A program made the translations under genes and the position numbers. The notes beneath the pieces are model-generated. The model was not told where the DNA came from. It made no database searches and saw only the letters and a program-made list of their open reading frames with translations. A stretch of 57,846 nt of DNA from Acidimicrobiia bacterium (lineage in GTDB: Bacteria; Actinomycetota; Acidimicrobiia; Acidimicrobiales; Poriferisodalaceae). Shown piece after piece: positions 1-57,846 of this stretch. The number at the start of each line of letters is the position of its first letter. The stretch's first letter is position 1. Where the stretch lies: positions 1 through 57,846 of the forward strand of contig JAJDTF010000089.1 of NCBI GenBank assembly GCA_022827265.1, read 5' to 3'.

Positions 1-81
1 TGAGCCGACCACGACGTAGTCCAGGCCAGCAGACTCAAGGGCACAAACCGTGCGCTCCAGCGCGGCTGTGAGATCGATCAG
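1..81 (-). CDS. Nucleotidyltransferase toxin-like protein (AbiEii-type), N-terminal fragment cut by window edge
   Basis: Reading leftward from about position 81, an open frame runs off the window. Its 27 visible residues contain an amphipathic helix followed by GLDYVVVGS, the start of the nucleotidyltransferase fold in AbiEii/MNT-type proteins (helix, then hydrophobic strand, then G-S). The catalytic Asp pair would lie beyond the edge. There is no ATG or GTG in the frame after the preceding stop; a CTG at 79-81 overlaps the TGA of the upstream gene, so the start is uncertain. The head-to-tail arrangement with the 101-residue gene resembles two-gene toxin-antitoxin operons. Family assignment is inference from a short stretch. 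Confidence 0.45.
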   Translation of the reverse strand, partial: MIDLTAALERTVCALESAGLDYVVVGS

Positions 82-383
82 GGTTCGATTCCCACCGACT
101 CAGGCCAGACTTCGCCGGCGAGCTCAGGGCCATAGCGGGCAACGACAAGACCCAAGAAGACCTCGCTGTCGTCGTAATCGGGGTGGCGCATTCGCACCGA
201 CCTCTCCTCCATGACCGCACCCGCCACGTTGAGCTGACGCCATTCCTCAAGCCGCTGCGCAATTGTGCGGGCGCGGACGGCCTCCATCTGACGGCGCCAA
301 ACGTGATCAGGCGTGTCCGCCGGACGTCCAGAGGGATTGCGGCGCACCGTCACAACCCGAATCGTAGTGAACCCCTGTGACAT
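78..383 (-). CDS. Hypothetical 101-residue protein, possible antitoxin partner
   Basis: A 101-residue acidic/basic mixed protein with no membrane segment. It has an Arg/Glu-rich helical middle (about residues 30-60) and a short hydrophobic strand FLGLVVARYG near residues 76-85. I do not recognise the family. Its stop overlaps the start region of the nucleotidyltransferase-like gene downstream, a translational-coupling layout typical of toxin-antitoxin operons, so it may be the cognate antitoxin or a regulator. That role rests on position only. Confidence 0.45.
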   Translation of the reverse strand: MSQGFTTIRVVTVRRNPSGRPADTPDHVWRRQMEAVRARTIAQRLEEWRQLNVAGAVMEERSVRMRHPDYDDSEVFLGLVVARYGPELAGEVWPESVGIEP

Positions 384-435
384 CCATCCGTATCCCGCAA
401 GGGGCGAACCCCAGCGTGGGGACCGTCAGACAACG

Positions 436-906
436 ATGGAGTCGACAACCGAAACGTTGAAGCTGCTCAATGGACCGCTCACCACCGAGCTCCGTGCGAT
501 CAACCAGCACTTCCTCGACTGCAAACTCAACGCCCATTGGGGCCTCGACCACCTGACGGACAAGTTCCGACAGGCCTCGTTCGAGGAAATGCGCGACGCC
601 GAGGCCATGATGCACCGCATCCTCCTGCTCGGGGGCCTGCCGAACCTGCAACGCGTCGAGGCATTCTTCACGGGTGAGACTGCCCGCGAACAGTTCGCCA
701 TGGCCGTTGAACTCGAGACCCAGGCGATCGCACAGCTCCACCCGGCAGCGGCTTCCTGTTCACCGACCTGCGTCGACCCATACGAACGGGAAGCCGCTGT
801 GTGGCATTCACGCCACCGGTTCCCCCAGCCGCCGACTCGCCTACAGTCGGGCACTTGTTCGGTGTCGGAGGGGGGACTTGAACCCCCACACCCTTTCGGG
901 CACTAG
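436..906 (+). pseudogene. bfr: Bacterioferritin remnant lacking the C-terminal helix
   Basis: Residues 1-108 align with bacterioferritin (TELRAINQHF, NAHWGLDHL, RILLLGGLPNLQ), and the first ~70 residues run without gaps relative to E. coli numbering. The first-helix ligand E18, the bridging E51 and the haem ligand M52 are present, but the expected iron ligand H54 is Asp. E92 matches E94 of the E. coli protein. After about residue 108 similarity stops; the fourth helix with the last Glu/His ligand pair is missing and the frame runs as nonsense into the tRNA gene on the other strand. Family length is about 155-160 residues. Most likely a decayed gene that cannot build a ferroxidase centre. The true coding limit is probably near 760. 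Confidence 0.7.
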
Positions 907-946
907 ATCCTTAATCTAGCGCGTCTGCCAATTCCGCCACTCCGAC
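863..946 (-). tRNA. tRNA-Leu with anticodon AAG
   Basis: On the minus strand GTCGGAG (5') pairs with CTCCGAC (3') in a 7-bp acceptor stem. The T arm GGGGGTTCAAGTCCCCC and a long variable arm (CCCGAAAGGG) mark a class II tRNA. The anticodon stem-loop is CTAGA-TTAAGGA-TCTAG; positions 34-36 read AAG, Leu for CUU after A34 deamination. E. coli tRNA-Leu with a homologous body has CAG or GAG at this place. CCA is not encoded. Length is 84 nt. Confidence 0.93.
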
Positions 947-1026
947 TGAACGCCCCAAACCGGCCGGTGGGCAGCCATTTCGGGGCGCATCAGCATAGCG
1001 CTGCAGGGTCAGATTTTCGGCGGGGA

Positions 1027-1866
1027 TCAGGCCTCGCTGATCGCCGTTGCGAGGGCGTCGAGACGCACCGGATCCAGCTCGCCTCGCCACGACCACACCA
1101 CGATGTCGACCCCCGCGTCGAAGAAATCCTGCGCGCCCGCGACTGCCTTGTCGACATCACCGCCGGCCTCGAAACCGAGGTGGATCGACCGGTCTATCTC
1201 GGCCTCGTCACGCCCGACGCGCTCGCAGTGCACTCGCAAGATGTCGTCGAGCTCCCGCCACGCCGCGACATCGGGAGGGAACGTCATGTCCCACTGGTCG
1301 GCGTACTTGGCCGCCGTTCGCAGCGTCCGCACCCGACCCTGCCCGCCGATCACGATCGGGATGCGGTCCTGGATCGGCTTGGGTTCGCACCAGGCGTCGG
1401 TGAGCTCGAAGAACCGGCCCTTGTGGGTGGTCGTCGTCTCGGTCAGCAGCTTGACGATCACCTCCATGCCCTCCTCGAGCCGGTCCGACCGGTCGCGCAG
1501 CGGCCTGAGCTCGATGCCGTAGGCGTCGCTCTCCATGAAGTTCCAGCCGGCGCCCATCCCCAGCTCGAAGCGGCCGTTCGAGATGTGGTCGAGCGTGGCT
1601 GCCATGTTCGCCGTGACCGCTGGATGACGGTGGTGCATGCCGTTCACCATGGCGCCGAGACGGATCCGGGTAGTGGCCTGCGCCAAGCCCGCCAGCATCG
1701 TCCAGCCCTCCAGGTTGGGACCGTCGTAGGGGGGCGCCAGGGGATAGAAGTGGTCCCAGTTCCACGCCGATTCGAACACCTCGATCTCATCGGCGGCCTG
1801 CCAGATCGCCAAGTACTCGGGCCACGTGGCGTGGTGCGGCGGTGTTTTGATTGCGTGACGTCCCAT
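1027..1866 (-). CDS. LLM-class (luciferase-like) F420-dependent oxidoreductase
   Basis: A 279-residue TIM-barrel flavin/F420 enzyme of the luciferase-like monooxygenase superfamily. Typical landmarks are visible: TTRIRLGAMVNG followed by HPAVTANMAATLDHISNGRFELGMGAGW, the signature where the cofactor sits, and a C-terminal G-G/AG repeat around residue 240. The start at 1866 is chosen because AAGGAG lies 5 nt before that ATG; a longer frame to 1920 lacks this. The substrate cannot be told from sequence. The gene is divergent from the D-aminoacylase gene and convergent with the tRNA region; no operon partner is evident. F420 use is inferred from the actinobacterial family, not shown. Confidence 0.85.
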   Translation of the reverse strand: MGRHAIKTPPHHATWPEYLAIWQAADEIEVFESAWNWDHFYPLAPPYDGPNLEGWTMLAGLAQATTRIRLGAMVNGMHHRHPAVTANMAATLDHISNGRFELGMGAGWNFMESDAYGIELRPLRDRSDRLEEGMEVIVKLLTETTTTHKGRFFELTDAWCEPKPIQDRIPIVIGGQGRVRTLRTAAKYADQWDMTFPPDVAAWRELDDILRVHCERVGRDEAEIDRSIHLGFEAGGDVDKAVAGAQDFFDAGVDIVVWSWRGELDPVRLDALATAISEA

Positions 1867-1985
1867 GTGGGCTCCTTGTCGCAGGCGGCTCGAACCATAC
1901 GTGCCGAGGCCGCTGAGCACGGGGACGGCGAACCGATCTGTGGTGAACTCGCGATCTCGGCCGGCTTGGGAAGGGGCTCCCCGCA

Positions 1986-3440
1986 GTGGCAGACAGTGTG
2001 GATCTGATCATTCGCAACGCCCGCCTGATCGACGGCACGGGCGCCTCTTCGACGCAGGGTGCCATCGCGGTCGCCGACGACAGGATCGTCGCGATGGGTG
2101 AGCTCGGCGACTCCAAGGGCGCCGTCGAGATCGATGCCGGCGGCAAGGCGGTTGCCCCCGGGTTCATCGACGTGCACACCCACGACGATCGGGCGCTGCT
2201 GGTCGATCCGCTGATGGCGCCCAAGGTCAGCCAAGGCGTCACCACCGTCGTCACCGGCAACTGCGGGGTGAGCCTGGCGCCGCTGCGCACCAGCGAACGC
2301 CCTCCCCCGCCGCTCGATCTCGTGAGTCCTGACGCCGACGGCTTCTTCGCCGACTTCGGCGACTACCTGGCCGCGCTCGACGCGGAGCCGGCGGCCCTCA
2401 ACGCGCTCTGCCAGGTCGGCCACGCCTCCCTGCGGGTGGAGGCCATGGACTCGCTGGACCGGCCCGCAACCCCCGGCGAGATCTCAGCCATGCGCGGTCG
2501 CTTGGAAGGGGCGCTGGAGGCTGGCGCCATCGGTCTGTCGACGGGTCTGTTCTACGCCCCCGCCAACGCTGCGCCGACCAGCGAGATCATCGAGCTGGCG
2601 CGAGCCGTCCAGGACGCGGGCGGCATTCACACGACACACATGCGCGACGAGGGCGACCACGTCGGCGAATCGCTCGAAGAGACGTTCACCATCGGCCGCA
2701 CCGTCGGCGTTCCGGTCGTGATCTCGCACCACAAGTGCGCCGGGCAGGCCAACTTCGGGCGCTCGACAGAAACTCTGGCCTTGATCGACGCTGCTCGGCA
2801 ACGCCAGGAAGTCAGCCTCGATGCCTACCCCTACATCGCCAGCTCGACGACGCTCGCTTCAGGGCGGCGGCTCGGCGCCAGCCGGGTGCTCGTGACCTGG
2901 TCGACGCCGCATCCTGAAGCGGCGGGGCGGGATCTCAACGAGATTGCCGCCGACATGGGGCTCGACCCGGAAGACGCGGTCGATGCCCTCATGCCCGCCG
3001 GCGGAATCTTCTTCATGATGGACGAGTCCGACGTGCGCCGGATCCTGGCGTTTCGGGGCACGATGATCGGCTCGGACGGCCTGCCGCACGACGAATTCCC
3101 GCACCCGCGGCTGTGGGGCACGTTCCCGCGGGTGCTGGGCCACTATGCACGCGAGATCGGCCTGTTCTCGCTTGAAGAGGCCGCGCACAAGATGACCGGC
3201 TTGCCAGCACAGCACTTCGGTGTGACGGGCAGGGGCGTGCTCGAGCCCGGTGCGATGGCCGATTTGGTGCTCTTTGATCCCGACACCGTGATCGACACCG
3301 CCACTTTCGAGCGGCCGAAGCAGCCGGCCCGCGGCATCGAGCTCGTCGTGGTCAACGGCAGGGTCGTCTGGCGTGACGGTGCCAGCACCGGGGCGCGGCC
3401 CGGCCGGGCAATCAGGCGAGGCGCAGGCTCGTCGCCGTAA
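1986..3440 (+). CDS. N-acyl-D-amino-acid deacylase (D-aminoacylase, amidohydrolase superfamily)
   Basis: A 484-residue amidohydrolase. The N-terminal beta-sandwich (DLIIRNARLIDGTG) leads to the metal motif GFIDVHTHDD at about residue 60, then TGNCGVSLAP, the conserved Cys-containing loop typical of D-aminoacylases, and downstream HTTHMRDEGD and ISHHKC with further metal-binding His residues. The C-terminus returns to the sandwich (GAMADLVLFDP). It would hydrolyse N-acyl-D-amino acids to D-amino acid plus fatty or acetic acid in the cytoplasm. The start is GTG with AAGGGG about 9 nt upstream. The stop codon lies inside the first unit of a 25-bp tandem repeat. Confidence 0.9.
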   Translation: MADSVDLIIRNARLIDGTGASSTQGAIAVADDRIVAMGELGDSKGAVEIDAGGKAVAPGFIDVHTHDDRALLVDPLMAPKVSQGVTTVVTGNCGVSLAPLRTSERPPPPLDLVSPDADGFFADFGDYLAALDAEPAALNALCQVGHASLRVEAMDSLDRPATPGEISAMRGRLEGALEAGAIGLSTGLFYAPANAAPTSEIIELARAVQDAGGIHTTHMRDEGDHVGESLEETFTIGRTVGVPVVISHHKCAGQANFGRSTETLALIDAARQRQEVSLDAYPYIASSTTLASGRRLGASRVLVTWSTPHPEAAGRDLNEIAADMGLDPEDAVDALMPAGGIFFMMDESDVRRILAFRGTMIGSDGLPHDEFPHPRLWGTFPRVLGHYAREIGLFSLEEAAHKMTGLPAQHFGVTGRGVLEPGAMADLVLFDPDTVIDTATFERPKQPARGIELVVVNGRVVWRDGASTGARPGRAIRRGAGSSP

Positions 3441-3556
3441 GGCGAGCAGTAGGCCCGTGCCGTTAGGCGAGCAGTAGGCCCGTGCCGTCAGGCGAGCAAG
3501 AGGCCCGTGCCGTAACGCGAGCAGTAGGCCCGGGTCGCTAGGCGAGCAAGAGGCCC
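3432..3556. repeat. Five 25-bp tandem repeats at the 3' end of secG
   Basis: Five head-to-tail units: 3432-3456, 3457-3481, 3482-3506, 3507-3531 and 3532-3556, each close to a core of GGCGAGCAGTAGGCCC with a variable 5' part (GTGCCGT). The last unit includes the final codons and stop of secG (minus strand); the first contains the TAA of the D-aminoacylase. The array therefore looks like serial duplication of the secG 3' end toward the convergent gene. It has no strong hairpin or T-run, so I do not call it a terminator. Confidence 0.9.
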
Positions 3557-3765
3557 AGTATCAGCGTGGTGAAGCCGAAGGAGACGGCCACTACCACCGT
3601 GATGCGGCTGAGGTTCTTCTCGGCGACTGTCGAGCCCGCTGCGGTAGAACCCACGGTGCCGCCGAACATGTCGGACACGCCGCCGCCGCGGCCGCTGTGC
3701 AGCAGCACCAAGCCGATCAGCCCGAAGGCCGACAGCAGGTGAATCCCGCCGACAATCCAAGTCAT
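3538..3765 (-). CDS. secG: Preprotein translocase subunit SecG
   Basis: A 75-residue protein with two hydrophobic helices (about 3-20 and 52-73) separated by the Gly/Ser-rich cytosolic loop HSGRGGGVSDMFGG, the SecG hallmark. It joins SecYE in the inner membrane to assist Sec export. The start is put at the ATG at 3765 because upstream residues in the longer frame are Arg/Ala nonsense; a GTG immediately before it is possible. In many actinobacteria secG follows tpiA; here tpiA is 12.6 kb away and secG trails the PHA operon. Its 3' end is embedded in 25-bp tandem repeats. Confidence 0.88.
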   Translation of the reverse strand: MTWIVGGIHLLSAFGLIGLVLLHSGRGGGVSDMFGGTVGSTAAGSTVAEKNLSRITVVVAVSFGFTTLILGLLLA

Positions 3766-3820
3766 CACGGCTGTCGAGGCTACCGGCGCCCATCGCCGGG
3801 CCCGAGCGAGGATGGACTCA

Positions 3821-5416
3821 TTACGGGCGGATCGGGTGGGTGATCGGGATGCTGCCCTTGGCGCCGGGCACCCAGCCCTCGACGATGGCGCTGAAGCCGC
3901 CCGCTCCCCCGCCGGCGCGGACCACCATGGGCGACCACGGAGGCAGCTTGCGCAAGCCCCCGCTGGTAGTGCCCTCCGACGAACCGAACACGTGCCCGCC
4001 TTCGGTTGGGACGCCGCTGTCACCATCGCCGTCGGCGTCGGCAGTGCCCCTCAGGTGCTGCAGGAATGTCGCAGGCAGACCTTCCTCGATGCCACCGGCG
4101 CCGCAGGCGGCGAAGTCGAGATCCATCTGCAGCAGCGGGTCGAGCTCGTCGTAGAAGCGCTCCTTTGTCCAGCCCGAATCGGCGAACGTCGACATGTGCT
4201 CGGGCGTCATCACCACCATCGCCTCGGCCGGCAGCTTCCGATTGCCCACGCACAGCAGCTGCTGGGCGAGCGTGCGGATCAGCGAGCCGGGTGTGCGGGA
4301 GACCTGGTCGATGCAGCCGACCGGACCATGCCCGGCAAAGAGCGTCACCGTGTCCTGGCCCGGCTCGAACCCGCGGCTCACCGACAGCGGCGGCCAGCCG
4401 TCGGGCAGGCCCTCCTCGTCTTCGGCGAAGCACCAGCCCACCTTCGACGGCGATCCGAGCGCCGAGCGGTCGATGCCGCCGATGCCGGGCTTGCCGCCGC
4501 CGACGTTGCGGATCACGAGCTGCAGCGCCCGCCCGATCGTGGAGTTGGCGCGATTGCCCTGGCCGAGGGCGTTCTTGTCGGTGTTCATGCCGATGCGATG
4601 CCGGATCGGGCCGTTCACGATCACGATCGGCCCCGAGAACCACAGCGTGCACAGCAGCCCGTGCATGTTGAACGTGTCGGTACAGGCAGCTTCGACCGCT
4701 GCGAGCACGACCGGCAGGTACTCCGGCTTGCAGCCGGCCATGACGGCGTTGACCGCCACCTTCTCCACCGTGCATTCGGCCAGCGTCGGCGGCACCACCG
4801 CAACGATCTCGTCGGGCGCCCGGCTCGTTCCCGCCAGCATGGCGGCCACCCGCGCCTCGGTCGGAGGCACCACCGGCAGCCCGTCAGACCAGCCGCGGTC
4901 GTATGCCGCCTCGACGGGATCCTCCGCCGAAGCCAGCTCCACCTTGCGGCTCGCGAACGACGTGGCGCCGAAACGCAATGCCAGCTCGTCGGCCAGCAAT
5001 GGGTCCACCGACATCGAGCCGCAGCCCGGTCGCATTGCCGGCAGCTCGGCGCCCAGATCGTCGGCGCCGCTCAGCGCCTCCCAGCTCGTGCGATCCCAGC
5101 CCACGGTGCGCGCCATCTCGCGGCCGTCCATCACGGCCATGAGCGTCGGCACGGTCTCGATCTCGTGGTGCCACGACATAGCCAGGTCGTGGTCGTGCAG
5201 CACCTCGGCAGCCTGCCCGCCGAGCCCAGCCATGAACTCGGGATCGTCCTGGGTGAACACCGTCAGGCGAGTGCCATTGCGCACGGCGTGGTCGACGAGC
5301 TCGGCGAGCACCGGCTCCACGTCGCAGCAGGTGGGGCAATCGCGTTTCACAAACGCCACGAGGCCATCAACGAGACGGGGCAGCTCGACGGCGGTGGACG
5401 GTTCTTCGGCAGGCAC
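3821..5416 (-). CDS. Thioredoxin-fold protein fused to an uncharacterised conserved domain
   Basis: A 531-residue protein. Residues 1-125 form a thioredoxin-like domain with a CPTC motif at about 27-31 and a cis-Pro-like TVPTL stretch near 87. A linker carries GCGSMS (about 130), then a large conserved domain begins with GWSDGLPVVPPTEARV and contains several Cys and His residues (AGCKPEYLP, FNMHGLLCTLW, NGPIRHRIGMN, GIGGIDRSALGSP). I recognise that block as a recurrent unknown module in actinobacterial and environmental proteins. The CGSM sequence resembles, but does not match, the UGSC motif of a selenoprotein-like family; this link is tentative. It could act in thiol redox or as an oxidoreductase. 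It lies between patatin and secG on the same strand. Confidence 0.7.
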   Translation of the reverse strand: MPAEEPSTAVELPRLVDGLVAFVKRDCPTCCDVEPVLAELVDHAVRNGTRLTVFTQDDPEFMAGLGGQAAEVLHDHDLAMSWHHEIETVPTLMAVMDGREMARTVGWDRTSWEALSGADDLGAELPAMRPGCGSMSVDPLLADELALRFGATSFASRKVELASAEDPVEAAYDRGWSDGLPVVPPTEARVAAMLAGTSRAPDEIVAVVPPTLAECTVEKVAVNAVMAGCKPEYLPVVLAAVEAACTDTFNMHGLLCTLWFSGPIVIVNGPIRHRIGMNTDKNALGQGNRANSTIGRALQLVIRNVGGGKPGIGGIDRSALGSPSKVGWCFAEDEEGLPDGWPPLSVSRGFEPGQDTVTLFAGHGPVGCIDQVSRTPGSLIRTLAQQLLCVGNRKLPAEAMVVMTPEHMSTFADSGWTKERFYDELDPLLQMDLDFAACGAGGIEEGLPATFLQHLRGTADADGDGDSGVPTEGGHVFGSSEGTTSGGLRKLPPWSPMVVRAGGGAGGFSAIVEGWVPGAKGSIPITHPIRP

Positions 5417-5482
5417 GCTGAGACTCTAGGTCTGAGCCGCTACCCGCGGCCTCCCGTCCGGCGCCGGCGCATGGGCGATCCG

Positions 5483-6493
5483 CTACAGGGGGTGCGCCGT
5501 GAACTGCTCGCTCGCGGTGGCGTAGGCCTGCAGGGCCACAGCCGGCCGGCGGCGCGGGTCGAGCAGGTTGGCGCCCATGGCATCGAGGTCGGCCGATGCC
5601 GGCATGACGATTTCCACACGCTCACACTCCGTCAAGCTCAGTCGTTCGCATTCGGTGGCCATCCGGCTGGCAACGCGCAATGCGCTCCAGCCGAGTGTTG
5701 TCGCGCCGAAGTCCATCGCTGCGGCAATCGGCATGGCCCACGGACGCGCCGCAGACGGCAGCTCGGCAATGCCCATCGGCGAACTCACCACGACCAAGTC
5801 GTACGACTCGTCGCGCAGCACATCGAGGTTGTCGGAGGAGTGCACGCCGGCATCGATGTAGGCGGTGCCGTCGATCTCGACCGGTTCGAAGACTGCCGGC
5901 ACCGCACACGACGCCGCGACAGCCTGCGCAGGCGTCGCCGGACCGTCGGCATCGAAAACCACCCGCTGGCCGGTGTCGAGGCCCACCACCGGCACACGCA
6001 GTCCTGGCCCTGTCGGCCACTCCCCCTCGAACAGCCCGCGCACCATGTCGGCCACGTGCGATGTCGGCACGGCGCCACGGGGCAGCAGCGACGCCATCGC
6101 GGTGCCCGGCGCCACCTGGCCCGGCATCGCCGCAGCGAGCATCCAGATGTGGGGTGCCATCGGCGCCCCGAAGCTGGCGGTGGCCTGGCGTTTCGGGCCG
6201 CGCCGGGCCCGTGCCGCGCCGAGCAGCAGCTCGCCGTCGGGGCTGAGCGGCTGGCGTGTCTCGCGGCGGAACAGATCGCTGGGACTGAGCCCGGCAGCCA
6301 CCAGGGCACCCGAGATCGACCCCGCCGACGTGCCGACGATCAGGTCGACCTCCCGTGCGTCGATCGCCCAGGTGTCCTCGAGCGCTTTGAGGACGCCGGC
6401 ATGGAACGCCCCGCCGACGATGCCGCCGGAGCCCATCACCAGCGCCACACGGCCACCAGCCTGAGCGCGTCGGGGCGTCGCTGTCTCGCTCAT
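5483..6493 (-). CDS. Patatin-like phospholipase / acyl hydrolase
   Basis: A 336-residue patatin-family serine hydrolase. The oxyanion-loop motif GSGGIVGGAFHAGVL starts at residue 21, the nucleophile elbow is GTSAG with Ser56, and the dyad Asp lies in YIDAG. The protein has no signal peptide, so it should act in the cytoplasm. Patatin-like proteins occur on PHA or lipid granules in some bacteria; its place 52 bp downstream of phaC in the same direction suggests lipid- or granule-related hydrolysis, which is inference. A long middle segment between residues 80 and 130 is rich in Arg/Ala and poorly conserved. Confidence 0.85.
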   Translation of the reverse strand: MSETATPRRAQAGGRVALVMGSGGIVGGAFHAGVLKALEDTWAIDAREVDLIVGTSAGSISGALVAAGLSPSDLFRRETRQPLSPDGELLLGAARARRGPKRQATASFGAPMAPHIWMLAAAMPGQVAPGTAMASLLPRGAVPTSHVADMVRGLFEGEWPTGPGLRVPVVGLDTGQRVVFDADGPATPAQAVAASCAVPAVFEPVEIDGTAYIDAGVHSSDNLDVLRDESYDLVVVSSPMGIAELPSAARPWAMPIAAAMDFGATTLGWSALRVASRMATECERLSLTECERVEIVMPASADLDAMGANLLDPRRRPAVALQAYATASEQFTAHPL

Positions 6494-6545
6494 CGGCTGC
6501 AGCGCCCCCGACTCAGGCTCGGCTCTCGGCCACGAGCGGCTCCGA

Positions 6546-7697
6546 CTAGCTCTCGACGTCGCTGTGCTCGAGCATCCAGCCGATCATCGAGGGAATCGAG
6601 CGCTTGCGGGCGCCGTTGCCCACGATCAGCCCGACGTGGCCGGCAGGCAGCCGCATCTCGGTGGCGTCGTCGGAGCCGACCAGCTCGTCGAGGCCGTAGG
6701 TGGATTCGGGCGGCACGATGTGGTCGCGCTCGGCGATCACGTTCAGGAACGGCGCCGTGATGTCGGCAAGGTCGAGCTTGCGCCCGCCGAGCACGAGGTC
6801 GCCGGTCACGAAGCCATTGCCCTCGTTGAACATCTCGACGGTCTGGATCATGGTGGCGCCGGGGAACGGGATGTGATTGCGGGTCCACGACGTCATGGCC
6901 TGGTACGAGCTCAGGAACTTGTCGTCGTCGAGGTGCTCCCAGAAATCCATGACCGTGCTGAGATCCGACGTGGGCGTGAGCAGCGTGAACGACGCACGCA
7001 CGGCCTCGGCAGGCACGTTGCCCGTGTGGTCCATCAGGTGTGCCGGATCGATGCCGCCCTCGCCCACACCGGTCATGGCCGCAGGCATCTTGGTGAAGTC
7101 CACCGGGGTGGCCATCACGACAAGGTTGCGGATCGGATCGTCGGGATGACCGGCCGCATACAGCAGCGACAGCAGGCCGCCGTAGCAGTAGCCGAACACG
7201 GTCACGCCGTTGTGGCCGCCCATCTGGTTGACCTTGGCCACCGCCTCGGGCAGCAGCTCGTCGCAGTAGGTCTCGAGGGTGTTGTTGGCCTCTTCCTCGT
7301 CGGGCACGCCCCAGTCGAGCAGGAAGACGTCGAACCCCTCGGCCACGAGCCGCTCGATGAAGCTGTTCCCCGGTTGCAGATCCAAGATGAACGAACGGCT
7401 GACCAGGCTCATCACCAGCAGGAGCGGCGGGCGCACGGTGGGGCTCTCGCTGCGATAGCGGTAGAGCACGGCCTTGCCGTTGCTCCATACCGCGTCGCGG
7501 GGCGTCTGGCCGACGGGGGCACGATCGATGCCCATGACATGGCGAGTCAGGTTCCACCAGCGCCGCATGCCGGACTCCCACATGTCGGCGAACGGGGCAA
7601 ATCCGGTGAACGGGTTGAACTCGGCGGCGTCAGCCTCGGGTGCAGCGCCTTTGGCGCCGTTCTTCGGACTGGGCTTGGTCAGGGTGGTGGGGGGCAT
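6546..7697 (-). CDS. phaC: Class III poly(3-hydroxyalkanoate) synthase catalytic subunit PhaC
   Basis: 383 residues, the usual length for class III PhaC (about 355-390). It is an alpha/beta hydrolase with the lipase-like box GYCYGG giving nucleophile Cys171, Asp325 in ERDHIVPP and His354 in AGHVG, the PHA synthase triad. It polymerises (R)-3-hydroxyacyl-CoA into granules and needs a PhaE or PhaR partner, which is encoded just upstream. The start at 7697 has GGAG 6 nt before it; a longer frame to 7910 would overlap the upstream gene and has only low-complexity Pro/Arg. The gap to the upstream gene is 25 bp, so one transcript with it is likely. Confidence 0.93.
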   Translation of the reverse strand: MPPTTLTKPSPKNGAKGAAPEADAAEFNPFTGFAPFADMWESGMRRWWNLTRHVMGIDRAPVGQTPRDAVWSNGKAVLYRYRSESPTVRPPLLLVMSLVSRSFILDLQPGNSFIERLVAEGFDVFLLDWGVPDEEEANNTLETYCDELLPEAVAKVNQMGGHNGVTVFGYCYGGLLSLLYAAGHPDDPIRNLVVMATPVDFTKMPAAMTGVGEGGIDPAHLMDHTGNVPAEAVRASFTLLTPTSDLSTVMDFWEHLDDDKFLSSYQAMTSWTRNHIPFPGATMIQTVEMFNEGNGFVTGDLVLGGRKLDLADITAPFLNVIAERDHIVPPESTYGLDELVGSDDATEMRLPAGHVGLIVGNGARKRSIPSMIGWMLEHSDVES

Positions 7698-7722
7698 GGA
7701 GGCTCCTTCAGCGTGAGGGGGG

Positions 7723-8196
7723 TTACAGGGCTGCCGGCTGTTCGGCGGCCGATCGGTCCGACTTGGGGGCTTTGTCAGGGGCGGTTGTCTTGGCAGCCGA
7801 CTTCTTGGCCGCCGGCTTCTTGGCAGCGGTCTTCTTGGCCGCCGGCTTCGAGTCAGTCGCCCTGCTCGGAACCGACGCGGCCTTGCCGTTCGTGGCCGGT
7901 GCCACCTCATCGGGCGCAGCAGCGACCACCTCGAACACGAGGTTCTTGAGACCCTTCAGCTCACGGTCTACCGCGGCGACCTGCTGGCGAAGCTTGCGAA
8001 CATCGGTGGCGGCGGGCAGGTTCCAGAAGTGCAGCCAGCGCCGGCTGGCGCGCTCGAACTCCACGGTCAGTGCGCTGGTGACCTTGGCGCTCGCGGCCAT
8101 GAAGTCGCGGAAGCCGTCGGAGGCGGTGAACTGCTGGAGACCAGGCGCCACGGCCTTCTCCCACTCGTCGTAGATCTCACGCCATTGCTTGGCCAT
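7723..8196 (-). CDS. PhaE/PhaR-like PHA synthase subunit with phasin-type Lys/Ala tail
   Basis: 157 residues. The first 90 are helical and Trp-containing; near residues 59-85 there is NLPAATDVRKLRQQV followed by a coiled coil, which matches the PhaE/PhaR pattern of an LP-x-(T/R)-x-(E/D)-V element before a terminal coiled coil. Residues 117-137 form a KPAAKK/AAKK repeat tail like that of PhaF/PhaP-type granule proteins that can bind DNA or granule surfaces. AGGAGG lies 8 nt before the ATG at 8196. It is encoded immediately before phaC and preceded by a strong promoter with operators. Identity as the synthase partner is inference supported by position. Confidence 0.72.
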   Translation of the reverse strand: MAKQWREIYDEWEKAVAPGLQQFTASDGFRDFMAASAKVTSALTVEFERASRRWLHFWNLPAATDVRKLRQQVAAVDRELKGLKNLVFEVVAAAPDEVAPATNGKAASVPSRATDSKPAAKKTAAKKPAAKKSAAKTTAPDKAPKSDRSAAEQPAAL

Positions 8197-8329
8197 GTCT
8201 GGCTCCTCCTGATTTGAGGGGGGTGTCCGGTCTGATGTCACGAGTTCCGGCGGTGTACACGACACCTGCCGGAGCGAATTGATGAACTGATGGGGCAGGT
8301 TCCGCCGCATCAGGCGCCGCCGTCCATCA

Positions 8330-8349
8330 ATTGCATGACGCTATGCAAT
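8330..8349. promoter_or_regulatory. Candidate operator 1 of the pha promoter
   Basis: Inverted repeat ATTGCATGACGCTATGCAAT: perfect 7-bp arms around a 6-bp spacer. It overlaps the last two bases of the phaE -10 box and covers the predicted transcription start, so a bound repressor would block initiation. It matches operator 2 at 16 of 20 positions. Confidence 0.65.
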
Positions 8350-8376
8350 CATATCTAGGTTACAGCGAGGTCACAA
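8348..8376 (-). promoter_or_regulatory. Sigma70-type promoter for phaE-phaC
   Basis: On the minus strand: -35 TTGTGA (8371-8376), 17-bp spacer, -10 TATGAT (8348-8353). Predicted start is near 8341, leaving a leader of about 145 nt before phaE. In this GC-rich DNA such a close match is unlikely by chance. Confidence 0.65.
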
Positions 8377-8395
8377 GAGCATTTCGCTTGTACAA

Positions 8396-8415
8396 ATTGT
8401 GTGACACTGTGCAAT
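8396..8415. promoter_or_regulatory. Candidate operator 2 between phaE and marR
   Basis: Imperfect palindrome ATTGTGTGACACTGTGCAAT, same pattern as operator 1; centres are 66 bp apart. It lies about 20 bp upstream of the phaE -35 and 50 bp before the MarR gene, so one regulator could control both directions. Confidence 0.6.
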
Positions 8416-8464
8416 GACCTGCAGGCGAGGAGTCGACCCATCTGCTAGGGTATGAAGACAGCCG

Positions 8465-9073
8465 ATGAACTTGATCGATACGGACCAGCAGGGCGAAAGA
8501 GGCCCAGCGCAGTCCACGAGCAGCGGCGCTCGCCGCACGCTCGGGCTGCCTCGAGTTCGTGACGCGCAGCAATCCTGGGCGCCCGAGTCCGCCGACTGGG
8601 GCGACGAGTGGGACCTCGATCACAAGGTCGCTGCCCTGTGGCGCGCCGCGCGGCTAGGGCCGACCGTCGAACGGCTGCGGAGGCACGTGCTCGGAGGCGG
8701 ATCCCAATCGATCGAGCCCGGCCAGTTCCGGGCGCTCGACGCGGTGGCAGGACACGGCCCCGTCTCCATCCGGACGCTCGCCGACATCATGGACGTCGAG
8801 CCCAGCACGGTCACGCGCGCTGTCGTCCGGCTCGAGACCGATGGGCTGGTCTTCAAGCGACGGGCCGACCGCGACCACCGGGAGGTGCTGGTCGAGCTGA
8901 CTGATCTCGGCGCGGCCCGCCACCAGTACTTCGTCGACCGCGCCTACCGCATCTACGAGGAGATCTTCATCGTCTTCGACACCGGCGAGCGCAAGGTTCT
9001 CGCAGACTTGCTGGAGCGCATGCTGGTGTCGACCGATGCCGCGCTCGCCCGGCTCGATGCCCGGGCGCTGTAG
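8465..9073 (+). CDS. MarR-family transcriptional regulator
   Basis: 202 residues with a winged helix-turn-helix at about 85-150: helix-turn-helix around IRTLADIMDVEPSTVTRAVV, then the wing with DHREVLVELTD, both MarR hallmarks. An N-terminal extension of about 55 residues before WDLDHKVAALWRAARL is longer than usual; a later start is possible but no better ribosome site was seen. It is divergent from the phaE-phaC operon with two similar palindromes in the shared intergenic DNA, so it is the best local candidate for the PHA repressor (inference). MarR proteins bind such palindromes as dimers and usually respond to small acidic or acyl ligands. Confidence 0.88.
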   Translation: MNLIDTDQQGERGPAQSTSSGARRTLGLPRVRDAQQSWAPESADWGDEWDLDHKVAALWRAARLGPTVERLRRHVLGGGSQSIEPGQFRALDAVAGHGPVSIRTLADIMDVEPSTVTRAVVRLETDGLVFKRRADRDHREVLVELTDLGAARHQYFVDRAYRIYEEIFIVFDTGERKVLADLLERMLVSTDAALARLDARAL

Positions 9074-9112
9074 AGCGAGATCAAGCGACCAGCGAAAGAA
9101 CCCCGACCGCCG

Positions 9113-10345
9113 ATGGCCACCCTTCCCTCCGACGCTCCGACTGACAGCCGCCGACCGGCCTCGAAGCGGCCTGCGTCGCCGCTGCGTGTCGGCTGCCAGG
9201 CCGCAGGCTCGGTGGCCGAGTGGATCCGCGGGCACAACGAGGACGATCTGCCTGCGGTGCGCCAGACACCTGCCGCAGCGTGGAAGTGGATGATCGACGA
9301 GTGGTCGATCCAGCTGGAGCTGGCGTCGGCCCGCATGCGCATCCCCGACGGGCCGTTCCGCCAGCGGCTCCGCTCCGAGCTGGCCGAGGCCCGCAGCCTG
9401 TATGCCGAATGCGGCTGGCTCGACGATCCCGCTGCCTACCACCGCACTCCCCCGCCGCTCGACGGCGACGTGCACGTCAGCGCGACCTCAGCAGGTGACG
9501 CCGACTTCTGGCATGTCCGATTCGCCAGCGAGTTCGAGCCGTGGCCCGGCGAGCCGGGGCGCGACCGCTGGATGAGCTACCGGCCGGTGCGCACCACCCA
9601 TGCGTGGATGCTGCAGCACCCCGACCGGCCCCGTCCCTGGGTGGTTGCCGTCAACGGCTACCGCACGGGTGAGCCCGAGATGGACATGTGGATGCTGTAC
9701 GCGCAACGCCTGCACCGGCGCTGGGGGCTCAATGTGATGGCCGTGGTGCTCCCGCTGCACGGCCCCCGGGCGATCGGCGTCAGCGGCTCGCGGGTCATCC
9801 ACGCAGGCGCCATGAACACGGTGTTCACGGTGGCGCAGGGTGCCTGGGACATCCGCAGGGTGATCGGGTGGGTGCGCGACCAGCAGGAAGCGCCGGCCGT
9901 TGCCGTGTCGGGAATCTCGCTCGGCGGCTACATGGCCGCCATGACCGCAGCACTCGAAGACGACCTGGCTGCGGTCATCGCCGGTGTGCCCGAGAGCGAC
10001 CTCGCGCGCGGCACCCGCCGGCAGGTCGAACCGCTGCTCCCGCCCTTCTACGAGCAGTGGGGGCTGTCGTGGGAGCCCTACGAGCAGATCCTCTCGGTGG
10101 TGTCGCCGCTGTCGCTTCCCTGCAAGGTGCCCCGCGAGCGGCGCTACATCTTCGCCGGGCTGCTCGACCGCTGGGTCCGGCCGGGCAATGTCAAGACCCT
10201 CTGGGAGCACTGGGAGCGCCCCGACATGCTCTGGTACCAGGGCTCGCACCTGTCGTACCCGTTCGAGCGCGAGGTCGCTCGCTATGTCGACCGGGCCGCT
10301 GTCGAGACGTTCGGCCAGCAACCGCCGGCGCCACCAAGAGGCTGA
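9113..10345 (+). CDS. Alpha/beta hydrolase family protein
   Basis: 410 residues. The C-terminal half is an alpha/beta hydrolase: RPWVVAVNGYRTGEPEMD (oxyanion strand), GISLGGYMAA as nucleophile elbow, a likely acidic residue in AGLLDRWVRPGN and a His in QGSHLSYPF. The first 130 residues are helical and not assigned. No signal peptide. It follows the MarR gene by 39 bp on the same strand, so the two may be cotranscribed, and a role in PHA or acyl-ester breakdown is possible but unproven. The TGA stop is supplied by a dispersed repeat element (10338-10417), which suggests the original C-terminus was cut or altered. Confidence 0.75.
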   Translation: MATLPSDAPTDSRRPASKRPASPLRVGCQAAGSVAEWIRGHNEDDLPAVRQTPAAAWKWMIDEWSIQLELASARMRIPDGPFRQRLRSELAEARSLYAECGWLDDPAAYHRTPPPLDGDVHVSATSAGDADFWHVRFASEFEPWPGEPGRDRWMSYRPVRTTHAWMLQHPDRPRPWVVAVNGYRTGEPEMDMWMLYAQRLHRRWGLNVMAVVLPLHGPRAIGVSGSRVIHAGAMNTVFTVAQGAWDIRRVIGWVRDQQEAPAVAVSGISLGGYMAAMTAALEDDLAAVIAGVPESDLARGTRRQVEPLLPPFYEQWGLSWEPYEQILSVVSPLSLPCKVPRERRYIFAGLLDRWVRPGNVKTLWEHWERPDMLWYQGSHLSYPFEREVARYVDRAAVETFGQQPPAPPRG

Positions 10346-10417
10346 GCCCGCTGGCGAAGCCGTGGCCCGAGCGGCCCGTGAGCCCAATCACATGAACATG
10401 GGGAACAAGAGCGGGAA
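10338..10417 (+). repeat. Dispersed repeat, copy A (with internal insertion)
   Basis: Shares GAGGCTGAGCCCGCTGGCGA and the following AGCCGTGGCCCGAGCGGCCC with copies B and C; its 3' part GAACAAGAGCGGGAAA is separated by about 20 bp of unrelated sequence in place of the usual CGGAGC-like block. It gives the hydrolase its stop codon. Confidence 0.85.
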
Positions 10418-10435
10418 ACGACAGGCTGAGGGCCG

Positions 10436-12040
10436 CTACACCCGGTCGGGGTGCCCCAGCACAGCGAGGCGGTGCCGCACGACCTTGCCCGTGGTGGTCA
10501 TGGGCAGGGCATCCACGAAGTGCACGTCGCGCGGCACCATAAAGCTCGGAAGGTTCTCGCCGACCCAAGCGCGGAGCTGGTCGGCATCGACGCGCCGCCG
10601 CGGGCGCGGCACCACAAACGCAGCCACACGCTGACCGAACTCGGGATCGTCCACGCCAACCACCGCTGCGATCTCGACGCTCGGATGACGCCCCAGTACC
10701 TCCTCGACACCGGAGGGGAAGACGTTCTCGCCGCCGGTCACGATCATGTCGTTGGCGCGTCCTGAGATGTGAAGCCGGCCGTCGGCGTCGAGACGGCCGA
10801 TGTCACCGGTGGCCATGAGCGTGCCGGCCCTGTCGCCGTCGCTCCCGTCGGTGTAGCCGAGGAATTGCGCCGTGCTGGCGAGGTGAACCCAGCCGGAGCT
10901 GCCGTTGAGCGCCGGCATGCTGTCATCGTCGAGGATCGTCAGCGTCACGCCGTCGGGAGGGCGGCCCACAGTGCCGGGAGCTGCGCGCAGGTCGACGGGA
11001 TCGGCGATGGTCCCGATGGCGGTCTCGGTGGAGCCGTACACGTTGTACAGGCGGTCTCCGAAGCGGTCCATCCACTGCCGCGCCAAGTCGCCCGACAGGA
11101 CGTTGCCGCTGCTGAGCACCATGCGCGGCCGGCGCTCGGCGTCGGGCTCGATCGGCAGGTCGAGAATGCGGCGCAGCATCAGCGGAACCACCACGAGGGC
11201 GTCGTAACGCCGCTCGCACAGCAGTTGGCCCACCTCGGCCGCGTCAAATTGCCGCCTCATCTCGAGGGTGCTGGCGGTGGCGAGGCCGACGACGAGCTGG
11301 CTCAAGCCCCAGGCGTGAAAGAGCGGCGAGGCGATGAAGTAGCGATCTCCCAGGCGATACGGGACGCGTCGCAGCATGCCGACCCCGCCCACGCGCGTCG
11401 TCTTCAGCGCGCGCACTGCACTCTTCGGCGCTCCGGTGGTGCCCGATGTCAGCAACACGAGCTTGGGCCGGCGCGACGGCGGCGAGCACGGCGAGCCTTC
11501 TGCTGCGACATGAGACAGCGCGTCCGGTCCGTTCCCGTCAGCGACGAGCACCTTGGCCTTCGTGCCCGACTGCGCCACGACCTCGGCAAATTCCTCATCG
11601 GCGACGATCACGGCGATGCCGTCGCGTTCGCACACCTCGGAGAGATTCGACGCCGGCAGCGCCGTAGAGAGCAGCACGGTGTCACAGCCGGCGCGCTCGG
11701 CCGCAACGAGTGCCGTCACGAACCACCGGTGGTTGCGGCAGAGGATGCCCACGGCGCCAAGGCTGCCGTCGGGCTGGGTCGATTCAGCGCGCAGCCGGGC
11801 CGCCACGCTCGATGCACCGCGGTCGAGCGTGCGGTAATCGACCGAACCGGCGTCATCGGTGATCGCGCTGCGACCGCCGAATCGCAGCGCCGCCGCCGTC
11901 ACGGCAGCGGCGGTGCCGAGGCCCCACTGCACCGACGCCCACCAGCGCGCCGAGCCGAGAGCTGCATCGGCAACCCCCATGCGCAAGGCGACGTTCCACA
12001 TGCTGTCGCCAGCGGCGGGGTGGCCATGTAACGGTGTCAC
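10436..12040 (-). CDS. AMP-binding acyl-CoA synthetase / ligase
   Basis: 534-residue ANL-superfamily adenylating enzyme. The P-loop-like motif LLTSGTTGAPK is near residue 195, YGSTET near 315, TGDIGRLDADG near 415, GRANDMIVTGGENVFP near 427, and the catalytic Lys region TTTGKVVRHRL near the end. It should activate a carboxylic acid with ATP to the acyl-AMP and then form acyl-CoA. The substrate is not evident; the neighbouring phasin and XRE genes, 6 bp upstream in one operon, suggest lipid or PHA precursors. The start at 12040 is the first ATG; M14 is an alternative. Confidence 0.88.
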   Translation of the reverse strand: MTPLHGHPAAGDSMWNVALRMGVADAALGSARWWASVQWGLGTAAAVTAAALRFGGRSAITDDAGSVDYRTLDRGASSVAARLRAESTQPDGSLGAVGILCRNHRWFVTALVAAERAGCDTVLLSTALPASNLSEVCERDGIAVIVADEEFAEVVAQSGTKAKVLVADGNGPDALSHVAAEGSPCSPPSRRPKLVLLTSGTTGAPKSAVRALKTTRVGGVGMLRRVPYRLGDRYFIASPLFHAWGLSQLVVGLATASTLEMRRQFDAAEVGQLLCERRYDALVVVPLMLRRILDLPIEPDAERRPRMVLSSGNVLSGDLARQWMDRFGDRLYNVYGSTETAIGTIADPVDLRAAPGTVGRPPDGVTLTILDDDSMPALNGSSGWVHLASTAQFLGYTDGSDGDRAGTLMATGDIGRLDADGRLHISGRANDMIVTGGENVFPSGVEEVLGRHPSVEIAAVVGVDDPEFGQRVAAFVVPRPRRRVDADQLRAWVGENLPSFMVPRDVHFVDALPMTTTGKVVRHRLAVLGHPDRV

Positions 12041-12046
12041 GGTGCC

Positions 12047-12478
12047 TCAGGATTCGGCGGCGCCGAAGCTGCGGTACACCCCCAGCAGCGCTGCCTTCTG
12101 CTCGTCGGTGAGGTTCGGATCAGCCTGCACCGCCTCCACCACCGTGGGCACGTCATCGCGGTCCATCAGGCCGGCATACGACAGCAGCGTGGCAGCGCGC
12201 ACGTTCAGCGCTTCGGCCAGCGCCTTCAGCACGCGCACAGACGGCTCGTGCAAGCCACGCTCGATCTGGCTGAGGTACGGGTTCGACAGGCGAGCCATCT
12301 TGGCCAGCTGCCGCTGACTCAACTCCATCAGCTCGCGCTGAGCCCGGATGAAGTCGCCGAGCTGGTCAAAGCCCGGAAACGGGCTCGACGCAGCTCGGTG
12401 ACCTGTGCCTGTGCTGCCGGCGTCGTCGTCGGGAGCGCCGGCCGCCGGATCAGCGGCAGAGGAGCCGCCGCCGGCCAT
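12047..12478 (-). CDS. XRE-family regulator linked to a phasin gene
   Basis: 143 residues. A Gly/Ala/Asp-rich N-terminus of about 35 residues is followed by a classic XRE helix-turn-helix at 40-95 (LSQRQLAKMARLSNPYLSQI). A C-terminal helix ends in QKAALLGVYRSFG. It resembles the regulators next to HBHA/TadA-type lipid-granule proteins in mycobacteria and rhodococci. Its ATG overlaps the TGA of the phasin gene (TGATG), so the two are translationally coupled. It probably senses or controls granule formation; the target may be the inverted repeat upstream of the phasin. Confidence 0.85.
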   Translation of the reverse strand: MAGGGSSAADPAAGAPDDDAGSTGTGHRAASSPFPGFDQLGDFIRAQRELMELSQRQLAKMARLSNPYLSQIERGLHEPSVRVLKALAEALNVRAATLLSYAGLMDRDDVPTVVEAVQADPNLTDEQKAALLGVYRSFGAAES

Positions 12479-12756
12479 CAGGCCTGAGCGTCCTCGCTGG
12501 CCCGCTCCCACGCAGCAGCGATGCGAGAGGCGCAGTCCTTGTTGGCCTCGTGAAGCCGGCCCAGGAAGCTGAAGTAGGTGTCGATCATCTCGGTGGGCTT
12601 GGGCAGGTATTCCGCGAACGGACTCGACATCGCCGGCACGGCCGACAGCCACGCCTCGGCGACGCGCTCGTTCATCGAGACGAACTGCTCTTGGGCAGTC
12701 TTCATCTGCTCGAGGGTGCGATCCTGCATGTCGCGGACGGAATCAAGAACGGCCAT
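12478..12756 (-). CDS. Phasin-like granule-associated protein
   Basis: 92 residues, almost wholly amphipathic helix, no Cys clusters or signal peptide. It begins MAVLDSVRDMQDRTLEQMK and contains a Pro break (MSSPFAEYLPKPTE) between two helices, as in small phasins/HBHA-like proteins that coat PHA or lipid granules. A single Cys is present late. GGAG is 8 nt before the ATG. A recognisable promoter sits 60-90 bp upstream. Operon order is phasin, XRE regulator, acyl-CoA synthetase. Function is inferred from composition and context. Confidence 0.72.
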   Translation of the reverse strand: MAVLDSVRDMQDRTLEQMKTAQEQFVSMNERVAEAWLSAVPAMSSPFAEYLPKPTEMIDTYFSFLGRLHEANKDCASRIAAAWERASEDAQA

Positions 12757-12816
12757 GGGGCTTGCTCCGGTTCGTAAGGGGGAAGCGCCGGAGGGGGGTC
12801 ACCGGCGCTGTTAGAA

Positions 12817-12857
12817 ATAGTACCCACTGCGGGAACAACTTGCAACCTCAAGTGTTC
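12817..12857 (-). promoter_or_regulatory. Promoter and inverted repeat upstream of the phasin gene
   Basis: On the minus strand -35 TTGCAA (12840-12845), 17-bp spacer, -10 TACTAT (12817-12822); predicted start near 12810. The -35 lies within an inverted repeat at 12833-12857, GAACAACTTG / CAAGTGTTC, with one bulged base. This places a likely operator across the -35 region. Confidence 0.55.
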
Positions 12858-12935
12858 GCCTCATTCTGGCAGCCCGCCCTGCACGCGATAACCGCTGGAT
12901 CGTGCTCGTGGCCTGCGCCTACGCTTAGGGTCGTG

Positions 12936-13421
12936 ATGAGTGCTGGATTGCTTCCGATTTCCGAGGATCTGGCCGAGCGACTGCGCGCCGAGGGTCGATC
13001 CAGTGGCCAAGAGCCTGCTGCACTGGCGGCGTCGTTGCTCGACGAGGGCCTCAAGGTGCGTCGGCATCCCGGCATCGTCTACATGGACGGCACTGCTGGC
13101 AGGCGCGCGTGTCTGTCGGGCGGCCCCGATGTCTGGCAGATCATTCGTGCGCTTCGAACGGTTCCGGCGAGTGAGTTCGATCCTGTGACGACCGTATGCA
13201 TCGAGTCCGACCTGCATGCGCAGCAGGTCAAGCTTGCAGTGCAGTTCTACGAGTCGTACCCGGACGAGATCGATGAGATGATCGCCAAGGACGCCGCCGC
13301 CGTCGGACTCATCGAAAAGATGATCGCCGAACGCGAGAGCACTGCTGCGCTAACGCAGTCAGAGAGACCGAGACCCACCCGAGCCAGGTCGCGAGGCAGC
13401 CGCTCCGCCCCAAGCCTCTGA
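12936..13421 (+). CDS. VapB45-like antitoxin
   Basis: 161 residues. An N-terminal helical DNA-binding-like segment (LPISEDLAERLRAEG, then LAASLLDEG) precedes RRHPGIVYMDGTAGRRA and GGPDVWQIIRALR, the region I associate with the VapB45/DUF433-type antitoxins paired with DUF5615 toxins. The C-terminal 25 residues are Arg/Ser/Pro-rich. It ends 10 bp before a PIN-like toxin gene on the same strand. The start at 12936 (ATG) is preferred over the upstream frame, which is unrelated in composition. Confidence 0.75.
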   Translation: MSAGLLPISEDLAERLRAEGRSSGQEPAALAASLLDEGLKVRRHPGIVYMDGTAGRRACLSGGPDVWQIIRALRTVPASEFDPVTTVCIESDLHAQQVKLAVQFYESYPDEIDEMIAKDAAAVGLIEKMIAERESTAALTQSERPRPTRARSRGSRSAPSL

Positions 13422-13431
13422 TCCGACGACC

Positions 13432-13785
13432 ATGCGGTGGCTTCTTGACGAGATGCTTCCGCACGCGGCAGCAGAGATATTGAGTCGCCTCGGTCACGAT
13501 GCAACCAGCGTGTCCGCCATGGGGTTCCGTCAGGCTCCGGACTCGGTCGTGTACCAACTGGCGCTCGCGGAGAATCGCATACTTGTGACAGAGGACCGCG
13601 GCGGCTTCGTGCCGATCGCGAAAGCGGACCTCGAAGCCGGGCGACCTGCGGTACCGATCGTCATCGTCCATCGCGATGAATTCGGGCGACATGGCGCGCT
13701 GCCCCATCACTTGGCCGACGCACTCAACCGCTGGTCGCAACAGGTCTCCACACCATGGCCCGGCCCGCACTACCTGTCGGCATGA
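13432..13785 (+). CDS. PIN-like ribonuclease toxin (DUF5615, VapC45-like)
   Basis: 117 residues. The N-terminal strand MRWLLDEMLP holds the first acidic pair (Asp6, Glu7), followed by SRLGHDATSV, QLALAENRILVTEDRGGF with the second acidic site, and the strand VPIVIVHRD. This is the compact PIN-like fold of DUF5615 proteins, predicted metal-dependent RNases. Partnered with the antitoxin gene 10 bp upstream. Targets are unknown. Confidence 0.8.
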   Translation: MRWLLDEMLPHAAAEILSRLGHDATSVSAMGFRQAPDSVVYQLALAENRILVTEDRGGFVPIAKADLEAGRPAVPIVIVHRDEFGRHGALPHHLADALNRWSQQVSTPWPGPHYLSA

Positions 13786-13882
13786 GAGGCACCTGGGCGC
13801 GCGATATCTGGCCACGGTGTCGGCCGAGGCATGAGCGGCGCCTCCCCGAGCGAAGGCCCGAGTGACCTGACAAGATTCGGGC

Positions 13883-14734
13883 ATGCCGTCGCTCAGCTAC
13901 CTCGCCGTGCTGCTGTTGGCATTCCTTGGAGTTGACCACAGCGATACCCACGACGACCTCGGTGACCCGTGCCCCACCAGTCAGGTGAGCGATTACGGAG
14001 ACGGATATACCGGTGATTGGTACGCATGGGAACGTTGCTTGCTCGGCGATCGCCGCGGCGACGTACCCGAGTGGCGGCTGGCCCGCACCGACATACACAC
14101 TCTGGCGGCCGAAATATGGGCCGAGTACGAGCCGTGGGTTAGGCAGGCGCTCACTCGCAGCGGCAGCGGCTGGGAAACCAACGAGCAGCGACCTTGGTGG
14201 CGTCAGGTAACCCGCGTTGACCTTGAGCCGCTTCGGGTCCATATCGGTGCTCAAGCGATAGCCGATCACTGTCCAGGCAATCGCGGGTGCGCTGCGCCCT
14301 ACACGGCCAGTGGCTGCACGATTCCGTGCCAAGCGCCATTTCCCTCCGAGGACACCGGCCACGCCGTATGGCATTGGGCCGACGGCGGCAGTGTCAGCTA
14401 CGACTTGCGTGCGTCCTACATTGCGGTGGAGGAGAACGGCGTCACGATCGCGGATCGAAACCTATTTCTGTTGCTACACGAAATCGCTCATGCCATCGCG
14501 AGCCGCCAGTGGTATGGGCCGTCCCTCTACGACGACACCGGTCCCTCGGCGGCGGTACAACGAGGCACCAGCGGCCATGGGCATGGCTTCCGATGTCTCC
14601 TACTGGACTTGTACCACCGTCACGGCCGAGGCGCCGTTCCCGACGATGTGTACCGACCGCTCAATGATGTCTGCATGGCCCTTGTGCCCGACTATCCCCG
14701 CCCGATCACCGCGCCGCTACCGCCCAACAGATGA
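13883..14734 (+). CDS. Predicted secreted zincin metallopeptidase
   Basis: 283 residues. A short hydrophobic N-terminus (SYLAVLLLAFLGV) could be a signal peptide. The middle holds several Cys residues (CPTS, ERCL, DHCPGNRGC, GCTIPC), likely disulfides outside the cell. The zinc motif HEIAH lies at 199-203 within LLLHEIAHAIASRQW, and about 30 residues later GHGHGFRCLLLDLY supplies probable third-ligand His residues, a layout seen in small HExxH peptidases with a distal GHG-x-x-F. I do not recognise a named family. It converges with the propeller protein gene, 54 bp away. Confidence 0.6.
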   Translation: MPSLSYLAVLLLAFLGVDHSDTHDDLGDPCPTSQVSDYGDGYTGDWYAWERCLLGDRRGDVPEWRLARTDIHTLAAEIWAEYEPWVRQALTRSGSGWETNEQRPWWRQVTRVDLEPLRVHIGAQAIADHCPGNRGCAAPYTASGCTIPCQAPFPSEDTGHAVWHWADGGSVSYDLRASYIAVEENGVTIADRNLFLLLHEIAHAIASRQWYGPSLYDDTGPSAAVQRGTSGHGHGFRCLLLDLYHRHGRGAVPDDVYRPLNDVCMALVPDYPRPITAPLPPNR

Positions 14735-14788
14735 GAGCGATGCTTGGGGTCAGCTCCGCAGACTGCGCCAATACACGCGCAGGCAGCA

Positions 14789-16141
14789 TCACCGAAGCGG
14801 CACTTCGGATTGGCCGGAACCATTGCGACCCCAGCACACCATGGCGCCGTCGGTACGTAATCCGCATGAGTGCCAGAAACCGGCCGACACACTGGTGAAT
14901 GCCCCTGACGGAGCGTCAGCTTCGCCGTCAGCGTTGTAGCCCCAGCACTGAACTCGCTCGTCGGTCCGCAGGGCGCATGTGTGCGCGCCGCCTGCCGACA
15001 CAGCTTTGAATTGACCTGAGGGAGCTACAGCACGTCCGTCGTTGCCGGAACCGTTGTAGCCCCAGCAATGCAGAGCCTCGCTCTGCCGCAGTGCACAAGT
15101 GTGGTTCCCGCTCCCGGAGATCGCGGTGAACCGGCCGGGAGGCTCGTCGGTCTCGCCGTGTATGCCGCCACCCCAGCAGGTCACGGTGCCGTCCACTGAC
15201 AATGCGCAAGAGTGGCCGGTGCCAGCGACGACGGCTGTGTATTCACCGCTAGGTGTCTCGGCGGTCAGGGAAGCATCGCCCCAGCATTCGAGAGTCCCAT
15301 CGGTCCGTACGGCACAAGAATGACGCCAACTGCCAGCAGACACGGAGGCGAAGGTGCCGTTCGGGGCACTCGCCTTACCGGCCGTGTTGCTGCCCCAACA
15401 CTGAACCTCACGACTTGTGCTCACAGCACACGAATGGTCCAAGCCCGTCGAGACCGCTATGAACTGGCCCGCAGGTGGGTCGGTCTTGCCAACGCTGCTA
15501 TCTCCCCAACATTGGAGAGTCCGGTCAGTCCGCAAAGCGCAAGTGTGATTCCACCCTGCGGAAACTGCACTGAACGAGGCGAACTGCCCAGGCTCAGTGC
15601 TCTCGGGCAGGCTCGCGGCGCGTTCTCCGATCGCTGCGGCCGTCAGCCAGCGGTCAGTGCCGCTCACGCGTTCCACGGTTCGACCAGCAAGCTTGGAGCT
15701 AGGAACCGCCGCGGTGCCGCCGACCACATACACGGTGCCGATCGAGGCTGTGAGTCGCGCCCGTTGCGTTGCGGGCATCGACTCGCCGCGATGGCCTGCC
15801 AAGATCACGCAGTTGGTGCCAAGCGCAGCGGCCAATGTGACTGCGCTGTACAGATCAGGCTGCGCGCGAGAGTCCGATGCCGCTACCACTGCGACCTCAC
15901 CGGCACAATCCGAGTCGATCCACGGCTCCGATCCCAATGTGAATGCGTCAGTGCGCGGCTGCGCTCCGGAAGCCGGCACACCAATCACGAGTGCCATGAG
16001 CGTGACGGCTACCAGTGCCGCGGACCACCCACGTCGGACTCGATGATCGGCGTTTCTCGACTGGGTGGACGAACGGGCCAATGGGGACGGGAACAATCGC
16101 ATAGTGATGAACACGGTAACCCTGCTCATGTGCCTGGCCAC
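14789..16141 (-). CDS. Secreted cell-wall-binding (CW_binding_2) protein with seven RCC1-type repeats
   Basis: 450 residues. After a signal peptide (GWSAALVAVTLMALVIGVPASGA, residues about 38-60, split here at the core) comes a cell-wall-binding repeat-2 segment at 80-170, with the motifs CVILAGHRGE, VYVVGGTAAVP and ERVSGTDRW. Residues about 185-450 hold seven repeats of the form F-x-A-V-S-A-G-x-x-H-T-C-A-L-R-T-D-x-x-L-x-C-W-G, each with two Cys, a probable seven-bladed RCC1/BNR-like propeller stabilised by disulfides. It likely sits on the envelope. Start GTG at 16141 has AGGAG 8 nt upstream. Not essential glycolysis context: it interrupts the tpiA-secG order. Confidence 0.82.
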   Translation of the reverse strand: MARHMSRVTVFITMRLFPSPLARSSTQSRNADHRVRRGWSAALVAVTLMALVIGVPASGAQPRTDAFTLGSEPWIDSDCAGEVAVVAASDSRAQPDLYSAVTLAAALGTNCVILAGHRGESMPATQRARLTASIGTVYVVGGTAAVPSSKLAGRTVERVSGTDRWLTAAAIGERAASLPESTEPGQFASFSAVSAGWNHTCALRTDRTLQCWGDSSVGKTDPPAGQFIAVSTGLDHSCAVSTSREVQCWGSNTAGKASAPNGTFASVSAGSWRHSCAVRTDGTLECWGDASLTAETPSGEYTAVVAGTGHSCALSVDGTVTCWGGGIHGETDEPPGRFTAISGSGNHTCALRQSEALHCWGYNGSGNDGRAVAPSGQFKAVSAGGAHTCALRTDERVQCWGYNADGEADAPSGAFTSVSAGFWHSCGLRTDGAMVCWGRNGSGQSEVPLR

Positions 16142-16377
16142 CGGGTCGCTCCTGAGCGATGCCGATCACGCGGTCCCTAACCCGCCCACAGAGAACGGCC
16201 TCACTCCCGGCTGCCGAGGCACCACGTTCCCTTGGAGTCGCGGAGCCGTCAGCACGAGAGGGCATCGCCCCGAGTTGGCAGATACCACTGCGGCCAGCGC
16301 GCAGCCTCTGCCTCGCGAGCGCCACAACGTCCCTGGCCCAGACGACTGCCGTTGCCTAGGCCTGACCCATCGGCGGT

Positions 16378-17151
16378 TCAGGGTCGAAGCGCGGATTGGA
16401 CTATCCGGGCGAACTGGACCGGGTCGAGGGAGGCGCCGCCGACCAGGGCACCGTCTACGTCGGGCTGTGCCAGGAGCTCGGGCGCGTTGGCGGACTTGAC
16501 TGAGCCGCCGTACTGGATGCGGACGTGCTCGCCGGTTCCCCGGCGCATGTCGTCGACAACACCACGCACAGTTGCACACATCTCCTGCGCGTCTTCAGGC
16601 GAAGCATTGCGGCCCGTGCCGATGGCCCAGACCGGCTCATAGGCCACCACCAAGGTTTCGAAATGGGCCTTGGTGAGCTTGGCGAGACTGCCTCGCACCT
16701 GCGTGCTGACGACATCGACGGCTTGTCCGGATTCGCGTTCGGCAAGCGTCTCGCCGACGCAGACGATCGGTGTCATGCCTGCTTTGGCCACGGCCACTGC
16801 TTTGGCGGCTATGAACTCATCGGTCTCGCCGAACAGCGCCCGACGCTCGCTGTGGCCGACGATGACGTAGCTCACGTCGAGCTTGGCCAGCATTGCGGGC
16901 GACACCTCGCCGGTGAAGGCACCCTGGCTCTGGTCGTGGCAGTTCTGCGCGCCCAGCTTGAATTCCAAGCGGTCCGCGTCGATGACGGTCTGGCAGCTCC
17001 GCAGATCGACAAAGGGCGGGTGCAGGCTCACCTCCACCTGGTCGTAGCGGTGGCGGGCCAATTCGTAGCTGAGCTTCTGGCAGAGCTGGATGGCCTCGAG
17101 GTGATTGAGGTGCATCTTCCAGTTCCCTGAAATTAGGGGCATCCGGCTCAT
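16378..17151 (-). CDS. tpiA: Triosephosphate isomerase
   Basis: 257 residues, normal length. It interconverts dihydroxyacetone phosphate and glyceraldehyde 3-phosphate. Catalytic residues are visible: Asn10-Lys12 (SGNWKMH), His in YVIVGHSERR, Glu in VAYEPVWAIGTG, and the phosphate loop GGSVK. The start at 17151 has GGGGAG 7 nt upstream; an internal ATG 9 bp later is possible. It is the last gene of a gap-pgk-tpiA operon, 20 bp after pgk. Confidence 0.96.
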   Translation of the reverse strand: MSRMPLISGNWKMHLNHLEAIQLCQKLSYELARHRYDQVEVSLHPPFVDLRSCQTVIDADRLEFKLGAQNCHDQSQGAFTGEVSPAMLAKLDVSYVIVGHSERRALFGETDEFIAAKAVAVAKAGMTPIVCVGETLAERESGQAVDVVSTQVRGSLAKLTKAHFETLVVAYEPVWAIGTGRNASPEDAQEMCATVRGVVDDMRRGTGEHVRIQYGGSVKSANAPELLAQPDVDGALVGGASLDPVQFARIVQSALRP

Positions 17152-17171
17152 CGTCGCTCTCCCCGACTGGC

Positions 17172-18371
17172 TCACGGCTGCGGCGAGTCTCGCAGGGCAG
17201 CGAGCCCGGGCAGATCGCCGTGCTCGACGAGCTCGAGGCCCGCCCCTCCCCCGGTCGAGATGTGATCCATGTAGGGCGCCAGCCCGAACTGGGCCACGGC
17301 GGCAGCGCTGTCTCCGCCGCCGACCACGGTGAACGCGCGGGAGTCCGCCATCGACTGGGCCACTGCGCGGGTTCCCGCGGCGAATCGCTCGTCTTCGAAC
17401 AGGCCCATCGGGCCGTTCCAGAACACCGTTCGGGCTCCTGCAATCACATCGTCGAACTCTGCCGCTGAGCCGGGGCCGATGTCGAGGCCCCGGCATCCGT
17501 CGGGCAGGCTGCGGCCCATCTGACGTACCGTCCCGCCGGCATCGAGGGCAGTGATGTCGTTGGGCAGGACGATTCTGGCGCCGCCCCCCAGCAGGCGTTC
17601 GCAGGTCTCGATGAAGTCGGGCTCGCACAGCGAGTCGCCGATCGGGTGACCCAATGCGGCCAGGAAGGTGAAGCACATGCCGCCGCCGATGACCAGCGTG
17701 TCGACGACGTCCAGCAGCGCTTCGACCACGCCGAACTTGTCGCTCACCTTGGCGCCGCCGAGCACCGCCACAAACGGCCGCTTGGCGTCGGCGCGCAGGC
17801 CGCCGAGCACATCGGCTTCCCGCTGCAGCAGTCGGCCCGCTGCGCTCGGCAGGCGCTGCGGCGGCCCCACGATGGAGGCGTGCGCCCGATGGCTCGCCCC
17901 GAAGGCGTCGTTCACGTAGCCGTCGAACGCAGCCGAGACCGAAGCCGAACCTGAGCCCGCTGGCGAACCGCCGAATGGGACTGGGAGGCTGCCGGAGACG
18001 AGCGCCTCCACGAAGGCCGGATCGTTGGCGGTCTCTCCCGGGCTGAAGCGGAGGTTCTCGGCCAGCGCGACGCCGGGGACCAGCTCCGCAAGACGTTCCG
18101 CCGCAGGGGCCAGCGAGTAATGCTCATCTGGGACGCCCGACGGCCGGCCCAGGTGCGAGCAGGCCGTGACGGAAGCTCCGCGCTCAGTCAGCCAGCGCAA
18201 GGTCGGCAATGCCGCCCGGATGCGCAAGTCGTCGGCGATCTCTTGCCGACCGTCCTCGCCGACACGCAGCGGAACGTTGAAGTCGCACCGAACCAGGATG
18301 CGCCGGCCGTCGAGACCACCGAGCCGCAGCTCGAGGTCTTCCAGCGCCGGCAGGCTGCCGGCGTCGCTCAT
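17172..18371 (-). CDS. pgk: Phosphoglycerate kinase with a ~22-residue insertion
   Basis: 399 residues. Converts 1,3-bisphosphoglycerate and ADP to 3-phosphoglycerate and ATP. Signature RCDFNVPL is at 28-35, the substrate Arg region SHLGRP at 72, LGGAKVSDKF and NGPMGLFE in the middle, and the nucleotide loop VVGGGDSAAAV near 345. Between FVEAL (about 124) and YVNDAFGASHRAHAS (152) there are about 22 extra residues rich in Gly, Ser, Pro and Ala; most bacterial enzymes have only a few residues here. The DNA of this insert contains CTGAGCCCGCTGGCGAA (17951-17967), matching the dispersed repeat. The ATG overlaps the gap stop (ATGA). Confidence 0.95.
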   Translation of the reverse strand: MSDAGSLPALEDLELRLGGLDGRRILVRCDFNVPLRVGEDGRQEIADDLRIRAALPTLRWLTERGASVTACSHLGRPSGVPDEHYSLAPAAERLAELVPGVALAENLRFSPGETANDPAFVEALVSGSLPVPFGGSPAGSGSASVSAAFDGYVNDAFGASHRAHASIVGPPQRLPSAAGRLLQREADVLGGLRADAKRPFVAVLGGAKVSDKFGVVEALLDVVDTLVIGGGMCFTFLAALGHPIGDSLCEPDFIETCERLLGGGARIVLPNDITALDAGGTVRQMGRSLPDGCRGLDIGPGSAAEFDDVIAGARTVFWNGPMGLFEDERFAAGTRAVAQSMADSRAFTVVGGGDSAAAVAQFGLAPYMDHISTGGGAGLELVEHGDLPGLAALRDSPQP

Positions 18372-19372
18372 CGGTTGCAGGTGATGCCGACGAGGTCCAC
18401 CAGCCGGTTCGAGTAGCCCCACTCGTTGTCGTACCAGGCGAGCACCTTGACCATGCTGCCCATCGCCATGGTCAGACCGGCATCGAACACGCAGCTTGCC
18501 GGGTTGCCCACGATGTCACTGCTCACGAGCGGATCTTCGGAATAGTCCAGAACGCCGGCCAGCGGGCCGCTGGCCGCAGCAGCAGCGAAGGCCTCGTTGA
18601 CCTCGTCGACGCTGGGGCTGGCGTCCAGCGTCGCCGTGAAGTCGGTGATCGAGCCGTCGGGGATCGGCACCCGCAGCGAGGTGCCGTCGAGCTTGCCGTC
18701 CATCGCCTGCAGCACCAGCCCCGTCGCCCGGGCGGCACCGGTCGAGGTGGGGATGATGTTCACGGCTGCCGCGCGGGCCCGGCGCAGGTCGCCATGCGGC
18801 CCGTCCACCAGCGACTGGTCGCCGGTATACGCGTGGATGGTGGTCATGAGGCCCTGCTGCACGCCGAAGGCCTGATCCAGCACATGCACCATCGGAACGA
18901 AGCAGTTCGTCGTGCAGCTCGCGTTCGAGACCACCTTGTGCGCTTCGGGGTCGAAGTCGCCGTCGTTCACCCCCACCACAAATGTGGCGTCGGCGCCGGA
19001 CGCAGGTGCCGACACGATCACGAGCGGTGCTCCCGCGTCGAGGTGCATGGCCGCCTTGTCACGGGACGTGAAGATGCCGGTCGATTCCACAACGACGTCG
19101 ACGCCATAGTCACTCCAAGGCAGGTCAGCCGGGTTGCGCTCTGACAGCACCGGCAGCACTGTGCCGTCGATCGTGATGCCGCCCTCGGCAGCAGCGATGT
19201 CGTGCGGCAGGTTGCCGAGCACCGAGTCGTACTTGAGCAGGTGGGCCATGGTGGCGGTGTCGCCGAGATCGTTCACCGCCACGATCTCGATGTCGCAGTC
19301 GGGGCGGTCGGCCGCCCGGTAGAAGTTGCGACCGATCCGGCCGAAACCGTTGACGCCCACGCGCACGCTCAT
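18368..19372 (-). CDS. gap: Glyceraldehyde-3-phosphate dehydrogenase, type I
   Basis: 334 residues. The Rossmann motif VGVNGFGRIGRN is at 5-16, Asp35 (VNDLGD) points to NAD specificity, the catalytic SNASCTTNC gives Cys153, and the C-terminal WYDNEWGYSNRL is present. It oxidises glyceraldehyde 3-phosphate to 1,3-bisphosphoglycerate. First gene of the gap-pgk-tpiA operon. Upstream, only 89 bp separate it from rapZ, where yvcK and whiA are expected in many actinobacteria. Confidence 0.96.
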   Translation of the reverse strand: MSVRVGVNGFGRIGRNFYRAADRPDCDIEIVAVNDLGDTATMAHLLKYDSVLGNLPHDIAAAEGGITIDGTVLPVLSERNPADLPWSDYGVDVVVESTGIFTSRDKAAMHLDAGAPLVIVSAPASGADATFVVGVNDGDFDPEAHKVVSNASCTTNCFVPMVHVLDQAFGVQQGLMTTIHAYTGDQSLVDGPHGDLRRARAAAVNIIPTSTGAARATGLVLQAMDGKLDGTSLRVPIPDGSITDFTATLDASPSVDEVNEAFAAAAASGPLAGVLDYSEDPLVSSDIVGNPASCVFDAGLTMAMGSMVKVLAWYDNEWGYSNRLVDLVGITCNR

Positions 19373-19461
19373 CTGCTGCTGTCCTCTTCGCTCTGCGGGC
19401 CTGGCGGGCTGCCTGCACCCCGGCCCATTCCGTCGCTAGCTGTCTAGCGGGCAAATGGTGG

Positions 19462-20376
19462 CTAGCGGGCGATGTCGCGGTGACGGCAGTGCAGATCGTG
19501 GCCCGCCTCGGCGAGCAACCGCGTCACTTCCTCGGCAATCGCCACGCTGCGGTGACGCCCGCCGGTGCAACCCAACGCAATCGTCAGGTACGACTTGCCC
19601 TCGGCGCGGTAGGAGGGCAGCAACGATTCGAGCAACGGCATCAGGTGCTCAACGAACGTGCCGGTCGCCGGCTGGCCGAGTACCCAGTTGCTCACTCCCG
19701 GGTGCAAACCGGTGAACGGCCGCAGCTCAGGCACCCAGTGCGGATTCGGCAGGAAGCGGCAGTCGAACACCAGGTCGGCATCGGGGGGAACGCCGTGCTT
19801 GTAGCCGAACGACATGACCGCTGTGCGCATCTGCGGCTCGTCGCCGGTTGACCCGAACTCATCGTGCACCCGGTCCCGCAGCTCGTGAACGTTCAAGTCG
19901 CCCGTGTCAATGACGACATCGGCCGTTTCTCGCACATCGGCCAGCAGCTCCCGCTCCAGTTCGATGGCGTCGATAACCGACTCCGCCACTGGTTCCGCCA
20001 TTGCCTGCTCTGGGGTATCGGCGATGGCCGGCTGATCGCCGGTGTGCAACGGGTGCCGCCGGCGGGTGTCGTCGTAACGCCGCACCAGCACGTCGGTGGG
20101 AGCATCCAGGTAGACGACGCGCACCGCGGCATTGAGCTCGCGCAGCTGCGAGATCGCCGTCACCAGATCCTCCCGGTACTCCCGGGTGCCAGCCACCAAG
20201 GCCACTCGGCGCAGGCGGGTACCAGGCCGAGCCACCATGTCAGCGACATCGCCGATCAGATGCGGTGGCAGGTTGTCGATGACAAACCAGCCGAGATCCT
20301 CGAGCGCGTTCGCGGCAGTCGAGCGGCCGGCGCCAGACAGACCCGCGACGATCACGAACTCAGGCCCTCCAGCCAT
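19462..20376 (-). CDS. rapZ: RapZ/YvcJ-type nucleotide-binding protein
   Basis: 304 residues. The Walker A motif GLSGAGRST is at about 12-20 and FVIDNLPPHL follows, both typical of RapZ. The C-terminal domain contains SFGYKHGVPPDADLVFDCRFLPNP, TGLHPGV and the phosphate-binding GCTGGRHRSV. In proteobacteria RapZ controls GlmS sRNA decay; in actinobacteria the role is not settled. It follows uvrC by 29 bp. The start at 20376 opens directly into the conserved N-terminus; the longer frame is not conserved. Confidence 0.92.
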   Translation of the reverse strand: MAGGPEFVIVAGLSGAGRSTAANALEDLGWFVIDNLPPHLIGDVADMVARPGTRLRRVALVAGTREYREDLVTAISQLRELNAAVRVVYLDAPTDVLVRRYDDTRRRHPLHTGDQPAIADTPEQAMAEPVAESVIDAIELERELLADVRETADVVIDTGDLNVHELRDRVHDEFGSTGDEPQMRTAVMSFGYKHGVPPDADLVFDCRFLPNPHWVPELRPFTGLHPGVSNWVLGQPATGTFVEHLMPLLESLLPSYRAEGKSYLTIALGCTGGRHRSVAIAEEVTRLLAEAGHDLHCRHRDIAR

Positions 20377-20405
20377 GCGACCGAGCGTACGACGGGCGCT
20401 GCCTG

Positions 20406-22262
20406 CTAGCTCGGGTGAGTTGCGGAGTACACGTTCTCTGCCACGGCGTCGGGCAGCCAGCTCAGCGCCCGCAAGTCGTCGAGCGCCGCCGACTTGACCG
20501 CACCGACGCTGCCGAGCTCGCGCACGAGCCGCGCTCGCCGCTTGTCGCCCAGCCCGGCGATGCCGTCGAGCACTCCCCGCTTCATGGCCTTGCTGCGCAG
20601 CCTGCGGTGATACGACACGGCGAAACGGTGGCTCTCGTCGCGCACTCGCTGCAGCAGGTACAGCGCTTCGGACTGGCGAGGGATGCGCACCGCCTCGGAA
20701 CGGCCCGGCACAAATACCTCCTCGAACTGTTTGGCCAGGGCGCACACCGGGATCTGCTCGCGGAGCCCCAGCTCGTCGAGCACCGCAGCCGCCACGCCGA
20801 GCTGCCCCTTGCCGCCGTCCACCACCAAGAGCTGGGGCGGGTAGGCGAAGCGGCCCTGCTCGGATGCCGGCAGGTCACGCTCGGCCAGGTAGTTCCGCAG
20901 CCGCCGGCGCAGCACCTCGTCCATGGCCGCGTAGTCATCGTTGCCATCGACGTTGCGAAGACGGAAGTGCCGGTACTCGCTGCGGCGAGGCAGGCCGTCC
21001 TCGAGCACCACCATCGAACCGACGTAGTTGGTTCCCTGCAGGTGACTCATGTCGTAGCACTCGATGCGCAGCGGCGGCCGTGGCAGCTCCAAGTGCTCGG
21101 CCAGCTCGTTCAGCGCCCGGGCCCGGCTGTTGTGGTCGCTGCCGCGACGCATCCGGTGCCGTGCGAGTGATTCGCGTGCGTTGTGCCGTGCCGTGTCCAT
21201 CAGCGCGCGCTTGTCGCCCCGCTGAGGGATGCGCAGCGTCACCCTGGAACCACGCTGGCGGCTCAGCCATTGCTCGTACAGCGCTGCGTCCGACGGCAGT
21301 TCCGGAACGAGCACGAGCTTGGGCCATCCCAGCGGGTTCTCCTCGTGATACAGCCCCGAGAGCACACGGGAGACCAACTGCGGGCCGTCGAGTGCCTCCA
21401 CCTTGTCCACGACGAACCCTCGCTGGCCCATCACCCGCCCCTTGCGCACGAAGAAGAGCTGCACAGCCGCTTCCAACTCGTCGTCGCTGATGCCGATCAC
21501 GTCGAAGTCCTCGTTGCGGGTCCCAGCGAGCTGCTGTTTCTCGATGGCACGCCGGACGCTGGCCAGCCGATCCCGCAGCCGGGCCGCCAGCTCGAACTCG
21601 AGCTCGGTTGACGCATCTGCCATGCGCTGCTCAAGGTCGTTGACGATCGCGTCGGTATCGCCTTCGAGGAAGCGCACCAGCTCCCTGACGAGCCGGTCGT
21701 AATCATCGCGCCCGATCTCGCCCACGCACGGCCCTGCGCACTGCTCGATGTGGTACAGCAGGCACGGCCGGCCGAGCCGCTGGTGGGTGGCCAGCTTGTT
21801 GTCGCTGCATGTGCGGATCGGGAATGTCCGCAGCAGCAGGTCGAGCGTTTCGCGGATGGCGTAAGCGTGCCCGTAGGGCCCGAAGTACCGATTGCCGCGC
21901 TTGCGCCGACCGCGCATGACCATGGCGCGCGGCCATTCGTCGAGCAGGGTCACCGCCAAGAACGGGTACGACTTGTCGTCGCGCAGCCTGACGTTGAAGC
22001 GCGGCTGGTGCCGCTGGATGAGGCTGTACTCGAGCATGAGCGCCTCGACCTCGGTCGACACCTCGATCCAGTCGACGGATGCGGCCGAGGCGACCATCTG
22101 TGCGGTGCGCAGCGGCAGGCCGGCGGGATCGCCGAAGTAGCTGTTCAGGCGGGATCGAAGGCTCTTCGCCTTGCCCACGTAGATGATCCGCCCGTCCGCG
22201 TCCAGGAATTGGTAGCTGCCCGGCGTATCCGGTACTGATCCCCCCTCAGGGCGCAGACCCAC
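20406..22262 (-). CDS. uvrC: Excinuclease ABC subunit C
   Basis: 618 residues. N-terminal GIY-YIG nuclease (SYQFLDADGRIIYVGKAK, about 17-35) makes the 3' incision; a UvrB-binding UVR segment lies around DLEQRMADASTELEFE; the RNase H-like 5'-incision domain holds ECYDMSHLQGT and LLVVDGGKGQL; and a helix-hairpin-helix ends the protein (GIAGLGDKRRARLV). Acts with UvrA and UvrB, both in this window, in nucleotide excision repair. Divergent from the STAS gene with 164 bp between. Confidence 0.95.
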   Translation of the reverse strand: MGLRPEGGSVPDTPGSYQFLDADGRIIYVGKAKSLRSRLNSYFGDPAGLPLRTAQMVASAASVDWIEVSTEVEALMLEYSLIQRHQPRFNVRLRDDKSYPFLAVTLLDEWPRAMVMRGRRKRGNRYFGPYGHAYAIRETLDLLLRTFPIRTCSDNKLATHQRLGRPCLLYHIEQCAGPCVGEIGRDDYDRLVRELVRFLEGDTDAIVNDLEQRMADASTELEFELAARLRDRLASVRRAIEKQQLAGTRNEDFDVIGISDDELEAAVQLFFVRKGRVMGQRGFVVDKVEALDGPQLVSRVLSGLYHEENPLGWPKLVLVPELPSDAALYEQWLSRQRGSRVTLRIPQRGDKRALMDTARHNARESLARHRMRRGSDHNSRARALNELAEHLELPRPPLRIECYDMSHLQGTNYVGSMVVLEDGLPRRSEYRHFRLRNVDGNDDYAAMDEVLRRRLRNYLAERDLPASEQGRFAYPPQLLVVDGGKGQLGVAAAVLDELGLREQIPVCALAKQFEEVFVPGRSEAVRIPRQSEALYLLQRVRDESHRFAVSYHRRLRSKAMKRGVLDGIAGLGDKRRARLVRELGSVGAVKSAALDDLRALSWLPDAVAENVYSATHPS

Positions 22263-22426
22263 GCTTGCAGGTTATGAGGGAGACATGGGTTGGTGGATAC
22301 CGCGAAGGTGTGTAGTAGGTTTCGCCGACGTAGAGCCTGAACTTTGGCGTGTCGGATCGGGCGTGCCTGAGGAAGGGTGCGATGCGGTAGTTCCGCATCT
22401 CGTAGCTGCGCAGGAGGCTGCACAAT

Positions 22427-22762
22427 ATGGAACTTGCACAGGAGCGGAACGCAGGAACGAACGTGATCAGGCCCGCAGGCCGGGTAGACGGATCGAACTC
22501 CGCTGACTTTCACGAGTCGCTGATGGCTGCTCTCTCGGGCGATGACAACCGCGTCATCCTCGACATGGGCGGCATCGACTACATCAGCAGCGCCGGCCTA
22601 CGCGTTCTGTTGCTGCTCGCCCAGCATCTGGGCGGCAGTTCGACGCCATTCGCCGTTTGCTCGCTCGCAGCCTCGGTCGACGAAGTGTTCCGCATCAGCG
22701 GCTTCAATCAGATCATCACGGTGTTCGGAACGCTCGACGAGGCGAAGGCACAGCTGGCGTAG
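22427..22762 (+). CDS. STAS-domain anti-sigma factor antagonist
   Basis: 111 residues, SpoIIAA/RsbV type. The phosphorylation loop reads DYISSAGLRVLL; by alignment with SpoIIAA the target serine is Ser55. When dephosphorylated such proteins bind the RsbW-type kinase and free its partner. AGGAGG lies 9 nt before the ATG. It is the first gene of a same-strand run with a PP2C-type phosphatase, an RsbW-like kinase, a binding protein and a histidine kinase, all within 5.6 kb; together they form a complete phosphorylation switch except that no sigma factor is seen. Confidence 0.9.
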   Translation: MELAQERNAGTNVIRPAGRVDGSNSADFHESLMAALSGDDNRVILDMGGIDYISSAGLRVLLLLAQHLGGSSTPFAVCSLAASVDEVFRISGFNQIITVFGTLDEAKAQLA

Positions 22763-22770
22763 TTACGCCC

Positions 22771-23946
22771 ATGTCCCAGCCTTGGCGCATCCTCGTCGTT
22801 GACGACGAGCCCGATCTCGAGCCGCTCGTCCTGCAGCGCATGCGGAGACACATCCGCAGCGGCAAGTACGAATTCGAGTTCGCGGGCAACGGCTTGGAGG
22901 CGCTCGAGAAGCTGCGAGCCGACGACAGCATCGACTTGGTGCTGTCCGACATCAACATGCCGCAGATGGACGGGCTGACGCTGCTGTCGCAGCTCGGCTC
23001 GCTCCATCAGGATTTGCGGGCCGTGATCATCTCCGCCTACGGCGACATGGGCAACATACGCACGGCCATGAACCGGGGCGCATTCGACTTCGTCACCAAA
23101 CCGGTCGACTTCGACGACCTGCAGATCACGATCGAGCGCACAGTGGAGCATCTCCGGCAGTGGCGGGAAGCCACGGCATCGCGCGACAAGCTGGTCACGC
23201 TCCAGAACGAGCTCGACATCGCCACCAACGTGCAGCAGTCGATCCTGCCGTCCGACTTCCCGGCGACGCAGGCCTACGGGATCAGCGCCAACATGGTTGC
23301 GGCACGCAACGTCGGCGGCGACTTCTACGACTACGTCGGCGCTCCGGACGACCGGATGTTCGCGACCGTTGCCGACGTGTCCGACAAGGGCATCCCCGCA
23401 GCACTGTTCATGATGTCGAGCCGGACTGCCCTCAAGGGCGCTGCCATCGGCACCGGTTCGCCTCGCGAAGCCCTCATCGAGGCGAACCGGGTACTCCAGG
23501 CCGACAATCCGACGCTCATGTTCGTCACCGTGATCATGGCGGTCTACGACCCTCACAGCGGCCAGGTGACGTACTCGAGCGCAGGTCACGATCCGCCGGT
23601 CGTCGTCCGCGCCGACGGAAGCGCAGAGCGCTTGCCCGCAATGGGGGGCATCGCCTTGGGCATAGCGCCCGAGGACATCTTCGTGATGAACCTGAAGGAA
23701 CACACCTTCACGCTCGGCCCCGGCGAAACGCTCATCCTGTACACCGACGGCGTCAGCGAGGCCATGAACGTGGAGCACGAGGAGTACGGAACTGCCCGGC
23801 TCCTGGAGCTGTTCGCTGGCAGCCCGCCGAAGAGCGCCGACGAAGCGGTGACCGCTGTGTTCGATGCCGTGGCCGAGTTCGCCGGCGAAGCGCCGGCTTC
23901 GGACGACATCACATGCTTGGCTCTGCATCGGGATGCTGCGCCGTGA
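22771..23946 (+). CDS. Response regulator with PP2C-type (SpoIIE/RsbU-like) phosphatase output
   Basis: 391 residues. An N-terminal receiver domain (1-125) has Asp11/Asp12, phosphoacceptor Asp60 in LSDINMP and the Lys of FVTKPVDF. A coiled-coil linker (about 135-165) leads to an SpoIIE/PP2C phosphatase with GGDFYDYV, ATVADVSDKGIPAAL, SSAGHDPP and YTDGVSEA carrying the metal-binding Asp/Gly residues. It should dephosphorylate a STAS protein such as its neighbour when the receiver is phosphorylated, most simply by the histidine kinase encoded 1.8 kb downstream. It starts 8 bp after the STAS gene. Confidence 0.92.
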   Translation: MSQPWRILVVDDEPDLEPLVLQRMRRHIRSGKYEFEFAGNGLEALEKLRADDSIDLVLSDINMPQMDGLTLLSQLGSLHQDLRAVIISAYGDMGNIRTAMNRGAFDFVTKPVDFDDLQITIERTVEHLRQWREATASRDKLVTLQNELDIATNVQQSILPSDFPATQAYGISANMVAARNVGGDFYDYVGAPDDRMFATVADVSDKGIPAALFMMSSRTALKGAAIGTGSPREALIEANRVLQADNPTLMFVTVIMAVYDPHSGQVTYSSAGHDPPVVVRADGSAERLPAMGGIALGIAPEDIFVMNLKEHTFTLGPGETLILYTDGVSEAMNVEHEEYGTARLLELFAGSPPKSADEAVTAVFDAVAEFAGEAPASDDITCLALHRDAAP

Positions 23947-23964
23947 AGTTACGGAGTACCTGAC

Positions 23965-24393
23965 ATGCGACGATCGCTGAACATCACGCCTGTGCCCGGA
24001 GCTGCAGCAGCCGAGGCGCTGCCGCGCATCGTGGCCTTCGTCGAGGAGATGGCCGAGTTGGACGACTGGGCGCCGGATCTCGTCCTGCGGTCCAATCTCA
24101 TCCTCGAAGAACTCATCCTGAACACACTCACGCACGGGCGCACCACCGGGCTCAGCGACATAGAGATCACGCTGGAGAGCGGCGAGAACTCGGTGGCGAT
24201 CACCCTCGTCGACGACGGCGCTGCGTTCGATCCCCTGAGCGACGGGCTGCCTGCCAACACCGACTTGCCGCTGCAAGAACGATCGATCGGCGGCCTGGGA
24301 CTGCATCTCGTGCGCTCGATGGCCGAGGACCTCGCATACAGGCACGCCGACGGCAAGAACCACCTGACGCTGGTCGCGCGGTCTGGCGTCTGA
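23965..24393 (+). CDS. RsbW-like anti-sigma serine kinase (GHKL ATPase)
   Basis: 142 residues. The N box reads LILEELILNTLTHG, the G1 box VDDGAAFDP and the G2 box GGLGLHLVRSMAEDL, as in RsbW/SpoIIAB. The protein should bind ATP, phosphorylate the STAS antagonist and sequester a sigma factor or another partner. It starts 18 bp after the phosphatase gene and is followed by a lipoprotein gene 10 bp later. No sigma factor gene is in this window, so the client is unknown. Confidence 0.9.
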   Translation: MRRSLNITPVPGAAAAEALPRIVAFVEEMAELDDWAPDLVLRSNLILEELILNTLTHGRTTGLSDIEITLESGENSVAITLVDDGAAFDPLSDGLPANTDLPLQERSIGGLGLHLVRSMAEDLAYRHADGKNHLTLVARSGV

Positions 24394-24403
24394 CAGCACG
24401 CCG

Positions 24404-25726
24404 ATGCGCCTGCGCCTGTCATCGCAGTGGCGTGCAGGCGTCGCGGCAGCAGCGTTCGCTCTAGGCGCCCCGGCGCTGCTTGGCGCCTGCAGCGGCCAAG
24501 CCGACGATTCCGGCGACGACGGTCCCGCCGGCACGATCGCGGCGCCCGCCCGCCCCACCGTTCCCGACGTTGTCAGCGACGAGACCGGCGTCTACCCGGA
24601 CCGGGTGGTGTTCGGGCAATCGGCTGCACTGAGCGGTCCCAATGCGGAACTCGGCGTCGGCATGCGCTTGGGGATTCTCGCTGCGTTCGAGGAGGCAAAC
24701 CGGACTGGAGGCGTGAACGGCAGGCGGCTCGAGCTGAGGTCGCTCGACGACAAGTACGAACCCGAGCCGGCCATAGCCAACACGGCAGCATTCATCGACA
24801 GCAATGAGGTGTTCGCGCTCATCGGCGCCGTGGGAACGCCGACATCGCGTTCGGCGGCGCCCGTCGCGGCCTCCGCAGGCATTCCCTACGTGGCACCGTT
24901 CACCGGGGCCGGGTTCCTGCGGAATGACGACTGGACCAACATCGTCAATGTACGCGCCTCGTACGCGCAGGAGACCGAAGAGATGGTCGCGCGCCTCACC
25001 GGCGACTTGGGCATCGAGCGCATCGCTGTGCTCTTCCAGGACGACTCGTTCGGCCGCGCCGGCTATTTCGGCGCCTTGGCTGCACTCGAGCGGCGCGGCA
25101 TGGCACCGGTGGCGATCGGCTTTTACCCGCGTAACACGACGGCCATCAAGACGGCGCTGCTGGACCTCAAAGCGGGCAACCCCGAGGCCGTGATCATGGT
25201 CGGCGCATATGAGCCCGTCGGCACCTTGATCTCGTGGTCACGCAACACCGGCTTCGACCCGGTCTTCATCACGCTGTCATTCGTCGGGGCGAATGCGCTC
25301 GCGAGCCAACTCGGCGCCATCGGCGAGGGCGTGCTCGTGACCCAGGTCGTGCCCTTCCCGTTCGACGACACCACGCCCGTCGTCGCGAACTACCACGCTG
25401 CCTTGGATCACCTCGCGTCCCGACACGGCGACTTGGAGCATGTCGATCCCGAGCCTGCCCCCGGCTTCGTGTCGCTCGAGGGCTACCTAGCCGGCAGGCT
25501 CGCCATCGCGGGCCTGGAACAGTGCGGCAGTTCCGTGACGCGCCAGTGCTTCTTGAACGCCATCTTAGGGGCCGACGAAGTCGACATCGACGGCTTCATG
25601 CTGAAGTTCGGCGACGGCGAGCGCATCACCGACGACAACCAAGGCTCTGACGCAGTCTTCGTCACCCAGATCGGACCCGACGGCACCTACCTTTCGCTTG
25701 ACAGGCTCACGGACACCGGCCCATGA
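24404..25726 (+). CDS. Periplasmic-binding-type lipoprotein (branched-chain amino acid receptor family)
   Basis: 440 residues. A lipoprotein signal ends in LLGAC with Cys29 as lipidation site. The mature part is a type I binding protein (Peripla_BP_6): VVFGQSAALSGPNAELG, GRRLELRSLDDKYEP, IGAVGTPTSRSAAPVA and VLFQDDSFGRAGY are the usual lobe-1 landmarks for Leu/Ile/Val or amide receptors. No permease or ATPase gene is nearby. Its TGA overlaps the ATG of the sensor kinase (ATGA), so it probably serves as the ligand-sensing partner of that kinase rather than a transporter part, as TorT does for TorS and LuxP for LuxQ. Confidence 0.88.
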   Translation: MRLRLSSQWRAGVAAAAFALGAPALLGACSGQADDSGDDGPAGTIAAPARPTVPDVVSDETGVYPDRVVFGQSAALSGPNAELGVGMRLGILAAFEEANRTGGVNGRRLELRSLDDKYEPEPAIANTAAFIDSNEVFALIGAVGTPTSRSAAPVAASAGIPYVAPFTGAGFLRNDDWTNIVNVRASYAQETEEMVARLTGDLGIERIAVLFQDDSFGRAGYFGALAALERRGMAPVAIGFYPRNTTAIKTALLDLKAGNPEAVIMVGAYEPVGTLISWSRNTGFDPVFITLSFVGANALASQLGAIGEGVLVTQVVPFPFDDTTPVVANYHAALDHLASRHGDLEHVDPEPAPGFVSLEGYLAGRLAIAGLEQCGSSVTRQCFLNAILGADEVDIDGFMLKFGDGERITDDNQGSDAVFVTQIGPDGTYLSLDRLTDTGP

Positions 25727-27990
25727 CCCCCGCAGCGCCCACCGATGAGGCTCCTCCAAGCGGAGAGGCTGCCAGCGCCACTCATGCGCCTGGGCACCGC
25801 AAGCCGGCGCTGCACCTGCGAATCTCGACTCAGATGTATGCAGGCATTGCCGTGCCGCTGCTGTTGGTGCTGGCAGCGAGCCTGATTGCATGGATCTCGT
25901 TCGCCCGCGTCGGCGAAGCGGAGCAGCAGGTCACCCAAGGCGCCATTCCCGAACTCGACGCCGCCCTGGGCGTCGCGGAGGCCAGCAACCGGCTGGTTGC
26001 CGCCGGGCTTCGCTTGACGGCCTCGACGCCTGACGACTACGAGAACATCGTCGCGGAGATTGCCGCAGCCCGCAGCGAGTTCGAGGCACCGCTCGAACTG
26101 CTGTGGAACCGCGGCACGGGCTCTATGTGGCTGGGCCAGATGCGCAGCGACGCCGCCCAGCTCAATGCCAATATCGCCGCGATCGAGGCCGAGATGCCCG
26201 AGCTCTTCGCCCTGCGGCAGCAGGCACAGATGCTGCGCGAGCAGTCGGACGCCGCCGTTGGGGACTTGGTGAGCCTGATCGTTCCCGCGCTCGACGATCA
26301 GCTCTTCTACCTGATCCAAGGGCGACGGCGCCTGTGGACGCCGCCGGCGCCGGCATCCATGCACAGGTCCGATTCCGAGGTGCTGATGTACCGGCGCTGG
26401 TCGGCGCTGAGAGGCGACGTGTCGCAAGCCGACGCCCTGCTGGCGGGCGCCTTCAGCTCGTCGGCATCGGCACTAGTAGAGCCGCTCCGGGAGAGCTTCG
26501 AATCGACCCGGGACCGTATCGAAATCAATCTGGCAGCGCTGGACAACGCCACCGCCGATGATCTGAGACCGATGGCGATCCGGCTGGTCGCGCTGGGCCT
26601 CGACGATGGCGGCGTCTTCGACGTGATGTTCCGCAGTCTGCAGATCGAGGAGAACCAGCGCGGTCTGCTGGCCCAGAACCAGGAGCTGGGCATCGGACTG
26701 GTGGACGAGATCGAATCGCTGGTCGGCACGGTGCAGACCAGCGTGGACTCGGCGACCGCGGCATCGGCGCAAGCCGTCAGCACTGGACGTGTGCTGCTGA
26801 TCGTCATCAGCATCGTCGGCATCGCAGGCGCACTGGCGTTCAGCTGGCTGTTCGTCGGACGGCGGATCCTGCGTCGTGTCGGCCTGTTGTCAAGCCGCAT
26901 GCGGGCGCTCGCCGGCGGCGACCTGGAATCGCCGGTCGACGCCAGCGGTCGTGACGAGGTAGCCGAGATGGCCGACGCGCTGGAGCACTTCCGCAAGGCC
27001 GCGCTCGAAGTGCAACGACTCAACCTGGTCGAGGAACTGGCCGGTCAGCTCAGCGAGCGCAACGAGCAGCTGTCCCAGACGCTCGCCGACCTAGACCGTG
27101 CACAGGACCAGATCGTGGCGAACGAGAAACTGGCGGCGCTCGGCGAGGTGACCGCCGGCGTCGCCCACGAGATCCGGAACCCGCTGAACTTTGTCAAGAA
27201 CTTCGCCGAGTCGTCCGACGAACTGCTCGAAGAACTGCTCGAAGCGATCGCCGATCCCGAACCGCCCGACGACCAAGCCGACTACATCGCTGAGATCACC
27301 GGCGATCTCAAGGAGAACCTCACCCGCATACGCGGGCACGGCGATCGGGCCAACCGCATCGTGGAAAGCATGCTGATGATGGGCCGGGGCGGCGGCGAAG
27401 CGCGCCCCGTGGAGATCAACGCACTGCTCGACGAGCACGCCTTGCTCTCCTATCACAGTGCACGGGCGCAGGATGCCGACTTCAACGTGACCATCGAGCG
27501 CGACTTCGACCCCGACATGGGCGAGCTGGAGGTCATCCCGCAGGACATGGGCCGCGTGTTCCTCAACCTCGTGAGCAACGCCGGCTACGCAGCGAACAAG
27601 CGCTGGCAGGACGTCGGCGGCGAGCCGGGCAAGATGGTCACGCTGGGTGACGGCGACGACACGCCCTATTTCCCGACGATCTGGCTGAGCACTCAACGAA
27701 CCGACGAGTCCGCGGTGATCAGGGTTCGCGACAACGGCACAGGCATCCCACCAGACGTCGCCCAGCGAATCTTCGAGCCGTTCTTCACCACCAAGCCCAC
27801 CAATGAGGGCACGGGGCTGGGCTTGGCGATGTCAAACGACATCGTCCGGGGCCACGGCGGGCAGATCTCGGTGGAAAGCGAACCCGGCGAGTACACCGAA
27901 TTCACGGTGGAACTGCCGCTCGAGCGCGCAGCCCCCGTTGAGCCGGTCGAGCCAGTCCAGACCGAGGACGCCGCGACCCCGGCGAGCTGA
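25723..27990 (+). CDS. Membrane sensor histidine kinase
   Basis: 755 residues. TM1 is at about 40-60; an extracytoplasmic helical region of about 290 residues follows; TM2 is at about 355-377. Then a HAMP-like linker (RMRALAGGDLESPVD), a coiled coil, the H box GEVTAGVAHEIRNPLNF with His482, an N box (LNLVSNAGYAAN) and G boxes (VRDNGTGIPPD, GTGLGLAMSNDIV). The long helical sensor resembles the TorS type, which docks a periplasmic binding protein; the overlapping upstream gene supplies one. The best candidate substrate is the receiver-phosphatase of the same cluster. Confidence 0.92.
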   Translation: MTPAAPTDEAPPSGEAASATHAPGHRKPALHLRISTQMYAGIAVPLLLVLAASLIAWISFARVGEAEQQVTQGAIPELDAALGVAEASNRLVAAGLRLTASTPDDYENIVAEIAAARSEFEAPLELLWNRGTGSMWLGQMRSDAAQLNANIAAIEAEMPELFALRQQAQMLREQSDAAVGDLVSLIVPALDDQLFYLIQGRRRLWTPPAPASMHRSDSEVLMYRRWSALRGDVSQADALLAGAFSSSASALVEPLRESFESTRDRIEINLAALDNATADDLRPMAIRLVALGLDDGGVFDVMFRSLQIEENQRGLLAQNQELGIGLVDEIESLVGTVQTSVDSATAASAQAVSTGRVLLIVISIVGIAGALAFSWLFVGRRILRRVGLLSSRMRALAGGDLESPVDASGRDEVAEMADALEHFRKAALEVQRLNLVEELAGQLSERNEQLSQTLADLDRAQDQIVANEKLAALGEVTAGVAHEIRNPLNFVKNFAESSDELLEELLEAIADPEPPDDQADYIAEITGDLKENLTRIRGHGDRANRIVESMLMMGRGGGEARPVEINALLDEHALLSYHSARAQDADFNVTIERDFDPDMGELEVIPQDMGRVFLNLVSNAGYAANKRWQDVGGEPGKMVTLGDGDDTPYFPTIWLSTQRTDESAVIRVRDNGTGIPPDVAQRIFEPFFTTKPTNEGTGLGLAMSNDIVRGHGGQISVESEPGEYTEFTVELPLERAAPVEPVEPVQTEDAATPAS

Positions 27991-28013
27991 TCGGCAGCCT
28001 GGCGCTGCGCCGC

Positions 28014-30869
<2,856 letters not shown>

Positions 30870-30911
30870 TCGGGTGGAGCCTACCTGCGCCCCTGCCGCT
30901 CATCCCCGACA

Positions 30912-30929
30912 CATACACAAGTTCGTATG
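30912..30929. promoter_or_regulatory. Palindrome between uvrA and mscR, possible LexA-type box
   Basis: CATACACAAGTTCGTATG has matching 5-bp arms CATAC/GTATG; its right half GTTCG fits the actinobacterial SOS box half-site (GAAC-N4-GTTC), the left half only partly. It lies 43 bp upstream of the uvrA start. Confidence 0.3.
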
Positions 30930-30980
30930 CCGACCCGCGCACGCTCGGAGGGCGCAACCGGCAGAAGTAGGGTCGCGGTC

Positions 30981-32072
30981 ATGCCACATGAAGTACAAGG
31001 TGTCGTAGCCGCAGCGGTGGGCGAGCCGGTCACGGTCGAGACGATCGTGGTCCCCGACCCCGGTCCCGGTGAGGTGATCGTCGATGTCCAAGCATGCGGC
31101 GTGTGCCACACCGACCTGCACTACCGCGAGGGCGCCATCAACGATGAGTTCCCGTTCCTGCTCGGGCATGAGGCCGCCGGCGTCGTGTCCGAAGTCGGCG
31201 ATGGCGTCACCAATGTCGCCGTCGGCGACTTCGTGATCCTGAATTGGCGCGCCGTCTGCGGCAACTGCCGGTCGTGCGACCGGGGCCGCCCGTGGTACTG
31301 CTTCGCCACGCACAACGCGTCGCAGAAGATGACGCTCAACGGCGTCGAGCTGTCACCCGCGCTGGGCATCGGGGCGTTCGCCGAGAAGACCCTGGTGGCC
31401 GCAGGGCAGGCCACCAAGGTGGATCCTGCTGCCCCGCCCCAGGTGGCCGGTCTCATCGGCTGCGGAGTCATGGCCGGCTTGGGTGCCGCGATGAATACCG
31501 GCGGCGTCGGCCGCGGCGACAGCGTGGCAGTGTTCGGCTGCGGCGGCGTGGGAGATGCGGCCATCTGCGGTGCGCGACTCGCCGGAGCGCACACCATCAT
31601 CGGCGTCGATATCGACGGCCGCAAGCTCGACTGGGCCAGCGAGTTCGGCGCCACCCACACCGTCAACTCTGCAGGCCTCAGCAACGATGAGGTCGTCGAG
31701 GCGATCCGCGAGCTGACCGACGGCAATGGCGTGGATGTGGCCATCGAGGCCGTGGGCTTGCCCCAGACCTATGAGCAGGCTTTCTATGCCCGCGACCTGG
31801 CGGGCACCGTGGTGCTGGTTGGTGTGCCGAACCCGGCCATGAAGATCGAGTTGCCGATGATCGAGGTGTTCGGGCGCGGCGGCTCGCTCAAGAGCTCGTG
31901 GTACGGCGACTGCCTGCCGAGCCGTGACTTTCCCATGCTCATCGACCTGCACCTGCAGGACCGCCTGCCGCTCGACAAGTTCGTCAGCGAGACGATCGGG
32001 ATTGCAGGCGTCGAGGAGGCGTTCGAGAAGATGGAGCACGGCGAGGTGCTGCGCTCCGTCGTCATGCTCTAG
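30981..32072 (+). CDS. mscR: S-(hydroxymethyl)mycothiol dehydrogenase
   Basis: 363-residue zinc alcohol dehydrogenase that closely follows the mycobacterial mycothiol-dependent formaldehyde dehydrogenase: [20 protein letters not shown] at the N-terminus, [28 protein letters not shown] with the structural zinc Cys, [16 protein letters not shown], and [14 protein letters not shown] near the end. The Rossmann GCGGVGDAA binds NAD. It oxidises the formaldehyde-mycothiol adduct (and can act on S-nitrosomycothiol), so the host probably makes mycothiol. The start at 30981 matches the family N-terminus. Its TAG overlaps the uvrB stop on the other strand. Confidence 0.92.
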
Positions 32073-34183
32073 GCGCTGGCGTCGCGCAGGTCTCGGCGGA
32101 GCTCCCTGAGCTCGTCTCGCAGGCGGGCTGCGTACTCGAATCTGAGGTCAGCGGCCGCTTCGGCCATCTCCTCTTCCAGCGAGGCGATGAGGCGTGTCAG
32201 GTCGTCGGCCGGCAGGTCGCCGTAGGCGGCCTTCATCCGTTCGGCGTTCACGCGGCCCGACACCAGCTTTTCGGGCACCGGTGCGGTCTCCGCTGGGCCT
32301 CGCAGCACCTCGAGGATGTCGGTGACGGCCTTGCGGATCGTCTGCGGGTCGATGCCATGCTCGGCGTTGTACGCCTGCTGCAGGCCCCTCCGCCGGTTGG
32401 TCTCGGATACGGCGCGGTGCATCGACGGCGTGAACTCATCGGCGTACATCACGACCTGGCCGTCGACGTTGCGTGCAGCTCGCCCGATGGTCTGGATGAG
32501 CGACGTCTCGCTGCGCAGGAACCCCTCCTTGTCGGCGTCCAGGATCGCCACGAGGCTCACTTCGGGCAGGTCCAGGCCTTCTCGCAGCAGGTTGATGCCC
32601 ACCAGCACGTCGAAGTGGCCCAGCCGCAGATCCCGGAGGATCTCGATTCGCTCGATGGTGTCGATCTCGCTGTGCAGGTAGCGCACCCGCACACCGAGCT
32701 CGAGCAGGTAGTCGGTGAGGTCCTCGGCCATCTTCTTGGTGAGCGTCGTCACGAGTACCCGCTGGCCCTGTTCGGTGACCCGTTCGATCTCGCCCATCAG
32801 GTCGTCGATCTGGCCCTTGGTCGGGCGCACCACGATCTCGGGGTCGACCAGGCCGGTGGGACGGACGATCTGCTCCACCACCTGCGAGCTCGTCCGCAGC
32901 TCATAGTCGCCCGGCGTGGCAGACAGGAACACCACCTGATTCAGCCGCTCCATCACTTCGTCAAAGCGCAGGGGCCGGTTGTCGCGCGCTGATGGCAGCC
33001 GGAAACCGTGCTCCACCAACGTGTCCTTGCGCCGCCGGTCGCCGGCGAACTGGCCGTGCAGCTGGGGCACCGCAACATGGCTCTCGTCGATGACCAGCAG
33101 GTAGTCGTCGGGAAAGAAGTCGAGCAGGGTGTACGGCGGCTCGTCGTACACCCGGCCGTCGAGATGCATCGAGTAGTTCTCGACGCCATTGCAGTAGCCC
33201 AGCTCGGTCAGCATCTCGAGGTCGTACTCGGTGCGCATCCGCAGCCGCTGAGCCTCGAGCAGCTTGTTCTCCTTCTCGAACGACTGCAGCCGCTCGGCGA
33301 GCTCGGCTTCGATCTTGGCGATCGCCGCGCGCATCTTGTCCTCGCCGGTGACGTAATGCGATGCCGGGAAGACGGTGACCTCTTCGAACTCGCCGAGACG
33401 CTCGCCGGTCAGCGGGTCGATGCGGCTGATGCGATCGATCTCGTCGCCGAACAGCTCCACCCGCACCAGGAACTCCTCATAGGCCGGATGGACTTCGAGC
33501 GTGTCGCCGCGTACCCGGAACCGGCCCCGGACCAAGTTCGTGTCGTTGCGTTCGTACTGCATGTCGACGAGCCGACGCAGCACGGCACGCTGGTCGACCA
33601 TCTCGCCCACACGCAGGTACAGCATCTGGCGCAGGTATTCCTCCGGTGCCCCCAACCCGTAGATGGCAGAGACCGATGCCACCACGATCACATCCCGGCG
33701 GGTCAGCAGCGCCGCCGTGGCCGAGTGCCGCAGCCGGTCGATCTCGTCGTTGATGCTGGAGTCCTTCTCGATGTAGGTGTCCGAGGCCGGCATGTATGCC
33801 TCGGGCTGGTAGTAGTCGTAGTAGGAGACGAAGTACTCCACACGATTGTCGGGGAAGAACTCACGGAACTCGTTCGCAAGCTGTGCCGCCAACGACTTGT
33901 TGGGCGCGAGCACCAGCGTCGGACGCTGCGCCCGCTCGATCGTCCACGCGATCGTGGCGCTCTTGCCCGATCCGGTGATGCCCAGCAGCGTCTGGAACCG
34001 GTCGCCGCGGATGACGCCGTCCGCGAGCTGGACCACTGCGCGCGGCTGGTCGCCAGCCGGCTCGAAGCCTGCGTTGACCCGGAACGGGTGAGCAGCAGTC
34101 GGCTCGGGCAACCACGGGCGGGCTCGGCCGGGCTCGACTGCGCCTGCGTCCTGCTGCGACGGCGCCGTAGAGACGGATGCCAT
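32069..34183 (-). CDS. uvrB: Excinuclease ABC subunit B
   Basis: 704 residues. Helicase motif I is [13 protein letters not shown] (about 68), the beta-hairpin region has [14 protein letters not shown], helicase motifs include VVIDESH-like [11 protein letters not shown], and motif [13 protein letters not shown]-terminal UVR domain ([27 protein letters not shown], here split) binds UvrC. It holds damaged DNA after UvrA loading. Upstream of coaE in the common rpsA-coaE-uvrB order, although an acidic zinc-ribbon gene intervenes on the opposite strand. Confidence 0.97.
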
Positions 34184-34356
34184 GACCGAGAGGCTACGGC
34201 CGCGACACCACGCGATTCCGGCAGCGATCTACCGCTCTCGCCCATGGGGAACGAACCCGGAGGCAGGGTGCCGCCGTGCGACCGGCCGGGTGGTTATCCT
34301 GCCGCGCTGACCGCCGACCCGCCGATACCCGACTCCCTTACGACCTGAGACCGCCC

Positions 34357-34911
34357 ATGAGCAGCGACGAACCAGACACATCTGAGTCCGACGACGACGC
34401 GGTCGGCGACGCCATGGGTGACCCCGACGCGCTCGGCGACGACTTCGAGCCGGTCCCCGACGATCTCGAGGCCGAAGAGCTGGGCGTGACAGACCTCGAC
34501 GACGCGATCGATGATGTCGACGACTTGGACACTGACGGGCTGGGTGATGGCGGGTTGGATACCGATGAGCTGGATGGTGGCGAGACAGAATCGTCAGACG
34601 ATGACAGCGGGCCGAGCCGCGAAGTGCCCGCTGGGGTGCGCCCCGCCGCCGACGACGAAGACGACGACGAAGACGACGAGGAACTCGAGGCGGATCTCGG
34701 CGAGATCCTCAAGGAGCGGCTGGCGTCTGAGGACGAGGACGAGGACGACGAGGACGACGAGATCGGGATCGTCAGCGGTTCGCGTTCAGCGTCCAAGCAG
34801 GAAGACGAGATCCTCTGCGAAGGCTGCTTCCTGCTGGTCAAGCCGTCCCAATTCGACACGCGCGCACCCGAGCCGAGCTGTCCCCACTGCGGAACCCCGA
34901 TCGCCTACTGA
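34357..34911 (+). CDS. Highly acidic protein with C-terminal zinc ribbon (DUF4193-like)
   Basis: 184 residues. Residues 1-150 are mostly Asp/Glu with runs of Asp and Glu and little hydrophobic content, so probably disordered. The last 40 residues contain ILCEGCFLLVKPSQF and CPHCG, a four-Cys zinc ribbon resembling the ending of the small actinobacterial DUF4193 proteins, which are about 100 residues with a shorter acidic part. Function is unknown. The gene is divergent from uvrB and its 3' end overlaps the coaE 3' end by 7 bp. Confidence 0.7.
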   Translation: MSSDEPDTSESDDDAVGDAMGDPDALGDDFEPVPDDLEAEELGVTDLDDAIDDVDDLDTDGLGDGGLDTDELDGGETESSDDDSGPSREVPAGVRPAADDEDDDEDDEELEADLGEILKERLASEDEDEDDEDDEIGIVSGSRSASKQEDEILCEGCFLLVKPSQFDTRAPEPSCPHCGTPIAY

Positions 34912-35546
34912 CAGCTCAGCCTCTCGGCCGGCAGGTGCGGGAGTGCGCTGGCCCAGTTGAACGCTGCTTCGATCGCAGCTTCGAGTTCGTCGAGGCCGCC
35001 GGAATTGTCAATGACCCAGTCGGCGATGGCCAGTCGCTCGTCGCGCGACAACTGAGCGGCGATGCGCGCACGCGCATCATCGGCGGAGAACCCCCGCTCA
35101 GTCACGAGACGCTCCAGCGCGACGTCGGCTGGCGCGTCCACCACCAGGATCCCGCTGATCTGGTAGCGCGGCCGCCGCCCCTTGACCAGCCCCTCGCCGA
35201 GCAGCGGGACGTCGAGGACCACCAGACGATCGGTTCCCGCCAGCTCGCCCAGCCGGCGACGGATCTCCCGACCGACCGGAGGATGGGTGATCGCGTTCAG
35301 ATCGGCGAGTGCGTCGGGATCGTTGAACACAATCGCTGCGACCGAGCTGCGGTCGAGCGTGCCGTCGGGAGCCACGATGTGATCCCCAAAGCGCTCCACC
35401 ATCTCCGCCAAGACCGGGCTGCCGGGTGCCTGCTGCTCGCGAACGATGGCGTCGGCGTCGATCAGCGCAGCACCGCGTCGGGCAAAGCCCGAGGCGACCG
35501 TGCTCTTGCCGCTGCCGATGCCACCGGTGAGCCCGACGGTGATCAT
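34905..35546 (-). CDS. coaE: Dephospho-CoA kinase
   Basis: 213 residues. P-loop GLTGGIGSGKST at 5-16, then ALIDADAIVREQ with the catalytic Asp, THPPVGREI and LDVPLLGEG, all CoaE motifs. It adds the 3' phosphate to dephospho-CoA in the last step of CoA synthesis. The start at 35546 is chosen because the P-loop normally begins within the first few residues; the frame is open 24 bp further up. It lies 72 bp after rpsA. Confidence 0.95.
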   Translation of the reverse strand: MITVGLTGGIGSGKSTVASGFARRGAALIDADAIVREQQAPGSPVLAEMVERFGDHIVAPDGTLDRSSVAAIVFNDPDALADLNAITHPPVGREIRRRLGELAGTDRLVVLDVPLLGEGLVKGRRPRYQISGILVVDAPADVALERLVTERGFSADDARARIAAQLSRDERLAIADWVIDNSGGLDELEAAIEAAFNWASALPHLPAERLSCQ

Positions 35547-35618
35547 CAGGCCGCAGTGCGCTCGACGCAACAGCCGGGTGCGGCCCGGATCACCGCCCGA
35601 CGACCGCTTTGATGGGTG

Positions 35619-37151
35619 CTAGACGGCGGCCGCGACACCCGCTGTGCCGTCGTCGTCATCTGGGGCGGCCGCGGCGGGCTCGCCGTCGGCACCCTGGTTC
35701 TCATAGTGCGCGAGGGCCTGGCGGTAGGCCTCCTCGCCGTGCTCCTCGTAGTACTCGCGCCATGCCCGCTCGGCTTCTGACTCCTCACCTTCGGCAGGCG
35801 TCTCGTAGCTGAACTCGCCGATGAAGTTGCCTTCCTCGTCGTAGGCGTGATCGCCGAACGCCTCGCGGTACTCCTCCGCGACCACACCGCCTTCGGCCGC
35901 CTGCTTGATCGACAGGCTGATGCGCCGGCGCTGCAGGTCGAGATCGATGATCTTCACCCAGAGTTCCTCGCCGGGAGTCACAACCTGCTCGGGCAGCTCG
36001 ACATGGTGGGCAGACATCTCCGAGATGTGCACCAGGCCCTCGATGCCGTCGCCGACCTGCACGAACGCGCCGAACGGCACGAGCTTGGTAACCCGACCGT
36101 AGACCAGCTCCTCGACACGGTGGGAGTTCGCGAACGCTTCCCACGGATCCTGCTGCGTCGCCTTGAGCGAGAGCGAGATGCGCTCGCGCTCACGGTCGAT
36201 CTCAAGCACCTCCACCGTGACCTCGTCGCCGATGCTGACCACCGAGCTGGGGTGATCGACGTGCTTCCAGGACAGCTCCGAGACGTGAATGAGGCCGTCC
36301 ATGCCGCCGAGGTCGACGAATGCACCGAAGCTGACCACCGACGAGACCCGACCAGTCCGCCGCTCGCCGCGCTGGAGATCCCGCAGGAAGCCTTCCCGCT
36401 CCTCCTTGAGGCTCTCTTCGAGCCAGGCTCGCCGGCTGAGCACGACATTGTTGCGGTTCTTGTCGAGCTCGATGATCTTCGCTTCGAGCTCTTGGCCCAC
36501 ATAGGGAGCCAGATCCCGGACGCGCCGCAGCTCCACCAGCGACGCCGGCAGGAAGCCTCGCAGGCCGATGTCGACGATCAGCCCGCCCTTCACCACCTCG
36601 ATGACGGGACCCTTGACGATCCCGTTGGACTCGCGGATCTCCTCGATGCGGCCCCAGGCGCGCTCGTACTGCGCCCGCTTCTTGGACAGCACCAAGCGGC
36701 CGTCGGGATCTTCCTTCTGCAGGACCAGAGCCTCGATCTGATCGCCAACGTCCACGACCTCCGACGGGTCGATGTCGTGGCGGATAGAGAGCTCGCGGGA
36801 CGGGATGACGCCCTCAGACTTGAATCCGATGTCCAGCAGCACCTCGTCGCGGTCGACCCGCACGATGGTGCCGGCCACGATGTCGCCGTCGTCGAACTCG
36901 ACGATGGTCTGCGCGACGGCGTCCTCGAACGACGTGTCGCCGAGGTCGTCCATGGTGACGGTCCGCGGCACGTAGTCGCCCGCATCGGTGAAGGTGCCGA
37001 AGTCGCCCGTCGAAGCCCCGTTGCCGCTCTCGTCGCTTGCGCTTTCGCCGTCCGGCGCCTCGGGCGCAGTCGCAGGGGAGTCGTCGGGTGCCGGGGACTC
37101 GGCGAGTGCTGGGTTTTCGAGGTCTGGAGCGGGGGCAATTGCGTCGGTCAC
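35619..37151 (-). CDS. rpsA: 30S ribosomal protein S1
   Basis: 510 residues with four S1 RNA-binding domains, the usual actinobacterial number: beginning near GDIVAGTIVRVDRDEVLL, GPVIEVVKGGLIVDIG, GRVSSVVSFGAFVDLG and GRVTKLVPFGAFVQVG. Acidic Ala-rich tails lie at both ends. S1 helps mRNA binding to the 30S subunit. I chose the GTG at 37151 (VTDAIAP) because the 15 residues upstream to an ATG at 37196 look unlike an S1 N-terminus; neither start has a clear Shine-Dalgarno. Confidence 0.95.
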   Translation of the reverse strand: MTDAIAPAPDLENPALAESPAPDDSPATAPEAPDGESASDESGNGASTGDFGTFTDAGDYVPRTVTMDDLGDTSFEDAVAQTIVEFDDGDIVAGTIVRVDRDEVLLDIGFKSEGVIPSRELSIRHDIDPSEVVDVGDQIEALVLQKEDPDGRLVLSKKRAQYERAWGRIEEIRESNGIVKGPVIEVVKGGLIVDIGLRGFLPASLVELRRVRDLAPYVGQELEAKIIELDKNRNNVVLSRRAWLEESLKEEREGFLRDLQRGERRTGRVSSVVSFGAFVDLGGMDGLIHVSELSWKHVDHPSSVVSIGDEVTVEVLEIDRERERISLSLKATQQDPWEAFANSHRVEELVYGRVTKLVPFGAFVQVGDGIEGLVHISEMSAHHVELPEQVVTPGEELWVKIIDLDLQRRRISLSIKQAAEGGVVAEEYREAFGDHAYDEEGNFIGEFSYETPAEGEESEAERAWREYYEEHGEEAYRQALAHYENQGADGEPAAAAPDDDDGTAGVAAAV

Positions 37152-37275
37152 TGGGGAATGCTCGGATCGGGGATACGGGCGCAGGCGGCTGAGCATGCCG
37201 CGCGCAGCGCACGGAAAGGCTACCGGCGTCGGCGCCCATCGGACCGGGGGCGCTCAGGCGTGGCCTGCACGCGGG

Positions 37276-40080
37276 TCAGCCCTTGGCGTCTGCCCAGGTG
37301 GCGCCGGCAGCGACATGGACTTCCAGCGGCACCGCCAGGTCGGCGGCATTGCGCATCACGTCGACCGTCAGATCGGTCACCTCGGCGGATTCAGCGGGAT
37401 CCACTTCGAGGATCACCTCGTCGTGAACCTGCAGCACCAGCCGGCTGGCTGCGGACCCTGCCTGCAGGGCCTCGTCCAGCCGGATGAGCGCCACCTTGAA
37501 GATGTCCGCCGCGAGTCCCTGGATGGGGGCATTCATGGCCTGCCGCTCGGCGGCCTGACGCACCCGGAAATTGCGCGACGTCAACTCGGGGAGCGGCCGG
37601 CGCCGGCCGAAGGCTGTCTCGGTGTAGCCACGCTCGCGGCTCTGCTCCACCACCCCGTCCATGAACGAGCGCACCTTGGGAAACGCCTCGAAATAGGCGT
37701 CCAGGATCTCCGCCGCCTCGCCGGTGGGCACACCGAGACGCTGGCCGAGGCCATATGCCTCCATCCCGTAGGCCAAGCCGTAGCTGACCATCTTGGCCAC
37801 TGACCGCTGCTGCGAGTCGACCTCGGTGGGGCTGATGCCGAACAGGGATGCCGCAGTTGCGCTGTGGATGTCATGGCCCGCTTCGAAAGCACCCACGAGG
37901 CCCGGATCGCCGGACAGGTGGGCGATCACGCGCAGCTCGATCTGGTTGTAGTCGGCAATCAGCAGCTCGCAGCCGTCGGCCGGAATGAACGCACGCCGGA
38001 ACAGCCGGCCCTGTTCGGTCCGCACGGGGATGTTGTGCAGGTTCGGGTCCTCGGAGCTGAGCCTGCCGGTGCGTGCCACCGTCTGGTTGAACGTGGCATG
38101 GATGCGGCCGTCGGGTTCGACGCATTCGAGCAGGCTGACGCCATAGGTGGAACGCAGCTTCTCCACTTCCCGGAACGCCAGCAGCCGGTCCACAATGCGG
38201 TGCTCGCCCCGCAGCGACTCCAGCGCCGCTGCGCTCGTGGAGTAGCCGGTCTTGGTCTTGCGCTGGGGCGTCAGCCCCAGATCCTCGAAGAGCACCTCGG
38301 CGAGCTGCTTGGGCGAGTTGACGTTGAGGTCGTCGCGGCCGGCCAGCTCGCGCACCTCGGCTTCCAGCGCGAGCACCTCTCCCGTGAGATGGTCACGCAA
38401 CGATTCGAGCTCGCCGCGGTCGACGCCGATGCCGGCCGTTTCCATGCGAGCCAGCACGCTGATGAGCGGACGCTCCACATCCCGGTACAGGTCGGACATG
38501 CCCAGGCTCTCGAGCTGCTGATCGAGCATCGGCGCCAGCATCGCCACCGCGAGGGCGTCACGAGCGGCCACGATGCCGTCGGCGGGTCCATCGGCGTCGA
38601 GGTCGTCGAAGCCCAGCTGGCCCTCGGTGCCGCCTCCGGCAAGCTCCGTCCCGCAATGCCGAACGAGGAGCGCGCTCAGCTCGTCGCGGCCTTCCGACGG
38701 ATGGATGAGATAGGCGGCGATCGAAGTGTCGACGGCCAGCCCGGCGAGCGCCGCTCCGGCATCCAGATCGCCCTGTGCTTCCCGCTCTTGTTCGCTCCGC
38801 TCACGGGCCGCTCGGGCCACGGCTTCGCCTGCGGGCTCAGCCTCTCGGCGGGCGAGCGCGCGCATGAGCTCCTTCGCCTGGTGGACGTGGACGCCCGGGC
38901 CCTCAGCCCCCAGCAGGCGGGCGCACGGTGCTGCGATGTCGGGCACAGCGAGATCATGGAGGCCGAGCGCGAGCACCGTGCCCTGCGAGGGATCGTCCGC
39001 GACCGCCAGCACGCCCAAGGCGCCGTCGGCCTCCACGGTGAACCCGAGCGCGACCGGTTCGTCCCGGCGCGACAACTCGCCCAGCAGCCGTGCGGCATGG
39101 GCCCCACGGGCACCCCCCTCCCCGTCGACCTGCAGCAGCTGCACGTCGGCGAGCTGTGCAGTCTCGGGAGAACTCGCGCTCGGACTCAGCATGCCGTCCA
39201 ACGAGGTCCCCGCCAAGGCGTCGCTCAGACGGGCGTGCAGAGTGCCGAACTCCAGGAACTCGAACGTGCGCGCCACGAGATCGGCGTCGAACCCGCTCCA
39301 CCGCAGATCAGCGGGCGTGGCGTCGATCGGCGCGTCGGTCCGCAGGGTCATCAAGTCGACGTTGCGCCGCACGACCTCGCCGTGGGCCGCAAGATTCTCG
39401 GCCAGTTTCGGAGTCTGTTCGGCGGCTGCAGCCAGCAGCGCCTCGACACTGCCGTATTTGTTGAGGAGCTTGGCAGCCGTCTTCTCCCCCACGCCGGGCA
39501 CTCCTGGCAGGTTGTCGGACGGGTCGCCGCGAAGCGCGGCGTATTGCACGTACAGGTCCGGCGTGACGCCGGTGCGCTCGGTGATGCCGGCTTCGTCGTA
39601 GAGCGCATAGTCGGTGACCCCCCGGCGGTTGTAGAGCACCTGGATCTTGGGGTCATGCACGAGTTGGTATACGTCGCGATCGCCACTGACGATCAGCACG
39701 TCGTCGCCGCGCTGTTCCGCCTCGGACGCCAGCGTCGCCAGCAGGTCGTCGGCCTCGAAGCCGGCGCTGTCGATCGCCGGGATGCTCAGCGATTCGAGCA
39801 CCTGACGCACGAGGCCGAGCTGATCGATGAGCGTTGGCGGCGTCTCGTCGCGGTGAGCCTTGTATTCGGGTGCAGCGATGTGGCGGAACGTCGGCTCCCG
39901 CCGATCGAAGCACACCGCGATCGCGTCAGGGCGGTGGTCGCGCACCAAGTTGATGAGCATGGACGTGAACCCGAAAACGGCGCCTGTGGGCTGTCCCGAG
40001 CGGGTGGCCATGTCTTCGGGCACCGCAAAGAAGGCCCGGTACGTGAGCGAATTCCCGTCGAGCAAAAGGAGCTTCGACAT
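37276..40080 (-). CDS. polA: DNA polymerase I with a repeat element inserted in frame
   Basis: 934 residues. The N-terminal 5'-nuclease (MSKLLLLDGNSLTYRAFF; SGDRDVYQL; GVPGVGEKTAAKLL), a degenerate 3'-5' exonuclease-like domain (about 300-530) and the polymerase domain with DYNQIELRV, RSVAKMVSYGLAYG and LQVHDEVILEV. It fills repair gaps and removes primers. At residues about 413-434 the peptide EAEPAGEAVARAARERSEQE appears; this is the translated dispersed repeat (copy B), lying in the inactive exonuclease-like domain. GGGAGAG precedes the ATG by 5 nt. The pdtaR gene lies immediately upstream. Confidence 0.95.
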   Translation of the reverse strand: MSKLLLLDGNSLTYRAFFAVPEDMATRSGQPTGAVFGFTSMLINLVRDHRPDAIAVCFDRREPTFRHIAAPEYKAHRDETPPTLIDQLGLVRQVLESLSIPAIDSAGFEADDLLATLASEAEQRGDDVLIVSGDRDVYQLVHDPKIQVLYNRRGVTDYALYDEAGITERTGVTPDLYVQYAALRGDPSDNLPGVPGVGEKTAAKLLNKYGSVEALLAAAAEQTPKLAENLAAHGEVVRRNVDLMTLRTDAPIDATPADLRWSGFDADLVARTFEFLEFGTLHARLSDALAGTSLDGMLSPSASSPETAQLADVQLLQVDGEGGARGAHAARLLGELSRRDEPVALGFTVEADGALGVLAVADDPSQGTVLALGLHDLAVPDIAAPCARLLGAEGPGVHVHQAKELMRALARREAEPAGEAVARAARERSEQEREAQGDLDAGAALAGLAVDTSIAAYLIHPSEGRDELSALLVRHCGTELAGGGTEGQLGFDDLDADGPADGIVAARDALAVAMLAPMLDQQLESLGMSDLYRDVERPLISVLARMETAGIGVDRGELESLRDHLTGEVLALEAEVRELAGRDDLNVNSPKQLAEVLFEDLGLTPQRKTKTGYSTSAAALESLRGEHRIVDRLLAFREVEKLRSTYGVSLLECVEPDGRIHATFNQTVARTGRLSSEDPNLHNIPVRTEQGRLFRRAFIPADGCELLIADYNQIELRVIAHLSGDPGLVGAFEAGHDIHSATAASLFGISPTEVDSQQRSVAKMVSYGLAYGMEAYGLGQRLGVPTGEAAEILDAYFEAFPKVRSFMDGVVEQSRERGYTETAFGRRRPLPELTSRNFRVRQAAERQAMNAPIQGLAADIFKVALIRLDEALQAGSAASRLVLQVHDEVILEVDPAESAEVTDLTVDVMRNAADLAVPLEVHVAAGATWADAKG
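38779..38844 (-). repeat. Dispersed repeat, copy B, in frame inside polA
   Basis: 66 bp on the minus strand, nearly identical to copy C and to the conserved parts of copy A: GAGGCTGAGCCCGC, GGCGAAGCCGTGGCCCGAGC, GGCCCGTGAGCGGAGCGAAC, AAGAGCGGGAA. Length is a multiple of three and the polA frame stays open through it. Confidence 0.9.
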
Positions 40081-40149
40081 GGGAACTCTCCCAACGGTGC
40101 CGGGTGTCGGTTGCGGAAGCCTGCCAGCCGCAGATGCCGAAGGGCGGGC

Positions 40150-40725
40150 TCAGGGGGTCAGCAGTCCATCGACGATCTGCTGGGCGATGTCGGCCATTCT
40201 CGCGCGGTTGGCCATCGCCGTACTCCGGATGAACTCGAAGGCGTCGCGCTCGGAAAGCTGAAAATCGTCCATGAGCAGGCCCTTCGCGCGCTCCACCGCC
40301 TTGCGCGTCTCCAGCTTCTCCTCGAGGCTCTCCACCGTGTCCTCGAGTTCTCGCATCTCGGTGAAACGCCCCCACGCCACCTCGATGGCCGAGACCAGTT
40401 CTTCCCGCTGGAACGGCTTCACCAAGTACGAGAGCACGCCGGCGTCGCGGGCTTCGGCGATGAGATGGCGCTTGCTGAACGCTGTGAGGATGAGAACTGC
40501 GGATGTGCGGTCGCCGGCAACCTCTCGTGCCGCATCGAGGCCGTCGCGGCCGGGCATCTGGATGTCGAAGATGCACACCTCGGGCTGGTGCTGGCGTGCC
40601 AGCGCAACGGCCTCGTCGCCGCGGCCCGTTTCCGCCACCACGACGTAGCCCTCGTCCTCGAGCATCTCGCGCAGATCGAGGCGGATGATGGCCTCATCCT
40701 CTGCGATAACGACTCGCTTCGACAC
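40150..40725 (-). CDS. pdtaR: ANTAR-domain response regulator (PdtaR)
   Basis: 191 residues. Receiver domain 1-120 with Asp10, phosphoacceptor Asp54 (CIFDIQMPG) and Lys in YLVKPFQ; a coiled coil around 125-140; and an ANTAR RNA-binding domain (AVERAKGLLMDDFQLSERDA and IRSTAMANRARM). ANTAR proteins bind paired RNA hairpins and prevent termination. In mycobacteria Rv1626 has the same architecture and works with the PdtaS kinase; no partner kinase is adjacent here. Placed just upstream of polA, as often in actinobacteria. Confidence 0.93.
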   Translation of the reverse strand: MSKRVVIAEDEAIIRLDLREMLEDEGYVVVAETGRGDEAVALARQHQPEVCIFDIQMPGRDGLDAAREVAGDRTSAVLILTAFSKRHLIAEARDAGVLSYLVKPFQREELVSAIEVAWGRFTEMRELEDTVESLEEKLETRKAVERAKGLLMDDFQLSERDAFEFIRSTAMANRARMADIAQQIVDGLLTP

Positions 40726-40949
40726 GCGCGCTCCCCTCGCGGGACAGGGTCGGCCAGCCTACCGGTCGGGCTGTCGCGCCTCTCCGAAAATCCAGCCAGA
40801 GCTGACGACCGGGCGCTCTAAGCTGAGAGCGTGCACAAGTGGGACGGCGCCAGGTTGGCAGACACCGCTTCGGGTGAACTGGCACCGTCCCACAGCGCAC
40901 CTTAGAGACGCTCATCGTGTGAGCCCGCTTGGTTTTCTCGTCTAGCGAG

Positions 40950-41032
40950 TGCCCGGGGCGGGAGTTGAACCCGCACGCCCGTGAGGGCAGAGGATTTTGA
41001 GTCCCCCGTGTCTGCCGTTTCACCACCCGGGC
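40950..41032 (-). tRNA. tRNA-Leu with anticodon CAA
   Basis: Minus strand: acceptor GCCCGGG/CCCGGGC, anticodon loop CTCAAAA (CAA, reads UUG), long variable arm CTGCCCTCACGGGCG, T arm GCGGGTTCAACTCCCGC. Discriminator A; no encoded CCA. 83 nt. Confidence 0.95.
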
Positions 41033-41055
41033 CTTGGGGCGCTTCAGCGTATCCC

Positions 41056-41096
41056 GGTGCCCGAGCGGCCCGTGAGCGGAGCGAACAAGAGCGGGG
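41056..41096 (+). repeat. Dispersed repeat, copy D (3' part only)
   Basis: CCCGAGCGGCCCGTGAGCGG followed by AGCGAACAAGAGCGGGG, identical to the second half of copy B. It lies between tRNA-Leu(CAA) and fabD; the first half is missing. Confidence 0.8.
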
Positions 41097-41227
41097 CGCT
41101 CAGTTGGAAAGGTCGCTCTCGGCCTGGGCTGCCACCTACCCTCTTGCCTTAGTCGCATTGTGCGTTCACTGCGCTGCGGTTCGAGCACCCACCCGGTCTC
41201 CCGCCTAGGCGCTGCGTAGGAGGCCGA

Positions 41228-42412
41228 GTGCTCGCATTCACATTCCCGGGCCAAGGCTCGCAGCAGCAAGGCATGGGCGAGCCATGGACGGCGCACGAAT
41301 CATGGGAGCTGGTCACCGAAGCATCCGACGCCTGCGGGCGTGATGTCGCTGCGCTGCTGCTGGAAGCCGATGCCGACGAGCTGCGCCATACACGCAATTC
41401 GCAGCTGTCGACGTTCGTGCTGTCGATGGTGGTGCTCGATGCGGTCGAACGCACCGGTGCGACATTCTCGTATGCCGCCGGGCACTCGCTGGGCGAATAC
41501 AGCGCGCTGACCGCAACCGGGGCCCTGGCCTATGACGACGCCGTGCGCCTCGTTGCCGAGCGCGGCGAGGCCATGCAGGTTGCTGCTGACGAGCAGGAAG
41601 GGACCATGGCGGCCGTGCTCGGTCTCGACGACAACCTCGTGGCAGAGGCGTGCGACGCCACGCCCGGCGACGTCTGGGTCGCCAACTACAACGCGCCGGG
41701 CCAAGTCGTCATCGCAGGCGCACCTGACGCCGTTGCCGTCGCCGGTGACGAAGCGAAAGCGGCGGGCGCGAAACGGCTCATGGGCTTGCCCGTCGGCGGC
41801 GCATTCCACACGCCGTTCATGCAGCCGGCGAGGGATCGTCTGCGCAAGGCGCTGGCCGAAGTCGAGATCCGGGCCCCGAGCGTGCCGGTGGTGGCCAATG
41901 TCGATGCCCAGCCGCGTGCCGACGCCGACGAGTGGCGCACGCTGCTGGCACAGCAGCTCACCAGCCCGGTGCTGTGGCGCGCGAGCCTCCATGCGCTGGC
42001 CGACGCCGGCGTCACCACCTTCACCGAGCTCGGCCCGGGCAAAGTGCTCACCGGCATGACCAAGCGGACGCATCGGGGTGCGACATCGATGTCGGTCGGA
42101 ACGCCGGCCGAGATCGACACGCTGATGGAAACGCTCGCCACCGATGCACCTTCGGCGCCGACCGTGCTGGGCGGCGAGAACCTGTATGTCACCGAACGCC
42201 TCATCGTGAGCCCGTGCGCTGGCATCTTCACGCTCAGCGCCGACGTCGGCGACGGCCAGCAAGTCAAGGTGGGCGATGTCATCGGCCATGTGGCTGGGGA
42301 GGAAGTGCGCTCTGCGTTCGCGGGTACTGTCATGGGGATCATGGCCGTAGAAGGCGAACGGGTCACCGCACGGCAGCCCGTTGCGTGGCTGCGGACGCCA
42401 GCCGGCAGCTGA
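41228..42412 (+). CDS. fabD: Malonyl-CoA:ACP transacylase fused to a lipoyl/biotinyl-like domain
   Basis: 394 residues. Residues 1-305 are FabD: FPGQGSQ at 6-12, GHSLGEYS with Ser87, His194 in GGAFHTPF, and ELGPGKVL. This part loads malonyl groups on ACP. Residues about 320-390 form a second domain, RLIVSPCAGIF..., GDVIGHVAGEEVRSAFAGTV and VTARQPVAWL, the alternating pattern of a biotinyl/lipoyl barrel-sandwich hybrid. The hairpin that normally holds the modified lysine (EAMKM or DK) reads AGEEV, so no cofactor lysine. Normal FabD is about 300-320 residues. Start GTG has AGGAGG 4 nt before it. First gene of the fab operon. Confidence 0.93.
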   Translation: MLAFTFPGQGSQQQGMGEPWTAHESWELVTEASDACGRDVAALLLEADADELRHTRNSQLSTFVLSMVVLDAVERTGATFSYAAGHSLGEYSALTATGALAYDDAVRLVAERGEAMQVAADEQEGTMAAVLGLDDNLVAEACDATPGDVWVANYNAPGQVVIAGAPDAVAVAGDEAKAAGAKRLMGLPVGGAFHTPFMQPARDRLRKALAEVEIRAPSVPVVANVDAQPRADADEWRTLLAQQLTSPVLWRASLHALADAGVTTFTELGPGKVLTGMTKRTHRGATSMSVGTPAEIDTLMETLATDAPSAPTVLGGENLYVTERLIVSPCAGIFTLSADVGDGQQVKVGDVIGHVAGEEVRSAFAGTVMGIMAVEGERVTARQPVAWLRTPAGS

Positions 42413-42441
42413 ACGGCCGGCACCTGAAGGGGAGGCCACAG

Positions 42442-43407
42442 ATGACGCTCAGCGTGGGAAACGCATCCAGCGCGCGCATTGTCGGCATCGGGACCGCGCT
42501 CGGCGAGCGCGTCCTCGCCAACGAAGATCTTGCCGGGATGGTCGATACCTCCGATGAGTGGATCTTCGAGCGCACCGGCATCAGGCAGCGGCACATCGGC
42601 GGCACCACCGCCGGCCTGGCCGCACGAGCCGGATCCGCTGCGATGGAGGTAGCCGGCGTGGATCCGTCGAGCATCGACATGCTGATCCTGGCCACCACCA
42701 CGCCAGATCGCTGCGTTCCGGCCTCGTCATCGCGGGTGCAAGAGGCACTCGGCCTCGACTGCGGCGCTATGGACGTGAACGCCGCCTGTTCAGGATTCGT
42801 CTACTCGCTGGTGGCCGGCCACGGCATGATCGCGATGGGTCACGAGCGGGTGCTGGTCATCGGCGCCGAAGTGCTCTCCCGGATCACCGACTGGACTGAT
42901 CGGGCCACCTGCATCCTGTTCGCCGACGGCTCGGGCGCCGCCGTGCTCGAGCGCAGCGAGCAAGGCTCAGACCTGCTCGGCTGGCACGTCTCGAGCGACG
43001 GATCCATGGAGGAGCAGCTGTACTGCGAGCACGACGGCTACATCCAGATGGCCGGCCAGGCGGTGTTCAAGAAAGCAGTGCTGGTGATGGAGGAGTCGGC
43101 GCGCCAGTCGATGAAGCAGGCAGGCCTGACCGCCGACGACATCGACGTGGTGGTGCCCCATCAGGCCAACGTCCGCATCGTCGAGACAGCCTGCAAGCGG
43201 CTGCGCATCCCCTATGAGAACGCCGCCATGGTGATCGAGCGCACCGGCAACACCTCATCGGCCTCGATCCCTTTGGCACTCGACGACGCCGTGCGCAGCG
43301 GTCGGATCAACGAGGGCGACAACGTGCTGCTCGTCGGCTTCGGCGCCGGCATGACGTCTGCCTCGGCACTGCTGCGCTGGTCGGGTGCGCCCGCCCGAGC
43401 TTGCTGA
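42442..43407 (+). CDS. fabH: 3-oxoacyl-ACP synthase III
   Basis: 321 residues. Catalytic Cys116 in NAACSGF, His240 in PHQAN and Asn270 in GNTSS. It starts fatty-acid synthesis by condensing an acyl-CoA with malonyl-ACP. AGGGGAGG lies 7 nt before the ATG. It follows fabD by 29 bp in the same operon. Confidence 0.96.
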   Translation: MTLSVGNASSARIVGIGTALGERVLANEDLAGMVDTSDEWIFERTGIRQRHIGGTTAGLAARAGSAAMEVAGVDPSSIDMLILATTTPDRCVPASSSRVQEALGLDCGAMDVNAACSGFVYSLVAGHGMIAMGHERVLVIGAEVLSRITDWTDRATCILFADGSGAAVLERSEQGSDLLGWHVSSDGSMEEQLYCEHDGYIQMAGQAVFKKAVLVMEESARQSMKQAGLTADDIDVVVPHQANVRIVETACKRLRIPYENAAMVIERTGNTSSASIPLALDDAVRSGRINEGDNVLLVGFGAGMTSASALLRWSGAPARAC

Positions 43408-43438
43408 GCGCCTCCCAGTCTCACCTAGACGGCTCACG

Positions 43439-44185
43439 ATGACTCAGCCCACGAGCCTGCCCGGAGTGCGCCCCGCAACAGCACGCACCGTCCTCGTCAC
43501 CGGCGGCAGCCGCGGCATCGGTCTGGCCACGGCCCAGATGTTTGCCAATGCAGGCCACCGCGTGGCCGTGACCAGCCGCACCGAGGCGCCTGACGACGAA
43601 CGCCTGCTGTGGGTGGCATGCGATCAGGCCGACAGTGATGCCGTCGATGCCGCATACGGATCCATCGAGGCTGAGCTGGGTCCGGTGGAGATCCTGGTCG
43701 CCAATGCCGGCATCACCCGCGACCAGCTCGTGCTGCGCATGGCCGACGACGACTTCGCGGCGGTCGTCGACACCAACCTGACCGGCGCCTACCGGATGGC
43801 CAAGCGGGCGGCCCGCCCGATGCTGCGCGCGCGTTGGGGGCGGTTGATCTTCGTGTCCTCAGTGGTCGGGTTGCTGGGCTCGGCCGGGCAGGTCAACTAC
43901 GCAGCATCCAAGGCAGGCCTGGTGGGCATGGCCCGATCGCTGGCGCGTGAACTCGGTTCGCGCGGCATCACTGCGAATGTCGTCGCGCCCGGGCCGGTGG
44001 CCACCGAGATGTTCGGTGCATTGAACGACGACCAGCAGGCCGCCATCACCGGCACGGTACCGCTGGGACGGGTGGCAGAACCGTCCGAGATAGCTGCTGC
44101 GGTGGCGTTTCTCGCCTCCGACGAAGGCGCGTACATCACCGGCGCCGTGATACCTGTCGACGGCGGCTTGGGAATGGGCCATTGA
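43439..44185 (+). CDS. fabG: 3-oxoacyl-ACP reductase
   Basis: 248-residue short-chain dehydrogenase: VTGGSRGIG cofactor motif at 20-28, NAG at 89-91, Ser141, Tyr154 and Lys158 (NYAASKAG) as the catalytic set. It reduces 3-oxoacyl-ACP with NADPH. An N-terminal extension of about 14 residues precedes the Rossmann strand. It sits between fabH and acpP in the same direction. Confidence 0.94.
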   Translation: MTQPTSLPGVRPATARTVLVTGGSRGIGLATAQMFANAGHRVAVTSRTEAPDDERLLWVACDQADSDAVDAAYGSIEAELGPVEILVANAGITRDQLVLRMADDDFAAVVDTNLTGAYRMAKRAARPMLRARWGRLIFVSSVVGLLGSAGQVNYAASKAGLVGMARSLARELGSRGITANVVAPGPVATEMFGALNDDQQAAITGTVPLGRVAEPSEIAAAVAFLASDEGAYITGAVIPVDGGLGMGH

Positions 44186-44276
44186 GCCATGCCCAAATCG
44201 GCTCAGCCTCTACACTGCGCATTCGCACGGCCGTCGGGAGCTCGTGCGGTGACCGCCCACACATGAGGGGATCAGC

Positions 44277-44510
44277 ATGAGTGACACGTTGGATCGGTTC
44301 CGTGACTGCGCCGTCGAGGTGCTGGCTGTGGATCCCGAGCAAGTCACGCCAGAGGCCAGCTTCGCCGACGACCTCGATGCCGACAGCTTGGACCTGGTCG
44401 AGCTGGTGATGGCCTTGGAAGAGGAGTTCGACATCAGCGTGGACGAGGAAGAACTGGAAGACGTCACCACCGTCGCCCACGCGATCCAGCTGGTCGAATC
44501 GAAACTGTGA
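44277..44510 (+). CDS. acpP: Acyl carrier protein
   Basis: 77-residue acidic four-helix protein. DADSLDLVELVM carries the phosphopantetheine Ser37. It carries growing acyl chains for the surrounding Fab enzymes. The 91-bp gap after fabG is the longest in the operon and may hold its own promoter, though I found no clear one. Confidence 0.96.
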   Translation: MSDTLDRFRDCAVEVLAVDPEQVTPEASFADDLDADSLDLVELVMALEEEFDISVDEEELEDVTTVAHAIQLVESKL

Positions 44511-44520
44511 GCCCCAGCCG

Positions 44521-45696
44521 ATGAGCGCCAGCCGTCGGGTAGCTGTCGTCGGCCTCGGAGTCATCTCGTGCGCCGGGACTGGCGTCGACGACTTCTGGCA
44601 CGGGCTGAACTCGGAGCCGCCGGAGGGCGAACGGCGCGTCGCCGACTTCGATCCGGCGCCGTACTACGACAGCCCCAAAGAGGCTCGACGGGCCGATCGC
44701 TCGACCCAGCTCGGCATGGCATCGGCTGCACACGCCATCGCCGACGCAGGGGACCTGACGACCGACCCGGATCGATGCGGTGTGATCTACGGCACCGGTG
44801 TCGGCGGCTTGCAGACCTTCGAAGACCAGGTGCTCGTGCTTGATCGCAAGGGCGCGCGCCGGGTATCGCCATTCATGGTGCCGATGATGATGCCGAACGC
44901 CCCCGGTGCCGCCATCTCGATGAGGTACGGCCTAGCTGGGCCCTGCGAGGTGCTCACCACCGCATGCGCTGCAGGGACGCATGCGATCGGCTACGCAGCG
45001 CGGCTGATCCGAACCGGTGTCGCCGACGTGATCGTGGCAGGCGGCTGCGAGTCGGTGATGACGCCCGTGGGCACCGCGGGCTTCGTGAACATGACTGCGT
45101 TGTCGAACAGCGGCATCTCGATGCCGTTCGACAAGGACCGCGACGGCTTCATGATGACCGAGGGCGCCGCCACCCTGGTACTCGAGGAATGGGACTCGGC
45201 AGTGGCGCGAGGGGCGACGATCTGGGGTGAAGTGCTCGGCACCGCCTCGAATGCCGATGCCCACCACATCACCGCACCGGCGCCCGGCGGCGCAGGCGCG
45301 CTGCGCTGCATGCAGCTCGCCATCGATGACGCCGGTCTCACGCCCGACGACATCGTCCATGTGAACGCGCACGGCACGTCGACGCCACTGAACGACGCAG
45401 CCGAAGCAGAAGCGCTCAACAAGCTGTTCGGACCCAACGGCCCGCTCGTGACCTCGACCAAGGGCGTCACCGGGCATGCGCTCGGCGCGGCAGGCGCGCT
45501 GGAGGCCATTGCCGTGCTGCTGTCGATGCGACACCACAAGATCCCAGCCACGGCCGGCTGGACCACTCCCGATCCTGAGCTCGCGGAGTTTCGCCTGGTG
45601 ACCGGTCAGGCAGCCGATTGGGAGCCGGGGCCCTCGCTCAGCAACTCATTCGGCTTCGGCGGCCACAACGGCTGCATCGTGCTCGGCCCCGCCTGA
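44521..45696 (+). CDS. fabF: 3-oxoacyl-ACP synthase II
   Basis: 391 residues, a KAS I/II condensing enzyme. Cys149 in TTACAAGTH, His284 in VNAHGTSTPL and His319 in GVTGHALGAAG make the Cys-His-His triad, and the C-terminal NSFGFGGHN is present. It elongates acyl-ACP. It starts 10 bp after acpP and closes the operon. Confidence 0.95.
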   Translation: MSASRRVAVVGLGVISCAGTGVDDFWHGLNSEPPEGERRVADFDPAPYYDSPKEARRADRSTQLGMASAAHAIADAGDLTTDPDRCGVIYGTGVGGLQTFEDQVLVLDRKGARRVSPFMVPMMMPNAPGAAISMRYGLAGPCEVLTTACAAGTHAIGYAARLIRTGVADVIVAGGCESVMTPVGTAGFVNMTALSNSGISMPFDKDRDGFMMTEGAATLVLEEWDSAVARGATIWGEVLGTASNADAHHITAPAPGGAGALRCMQLAIDDAGLTPDDIVHVNAHGTSTPLNDAAEAEALNKLFGPNGPLVTSTKGVTGHALGAAGALEAIAVLLSMRHHKIPATAGWTTPDPELAEFRLVTGQAADWEPGPSLSNSFGFGGHNGCIVLGPA

Positions 45697-45710
45697 GGCC
45701 GTGAACAGCC

Positions 45711-46877
45711 CTAGAGGCTGTCGTAGGTGGCGGTCTCGATCGCCTCGTAGAGCGCGTACGAGCGGGGATCTGCGAAGGGCACCTGCTGGCTGATGTAGCA
45801 GCCGGCCACCTGGTTCTGCAGGTCGATCCAGAAGTACGAGTTGGCCAGACCGGCCCACATGAGCCCCCCGGCAGGGCGCCCCGTCGGCGCGGGCTCCTCG
45901 TTGATCTGGAACGTCAGGCCCCACGACTTCTCGACACCGGGGAAGAACTCGGCGTCGAACGAGTACGGCGGGATGGCCGTCGGGAGCATGGTGACACGCA
46001 GGTCGCCCATCGCATTGCTGACCATCTGCGCATGCGTGCTCGGCGACACCACCTGGTTCCCGTCGAGGCTGCCGCCGTTCAGCATCATGGCCAGGAAGCG
46101 GCAGTAGTCGTCGACCGTGGAGTACAGACCGCCGCCGCCCATCTCGAACTCGGGCTCCTGAGGGATCTCGAACGGCATCTCGACCAGCGAGCCGTCCTCC
46201 ATCCGCGCTTGCATCGCCGAGATGCGAGAGCGCATGTCGTCGCTGATCTTGAACGCTGTGTCGGTCATGCCCAACGGCTCGAAGATGTTCTCGGCCATGT
46301 ATTCGCCGAGCGACATGCCTGATGCCGCTTCCACCATCTGACCCGCGTAGTCGATGCCGGTGCCGTAGAACCAGCGATCGCCCGGGTCGAACAGCAGCGG
46401 GATGGTCAGCGTTTGCTTCTGGCACTCGATCACGCCCGGCGTGCCGGTGGCTTCTTCGTACTGGCCGAGTTCGGGGCTCCAGATGTCGTAGCCCATGCCG
46501 GCGGTATGGGTCAGCAGGTGACGCAGCGTGATGTCGCCGTTGCGGGCGCGGGTGACCGGGTTGCCGTCGTCGTCGAACCCGGTCAGCACGTCGAGCTCGC
46601 CGAGCAGCGGCAGTACCTCTGCGCCCGGATCGTCGAGTGAGAGCTTGCCCTGCTCGACGAGCTGCATCGCCGCCGTGCCGGTGACCGCCTTGGTCATCGA
46701 GGCGATCCAGCACACGGTGTCATTCGACATCGGAACGTCGCTGTCGGCGCCACGGGTGCCGGCCGCTGCCGAGCAGATCTCCCCATCGGCGCTGATGACC
46801 TTGGCCACCGCGCCCACGACATCGCCGTCGGCGACGCCCCGGTCGAGAATCCCTTGAACTGTGTCTCCGAGCGACAT
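45711..46877 (-). CDS. Serine hydrolase of the beta-lactamase/EstB family
   Basis: 388 residues. SxxK motif SMTK with Ser60 and Lys63 in CWIASMTKAVTG, a likely Tyr motif at GMGYDIW, and Gly-rich C-terminal strands. No signal peptide is visible, so it is more like cytoplasmic EstB-type esterases than penicillin-binding proteins. Substrate not known. It converges with fabF (14 bp) and is divergent from the CapA-like gene. Confidence 0.88.
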   Translation of the reverse strand: MSLGDTVQGILDRGVADGDVVGAVAKVISADGEICSAAAGTRGADSDVPMSNDTVCWIASMTKAVTGTAAMQLVEQGKLSLDDPGAEVLPLLGELDVLTGFDDDGNPVTRARNGDITLRHLLTHTAGMGYDIWSPELGQYEEATGTPGVIECQKQTLTIPLLFDPGDRWFYGTGIDYAGQMVEAASGMSLGEYMAENIFEPLGMTDTAFKISDDMRSRISAMQARMEDGSLVEMPFEIPQEPEFEMGGGGLYSTVDDYCRFLAMMLNGGSLDGNQVVSPSTHAQMVSNAMGDLRVTMLPTAIPPYSFDAEFFPGVEKSWGLTFQINEEPAPTGRPAGGLMWAGLANSYFWIDLQNQVAGCYISQQVPFADPRSYALYEAIETATYDSL

Positions 46878-47054
46878 GACTGGCTCCCGTCAGGTTGAGC
46901 AGCGGTGCGCGAGGACCCGGCTGGCCCTGCGACAGCGACGCTAGTTCGGGGTCGCGACGCCGCTGACACCGGTCGGCCCCTGGTGCGACACCCTGGGGGA
47001 ACGTACCCGGCAAGCAAGGGACGCCCGCCTTGCGCCCGCCGTACGCTCCATTCG

Positions 47055-48305
47055 ATGGTGGGGCGGCCACTCGTTGCACTCGGCATCGCGAGCCTTGCCA
47101 TGATGGCGGCGGCCTGCAGCACCAGCCCGCTCCGCGTAGCCCCTCCGACGTCGACGGAAGCGCCAGCGGTCGCACAGCGAGCAGCAGCCGAGGCCGAGCC
47201 CCGTGCTGCCGAGTCCAGTGAGGCGGCAGGCGCGGTCACCCGGCCGACCGCGCCGGTCATCTCCGCTGCGGCAGCGCGGACCGCGACGGCAGCAGCGACC
47301 TCGACGACAGCCGTCGTGCCCTCGACGACGGAGCCGGATCTGACGTGGACGCTGCTGGCCGGCGGCGACGTGCTGATGGATCGCAGCGAAGCAGCCGGCG
47401 TCGACCCGTTCGCCGGCATCGAACCTTCGCTCGCGTCGGCCGACATTGCCGTCGTCAACGTGGAGATGGTCATCAGCGAGCGTGGCGAGCCTGCCGACAA
47501 GAAGTACGTGTTCCGGGCGCCGCCATCGGCGGCCGAGCGGATCGCTGCGGCCGGGGTGGATGTGGCCAACCTCGCGAACAACCACGCCATGGACTACGGC
47601 CCTGACGCGCTGGTCGACACCGTCGACCTTCTCGAGGCCAACGGCGTGATTGCGCTCGGTGCTGGGGCAACCAGCAGCGATGCATACAGGCACCGGATAA
47701 TCGAGGTGCGGCCCGGTGTGCACGTTGCGTTCGTCGGCGCCTCGATGGTGGTGCCGCTCGGATTCCCGGCCACCCAGACACGTCCGGGGATCGCGTCGGC
47801 GTACCAGCGCGACCGGGTGCTCGCCAACGTGCGGGTGGCTGCGAGCGAGGCCGATGTGGTGATCGCCGTGATCCATTGGGGCATCGAGCGCATGACCTGC
47901 CCGGAAGGCCGCCAGCGCGACTTCGCCTTCGAGCTGCTGCACAACGGCGCCGATGCCGTCATCGGCCATCACCCGCACGTGCTGCAGCCAGTCGTCTTCG
48001 ACGACGGGAAGCTCGTGGCCTACTCGCTGGGCAACTTCGTGTGGCACTACCGGTCGGGCATCACCGGAGACACCGGCGTGCTGCAGATCGATTTCGACGG
48101 CGCCGAGATGCTGGGCTGGTCGTTCCATCCCCACCTGCTCGACATCAACGGCGCGCCAGTGCCTGCGCCTGAGGGCGCTCGGTTCGATCGGATCAACGAC
48201 ATAGTGTCGGGCGACTGCGCCCGCCACCAGCCACCCCCGACCACCGCCGCTCCTCAGCCGAGCACTTCGGCGGCGGCGAGCTCGGCGACACGGTCGGCGT
48301 CGTAG
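47055..48305 (+). CDS. CapA-family (poly-gamma-glutamate capsule type) exported protein
   Basis: 416 residues. A hydrophobic N-terminus ending near AAACSTSP suggests a signal or lipoprotein anchor (lipobox imperfect), followed by about 80 Ala/Thr/Ser-rich residues. The CapA metallophosphatase-like domain then shows LLAGGDVLMDR, VVNVEMVIS, LANNHAMDYG, IHWGIE and IGHHPHVLQP with the usual Asp/Asn/His set. Some members help polyglutamate synthesis or envelope attachment; the role here is unknown. Its last 52 bp overlap the end of the CoA-transferase gene. Confidence 0.88.
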   Translation: MVGRPLVALGIASLAMMAAACSTSPLRVAPPTSTEAPAVAQRAAAEAEPRAAESSEAAGAVTRPTAPVISAAAARTATAAATSTTAVVPSTTEPDLTWTLLAGGDVLMDRSEAAGVDPFAGIEPSLASADIAVVNVEMVISERGEPADKKYVFRAPPSAAERIAAAGVDVANLANNHAMDYGPDALVDTVDLLEANGVIALGAGATSSDAYRHRIIEVRPGVHVAFVGASMVVPLGFPATQTRPGIASAYQRDRVLANVRVAASEADVVIAVIHWGIERMTCPEGRQRDFAFELLHNGADAVIGHHPHVLQPVVFDDGKLVAYSLGNFVWHYRSGITGDTGVLQIDFDGAEMLGWSFHPHLLDINGAPVPAPEGARFDRINDIVSGDCARHQPPPTTAAPQPSTSAAASSATRSAS

Positions 48306-50704
48306 CCCAGGAACTCGGTGAGCACCTCGAAGTTGTCTTCGCCGAGGCACGGTCCGCCTCGCCAGACCACCGGTGGCGTTCGGGACATGCGCGTCCGGCA
48401 GTGCTGCGTCCACATCGTGCCACGGTGGCCCTGGGGCACGTTGATGTGGTGTTCGCGGGCGGTCAGCTGCGCGTCGTCACAACAGCCCTGTGCATTGTTG
48501 ACCGGGTAAGCGTCGATGCCGCTGGACTGCAACGACTCCGCGGCCTCCACATTGGTGCGCTCCGATGTCCACGCCGAGATGGCCTCATCGATCTCGCCCG
48601 ACCGTTCCCGCCTAGTGGCTTGATCCCAGCCGGTCGCGCCGTCGGCGTCGAGCCCCACCGCACCGGCCAAGGCCGGCCAACGGTCGTCTGTGCAGGCAAT
48701 CGCCACCCACTGGTCGTCGCCTTCGGTCGGGTACACGCCGTGGGGACTCATGTGCGGGTCCTCGTTGCCGGACCGCTGCGGATCCCGGCCGTTGATCGAG
48801 GCGTCCAGGATGGCCGGCGCCAGGTAATGCAGCGCCGCCTCGGTCTGGGAGATGTCGATGTAGCAGCCGGTGCCGGTGCGATCGCGTCGTTCGAGTGCCG
48901 CCATCAGCGATGCCACGATCACCCGCGGCGCCAGGAAGTCGGTGTACGGGCCGTACGGGCCCGCGGGGCCGCGGTCGGGCCAGCCGGTGATCTCATAGAA
49001 GCCGGCGATCGCCGCCGCCATGAACCCGTAGCCGGCCAGGCTCGAGTACGGACCGCTCTGGCCCAGCAGTGAGCTCGACAGCATGATGATCTGCGGGTTG
49101 ATCGCCGAGAAATCCTCGTAGCCGAAGCCCATACGCGCCGCCGCCCCCGGCGCCCACGATTCGGTGGTGATGTCGGCCCACCGGATCAGGTCCTCCACCA
49201 CCGGGCGAGATTCGGGGTTGCTGAGATCCAAGCTCAGGCTGCGCTTGCCGGCGTTGTACACCCCGTAGCCGACGCTGTTGTCAGGGTGCGGATCCTCGTC
49301 CACGAAGGGGTTGACCGTGCGCATCGTGTCGGGCCGGCTCTCGGTCTCGACCTTGACGACGGTGGCGCCGTAGTCGGCCAGGATCCGCACCGCCGACGGC
49401 GTGGCGATCACCCACGAGAACTCCACCACCTTCAGGCCGGCCAGCGGCAGCTCGCTGCCATCTGAAACTGGGCCGCCAGCGGCAACCGTCGCCGCCGCAT
49501 GGGGTTGCCGGTTGGAGTCGACCGCGTCGTTGTCGGCGCCGAGCTGGGGTACGACTGGCAGGCGCTCGGGAGCGTCGTGGCTGAAGTGCACGAGTGGGCC
49601 GCAGTAACGAGCCGTGCGGCCAGCATCGAACTCAATGTCACGCCAGAACCCGCGGTCCGCAAAATGCGGGTTGGTCAGCAGGTCGCTGACCAGGGCCGAC
49701 GGCGTGATGAGCAGGTTCCGGTCGAACGCCGCTGCCCACAGTTCCTCGGCGGTCTTGGTGGCGAGAAAGCGGGCATGGGTCGCGAACGACTTGGCGATGA
49801 TCTCGGGTGAGCGCTGACCGCCCAGCACCTCGGCCGCGACGGTCTCCCAATTGACCGCCTGGAGTTCCTCGTCAGCGAACCCCTCTTCCGCCTCCCACTC
49901 CACCAACCGCTGCGTAAACGGCGCGAATGCGGCACCCATGAGCGCGACGCAGATGGTGTTGCCATCGGCGCAGGGGAACATCATCGGGATGTCGATACCG
50001 CCGAGGCTGAGCCCACCTGCGAGGCGTTCCACGGCGTTGGCATTGACCCTCGGCGACAGGTTCTGCGGCTGGCCGTGCGTCATCGACTCCATGGCAGAAA
50101 TGTCGATGTGCTGGCCTCGGCCGCTGCGCTGCGCCTCACGCAGCGCGACGAGCGTCGCTGCAGCGGCGTCGCCGGCAGCCTGCAGGAAGCTCTGTGGCAC
50201 ACCTGAGACCCGCACGGGAGCGCGGTCCTTGTCGCCGCTGGCATGCAGAAAGCCGCTGCCGGCCACCGCGGTCAGGTCGGAGCCGGCCCAGGTGCTGCGG
50301 GGACCGGTCGAGCCGAACGGCGTCACCGATGCGTGGACGATGGCGGGATTGACGGCCGCCAGATCGTCGTAGGCGAGTCCCAGCGACGCCATGTGGCCGA
50401 CCGGCGCGTCCTCGATGAGTGCGTCTGCGCCTGCGACGAGGCCGAGCAGGCGCTCGCGGCCCTCAGCAGTCGACAGGTCTGCGGTGACGCTCTGCTTGCC
50501 CCGGTTATAGGCCCAGTGAGCCAGCGAACGCTCCGGGTCTGGTTCGTCGTCGACAAAGGGACCGCTGTGGCGGCTCTGCACCCCTTCAGGTGGTTCGACG
50601 CAGATCACCTCCGCGCCCAGGCTGGCGAGCATGTAGCCCGCGAATTGGCTGATGCCCCCGCAGAGATCCAAGACCCGGTAGTGCTGCAACATCTCGAATG
50701 TCAC
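48254..50704 (-). CDS. Tandem (double) family III CoA-transferase, CaiB/BaiF type
   Basis: 816 residues, about twice the usual 400. Both halves carry the family N-terminal pattern (YRVLDLCGGISQFAGYMLASLGA at the start, split here; LKVVEFSWVIATPSAVRILADYGA near 425) and a candidate catalytic Asp: AAGDAAAA in the first half, PYTDFLAPR in the second. Such enzymes move CoA between acids or activate bile-acid-like or carnitine-like substrates. The first gene of this strand here, divergent from the PPOX gene. Natural fused versions exist; substrate unknown. Confidence 0.88.
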   Translation of the reverse strand: MTFEMLQHYRVLDLCGGISQFAGYMLASLGAEVICVEPPEGVQSRHSGPFVDDEPDPERSLAHWAYNRGKQSVTADLSTAEGRERLLGLVAGADALIEDAPVGHMASLGLAYDDLAAVNPAIVHASVTPFGSTGPRSTWAGSDLTAVAGSGFLHASGDKDRAPVRVSGVPQSFLQAAGDAAAATLVALREAQRSGRGQHIDISAMESMTHGQPQNLSPRVNANAVERLAGGLSLGGIDIPMMFPCADGNTICVALMGAAFAPFTQRLVEWEAEEGFADEELQAVNWETVAAEVLGGQRSPEIIAKSFATHARFLATKTAEELWAAAFDRNLLITPSALVSDLLTNPHFADRGFWRDIEFDAGRTARYCGPLVHFSHDAPERLPVVPQLGADNDAVDSNRQPHAAATVAAGGPVSDGSELPLAGLKVVEFSWVIATPSAVRILADYGATVVKVETESRPDTMRTVNPFVDEDPHPDNSVGYGVYNAGKRSLSLDLSNPESRPVVEDLIRWADITTESWAPGAAARMGFGYEDFSAINPQIIMLSSSLLGQSGPYSSLAGYGFMAAAIAGFYEITGWPDRGPAGPYGPYTDFLAPRVIVASLMAALERRDRTGTGCYIDISQTEAALHYLAPAILDASINGRDPQRSGNEDPHMSPHGVYPTEGDDQWVAIACTDDRWPALAGAVGLDADGATGWDQATRRERSGEIDEAISAWTSERTNVEAAESLQSSGIDAYPVNNAQGCCDDAQLTAREHHINVPQGHRGTMWTQHCRTRMSRTPPVVWRGGPCLGEDNFEVLTEFLGYDADRVAELAAAEVLG

Positions 50705-50861
50705 CCCTCATATGTGCCGGCTCGACGCACGGCGTGGGGCTGATTCTTCCCTGTACGCGCCGGTCATGTGAACCAACGGGCCGGGAGCGGCTTCCGCAGT
50801 GCCGAACGGCAGAAGATCGGCGAGACTGCCCGAGCTGTTGGGCCGAGCCAGGGAGTACCAG

Positions 50862-51329
50862 ATGGTGTCGATAGCGACTGACCGGATTGTGGAATGCGAC
50901 GAGCTGCAGGAGTTCGTGCGGGAACGGCATCACGGCGTGCTGCTGACGCTCCGGCGGGACGGTCGCCCGCAGGCATCGCTAGTCACCATGGGTCTCGACG
51001 AGGCCGGCGATGCGGTGCTCGTCAGCAGTTACCCCGACCGGGCCAAGTCGCTCAACCTCCGGCGCAACCCCCAAGCGTGGGTCGTCGTGATGTCCGATGC
51101 GTGGAACGGCGAGTGGGTGCAGCTCGAGTGCCGCGGCGAGGTCGAGGACCTGCCCGAGGCCATGGACGGCCTCGTGGAGTACTTCCGGGTGATCAGCGGC
51201 GAGCATTCCGACTGGGACGAGTACCGCGAAGCCATGGCCCGCCAAGACAAGGTGCTGCTGCGCCTGCACATCGAGAGCTGGGGGCCGATCTCCAAAGGCG
51301 GCTTCCCCGCCCGTCTCGCGGGCGACTAG
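50862..51329 (+). CDS. PPOX/F420-type pyridoxamine-phosphate-oxidase-like protein
   Basis: 155 residues with the split-barrel pattern HHGVLLTLRRDGRPQASLV, VLVSSYPDRAKSLNLRRNP and VQLECRGEVEDL, typical of the small PPOX-class proteins of actinobacteria that bind FMN or F420. No catalytic function can be assigned. AGGGAG lies 6 nt before the ATG at 50862; the longer frame is not conserved. Its stop overlaps the enoyl-CoA hydratase stop. Confidence 0.87.
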   Translation: MVSIATDRIVECDELQEFVRERHHGVLLTLRRDGRPQASLVTMGLDEAGDAVLVSSYPDRAKSLNLRRNPQAWVVVMSDAWNGEWVQLECRGEVEDLPEAMDGLVEYFRVISGEHSDWDEYREAMARQDKVLLRLHIESWGPISKGGFPARLAGD

Positions 51330-52114
51330 CGGCCTTGCCAGTCGGGAGTGCGGCGTTCGAGGAAGGCGCTCGCTCCTTCGGCGTGGTCGGCGGTGGTCTT
51401 GAGGACGCTCTGGCCGAGACGCTCGAGGCGCCGGCCGGTCTCGTGGTCCACATCGGTGCAGGTGTTGAGGACGGTCTTGGCCATGCCCAGCGCGAGCGGC
51501 GCGAAGGCCGACATCTCTGCCGCGAGCTCCAGGGCCGCGTCCACGGCGCCGCCCTCGGGCGCCACTTCGGTGGCGAGGCCCATCGCCTTGGCGTCGTCTG
51601 CGCCGACGTTGCGCGACAGCATCACGAGTTCCTTGGCACGCCCCAGCCCGACGTAATGCACCAGCCGCGAGCAGCCGCCCGAGCCGGGAATGAGCCCCAC
51701 CTTGGCCTCGGGCATCACGAAGCGGGCGTTCTCAGCAACCACCCGGAAGTCGCACGACAGCGCCAGCTCGAAGCCGCCGCCCGCGGCCACCCCGTTCACT
51801 GCGGCAATGACCGGCACTTCCAGCGCCTCGATCAGATCGAACACTGAGTGGATGCCGCGGGCCACTGCACGGAATCCCCGGGTCCCCATCTCGGTCAGAT
51901 CGCCCATCTCGGAGACGTCTTCGCCTGCAGAGAACGCCCGACCCGCACCGGTGATGATGAGCGCCCTGATGCCGGTGGCCATTGCCGTGTCCTCGACGGC
52001 GTCGCGCATCTCGGCCCGCATGGCGGCGTTCCAGGAGTTGAACTTCTGCGGCCGGTTCAGCGTCAGGACGCGGACACCGTCGCGGTCTTCGCTCAGCAGG
52101 TGCTCATAGCTCAT
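51326..52114 (-). CDS. Enoyl-CoA hydratase/isomerase family protein
   Basis: 262 residues. Crotonase motifs are present: GAGRAFSAGEDVSEMG with the oxyanion Gly, NGVAAGGGFELALSCDFR, and PEAKVGLIPGSGGCSRL. The usual second Glu is at the position of PGSGG, where a Gly replaces it, so the chemistry may be isomerase rather than hydratase. AGGGAG precedes the ATG by 5 nt. Last gene of a run beginning at 54218. Confidence 0.9.
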   Translation of the reverse strand: MSYEHLLSEDRDGVRVLTLNRPQKFNSWNAAMRAEMRDAVEDTAMATGIRALIITGAGRAFSAGEDVSEMGDLTEMGTRGFRAVARGIHSVFDLIEALEVPVIAAVNGVAAGGGFELALSCDFRVVAENARFVMPEAKVGLIPGSGGCSRLVHYVGLGRAKELVMLSRNVGADDAKAMGLATEVAPEGGAVDAALELAAEMSAFAPLALGMAKTVLNTCTDVDHETGRRLERLGQSVLKTTADHAEGASAFLERRTPDWQGR

Positions 52115-52163
52115 GGGTTCTCCCTCGTCGTCAGGATTGCTCGGGCGGGGTTGCCCGTGCTGG

Positions 52164-52556
52164 TCACTCGTCGGGGTCGCCGCGCATCACCACGATGCCG
52201 GTGGCGACCACGTCGCCCCGCTGGTTGCGCAGCTCCACGCCCCGATCCAGTTCGCCGAAGCTCACCGGCGACACCGTCACCTCGTCGCCGGGAAAGATCG
52301 GCCCCCGCAGGCGGACGTCGAGGTTCAGGATCGCGTCGGCGCCGAACCGTGCGATGAGCGCATCGAGTGCGAGAGCGGTCGTGTGCGAAGCCTGCACCAC
52401 CACATCGGGCAGCCCCGCTGTGGCCGCGAACTCCGGGTCGGTGTGCACCGGGTTGGGGTCGCTCACGCCGTCGACGAAGCTGCGCATGGCTTCGGGCGTG
52501 ACGGCAGGCGCGGTCACCGGCGACAGGTCCAGCTCGCTCATGCGCTGGTCGCTCAT
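52164..52556 (-). CDS. MaoC-like hotdog dehydratase subunit
   Basis: 130 residues. The hydratase-2 motif is visible as VSDPNPVHTDPEFAATAGLP (Asp and His of the catalytic pair). It overlaps the partner gene by 4 bp (ATGA), so the two likely form a heterodimeric enoyl-CoA hydratase such as HadAB/ChsH1-2 types. Substrate unknown. Confidence 0.88.
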   Translation of the reverse strand: MSDQRMSELDLSPVTAPAVTPEAMRSFVDGVSDPNPVHTDPEFAATAGLPDVVVQASHTTALALDALIARFGADAILNLDVRLRGPIFPGDEVTVSPVSFGELDRGVELRNQRGDVVATGIVVMRGDPDE

Positions 52557-53002
52557 GATGCTGACTCCCCCGCCGCGCTGCCGTCATCTGCGGCGGCGTC
52601 CTGCGTCTGTTCGTCGGCCGGCTTGCGCTCCACGAACACCGTCCGCTGCCGCTGAATCAGCTCGCCGTCTGCGTCCCGGTATTCCGACAGCACCGTGGCC
52701 AGATGCAGCGTCCCCTTGTCGATGATGTCCTCCACCGACACCACCACCGACACCCGCTCGCCCGGGCGGAACGAACGGTGCCATTCGAACGACTGGCCGC
52801 CGGCGAGACCCCGTTCGAGGCTGAGATCGATGAGCCCGACCACCGAGTCGCCGCCGCCCACCGTCGGCCCGAAGAACGGCAGCCGCAGCGCCACTTCCTC
52901 CGCGTGAGGCGTGCCCAGCGCATCGACGAGCAGCGCCACCGAGTCGGGTTCCACCACCACCTCGGTCTCCACCAGCACTTGGCCCAGTGTCTCCAGGTTC
53001 AC
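52553..53002 (-). CDS. FAS1-like dehydratase, N-terminal hotdog partner
   Basis: 149 residues. A hotdog fold lacking the catalytic Asp-His pair (FFGPTVGGGDSVVGLIDLS, WHRSFRPGERVSVVVSVEDI), the usual scaffold half of two-subunit MaoC hydratases. A Ala/Asp-rich tail of about 20 residues follows. Its stop overlaps the start of the catalytic subunit. Confidence 0.86.
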   Translation of the reverse strand: MNLETLGQVLVETEVVVEPDSVALLVDALGTPHAEEVALRLPFFGPTVGGGDSVVGLIDLSLERGLAGGQSFEWHRSFRPGERVSVVVSVEDIIDKGTLHLATVLSEYRDADGELIQRQRTVFVERKPADEQTQDAAADDGSAAGESAS

Positions 53003-53052
53003 CTCGACACCTCGCTACACACCATCTCGCCCGACGCTCTCATCCGACATGC

Positions 53053-53346
53053 TCAGTTCGAGCTCAGCAGCTGCCAGACCGCCACGAGCAGGTCCTCGTC
53101 GTCACCGGCCGTAGGCGGATCAGATGCCGGCCGCATGTCCCAGCCATAGGGCTTGTTGATGACATGGATGCGCGGCTCCGGTGTCGAGCGGTCGCCCCGG
53201 TCGAACGCACCCACCACGAGCGTGTGCTCGCCTTCGGCCACCCAGAAGCACTCCCAGTGCGCCGACGACGATGTCTCGATGAAGGCCACCTCAGGCGCTG
53301 GCCGCGTCACCTTGACGGCAAGCCCGCCCGCAGCTGCGGGGTCCAT
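53053..53346 (-). CDS. Hypothetical 97-residue protein
   Basis: A small protein rich in Pro, Asp and Trp with strands IETSSSAHWECFWVAEG and HTLVVGAFDRG. I do not recognise it. It lies 50 bp upstream of the hotdog pair in the same direction, next to repeat copy C, so it may belong to the operon. Confidence 0.5.
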   Translation of the reverse strand: MDPAAAGGLAVKVTRPAPEVAFIETSSSAHWECFWVAEGEHTLVVGAFDRGDRSTPEPRIHVINKPYGWDMRPASDPPTAGDDEDLLVAVWQLLSSN

Positions 53347-53356
53347 AGCCGGCTAA

Positions 53357-53423
53357 GAGGCTGAGCCGAACGGCGAAGCCGTGGCCCGAGCGGCCCGTGA
53401 GCGCAGCGAACAAGAGCGGGAAA
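53357..53423 (+). repeat. Dispersed repeat, copy C (intergenic)
   Basis: GAGGCTGAGCC, then GGCGAAGCCGTGGCCCGAGC, GGCCCGTGAGCGCAGCGAAC, AAGAGCGGGAAA; one internal CCGCTGGCGA-type block is CGAACGGCGA. Almost full length. Lies between the 97-residue gene and the diiron gene. Confidence 0.88.
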
Positions 53424-53465
53424 GGAATGGGTGGCTCATGGGAAGGTTCTCCGACCGCGCGTCCT

Positions 53466-54218
53466 CTACAGGAACCGGCGGTTGAGCCGGTTCGGCGGCA
53501 CCTCGATCCCGAGATCGGTGAGCAGGGGCCTGGTGTCGGCGATGTACTGCCTGCGGAGATCGGCGTTGTTCTTCTTGCGCAGGCCCCACCGCACGTACGC
53601 ATCGCCGAAGTCGGAATCTGACCGGCCGAACATGTCCAGCGCCGCGGGCCACCAGAAGTGGATCTTCTCGTTGGCCTCGGCGAGGCCCTCGGGCGTCTTG
53701 CAGATGAGCCGCAGGTTGCGCAGGCCGAGCGTGCAGTGGAACAGCTCCTCCTTGTGCACTCGCGTGGCGATGTCGAGCAATGGCTTGTAGGGCACGCCGT
53801 CCCAGGTCTCGCCGATGTACACGCCCACCCGGTCGATGAGCGCATGGAAGTACGACAGGTCGCAGAACGTCTCCATCGGGTGCCGGAACGCGTACTGCTC
53901 GATCGGCCGGTCGACATGGTCGACACCCAAGCCCGCCAGGATCTGGGCATTGATGATCCCGTGCTCCACTTCCTGCTGCATCAGCTTGACGAGCAGCCCC
54001 TTGGTGGCCTCGTCGAGCGCGAATCGCAAGCAGCGGTCCCACAGCTTGGTGAGCAGGTCGGTGTAGTGCGGATTGGCGCTGTTCTCGACGTGGTAGCTGA
54101 GCATTCGCACGAGCAGCTCGTGGAACTCGGCGGGAATGTCGGCATCGCCCTCTTTCCAGATGCGCTGCGGCTCGCCTTCTCGGGAGAGCTCAGGGCGTTC
54201 CAGCGTTGACGTGCTCAT
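53466..54218 (-). CDS. Phenylacetyl-CoA epoxidase-like diiron subunit (PaaA/PaaC family)
   Basis: 250 residues, all-helical ferritin-like. Diiron motif candidates are LMQQEVEHGIINAQ and ATRVHKEELFHCTLGLRN, two E-x-x-H elements in the correct order. PaaA/PaaC proteins build the epoxidase that attacks phenylacetyl-CoA; PaaB/D/E are not seen here, so a different aromatic or aliphatic CoA substrate is possible. First gene of the minus-strand run with the hypothetical protein, the hotdog pair and enoyl-CoA hydratase, a set consistent with acyl-CoA breakdown. Confidence 0.8.
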   Translation of the reverse strand: MSTSTLERPELSREGEPQRIWKEGDADIPAEFHELLVRMLSYHVENSANPHYTDLLTKLWDRCLRFALDEATKGLLVKLMQQEVEHGIINAQILAGLGVDHVDRPIEQYAFRHPMETFCDLSYFHALIDRVGVYIGETWDGVPYKPLLDIATRVHKEELFHCTLGLRNLRLICKTPEGLAEANEKIHFWWPAALDMFGRSDSDFGDAYVRWGLRKKNNADLRRQYIADTRPLLTDLGIEVPPNRLNRRFL

Positions 54219-54402
54219 GTCATCCTCACAGCGCCTCGGTCTCGGCGGATCGTCCCCGGCAGCATCCGAGAGTACTCAGCGTCACCGCGCGTCGCCATTG
54301 ACCCTGCGATGACCCGGGCACCCAGCAGCCGTAGGACAACACAACGACCACGGTGCGTTGGCTGAGGTAGTCGACGAGGGCCGCGACGGTGCTGCGGTCG
54401 AC

Positions 54403-54846
54403 ATGAGAACCAAGCTTGCAACAGCAGCACGATGGGCAGCCCAGCGGCCACGCCGGGACCAGCAAGGCATCGCCCTCCAGACCGTCATCGTCATCGTCGT
54501 CATGCTCGTCATCGCCGGCGGCGTCGCCACCGTGCTGCTGAGCCGCGGCAGTGATGTGATAGGCGACCTCGAAGGGCAGGATGTCAACGCTCTGGAGGTC
54601 AGTTCGCAACAGGAATGCATCGACGCAGCGCGCGCTTTGACAGGAGTAAGTGGACTATCGATCCAAAGTAATTCTGCTACGCAGGCTGGCATTACTTGGT
54701 CCAGTTCTACCTGCACTGTCGAATCGGCTACAGACGGCGACCCGGGACCGATCTCGCGGTTCGTCTGTGAGCAATACCGCAAACCCGATGGCACGCGAGC
54801 GACGTTTAGCGAAACTTCAGCGGGTGAGACCACCTGCACGATCTGA
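54403..54846 (+). CDS. Membrane-anchored pilin-like protein (leader copy 1)
   Basis: 147 residues. A basic N-terminus (MRTKLATAARW...RRDQQG) leads to one transmembrane helix, ALQTVIVIVVMLVIAGGVA, then a Ser/Thr/Asp-rich extracytoplasmic part with four Cys residues. Gly before the hydrophobic stretch recalls prepilin peptidase sites (G then IALQT), but the usual Glu at +5 is absent. The first 45 codons recur at 56660 and 57713. No pilus genes adjoin. Followed by a hairpin and a rho-independent terminator. Confidence 0.65.
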   Translation: MRTKLATAARWAAQRPRRDQQGIALQTVIVIVVMLVIAGGVATVLLSRGSDVIGDLEGQDVNALEVSSQQECIDAARALTGVSGLSIQSNSATQAGITWSSSTCTVESATDGDPGPISRFVCEQYRKPDGTRATFSETSAGETTCTI

Positions 54847-54863
54847 CAGCGCTGTCTAGCCGT

Positions 54864-54911
54864 GGGCGCTCCCTGCGTACGCTGACGTTTCCTTGTCCGC
54901 GGGGAGCGCCC
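54864..54911 (+). other. Large inverted repeat downstream of the pilin-like gene
   Basis: GGGCGCTCCCTGCG (54864-54877) pairs with CGCGGGGAGCGCCC (54898-54911): 14-bp stem with one G-U, 20-nt loop. It lies 18 bp after the stop; may be part of the transcript end or a protein site. Confidence 0.5.
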
Positions 54912-54939
54912 TCCTTTCGCCAGCCCCACCCAGCCGATT

Positions 54940-54972
54940 GCCTCGCTGCCTCCGGGCGGCGGGGCTTTCTGC
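54940..54972 (+). terminator. Rho-independent terminator
   Basis: GCCTCGCTGCC-TCCG-GGCGGCGGGGC (two G-U pairs) forms an 11-bp stem with tetraloop and is followed by TTTCTGCTTT. Likely end of the pilin-like transcript. Confidence 0.7.
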
Positions 54973-55102
54973 TTTCCGGGGCTGGCGACGTCACCCGCGT
55001 CGCGGGTCAGGCTTCCGCTGTGACTTCTGTCGGGGAGTCGGTAGGTCCGATGCAGCCATGCTCTGATGCCGGTGTGCGGCTGTCGCCGACTGCGAGCGAT
55101 GC

Positions 55103-55537
55103 TCAGCCTGACTGCTCCGGCGTCGGATGATCAACCACTCGGAACGGGTACTTGAGCGGGGCATCGCTGCCGACCTGTGCGCACACCACATAGCGGCCAG
55201 GTCTGGGAAACGCGATGATTCCGTTGATTGCGAATGGTGCCCGGCTCTCGGTTCCGTGCACCATGCCTGGGGGGCGCCCGACTTCGACTTCGGCGTTGAC
55301 GTTGAGCAGGCCGGTTTGACCGTCTTCGTCCTCGATCCACAGGTGGAGCAAGTGGCGCTCGTTGGTTTCGGTCCAGCCGACGACGACGGACACTCCAATC
55401 CCGAGGTGTTGCGGGGGCGGATCTGCACCGCGCGGGATGTTGCGTGTCAGCGTGTCCCACTCGGCGCCGCTGAGGTACATCAGGCCGTTTTGGACCTCAG
55501 CGTGGTTCGCGAGCGTGAGCATCTCGATACGTGGCAC
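55103..55537 (-). CDS. DUF6941-like hypothetical protein
   Basis: 144 residues. The N-terminus MPRIEMLTLANHAEVQNGLMYLSG and the sequence VVVGWTETNERHLLHLWIEDEDGQ fit the DUF6941 style of small beta-rich proteins. The C-terminal FPRPGRYVVCAQVGSD suggests a beta-sandwich. No function known. Divergent from the BrnT gene with a palindrome between. Confidence 0.6.
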   Translation of the reverse strand: MPRIEMLTLANHAEVQNGLMYLSGAEWDTLTRNIPRGADPPPQHLGIGVSVVVGWTETNERHLLHLWIEDEDGQTGLLNVNAEVEVGRPPGMVHGTESRAPFAINGIIAFPRPGRYVVCAQVGSDAPLKYPFRVVDHPTPEQSG

Positions 55538-55580
55538 GGCTTCAGGTATCTTCCATCGTCGAACTGTTTGTCAGACGCAA

Positions 55581-55596
55581 GTATACGAACGTAAAC
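55581..55596. promoter_or_regulatory. Candidate operator for the BrnT/BrnA pair
   Basis: GTATACGAACGTAAAC, an imperfect palindrome (12 of 16 symmetric) 43 bp upstream of the BrnT start. BrnA-type antitoxins autoregulate through such sites. Confidence 0.4.
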
Positions 55597-55638
55597 TCCT
55601 GATGGAGATGCCAATGCCGCTGTGTAGGGTCGGCTGTC

Positions 55639-55911
55639 TTGCTGGCAGCCTCGTGGGAATGGGACGACCACAACCTCGATGAGTTGTGGAAGCACGGCGT
55701 CACACGCCGCGACGTGCTTGACGTTGCAGCGGGTGTCCCGAAGTTTCGACGCAACAGGCGACGGCGTGCGGCGAGTCATCAGATGGTTGGAGCGGATCGC
55801 GGCGGACAGTTCTGGACCATCTGCATCGTCCATGTACGTGACGGCCAATGGCGGGCTGTGACCGGTTGGCGGTCTGAACGGCATGAGGTCGACTGGTACA
55901 ACAAGGCGTGA
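55639..55911 (+). CDS. BrnT-like ribonuclease toxin
   Basis: 90 residues. WEWDDHNLDELWKHGVTRRDVLDV at the start and GQWRAVTGWRSERHEVDW at the end match the BrnT pattern of EWD-x-x-N, HGVT and W-R-x-x-T. It is a RelE-like RNase in known cases. The start is a TTG; no ATG or GTG in frame precedes the conserved part, though expression may be weak. It overlaps a GTG of the next gene. Confidence 0.78.
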   Translation: MLAASWEWDDHNLDELWKHGVTRRDVLDVAAGVPKFRRNRRRRAASHQMVGADRGGQFWTICIVHVRDGQWRAVTGWRSERHEVDWYNKA

Positions 55912-55925
55912 GTGGGGAGGGACAG

Positions 55926-56327
55926 ATGACGGAGCAAGGGGCTGACGATCTCTACGAGCACCGCAACGACCCTGACGAATGGGATGACCAGCCCGTCGAG
56001 ATCGAAGTGCGGCCGGCAGGGAGCGAAGTGGTGTCGTTCCGACTCCCATCCGATGAACTAGACCGCGTCGTAGAGGCTGCGCAGGCAGCCGGCGAGAGCC
56101 TGTCGCAGTTCGTGCGCGGCGCGTTGAGCGCCCGGCTTGAGCCGCCGGGTCAAGCGCTCGCACGGACGGTCACCACCGGACCGCTTGCTCGCTATGTCCG
56201 TACGGGACCGCTCGTATCAGGCGTGCATGTGCATCCGGGCACCGTGAGCGCATATGTCGTTCGCGACCAGACAGGTGAGCGTCCGCAGTCAGTAACGAGC
56301 TGCGAAGGCGCCGTGGCCCCACGCTGA
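55926..56327 (+). CDS. BrnA-like ribbon-helix-helix antitoxin
   Basis: 133 residues. Acidic N-terminal part (YEHRNDPDEWDDQPVEIEV), a ribbon-helix-helix stretch VVSFRLPSDELDRVVEAAQA and LSQFVRGALSARL, then a C-terminal tail not found in usual BrnA of about 80-100 residues. GGGAGG lies 6 nt before the ATG. It ends 14 bp downstream of the toxin gene start site of the operon, that is, immediately after it, so the pair is one unit. Confidence 0.72.
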   Translation: MTEQGADDLYEHRNDPDEWDDQPVEIEVRPAGSEVVSFRLPSDELDRVVEAAQAAGESLSQFVRGALSARLEPPGQALARTVTTGPLARYVRTGPLVSGVHVHPGTVSAYVVRDQTGERPQSVTSCEGAVAPR

Positions 56328-56659
56328 CGCGTCCGCGTGCACGGCGACCGACCGCCGGGAGCAGAGCACGCAGACCAATGCGCTGCACACCTCCGCGACG
56401 CCGACGGTCGTGAACGCGCGGTGGCGCGATGCCGTGACCTGCCGGGACACCTGGCCACACGAATATGTGCTGAGCGAGAAAGACGGCCAGCGGGCGCTGT
56501 GAACCGCTGCGAGGAGCAAGCGTCGATCACGAACGCTGCGTATACCCAGCCGCCGTACGTCCTGGCATAGGTGAGATCGGCCAGCCGCAGCCATAAGCCG
56601 GACCGCCAGCGCACGCCCCGGCAAGCCGCCAGACCAGCGCGACCCGACCCGCGCCCGAC
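56328..56659. other. 333-bp gap with IS remnant only
   Basis: No intact gene. Apart from the transposase fragment at 56505-56590 on the minus strand and the GACCCGCGC-rich stretch before leader copy 2, I see nothing. Confidence 0.6.
56505..56590 (-). mobile_element. IS3-type transposase remnant
   Basis: A minus-strand stretch reads LADLTYARTYGGWVYAAFVI followed by DACSS, close to the DDE-transposase motif (A-D-I-T-Y-x-x-T-x-x-G-W-x-Y-x-A-x-V-I-D) at the first catalytic Asp of IS3/IS481-family OrfB. Only about 28 residues match; no terminal repeats or other parts found. Confidence 0.6.
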
Positions 56660-56732
56660 ATGAGAGCCAAGCTCGCAACAGCAGCACGATGGGCAAGACA
56701 TCGGCCCCGCACCGACCAGCAAGGCATCGCGG
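56660..56732 (+). repeat. Leader cassette copy 2, truncated
   Basis: ATGAGAGCCAAGCTCGCAAC and the next 50 bp match copy 3 (57713) with few changes; identity ends near CAAGGCATCGC, before the transmembrane codons. The open frame continues into the next gene. Confidence 0.8.
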
Positions 56733-56767
56733 AAAGCCCACCCGCTCGGCTCCATAGACTTGGCGTT

Positions 56768-57079
56768 GTGGATGCTGTCGGCTTCTGGCGCCATGTGGAT
56801 ATCCCCGACGATCTCGGGGAGCGCCCTGCCGCGATCCGGACCGGGCTCGTGAAGCTGCCGAACCACATCGCGTGGAGCGGCCAGGGCGAGTACGACCTCG
56901 ACGATCCGCGGGGCCGGGAGCGTGTGTACGAGCTGGTCATGACCGAGGGCAACGAGGACGACATGCGCGCTTACGTCGACCTCGACGTTCTCCTGAGCAT
57001 GTGGGACACGATGCGGCTCGCCCCTCACGTGCGCGATCAGTGGGCCGAGCACCTGCGCTCTCACGGCTTGATCGCCTAG
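56768..57079 (+). CDS. Partner gene of the nucleotidyltransferase toxin
   Basis: 103 residues if started at GTG 56768; the frame is open from the leader ATG at 56660 (139 residues). It begins DAVGFWRHVDIPDDLGERPA and continues with WSGQGEYDLDDPRGRERVYELV and HVRDQWAEHL. I have seen similar small proteins before nucleotidyltransferase genes in actinobacteria but know no function; antitoxin is the simplest guess. It lies 3 bp before the next gene. Confidence 0.55.
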   Translation: MDAVGFWRHVDIPDDLGERPAAIRTGLVKLPNHIAWSGQGEYDLDDPRGRERVYELVMTEGNEDDMRAYVDLDVLLSMWDTMRLAPHVRDQWAEHLRSHGLIA

Positions 57080-57082
57080 ATC

Positions 57083-57598
57083 GTGCTGACCCCGCTGCAG
57101 GAGCGCATCTGGCGTCTCGTCGACTCCCTGCCCGACGCTGGAGCCGTGGCTCTCGTCGGCGGCGGCGCTCTCATCGTTCATGGCGTCGTGGACCGTGCCA
57201 CCACCGACCTCGACTTCTTCTCGGACGACATCGCTGACATCCGGCGTGCCTACCTCCCGGCCCAAGCGGAGATCGGGCAAGTCCTCGCGCTCGAAGACCT
57301 CGCCGGCGACAAGATTGCGGCTCTGTTCAGCCGCGCCGAGGCTCGCGACTTCGTCGACGTGTACGCACTGTCGGCCCGATTCAGCAGAGCGGAGATGTAC
57401 GCGCTCGCAAGAGACAAGGACACCGGATTCGTCTTGGACCGCCTCCACGACTCACTGGGGGCCTTCGAGCATCGCCACCGCCAGGACTTCCCAGTCTCCG
57501 ACGCGGAATACGAGCGCCTGCGGGCCTGGGTGCAGCAGTGGCAAGCCGAGCTGCCAACCCCCGAGACCGGCACACCCGGACACGGAATCGAATTGTGA
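57083..57598 (+). CDS. AbiEii/DUF1814-type nucleotidyltransferase, shortened
   Basis: 171 residues; family members are usually about 210-280. N-terminal VALVGGGALIVHGVVDRATTD (split) and LDFF give the GG/G-x-A-x-x-x-H and D-x-D catalytic pattern, and LALEDLAGDKIAALFSRAEARDFVDVY is the conserved C-terminal helix pair. Between DFFSDD and EIGQVLALED, where about 60-80 residues are expected, only about 14 are present, so part of the core is lost. GTG start. Probably a decayed or minimal toxin. Confidence 0.72.
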   Translation: MLTPLQERIWRLVDSLPDAGAVALVGGGALIVHGVVDRATTDLDFFSDDIADIRRAYLPAQAEIGQVLALEDLAGDKIAALFSRAEARDFVDVYALSARFSRAEMYALARDKDTGFVLDRLHDSLGAFEHRHRQDFPVSDAEYERLRAWVQQWQAELPTPETGTPGHGIEL

Positions 57599-57712
57599 GC
57601 TGAGTCACGACAGGTTCGGCACAGACTGCGGAGTCCCGGCCGGAACGCTGAGCGCAACCGCCCGAAGCCCCGCGCACTTCCAGAGCCGATGCCGAGCCGA
57701 CCCGCGCTCGAC

Positions 57713-57846
57713 ATGAGAACCAAGCTTGCAACAGCAGCACGATGGGCAAGACATCGGCCCCGCACCGACCAGCGAGGCATCGCCCTGCAAACCGTCATCG
57801 TCATCGTCGTCATGCTCGTCATCGCCGGCGGCGTCTCCGGAGTCCT
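57713..57846 (+). CDS. Pilin-like membrane protein, leader copy 3, cut by window edge
   Basis: Identical to the 54403 copy over its first 33 bp and over the 43 bp encoding the transmembrane helix; about ten changes between. The frame is open to the window edge. It starts MRTKLATAARWARHRPRTDQ. See the entry at 54403 for features. Confidence 0.6.
   Translation, partial: MRTKLATAARWARHRPRTDQRGIALQTVIVIVVMLVIAGGVSGV

What the first reader, a model, noticed from the sequence alone, without database searches (positions are those of the whole stretch)
10338..53423. Dispersed ~66-bp repeat that inserts in frame in polA and supplies a stop codon elsewhere
Seen: copies at 10338-10417, 38779-38844 (polA, in frame), 41056-41096 (half), 53357-53423, and a 17-bp match in pgk (17951-17967). 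In polA it adds about 22 residues in the inactive exonuclease-like domain; at 10338 it gives the hydrolase its TGA. This recalls the protein-invading palindromic elements of Rickettsia, but this element is not clearly palindromic, so it may be a distinct class.
Basis: seen in the sequence. Interest (0 to 1): 0.7.

Follow-up and report, generated by a model that had tools for sequence, protein, structure and literature searches.

The report
Mobile hairpin repeat invading bacterial genes
A short, strongly folded repeat has spread to more than a hundred places in this actinobacterium and is abundant in its sister species; it lies mostly between genes but sometimes inside enzymes, where every copy seen reads in the sense direction and adds a short extra peptide while leaving the reading frame intact.

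Summary
The repeat is real and genome-wide. The window is one contig of a 3.80 Mb Acidimicrobiia-type metagenome-assembled genome holding at least 145 copies at 127 loci. All 10 other same-genus genomes searched carry it. The unit is a ~67-bp core of two hairpins plus a ~45-bp weaker tail; net inserts at clean full-length sites are 113-116 bp, with no constant target duplication.

It is mobile: of 39 copies testable in sister genomes, 28 sit where a sister lacks the element and is at least 50 bp shorter.

The polA copy is a 69-bp (23-residue) in-frame insertion, present in this genome and G007, absent in 9 congeners. A 38-residue insertion in an XdhC-family gene is absent from G007.

All 28 in-gene copies found (about 23 insertions) are sense, 20 of 23 in one frame, although antisense frames are mostly open.

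It works like Rickettsia palindromic elements and intragenic REPs, but 0 of 11 genus genomes gave a Y1/RAYT transposase. New variant of a known kind. In one distant genome the same hairpin is a mini-ORF/ribosome-binding leader.

The parts
10337..10425 (+). Element copy: core 10337-10417 with a 14-nt longer apex, then a truncated tail; 8-bp repeat AGGCTGAG at 10339-10346 and 10423-10430
   Evidence: absent in G010, short footprint AAGAGGCTGAG in G008
10343..10345 (+). TGA of the element, used as stop codon of the upstream ORF
9212..10345 (+). ORF that ends in the element (weak alpha/beta-hydrolase-like Pfam hits, below cut-off)
38779..38845 (-). Element core inserted in frame in polA (net +69 bp / 23 residues; peptide REAEPAGEAVARAARERSEQERE)
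37276..40080 (-). polA, 934 aa (5'-3' exonuclease and family A polymerase domains); insertion between them
41054..41095 (+). Partial copy (second hairpin only) beside a tRNA gene; also in G007 and G008, not in G010
53356..53467 (+). Full-length copy between two genes (AGAGG...CCTCT; net difference 113 bp to G008); absent in G008 and G010
53359..53380 (+). Hairpin A: GGCT-GA-GCC-nnnn-GGC-GA-AGCC with tandem G.A
53385..53420 (+). Hairpin B: CCCG/CGGG base, apical GTGAGC-GNA-GCGAAC (53397-53411)
53423..53467 (+). Less conserved tail, part of the inserted DNA

Best explanation
A short non-autonomous mobile repeat (about 114 bp; two-hairpin core plus tail) that spreads around the genome using an enzyme encoded elsewhere and not identified. 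Insertions survive mostly in intergenic DNA. Inside a gene they survive in the sense direction and mainly in one frame, whose peptide (EAEPxGEAVARAARERSEQERE...) is charged and stop-free, so a linker or terminus tolerates it. At gene ends another frame stops at once (TGA), so the element just ends the protein. Shown: copy number, insertion polymorphism, in-frame alleles, orientation and frame bias, hairpin support. Inferred: mobilisation in trans, and that the bias comes from selection on the inserted peptide after insertion rather than from directed insertion.
For: Genome-wide: at least 145 copies at 127 loci. All 10 other same-genus genomes searched carry it; 20 of 61 genomes in all.
Polymorphism: 33 of 39 G000 copies testable against position-fetched stretches of G007/G008/G010 have no element in at least one; 28 of 39 also differ in length by 50 bp or more.
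In-frame alleles: polA present in G000 and G007, absent in 9 congeners; XdhC 358 versus 320 aa.
Orientation: inside genes 8 of 8 (G000) and 20 of 20 (relatives) sense. Of 89 intergenic loci with both neighbours within 500 bp, 28 lie sense and 24 antisense between tandem genes, 29 between divergent and 8 between convergent genes. Over the 112-bp unit the three antisense frames are open in 35, 34 and 29 of 43 full-core copies, the sense frames in 36 (EAEP), 22 (RLSR) and 1 (TGA frame). So stop codons do not explain the lack of antisense copies.
Carriers are ordinary enzymes: polA, XdhC, Lhr, amidase, AMP-binding enzyme, ABC transporter, anthranilate synthase, hydantoinase.
Folding.
Against: No mobilising enzyme found: Y1/RAYT gave nothing in 11 of 11 genus genomes; IS110 gave nothing in G003, G006, G008, G009 and G010, all of which carry the element. 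Terminal inverted repeats (AGAGGC/GYYTCT) are visible in some copies but barely exceed chance over 174 (mean best match 4.40 versus 4.28 shuffled). No constant target duplication. The core changes less than the tail in shared copies (21/339 versus 51/252 mismatches in 7 of the 13 rows; the 6 rows without an element in the relative were dropped), which plain decay would not predict and which hints at gene conversion or a function. Three antisense copies (1, 2) overlap predicted 5' starts of genes; my gene finder's start calls there are uncertain. Intergenic copies are over-represented between divergent genes (29 of 89, against 76 of 461 gene pairs in the fetched regions), which I do not explain.
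Confidence: 0.82

Rival explanations
1. A functional dispersed RNA/translation element (leader or RNA hairpin) kept by selection, not a selfish repeat: the hairpin with its open frame and Shine-Dalgarno-like GGAG couples translation of neighbouring genes.
For: In G041, 12 copies with a real core lie before a start codon by my placement rule, 10 of 12 with the start 42 nt from the first base of GGCCCGAGCGG. My gene finder, which does not know the element, puts the start at the same base in 9 of 12 and in the same frame in 2 more; L377 is not supported. The core is a mini-ORF whose TGA overlaps the next start, and CAGGAG (CTGGAG in L369, CAGGAGTGG in L372) sits before it. 21 pattern matches versus 0 in the backward control (that pattern includes the start, so it is not independent). 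Core more conserved than tail.
Against: In the window's genus, copies lie at variable distance and on either strand of neighbours, and most tested sites are empty in a sister. In G041 the downstream genes share no obvious pathway (KdpA, TPP enzyme, ALAD, carboxymuconolactone decarboxylase family, PP2C, homoserine dehydrogenase, a TGS-domain class II tRNA synthetase and others; 10 of 12 scanned).
Confidence: 0.15
2. A REP/BIME moved by a RAYT (Y1 tyrosine transposase).
For: Hairpin pair, high copy number, dimers at 57-bp spacing, stop-codon donation, intragenic copies, as in published REPs (PMC3733652).
Against: No PF01797 match at E<=1e-5 in 11 of 11 genus genomes, while 5 of 14 control genomes ring. 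No GTAG or CGTC tag at an end of the consensus.
Confidence: 0.05
3. Differential loss of an old element rather than recent insertion.
For: Two sites keep a footprint of the element's first 11-15 bases in a sister (10338 site in G008; L171 67054 in G010), as expected from deletion between short repeats. Some tested copies are shared with sisters (9 filled pairs of 48).
Against: Clean empty alleles with intact flanks (e.g. L191, L186, L190, L179); polA is empty in 9 of 11 genus genomes, and the XdhC copy is missing even in G007, which shares the polA copy.
Confidence: 0.07

Closest known systems
Rickettsia palindromic elements (RPE / protein-invading palindromic elements)
   Same: ~105-150 bp, dispersed, intergenic and in-frame in conserved enzymes; stop-free frame encoding a conserved peptide (PMC10969869 and PMC2229807, passages read; the original 2002 paper was not held)
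   Different: GC-rich core with no Rfam family; Acidimicrobiia instead of Rickettsiales; two short hairpins rather than one long one; 8 of 145 copies in this genome (and 20 of 136 in relatives' loci) lie inside genes, versus nearly half of RPEs in the review
GTAG- and CGTC-tagged REPs, intragenic
   Same: Short hairpins in high copy; GTAG REPs often provide TAG stops to flanking ORFs; some inside ORFs including DNA polymerase I, more than half of them dimers or groups encoding 20 to 30 residues; CGTC type lacks a known transposase (PMC3733652, section 15 and passages read)
   Different: No GTAG or CGTC tag; longer unit with tail; no RAYT found; few between convergent genes (8 of 89), where published REPs are frequent
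ERIC and Correia/NEMIS (bacterial MITEs with ORFs)
   Same: Small non-autonomous repeats fused in frame to genes (PMC2229807, passages read)
   Different: Those are tabulated with terminal inverted repeats and target duplications; here both are weak or absent

Membership tests
RPE/PPE | Dispersed repeat inserted in frame in conserved protein genes, with empty orthologues | tested here: met
   polA and XdhC
RPE/PPE | Palindromic unit | tested here: inconclusive
   Two imperfect hairpins, but no single palindrome over the unit
RPE/PPE | Sequence homology to described RPE families | not tested
   RPE sequences not in hand
REP (GTAG/CGTC) with RAYT | Conserved GTAG or CGTC tag at one end | tested here: not met
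   Consensus of 174 copies
REP (GTAG/CGTC) with RAYT | Y1 transposase (PF01797) in the genome | tested here: not met
   0 of 11 genus genomes; 2 of 41 genomes in all
MITE | Short, without a transposase gene, polymorphic between sisters | tested here: met
MITE | Terminal inverted repeats | tested here: inconclusive
   Seen in single copies (L331, L364), near chance over 174 copies
MITE | Constant target-site duplication | tested here: not met
   Junctions vary; none shared by the clean sites read
Known structured RNA family | Match to an Rfam model | tested here: not met
   Window at gathering scores: two tRNAs only; five loci at E<=5: six weak hits, none on the element

The most novel reading that the evidence does not exclude
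The hairpin is a 'ribosome-proof' mobile module. One short sequence is tolerated wherever it lands because its three sense frames do three jobs: two are usually open through the core (one strongly preferred in genes), the third stops at once. In another family of the order it has settled as a mini-ORF and ribosome-binding cassette whose end overlaps the start codon of the next gene, even in a tandem array. The same element would then be selfish DNA, a peptide insert and a translational coupler.
Probability: 0.3. Interest if true: 0.78.

Novelty: new variant of a known kind. Interest (0 to 1): 0.58.

Why it matters
It shows, in a high-GC actinobacterial lineage, the same solution that made Rickettsia palindromic elements known: DNA that enters enzymes without breaking the reading frame. 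Closely related genomes with and without the insert make the cost of such insertions measurable. The lack of antisense in-gene copies, although antisense frames are mostly open, points to selection on the inserted peptide. The missing mobilising enzyme and the leader role in a distant genome are open questions that can be tested directly.

Tried and rejected
Y1/RAYT driver: not found. IS110 driver: patchy, not found in five element-carrying genus genomes; other transposase families were not searched. Autonomous partner: searched for tails without a core in the held loci only; 111 tail hits, 2 without a full-model hit nearby, one of them an internally deleted copy, the other (E=0.24) not examined. 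Viral, phage or plasmid carriage: no match (exact pattern; blastn). Replication-strand bias: 10 of 12 copies on one strand of a 671-kb G010 contig, a lead only. Rfam: nothing. pgk match: not an element. AlphaFold model of polA with 10 sequences: mean pLDDT 67; the insert lies in a segment below 50 (414-443), so it shows only that nothing fixed is predicted there. Alignment A1 mixed strands and was discarded. PMC2635572 was opened for passages and not used.

One search left out L322-L338 by mistake; one search is the full count. Two N-terminal in-gene cases (L128, L332) depend on start calls, and L215 is a weak ORF. Of the carrier genes, those in L323, L324 (second site), L329, L332, L334 and L338 were not scanned with Pfam; L165 and L313 gave no family. 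The 39 copies include three pairs that share a locus.
Full report
What is there. The window is contig C132 of a 3,797,146-bp, 163-contig genome, 93% complete. The consensus of 174 copies (pattern-fetched copies included) is AGAGGCTGAGCCGnnaGGCGAAGCCGTGGCCCGAGCGGCCCGTGAGCGcAGCGAACAAGAGCGGGAaa followed by a weaker tail, about RCAAYGGGTGACGC..CGRGAAGGTTCGCCAATCCGCGCAC.

How many and where. A sequence-only model gives 146 matches in the window's genome, with 150 of 4567 first-look candidates scored, so the number is a lower bound. 145 are distinct, at 127 loci. With my own codon-bias gene finder, 120 are intergenic, 16 overlap the 3' end of a same-strand gene, 8 are inside genes, and 1 overlaps a 5' start on the opposite strand. 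In loci of relatives, 136 copies remain of 141 raw hits (1 weak and 4 duplicates dropped): 104 intergenic, 20 inside, 10 at same-strand 3' ends, 2 at 5' starts on the opposite strand. Of the 16 3'-end genes in this genome, 9 end RG*, GG* or KG* on the TGA in GGCTGA and 3 end RLSR* on a TAG in the variable loop; 4 end otherwise.

It moves. Of 39 copies whose flanks could be placed in position-fetched stretches of G007, G008 or G010, 33 lack the element in at least one; by genome, 28 of 32 in G010, 11 of 14 in G008, 0 of 2 in G007. Some empty calls have equal lengths on both sides and may be diverged sequence; 28 of 39 also show a length difference of at least 50 bp. Net insert lengths at clean full-length sites are 113-116 bp; other copies are truncated or have longer apices. 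No target duplication is shared by the sites. Two sister sites keep a stub of the element's first 11-15 bases, as deletion between short repeats would leave.

In genes. polA: the window's genome and G007 have 934 codons; the nine other congeners lack the 69-bp insert, including G008 and G009 at 95% identity. The insert lies between the 5'-3' exonuclease and polymerase domains, in a stretch of the model with no confidence. XdhC-family gene at C136:1730: 358 aa against 320 aa in G007, a 38-residue insertion carrying the whole element. Other carriers, by Pfam: Lhr helicase, amidase, AMP-binding enzyme, ABC transporter between its two domains, anthranilate synthase N-terminal part, hydantoinase A/B linker, UDG N-terminus, and C-termini of methylmalonyl-CoA mutase, a molybdopterin enzyme, a 4Fe-4S protein, a glycosyltransferase, UppP and a Trm112-like ORF.

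Orientation and frame. The 28 in-gene copies (8; 12; 8) reduce to about 23 insertions after merging orthologues (polA, amidase, glycosyltransferase) and one tandem pair. All are sense; 20 of 23 read EAEP..., 3 read RLSR.... Over the 112-bp unit of 43 full-core copies, antisense frames are open in 35, 34 and 29, sense frames in 36 (EAEP), 22 (RLSR) and 1 (TGA frame). With 3 of 5 usable frames antisense, no antisense in 23 has odds of 7e-10; with strands equal, 1.2e-7. The frame preference is softer: 2.4e-4 if the two sense frames were equal, about 0.01 by hand if the 36:22 share of open frames is allowed for. Tandem intergenic copies show no strand preference (28 sense, 24 antisense). So the bias most likely arises after insertion, by selection on the encoded peptide; that is inference. 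In the core, 14 of 21 codons outside the loop have a third position that varies in 3% of copies or fewer, although third positions vary more on average (0.066 against 0.028 and 0.037), and changes are not biased to synonymous ones (211 synonymous, 529 not). This suggests that the core is held at the nucleic-acid level; the sample includes pattern-fetched copies, so it is soft.

Structure. Hairpin A is GGCT-GA-GCC-nnnn-GGC-GA-AGCC. Other genera keep the stem with changed pairs: GGCC/GGCC in G017, GGGC/GCCC in G043. Hairpin B has a CCCG/CGGG base and an apical stem closed by a GNA loop. On 46 distinct 37-nt copies (46 of 76 extracted, chosen by length), the structure shows 21 cells changed on both sides against 4.4 in shuffles, and a covariation score of 0.176 against 0.067; all both-sided changes are in the apical stem. 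Its two middle pairs are G.A in most genus copies, so they count as unpaired there. On the genus alone, RNAalifold found no pair with both sides changed. The apical motif resembles the very stable GCGNAGC DNA mini-hairpin; that comparison is recalled, not from a call.

Another family. In G041, 12 of 15 model hits hold a real core; three weak hits do not. My placement rule finds a start codon just after all 12, at 42 nt from the first base of GGCCCGAGCGG in 10 (43 and 66 in the others). The gene finder agrees on the base in 9, on the frame in 2 more (L360, L372), and not for L377, whose ORF has 31 codons. The core is a mini-ORF ending in a TGA that overlaps that start, with a GGAG as plausible ribosome-binding site. 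Downstream genes share no obvious pathway (10 of 12 scanned). One site holds a tandem array with a 65-bp period. No other member of that family is held, so insertion versus ancient leader cannot be decided.

Known or new. In-frame mobile repeats are known in Rickettsia and other bacteria (PMC10969869 and PMC2229807, passages read). REPs that donate stop codons and sit inside ORFs, DNA polymerase I included, are published (PMC3733652, section 15 read). My searches for such an element in Acidimicrobiia or Actinobacteria (search listings only, at most 15 rows each) showed no description of it; only open-licence PMC papers were searched. Hence: new variant of a known kind.

Noticed in passing
L341, L348, L355, L360, L367, L369-L372, L375-L377 (G041): The same hairpin core forms a mini-ORF before start codons, overlapping them, with a GGAG ribosome-binding site, at 42-nt spacing in 10 of 12.
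   Followed up: partly
L390:1380-1680 (G041:C1): Tandem array of the unit with a 65-bp period, units joined at GTGA.
   Followed up: no
L289:3793-3972: Two tandem in-frame copies 114 bp (38 codons) apart at the C-terminus of a UppP/BacA gene.
   Followed up: no
L185 versus L256; L138 versus L293; L176 versus L246: At the same locus sister species carry different hairpin variants (long versus short apex, full versus short hairpin A) with a matching tail in the first two pairs, as gene conversion between copies would give.
   Followed up: no
intergenic copies of G000: 29 of 89 lie between divergent genes, against 76 of 461 gene pairs in the fetched regions.
   Followed up: no
window 3434-3558: Five 25-bp tandem repeats starting at the end of an ORF (GCCGTAAGGCGAGCAGTAGGCCCGT).
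   Followed up: no
window 54394-54528, 56651-56785, 57704-57838: Three copies of a 135-nt repeat (62% and 90% identity to the first); relation to the element not tested.
   Followed up: no
G010:C27: 10 of 12 element copies lie on one strand of a contig with mostly positive GC skew; possible link to replication direction.
   Followed up: partly
L101:3690-3760: Internally deleted copy: first 13 bases of the element joined to its tail, ending CTTCCTCT.
   Followed up: no
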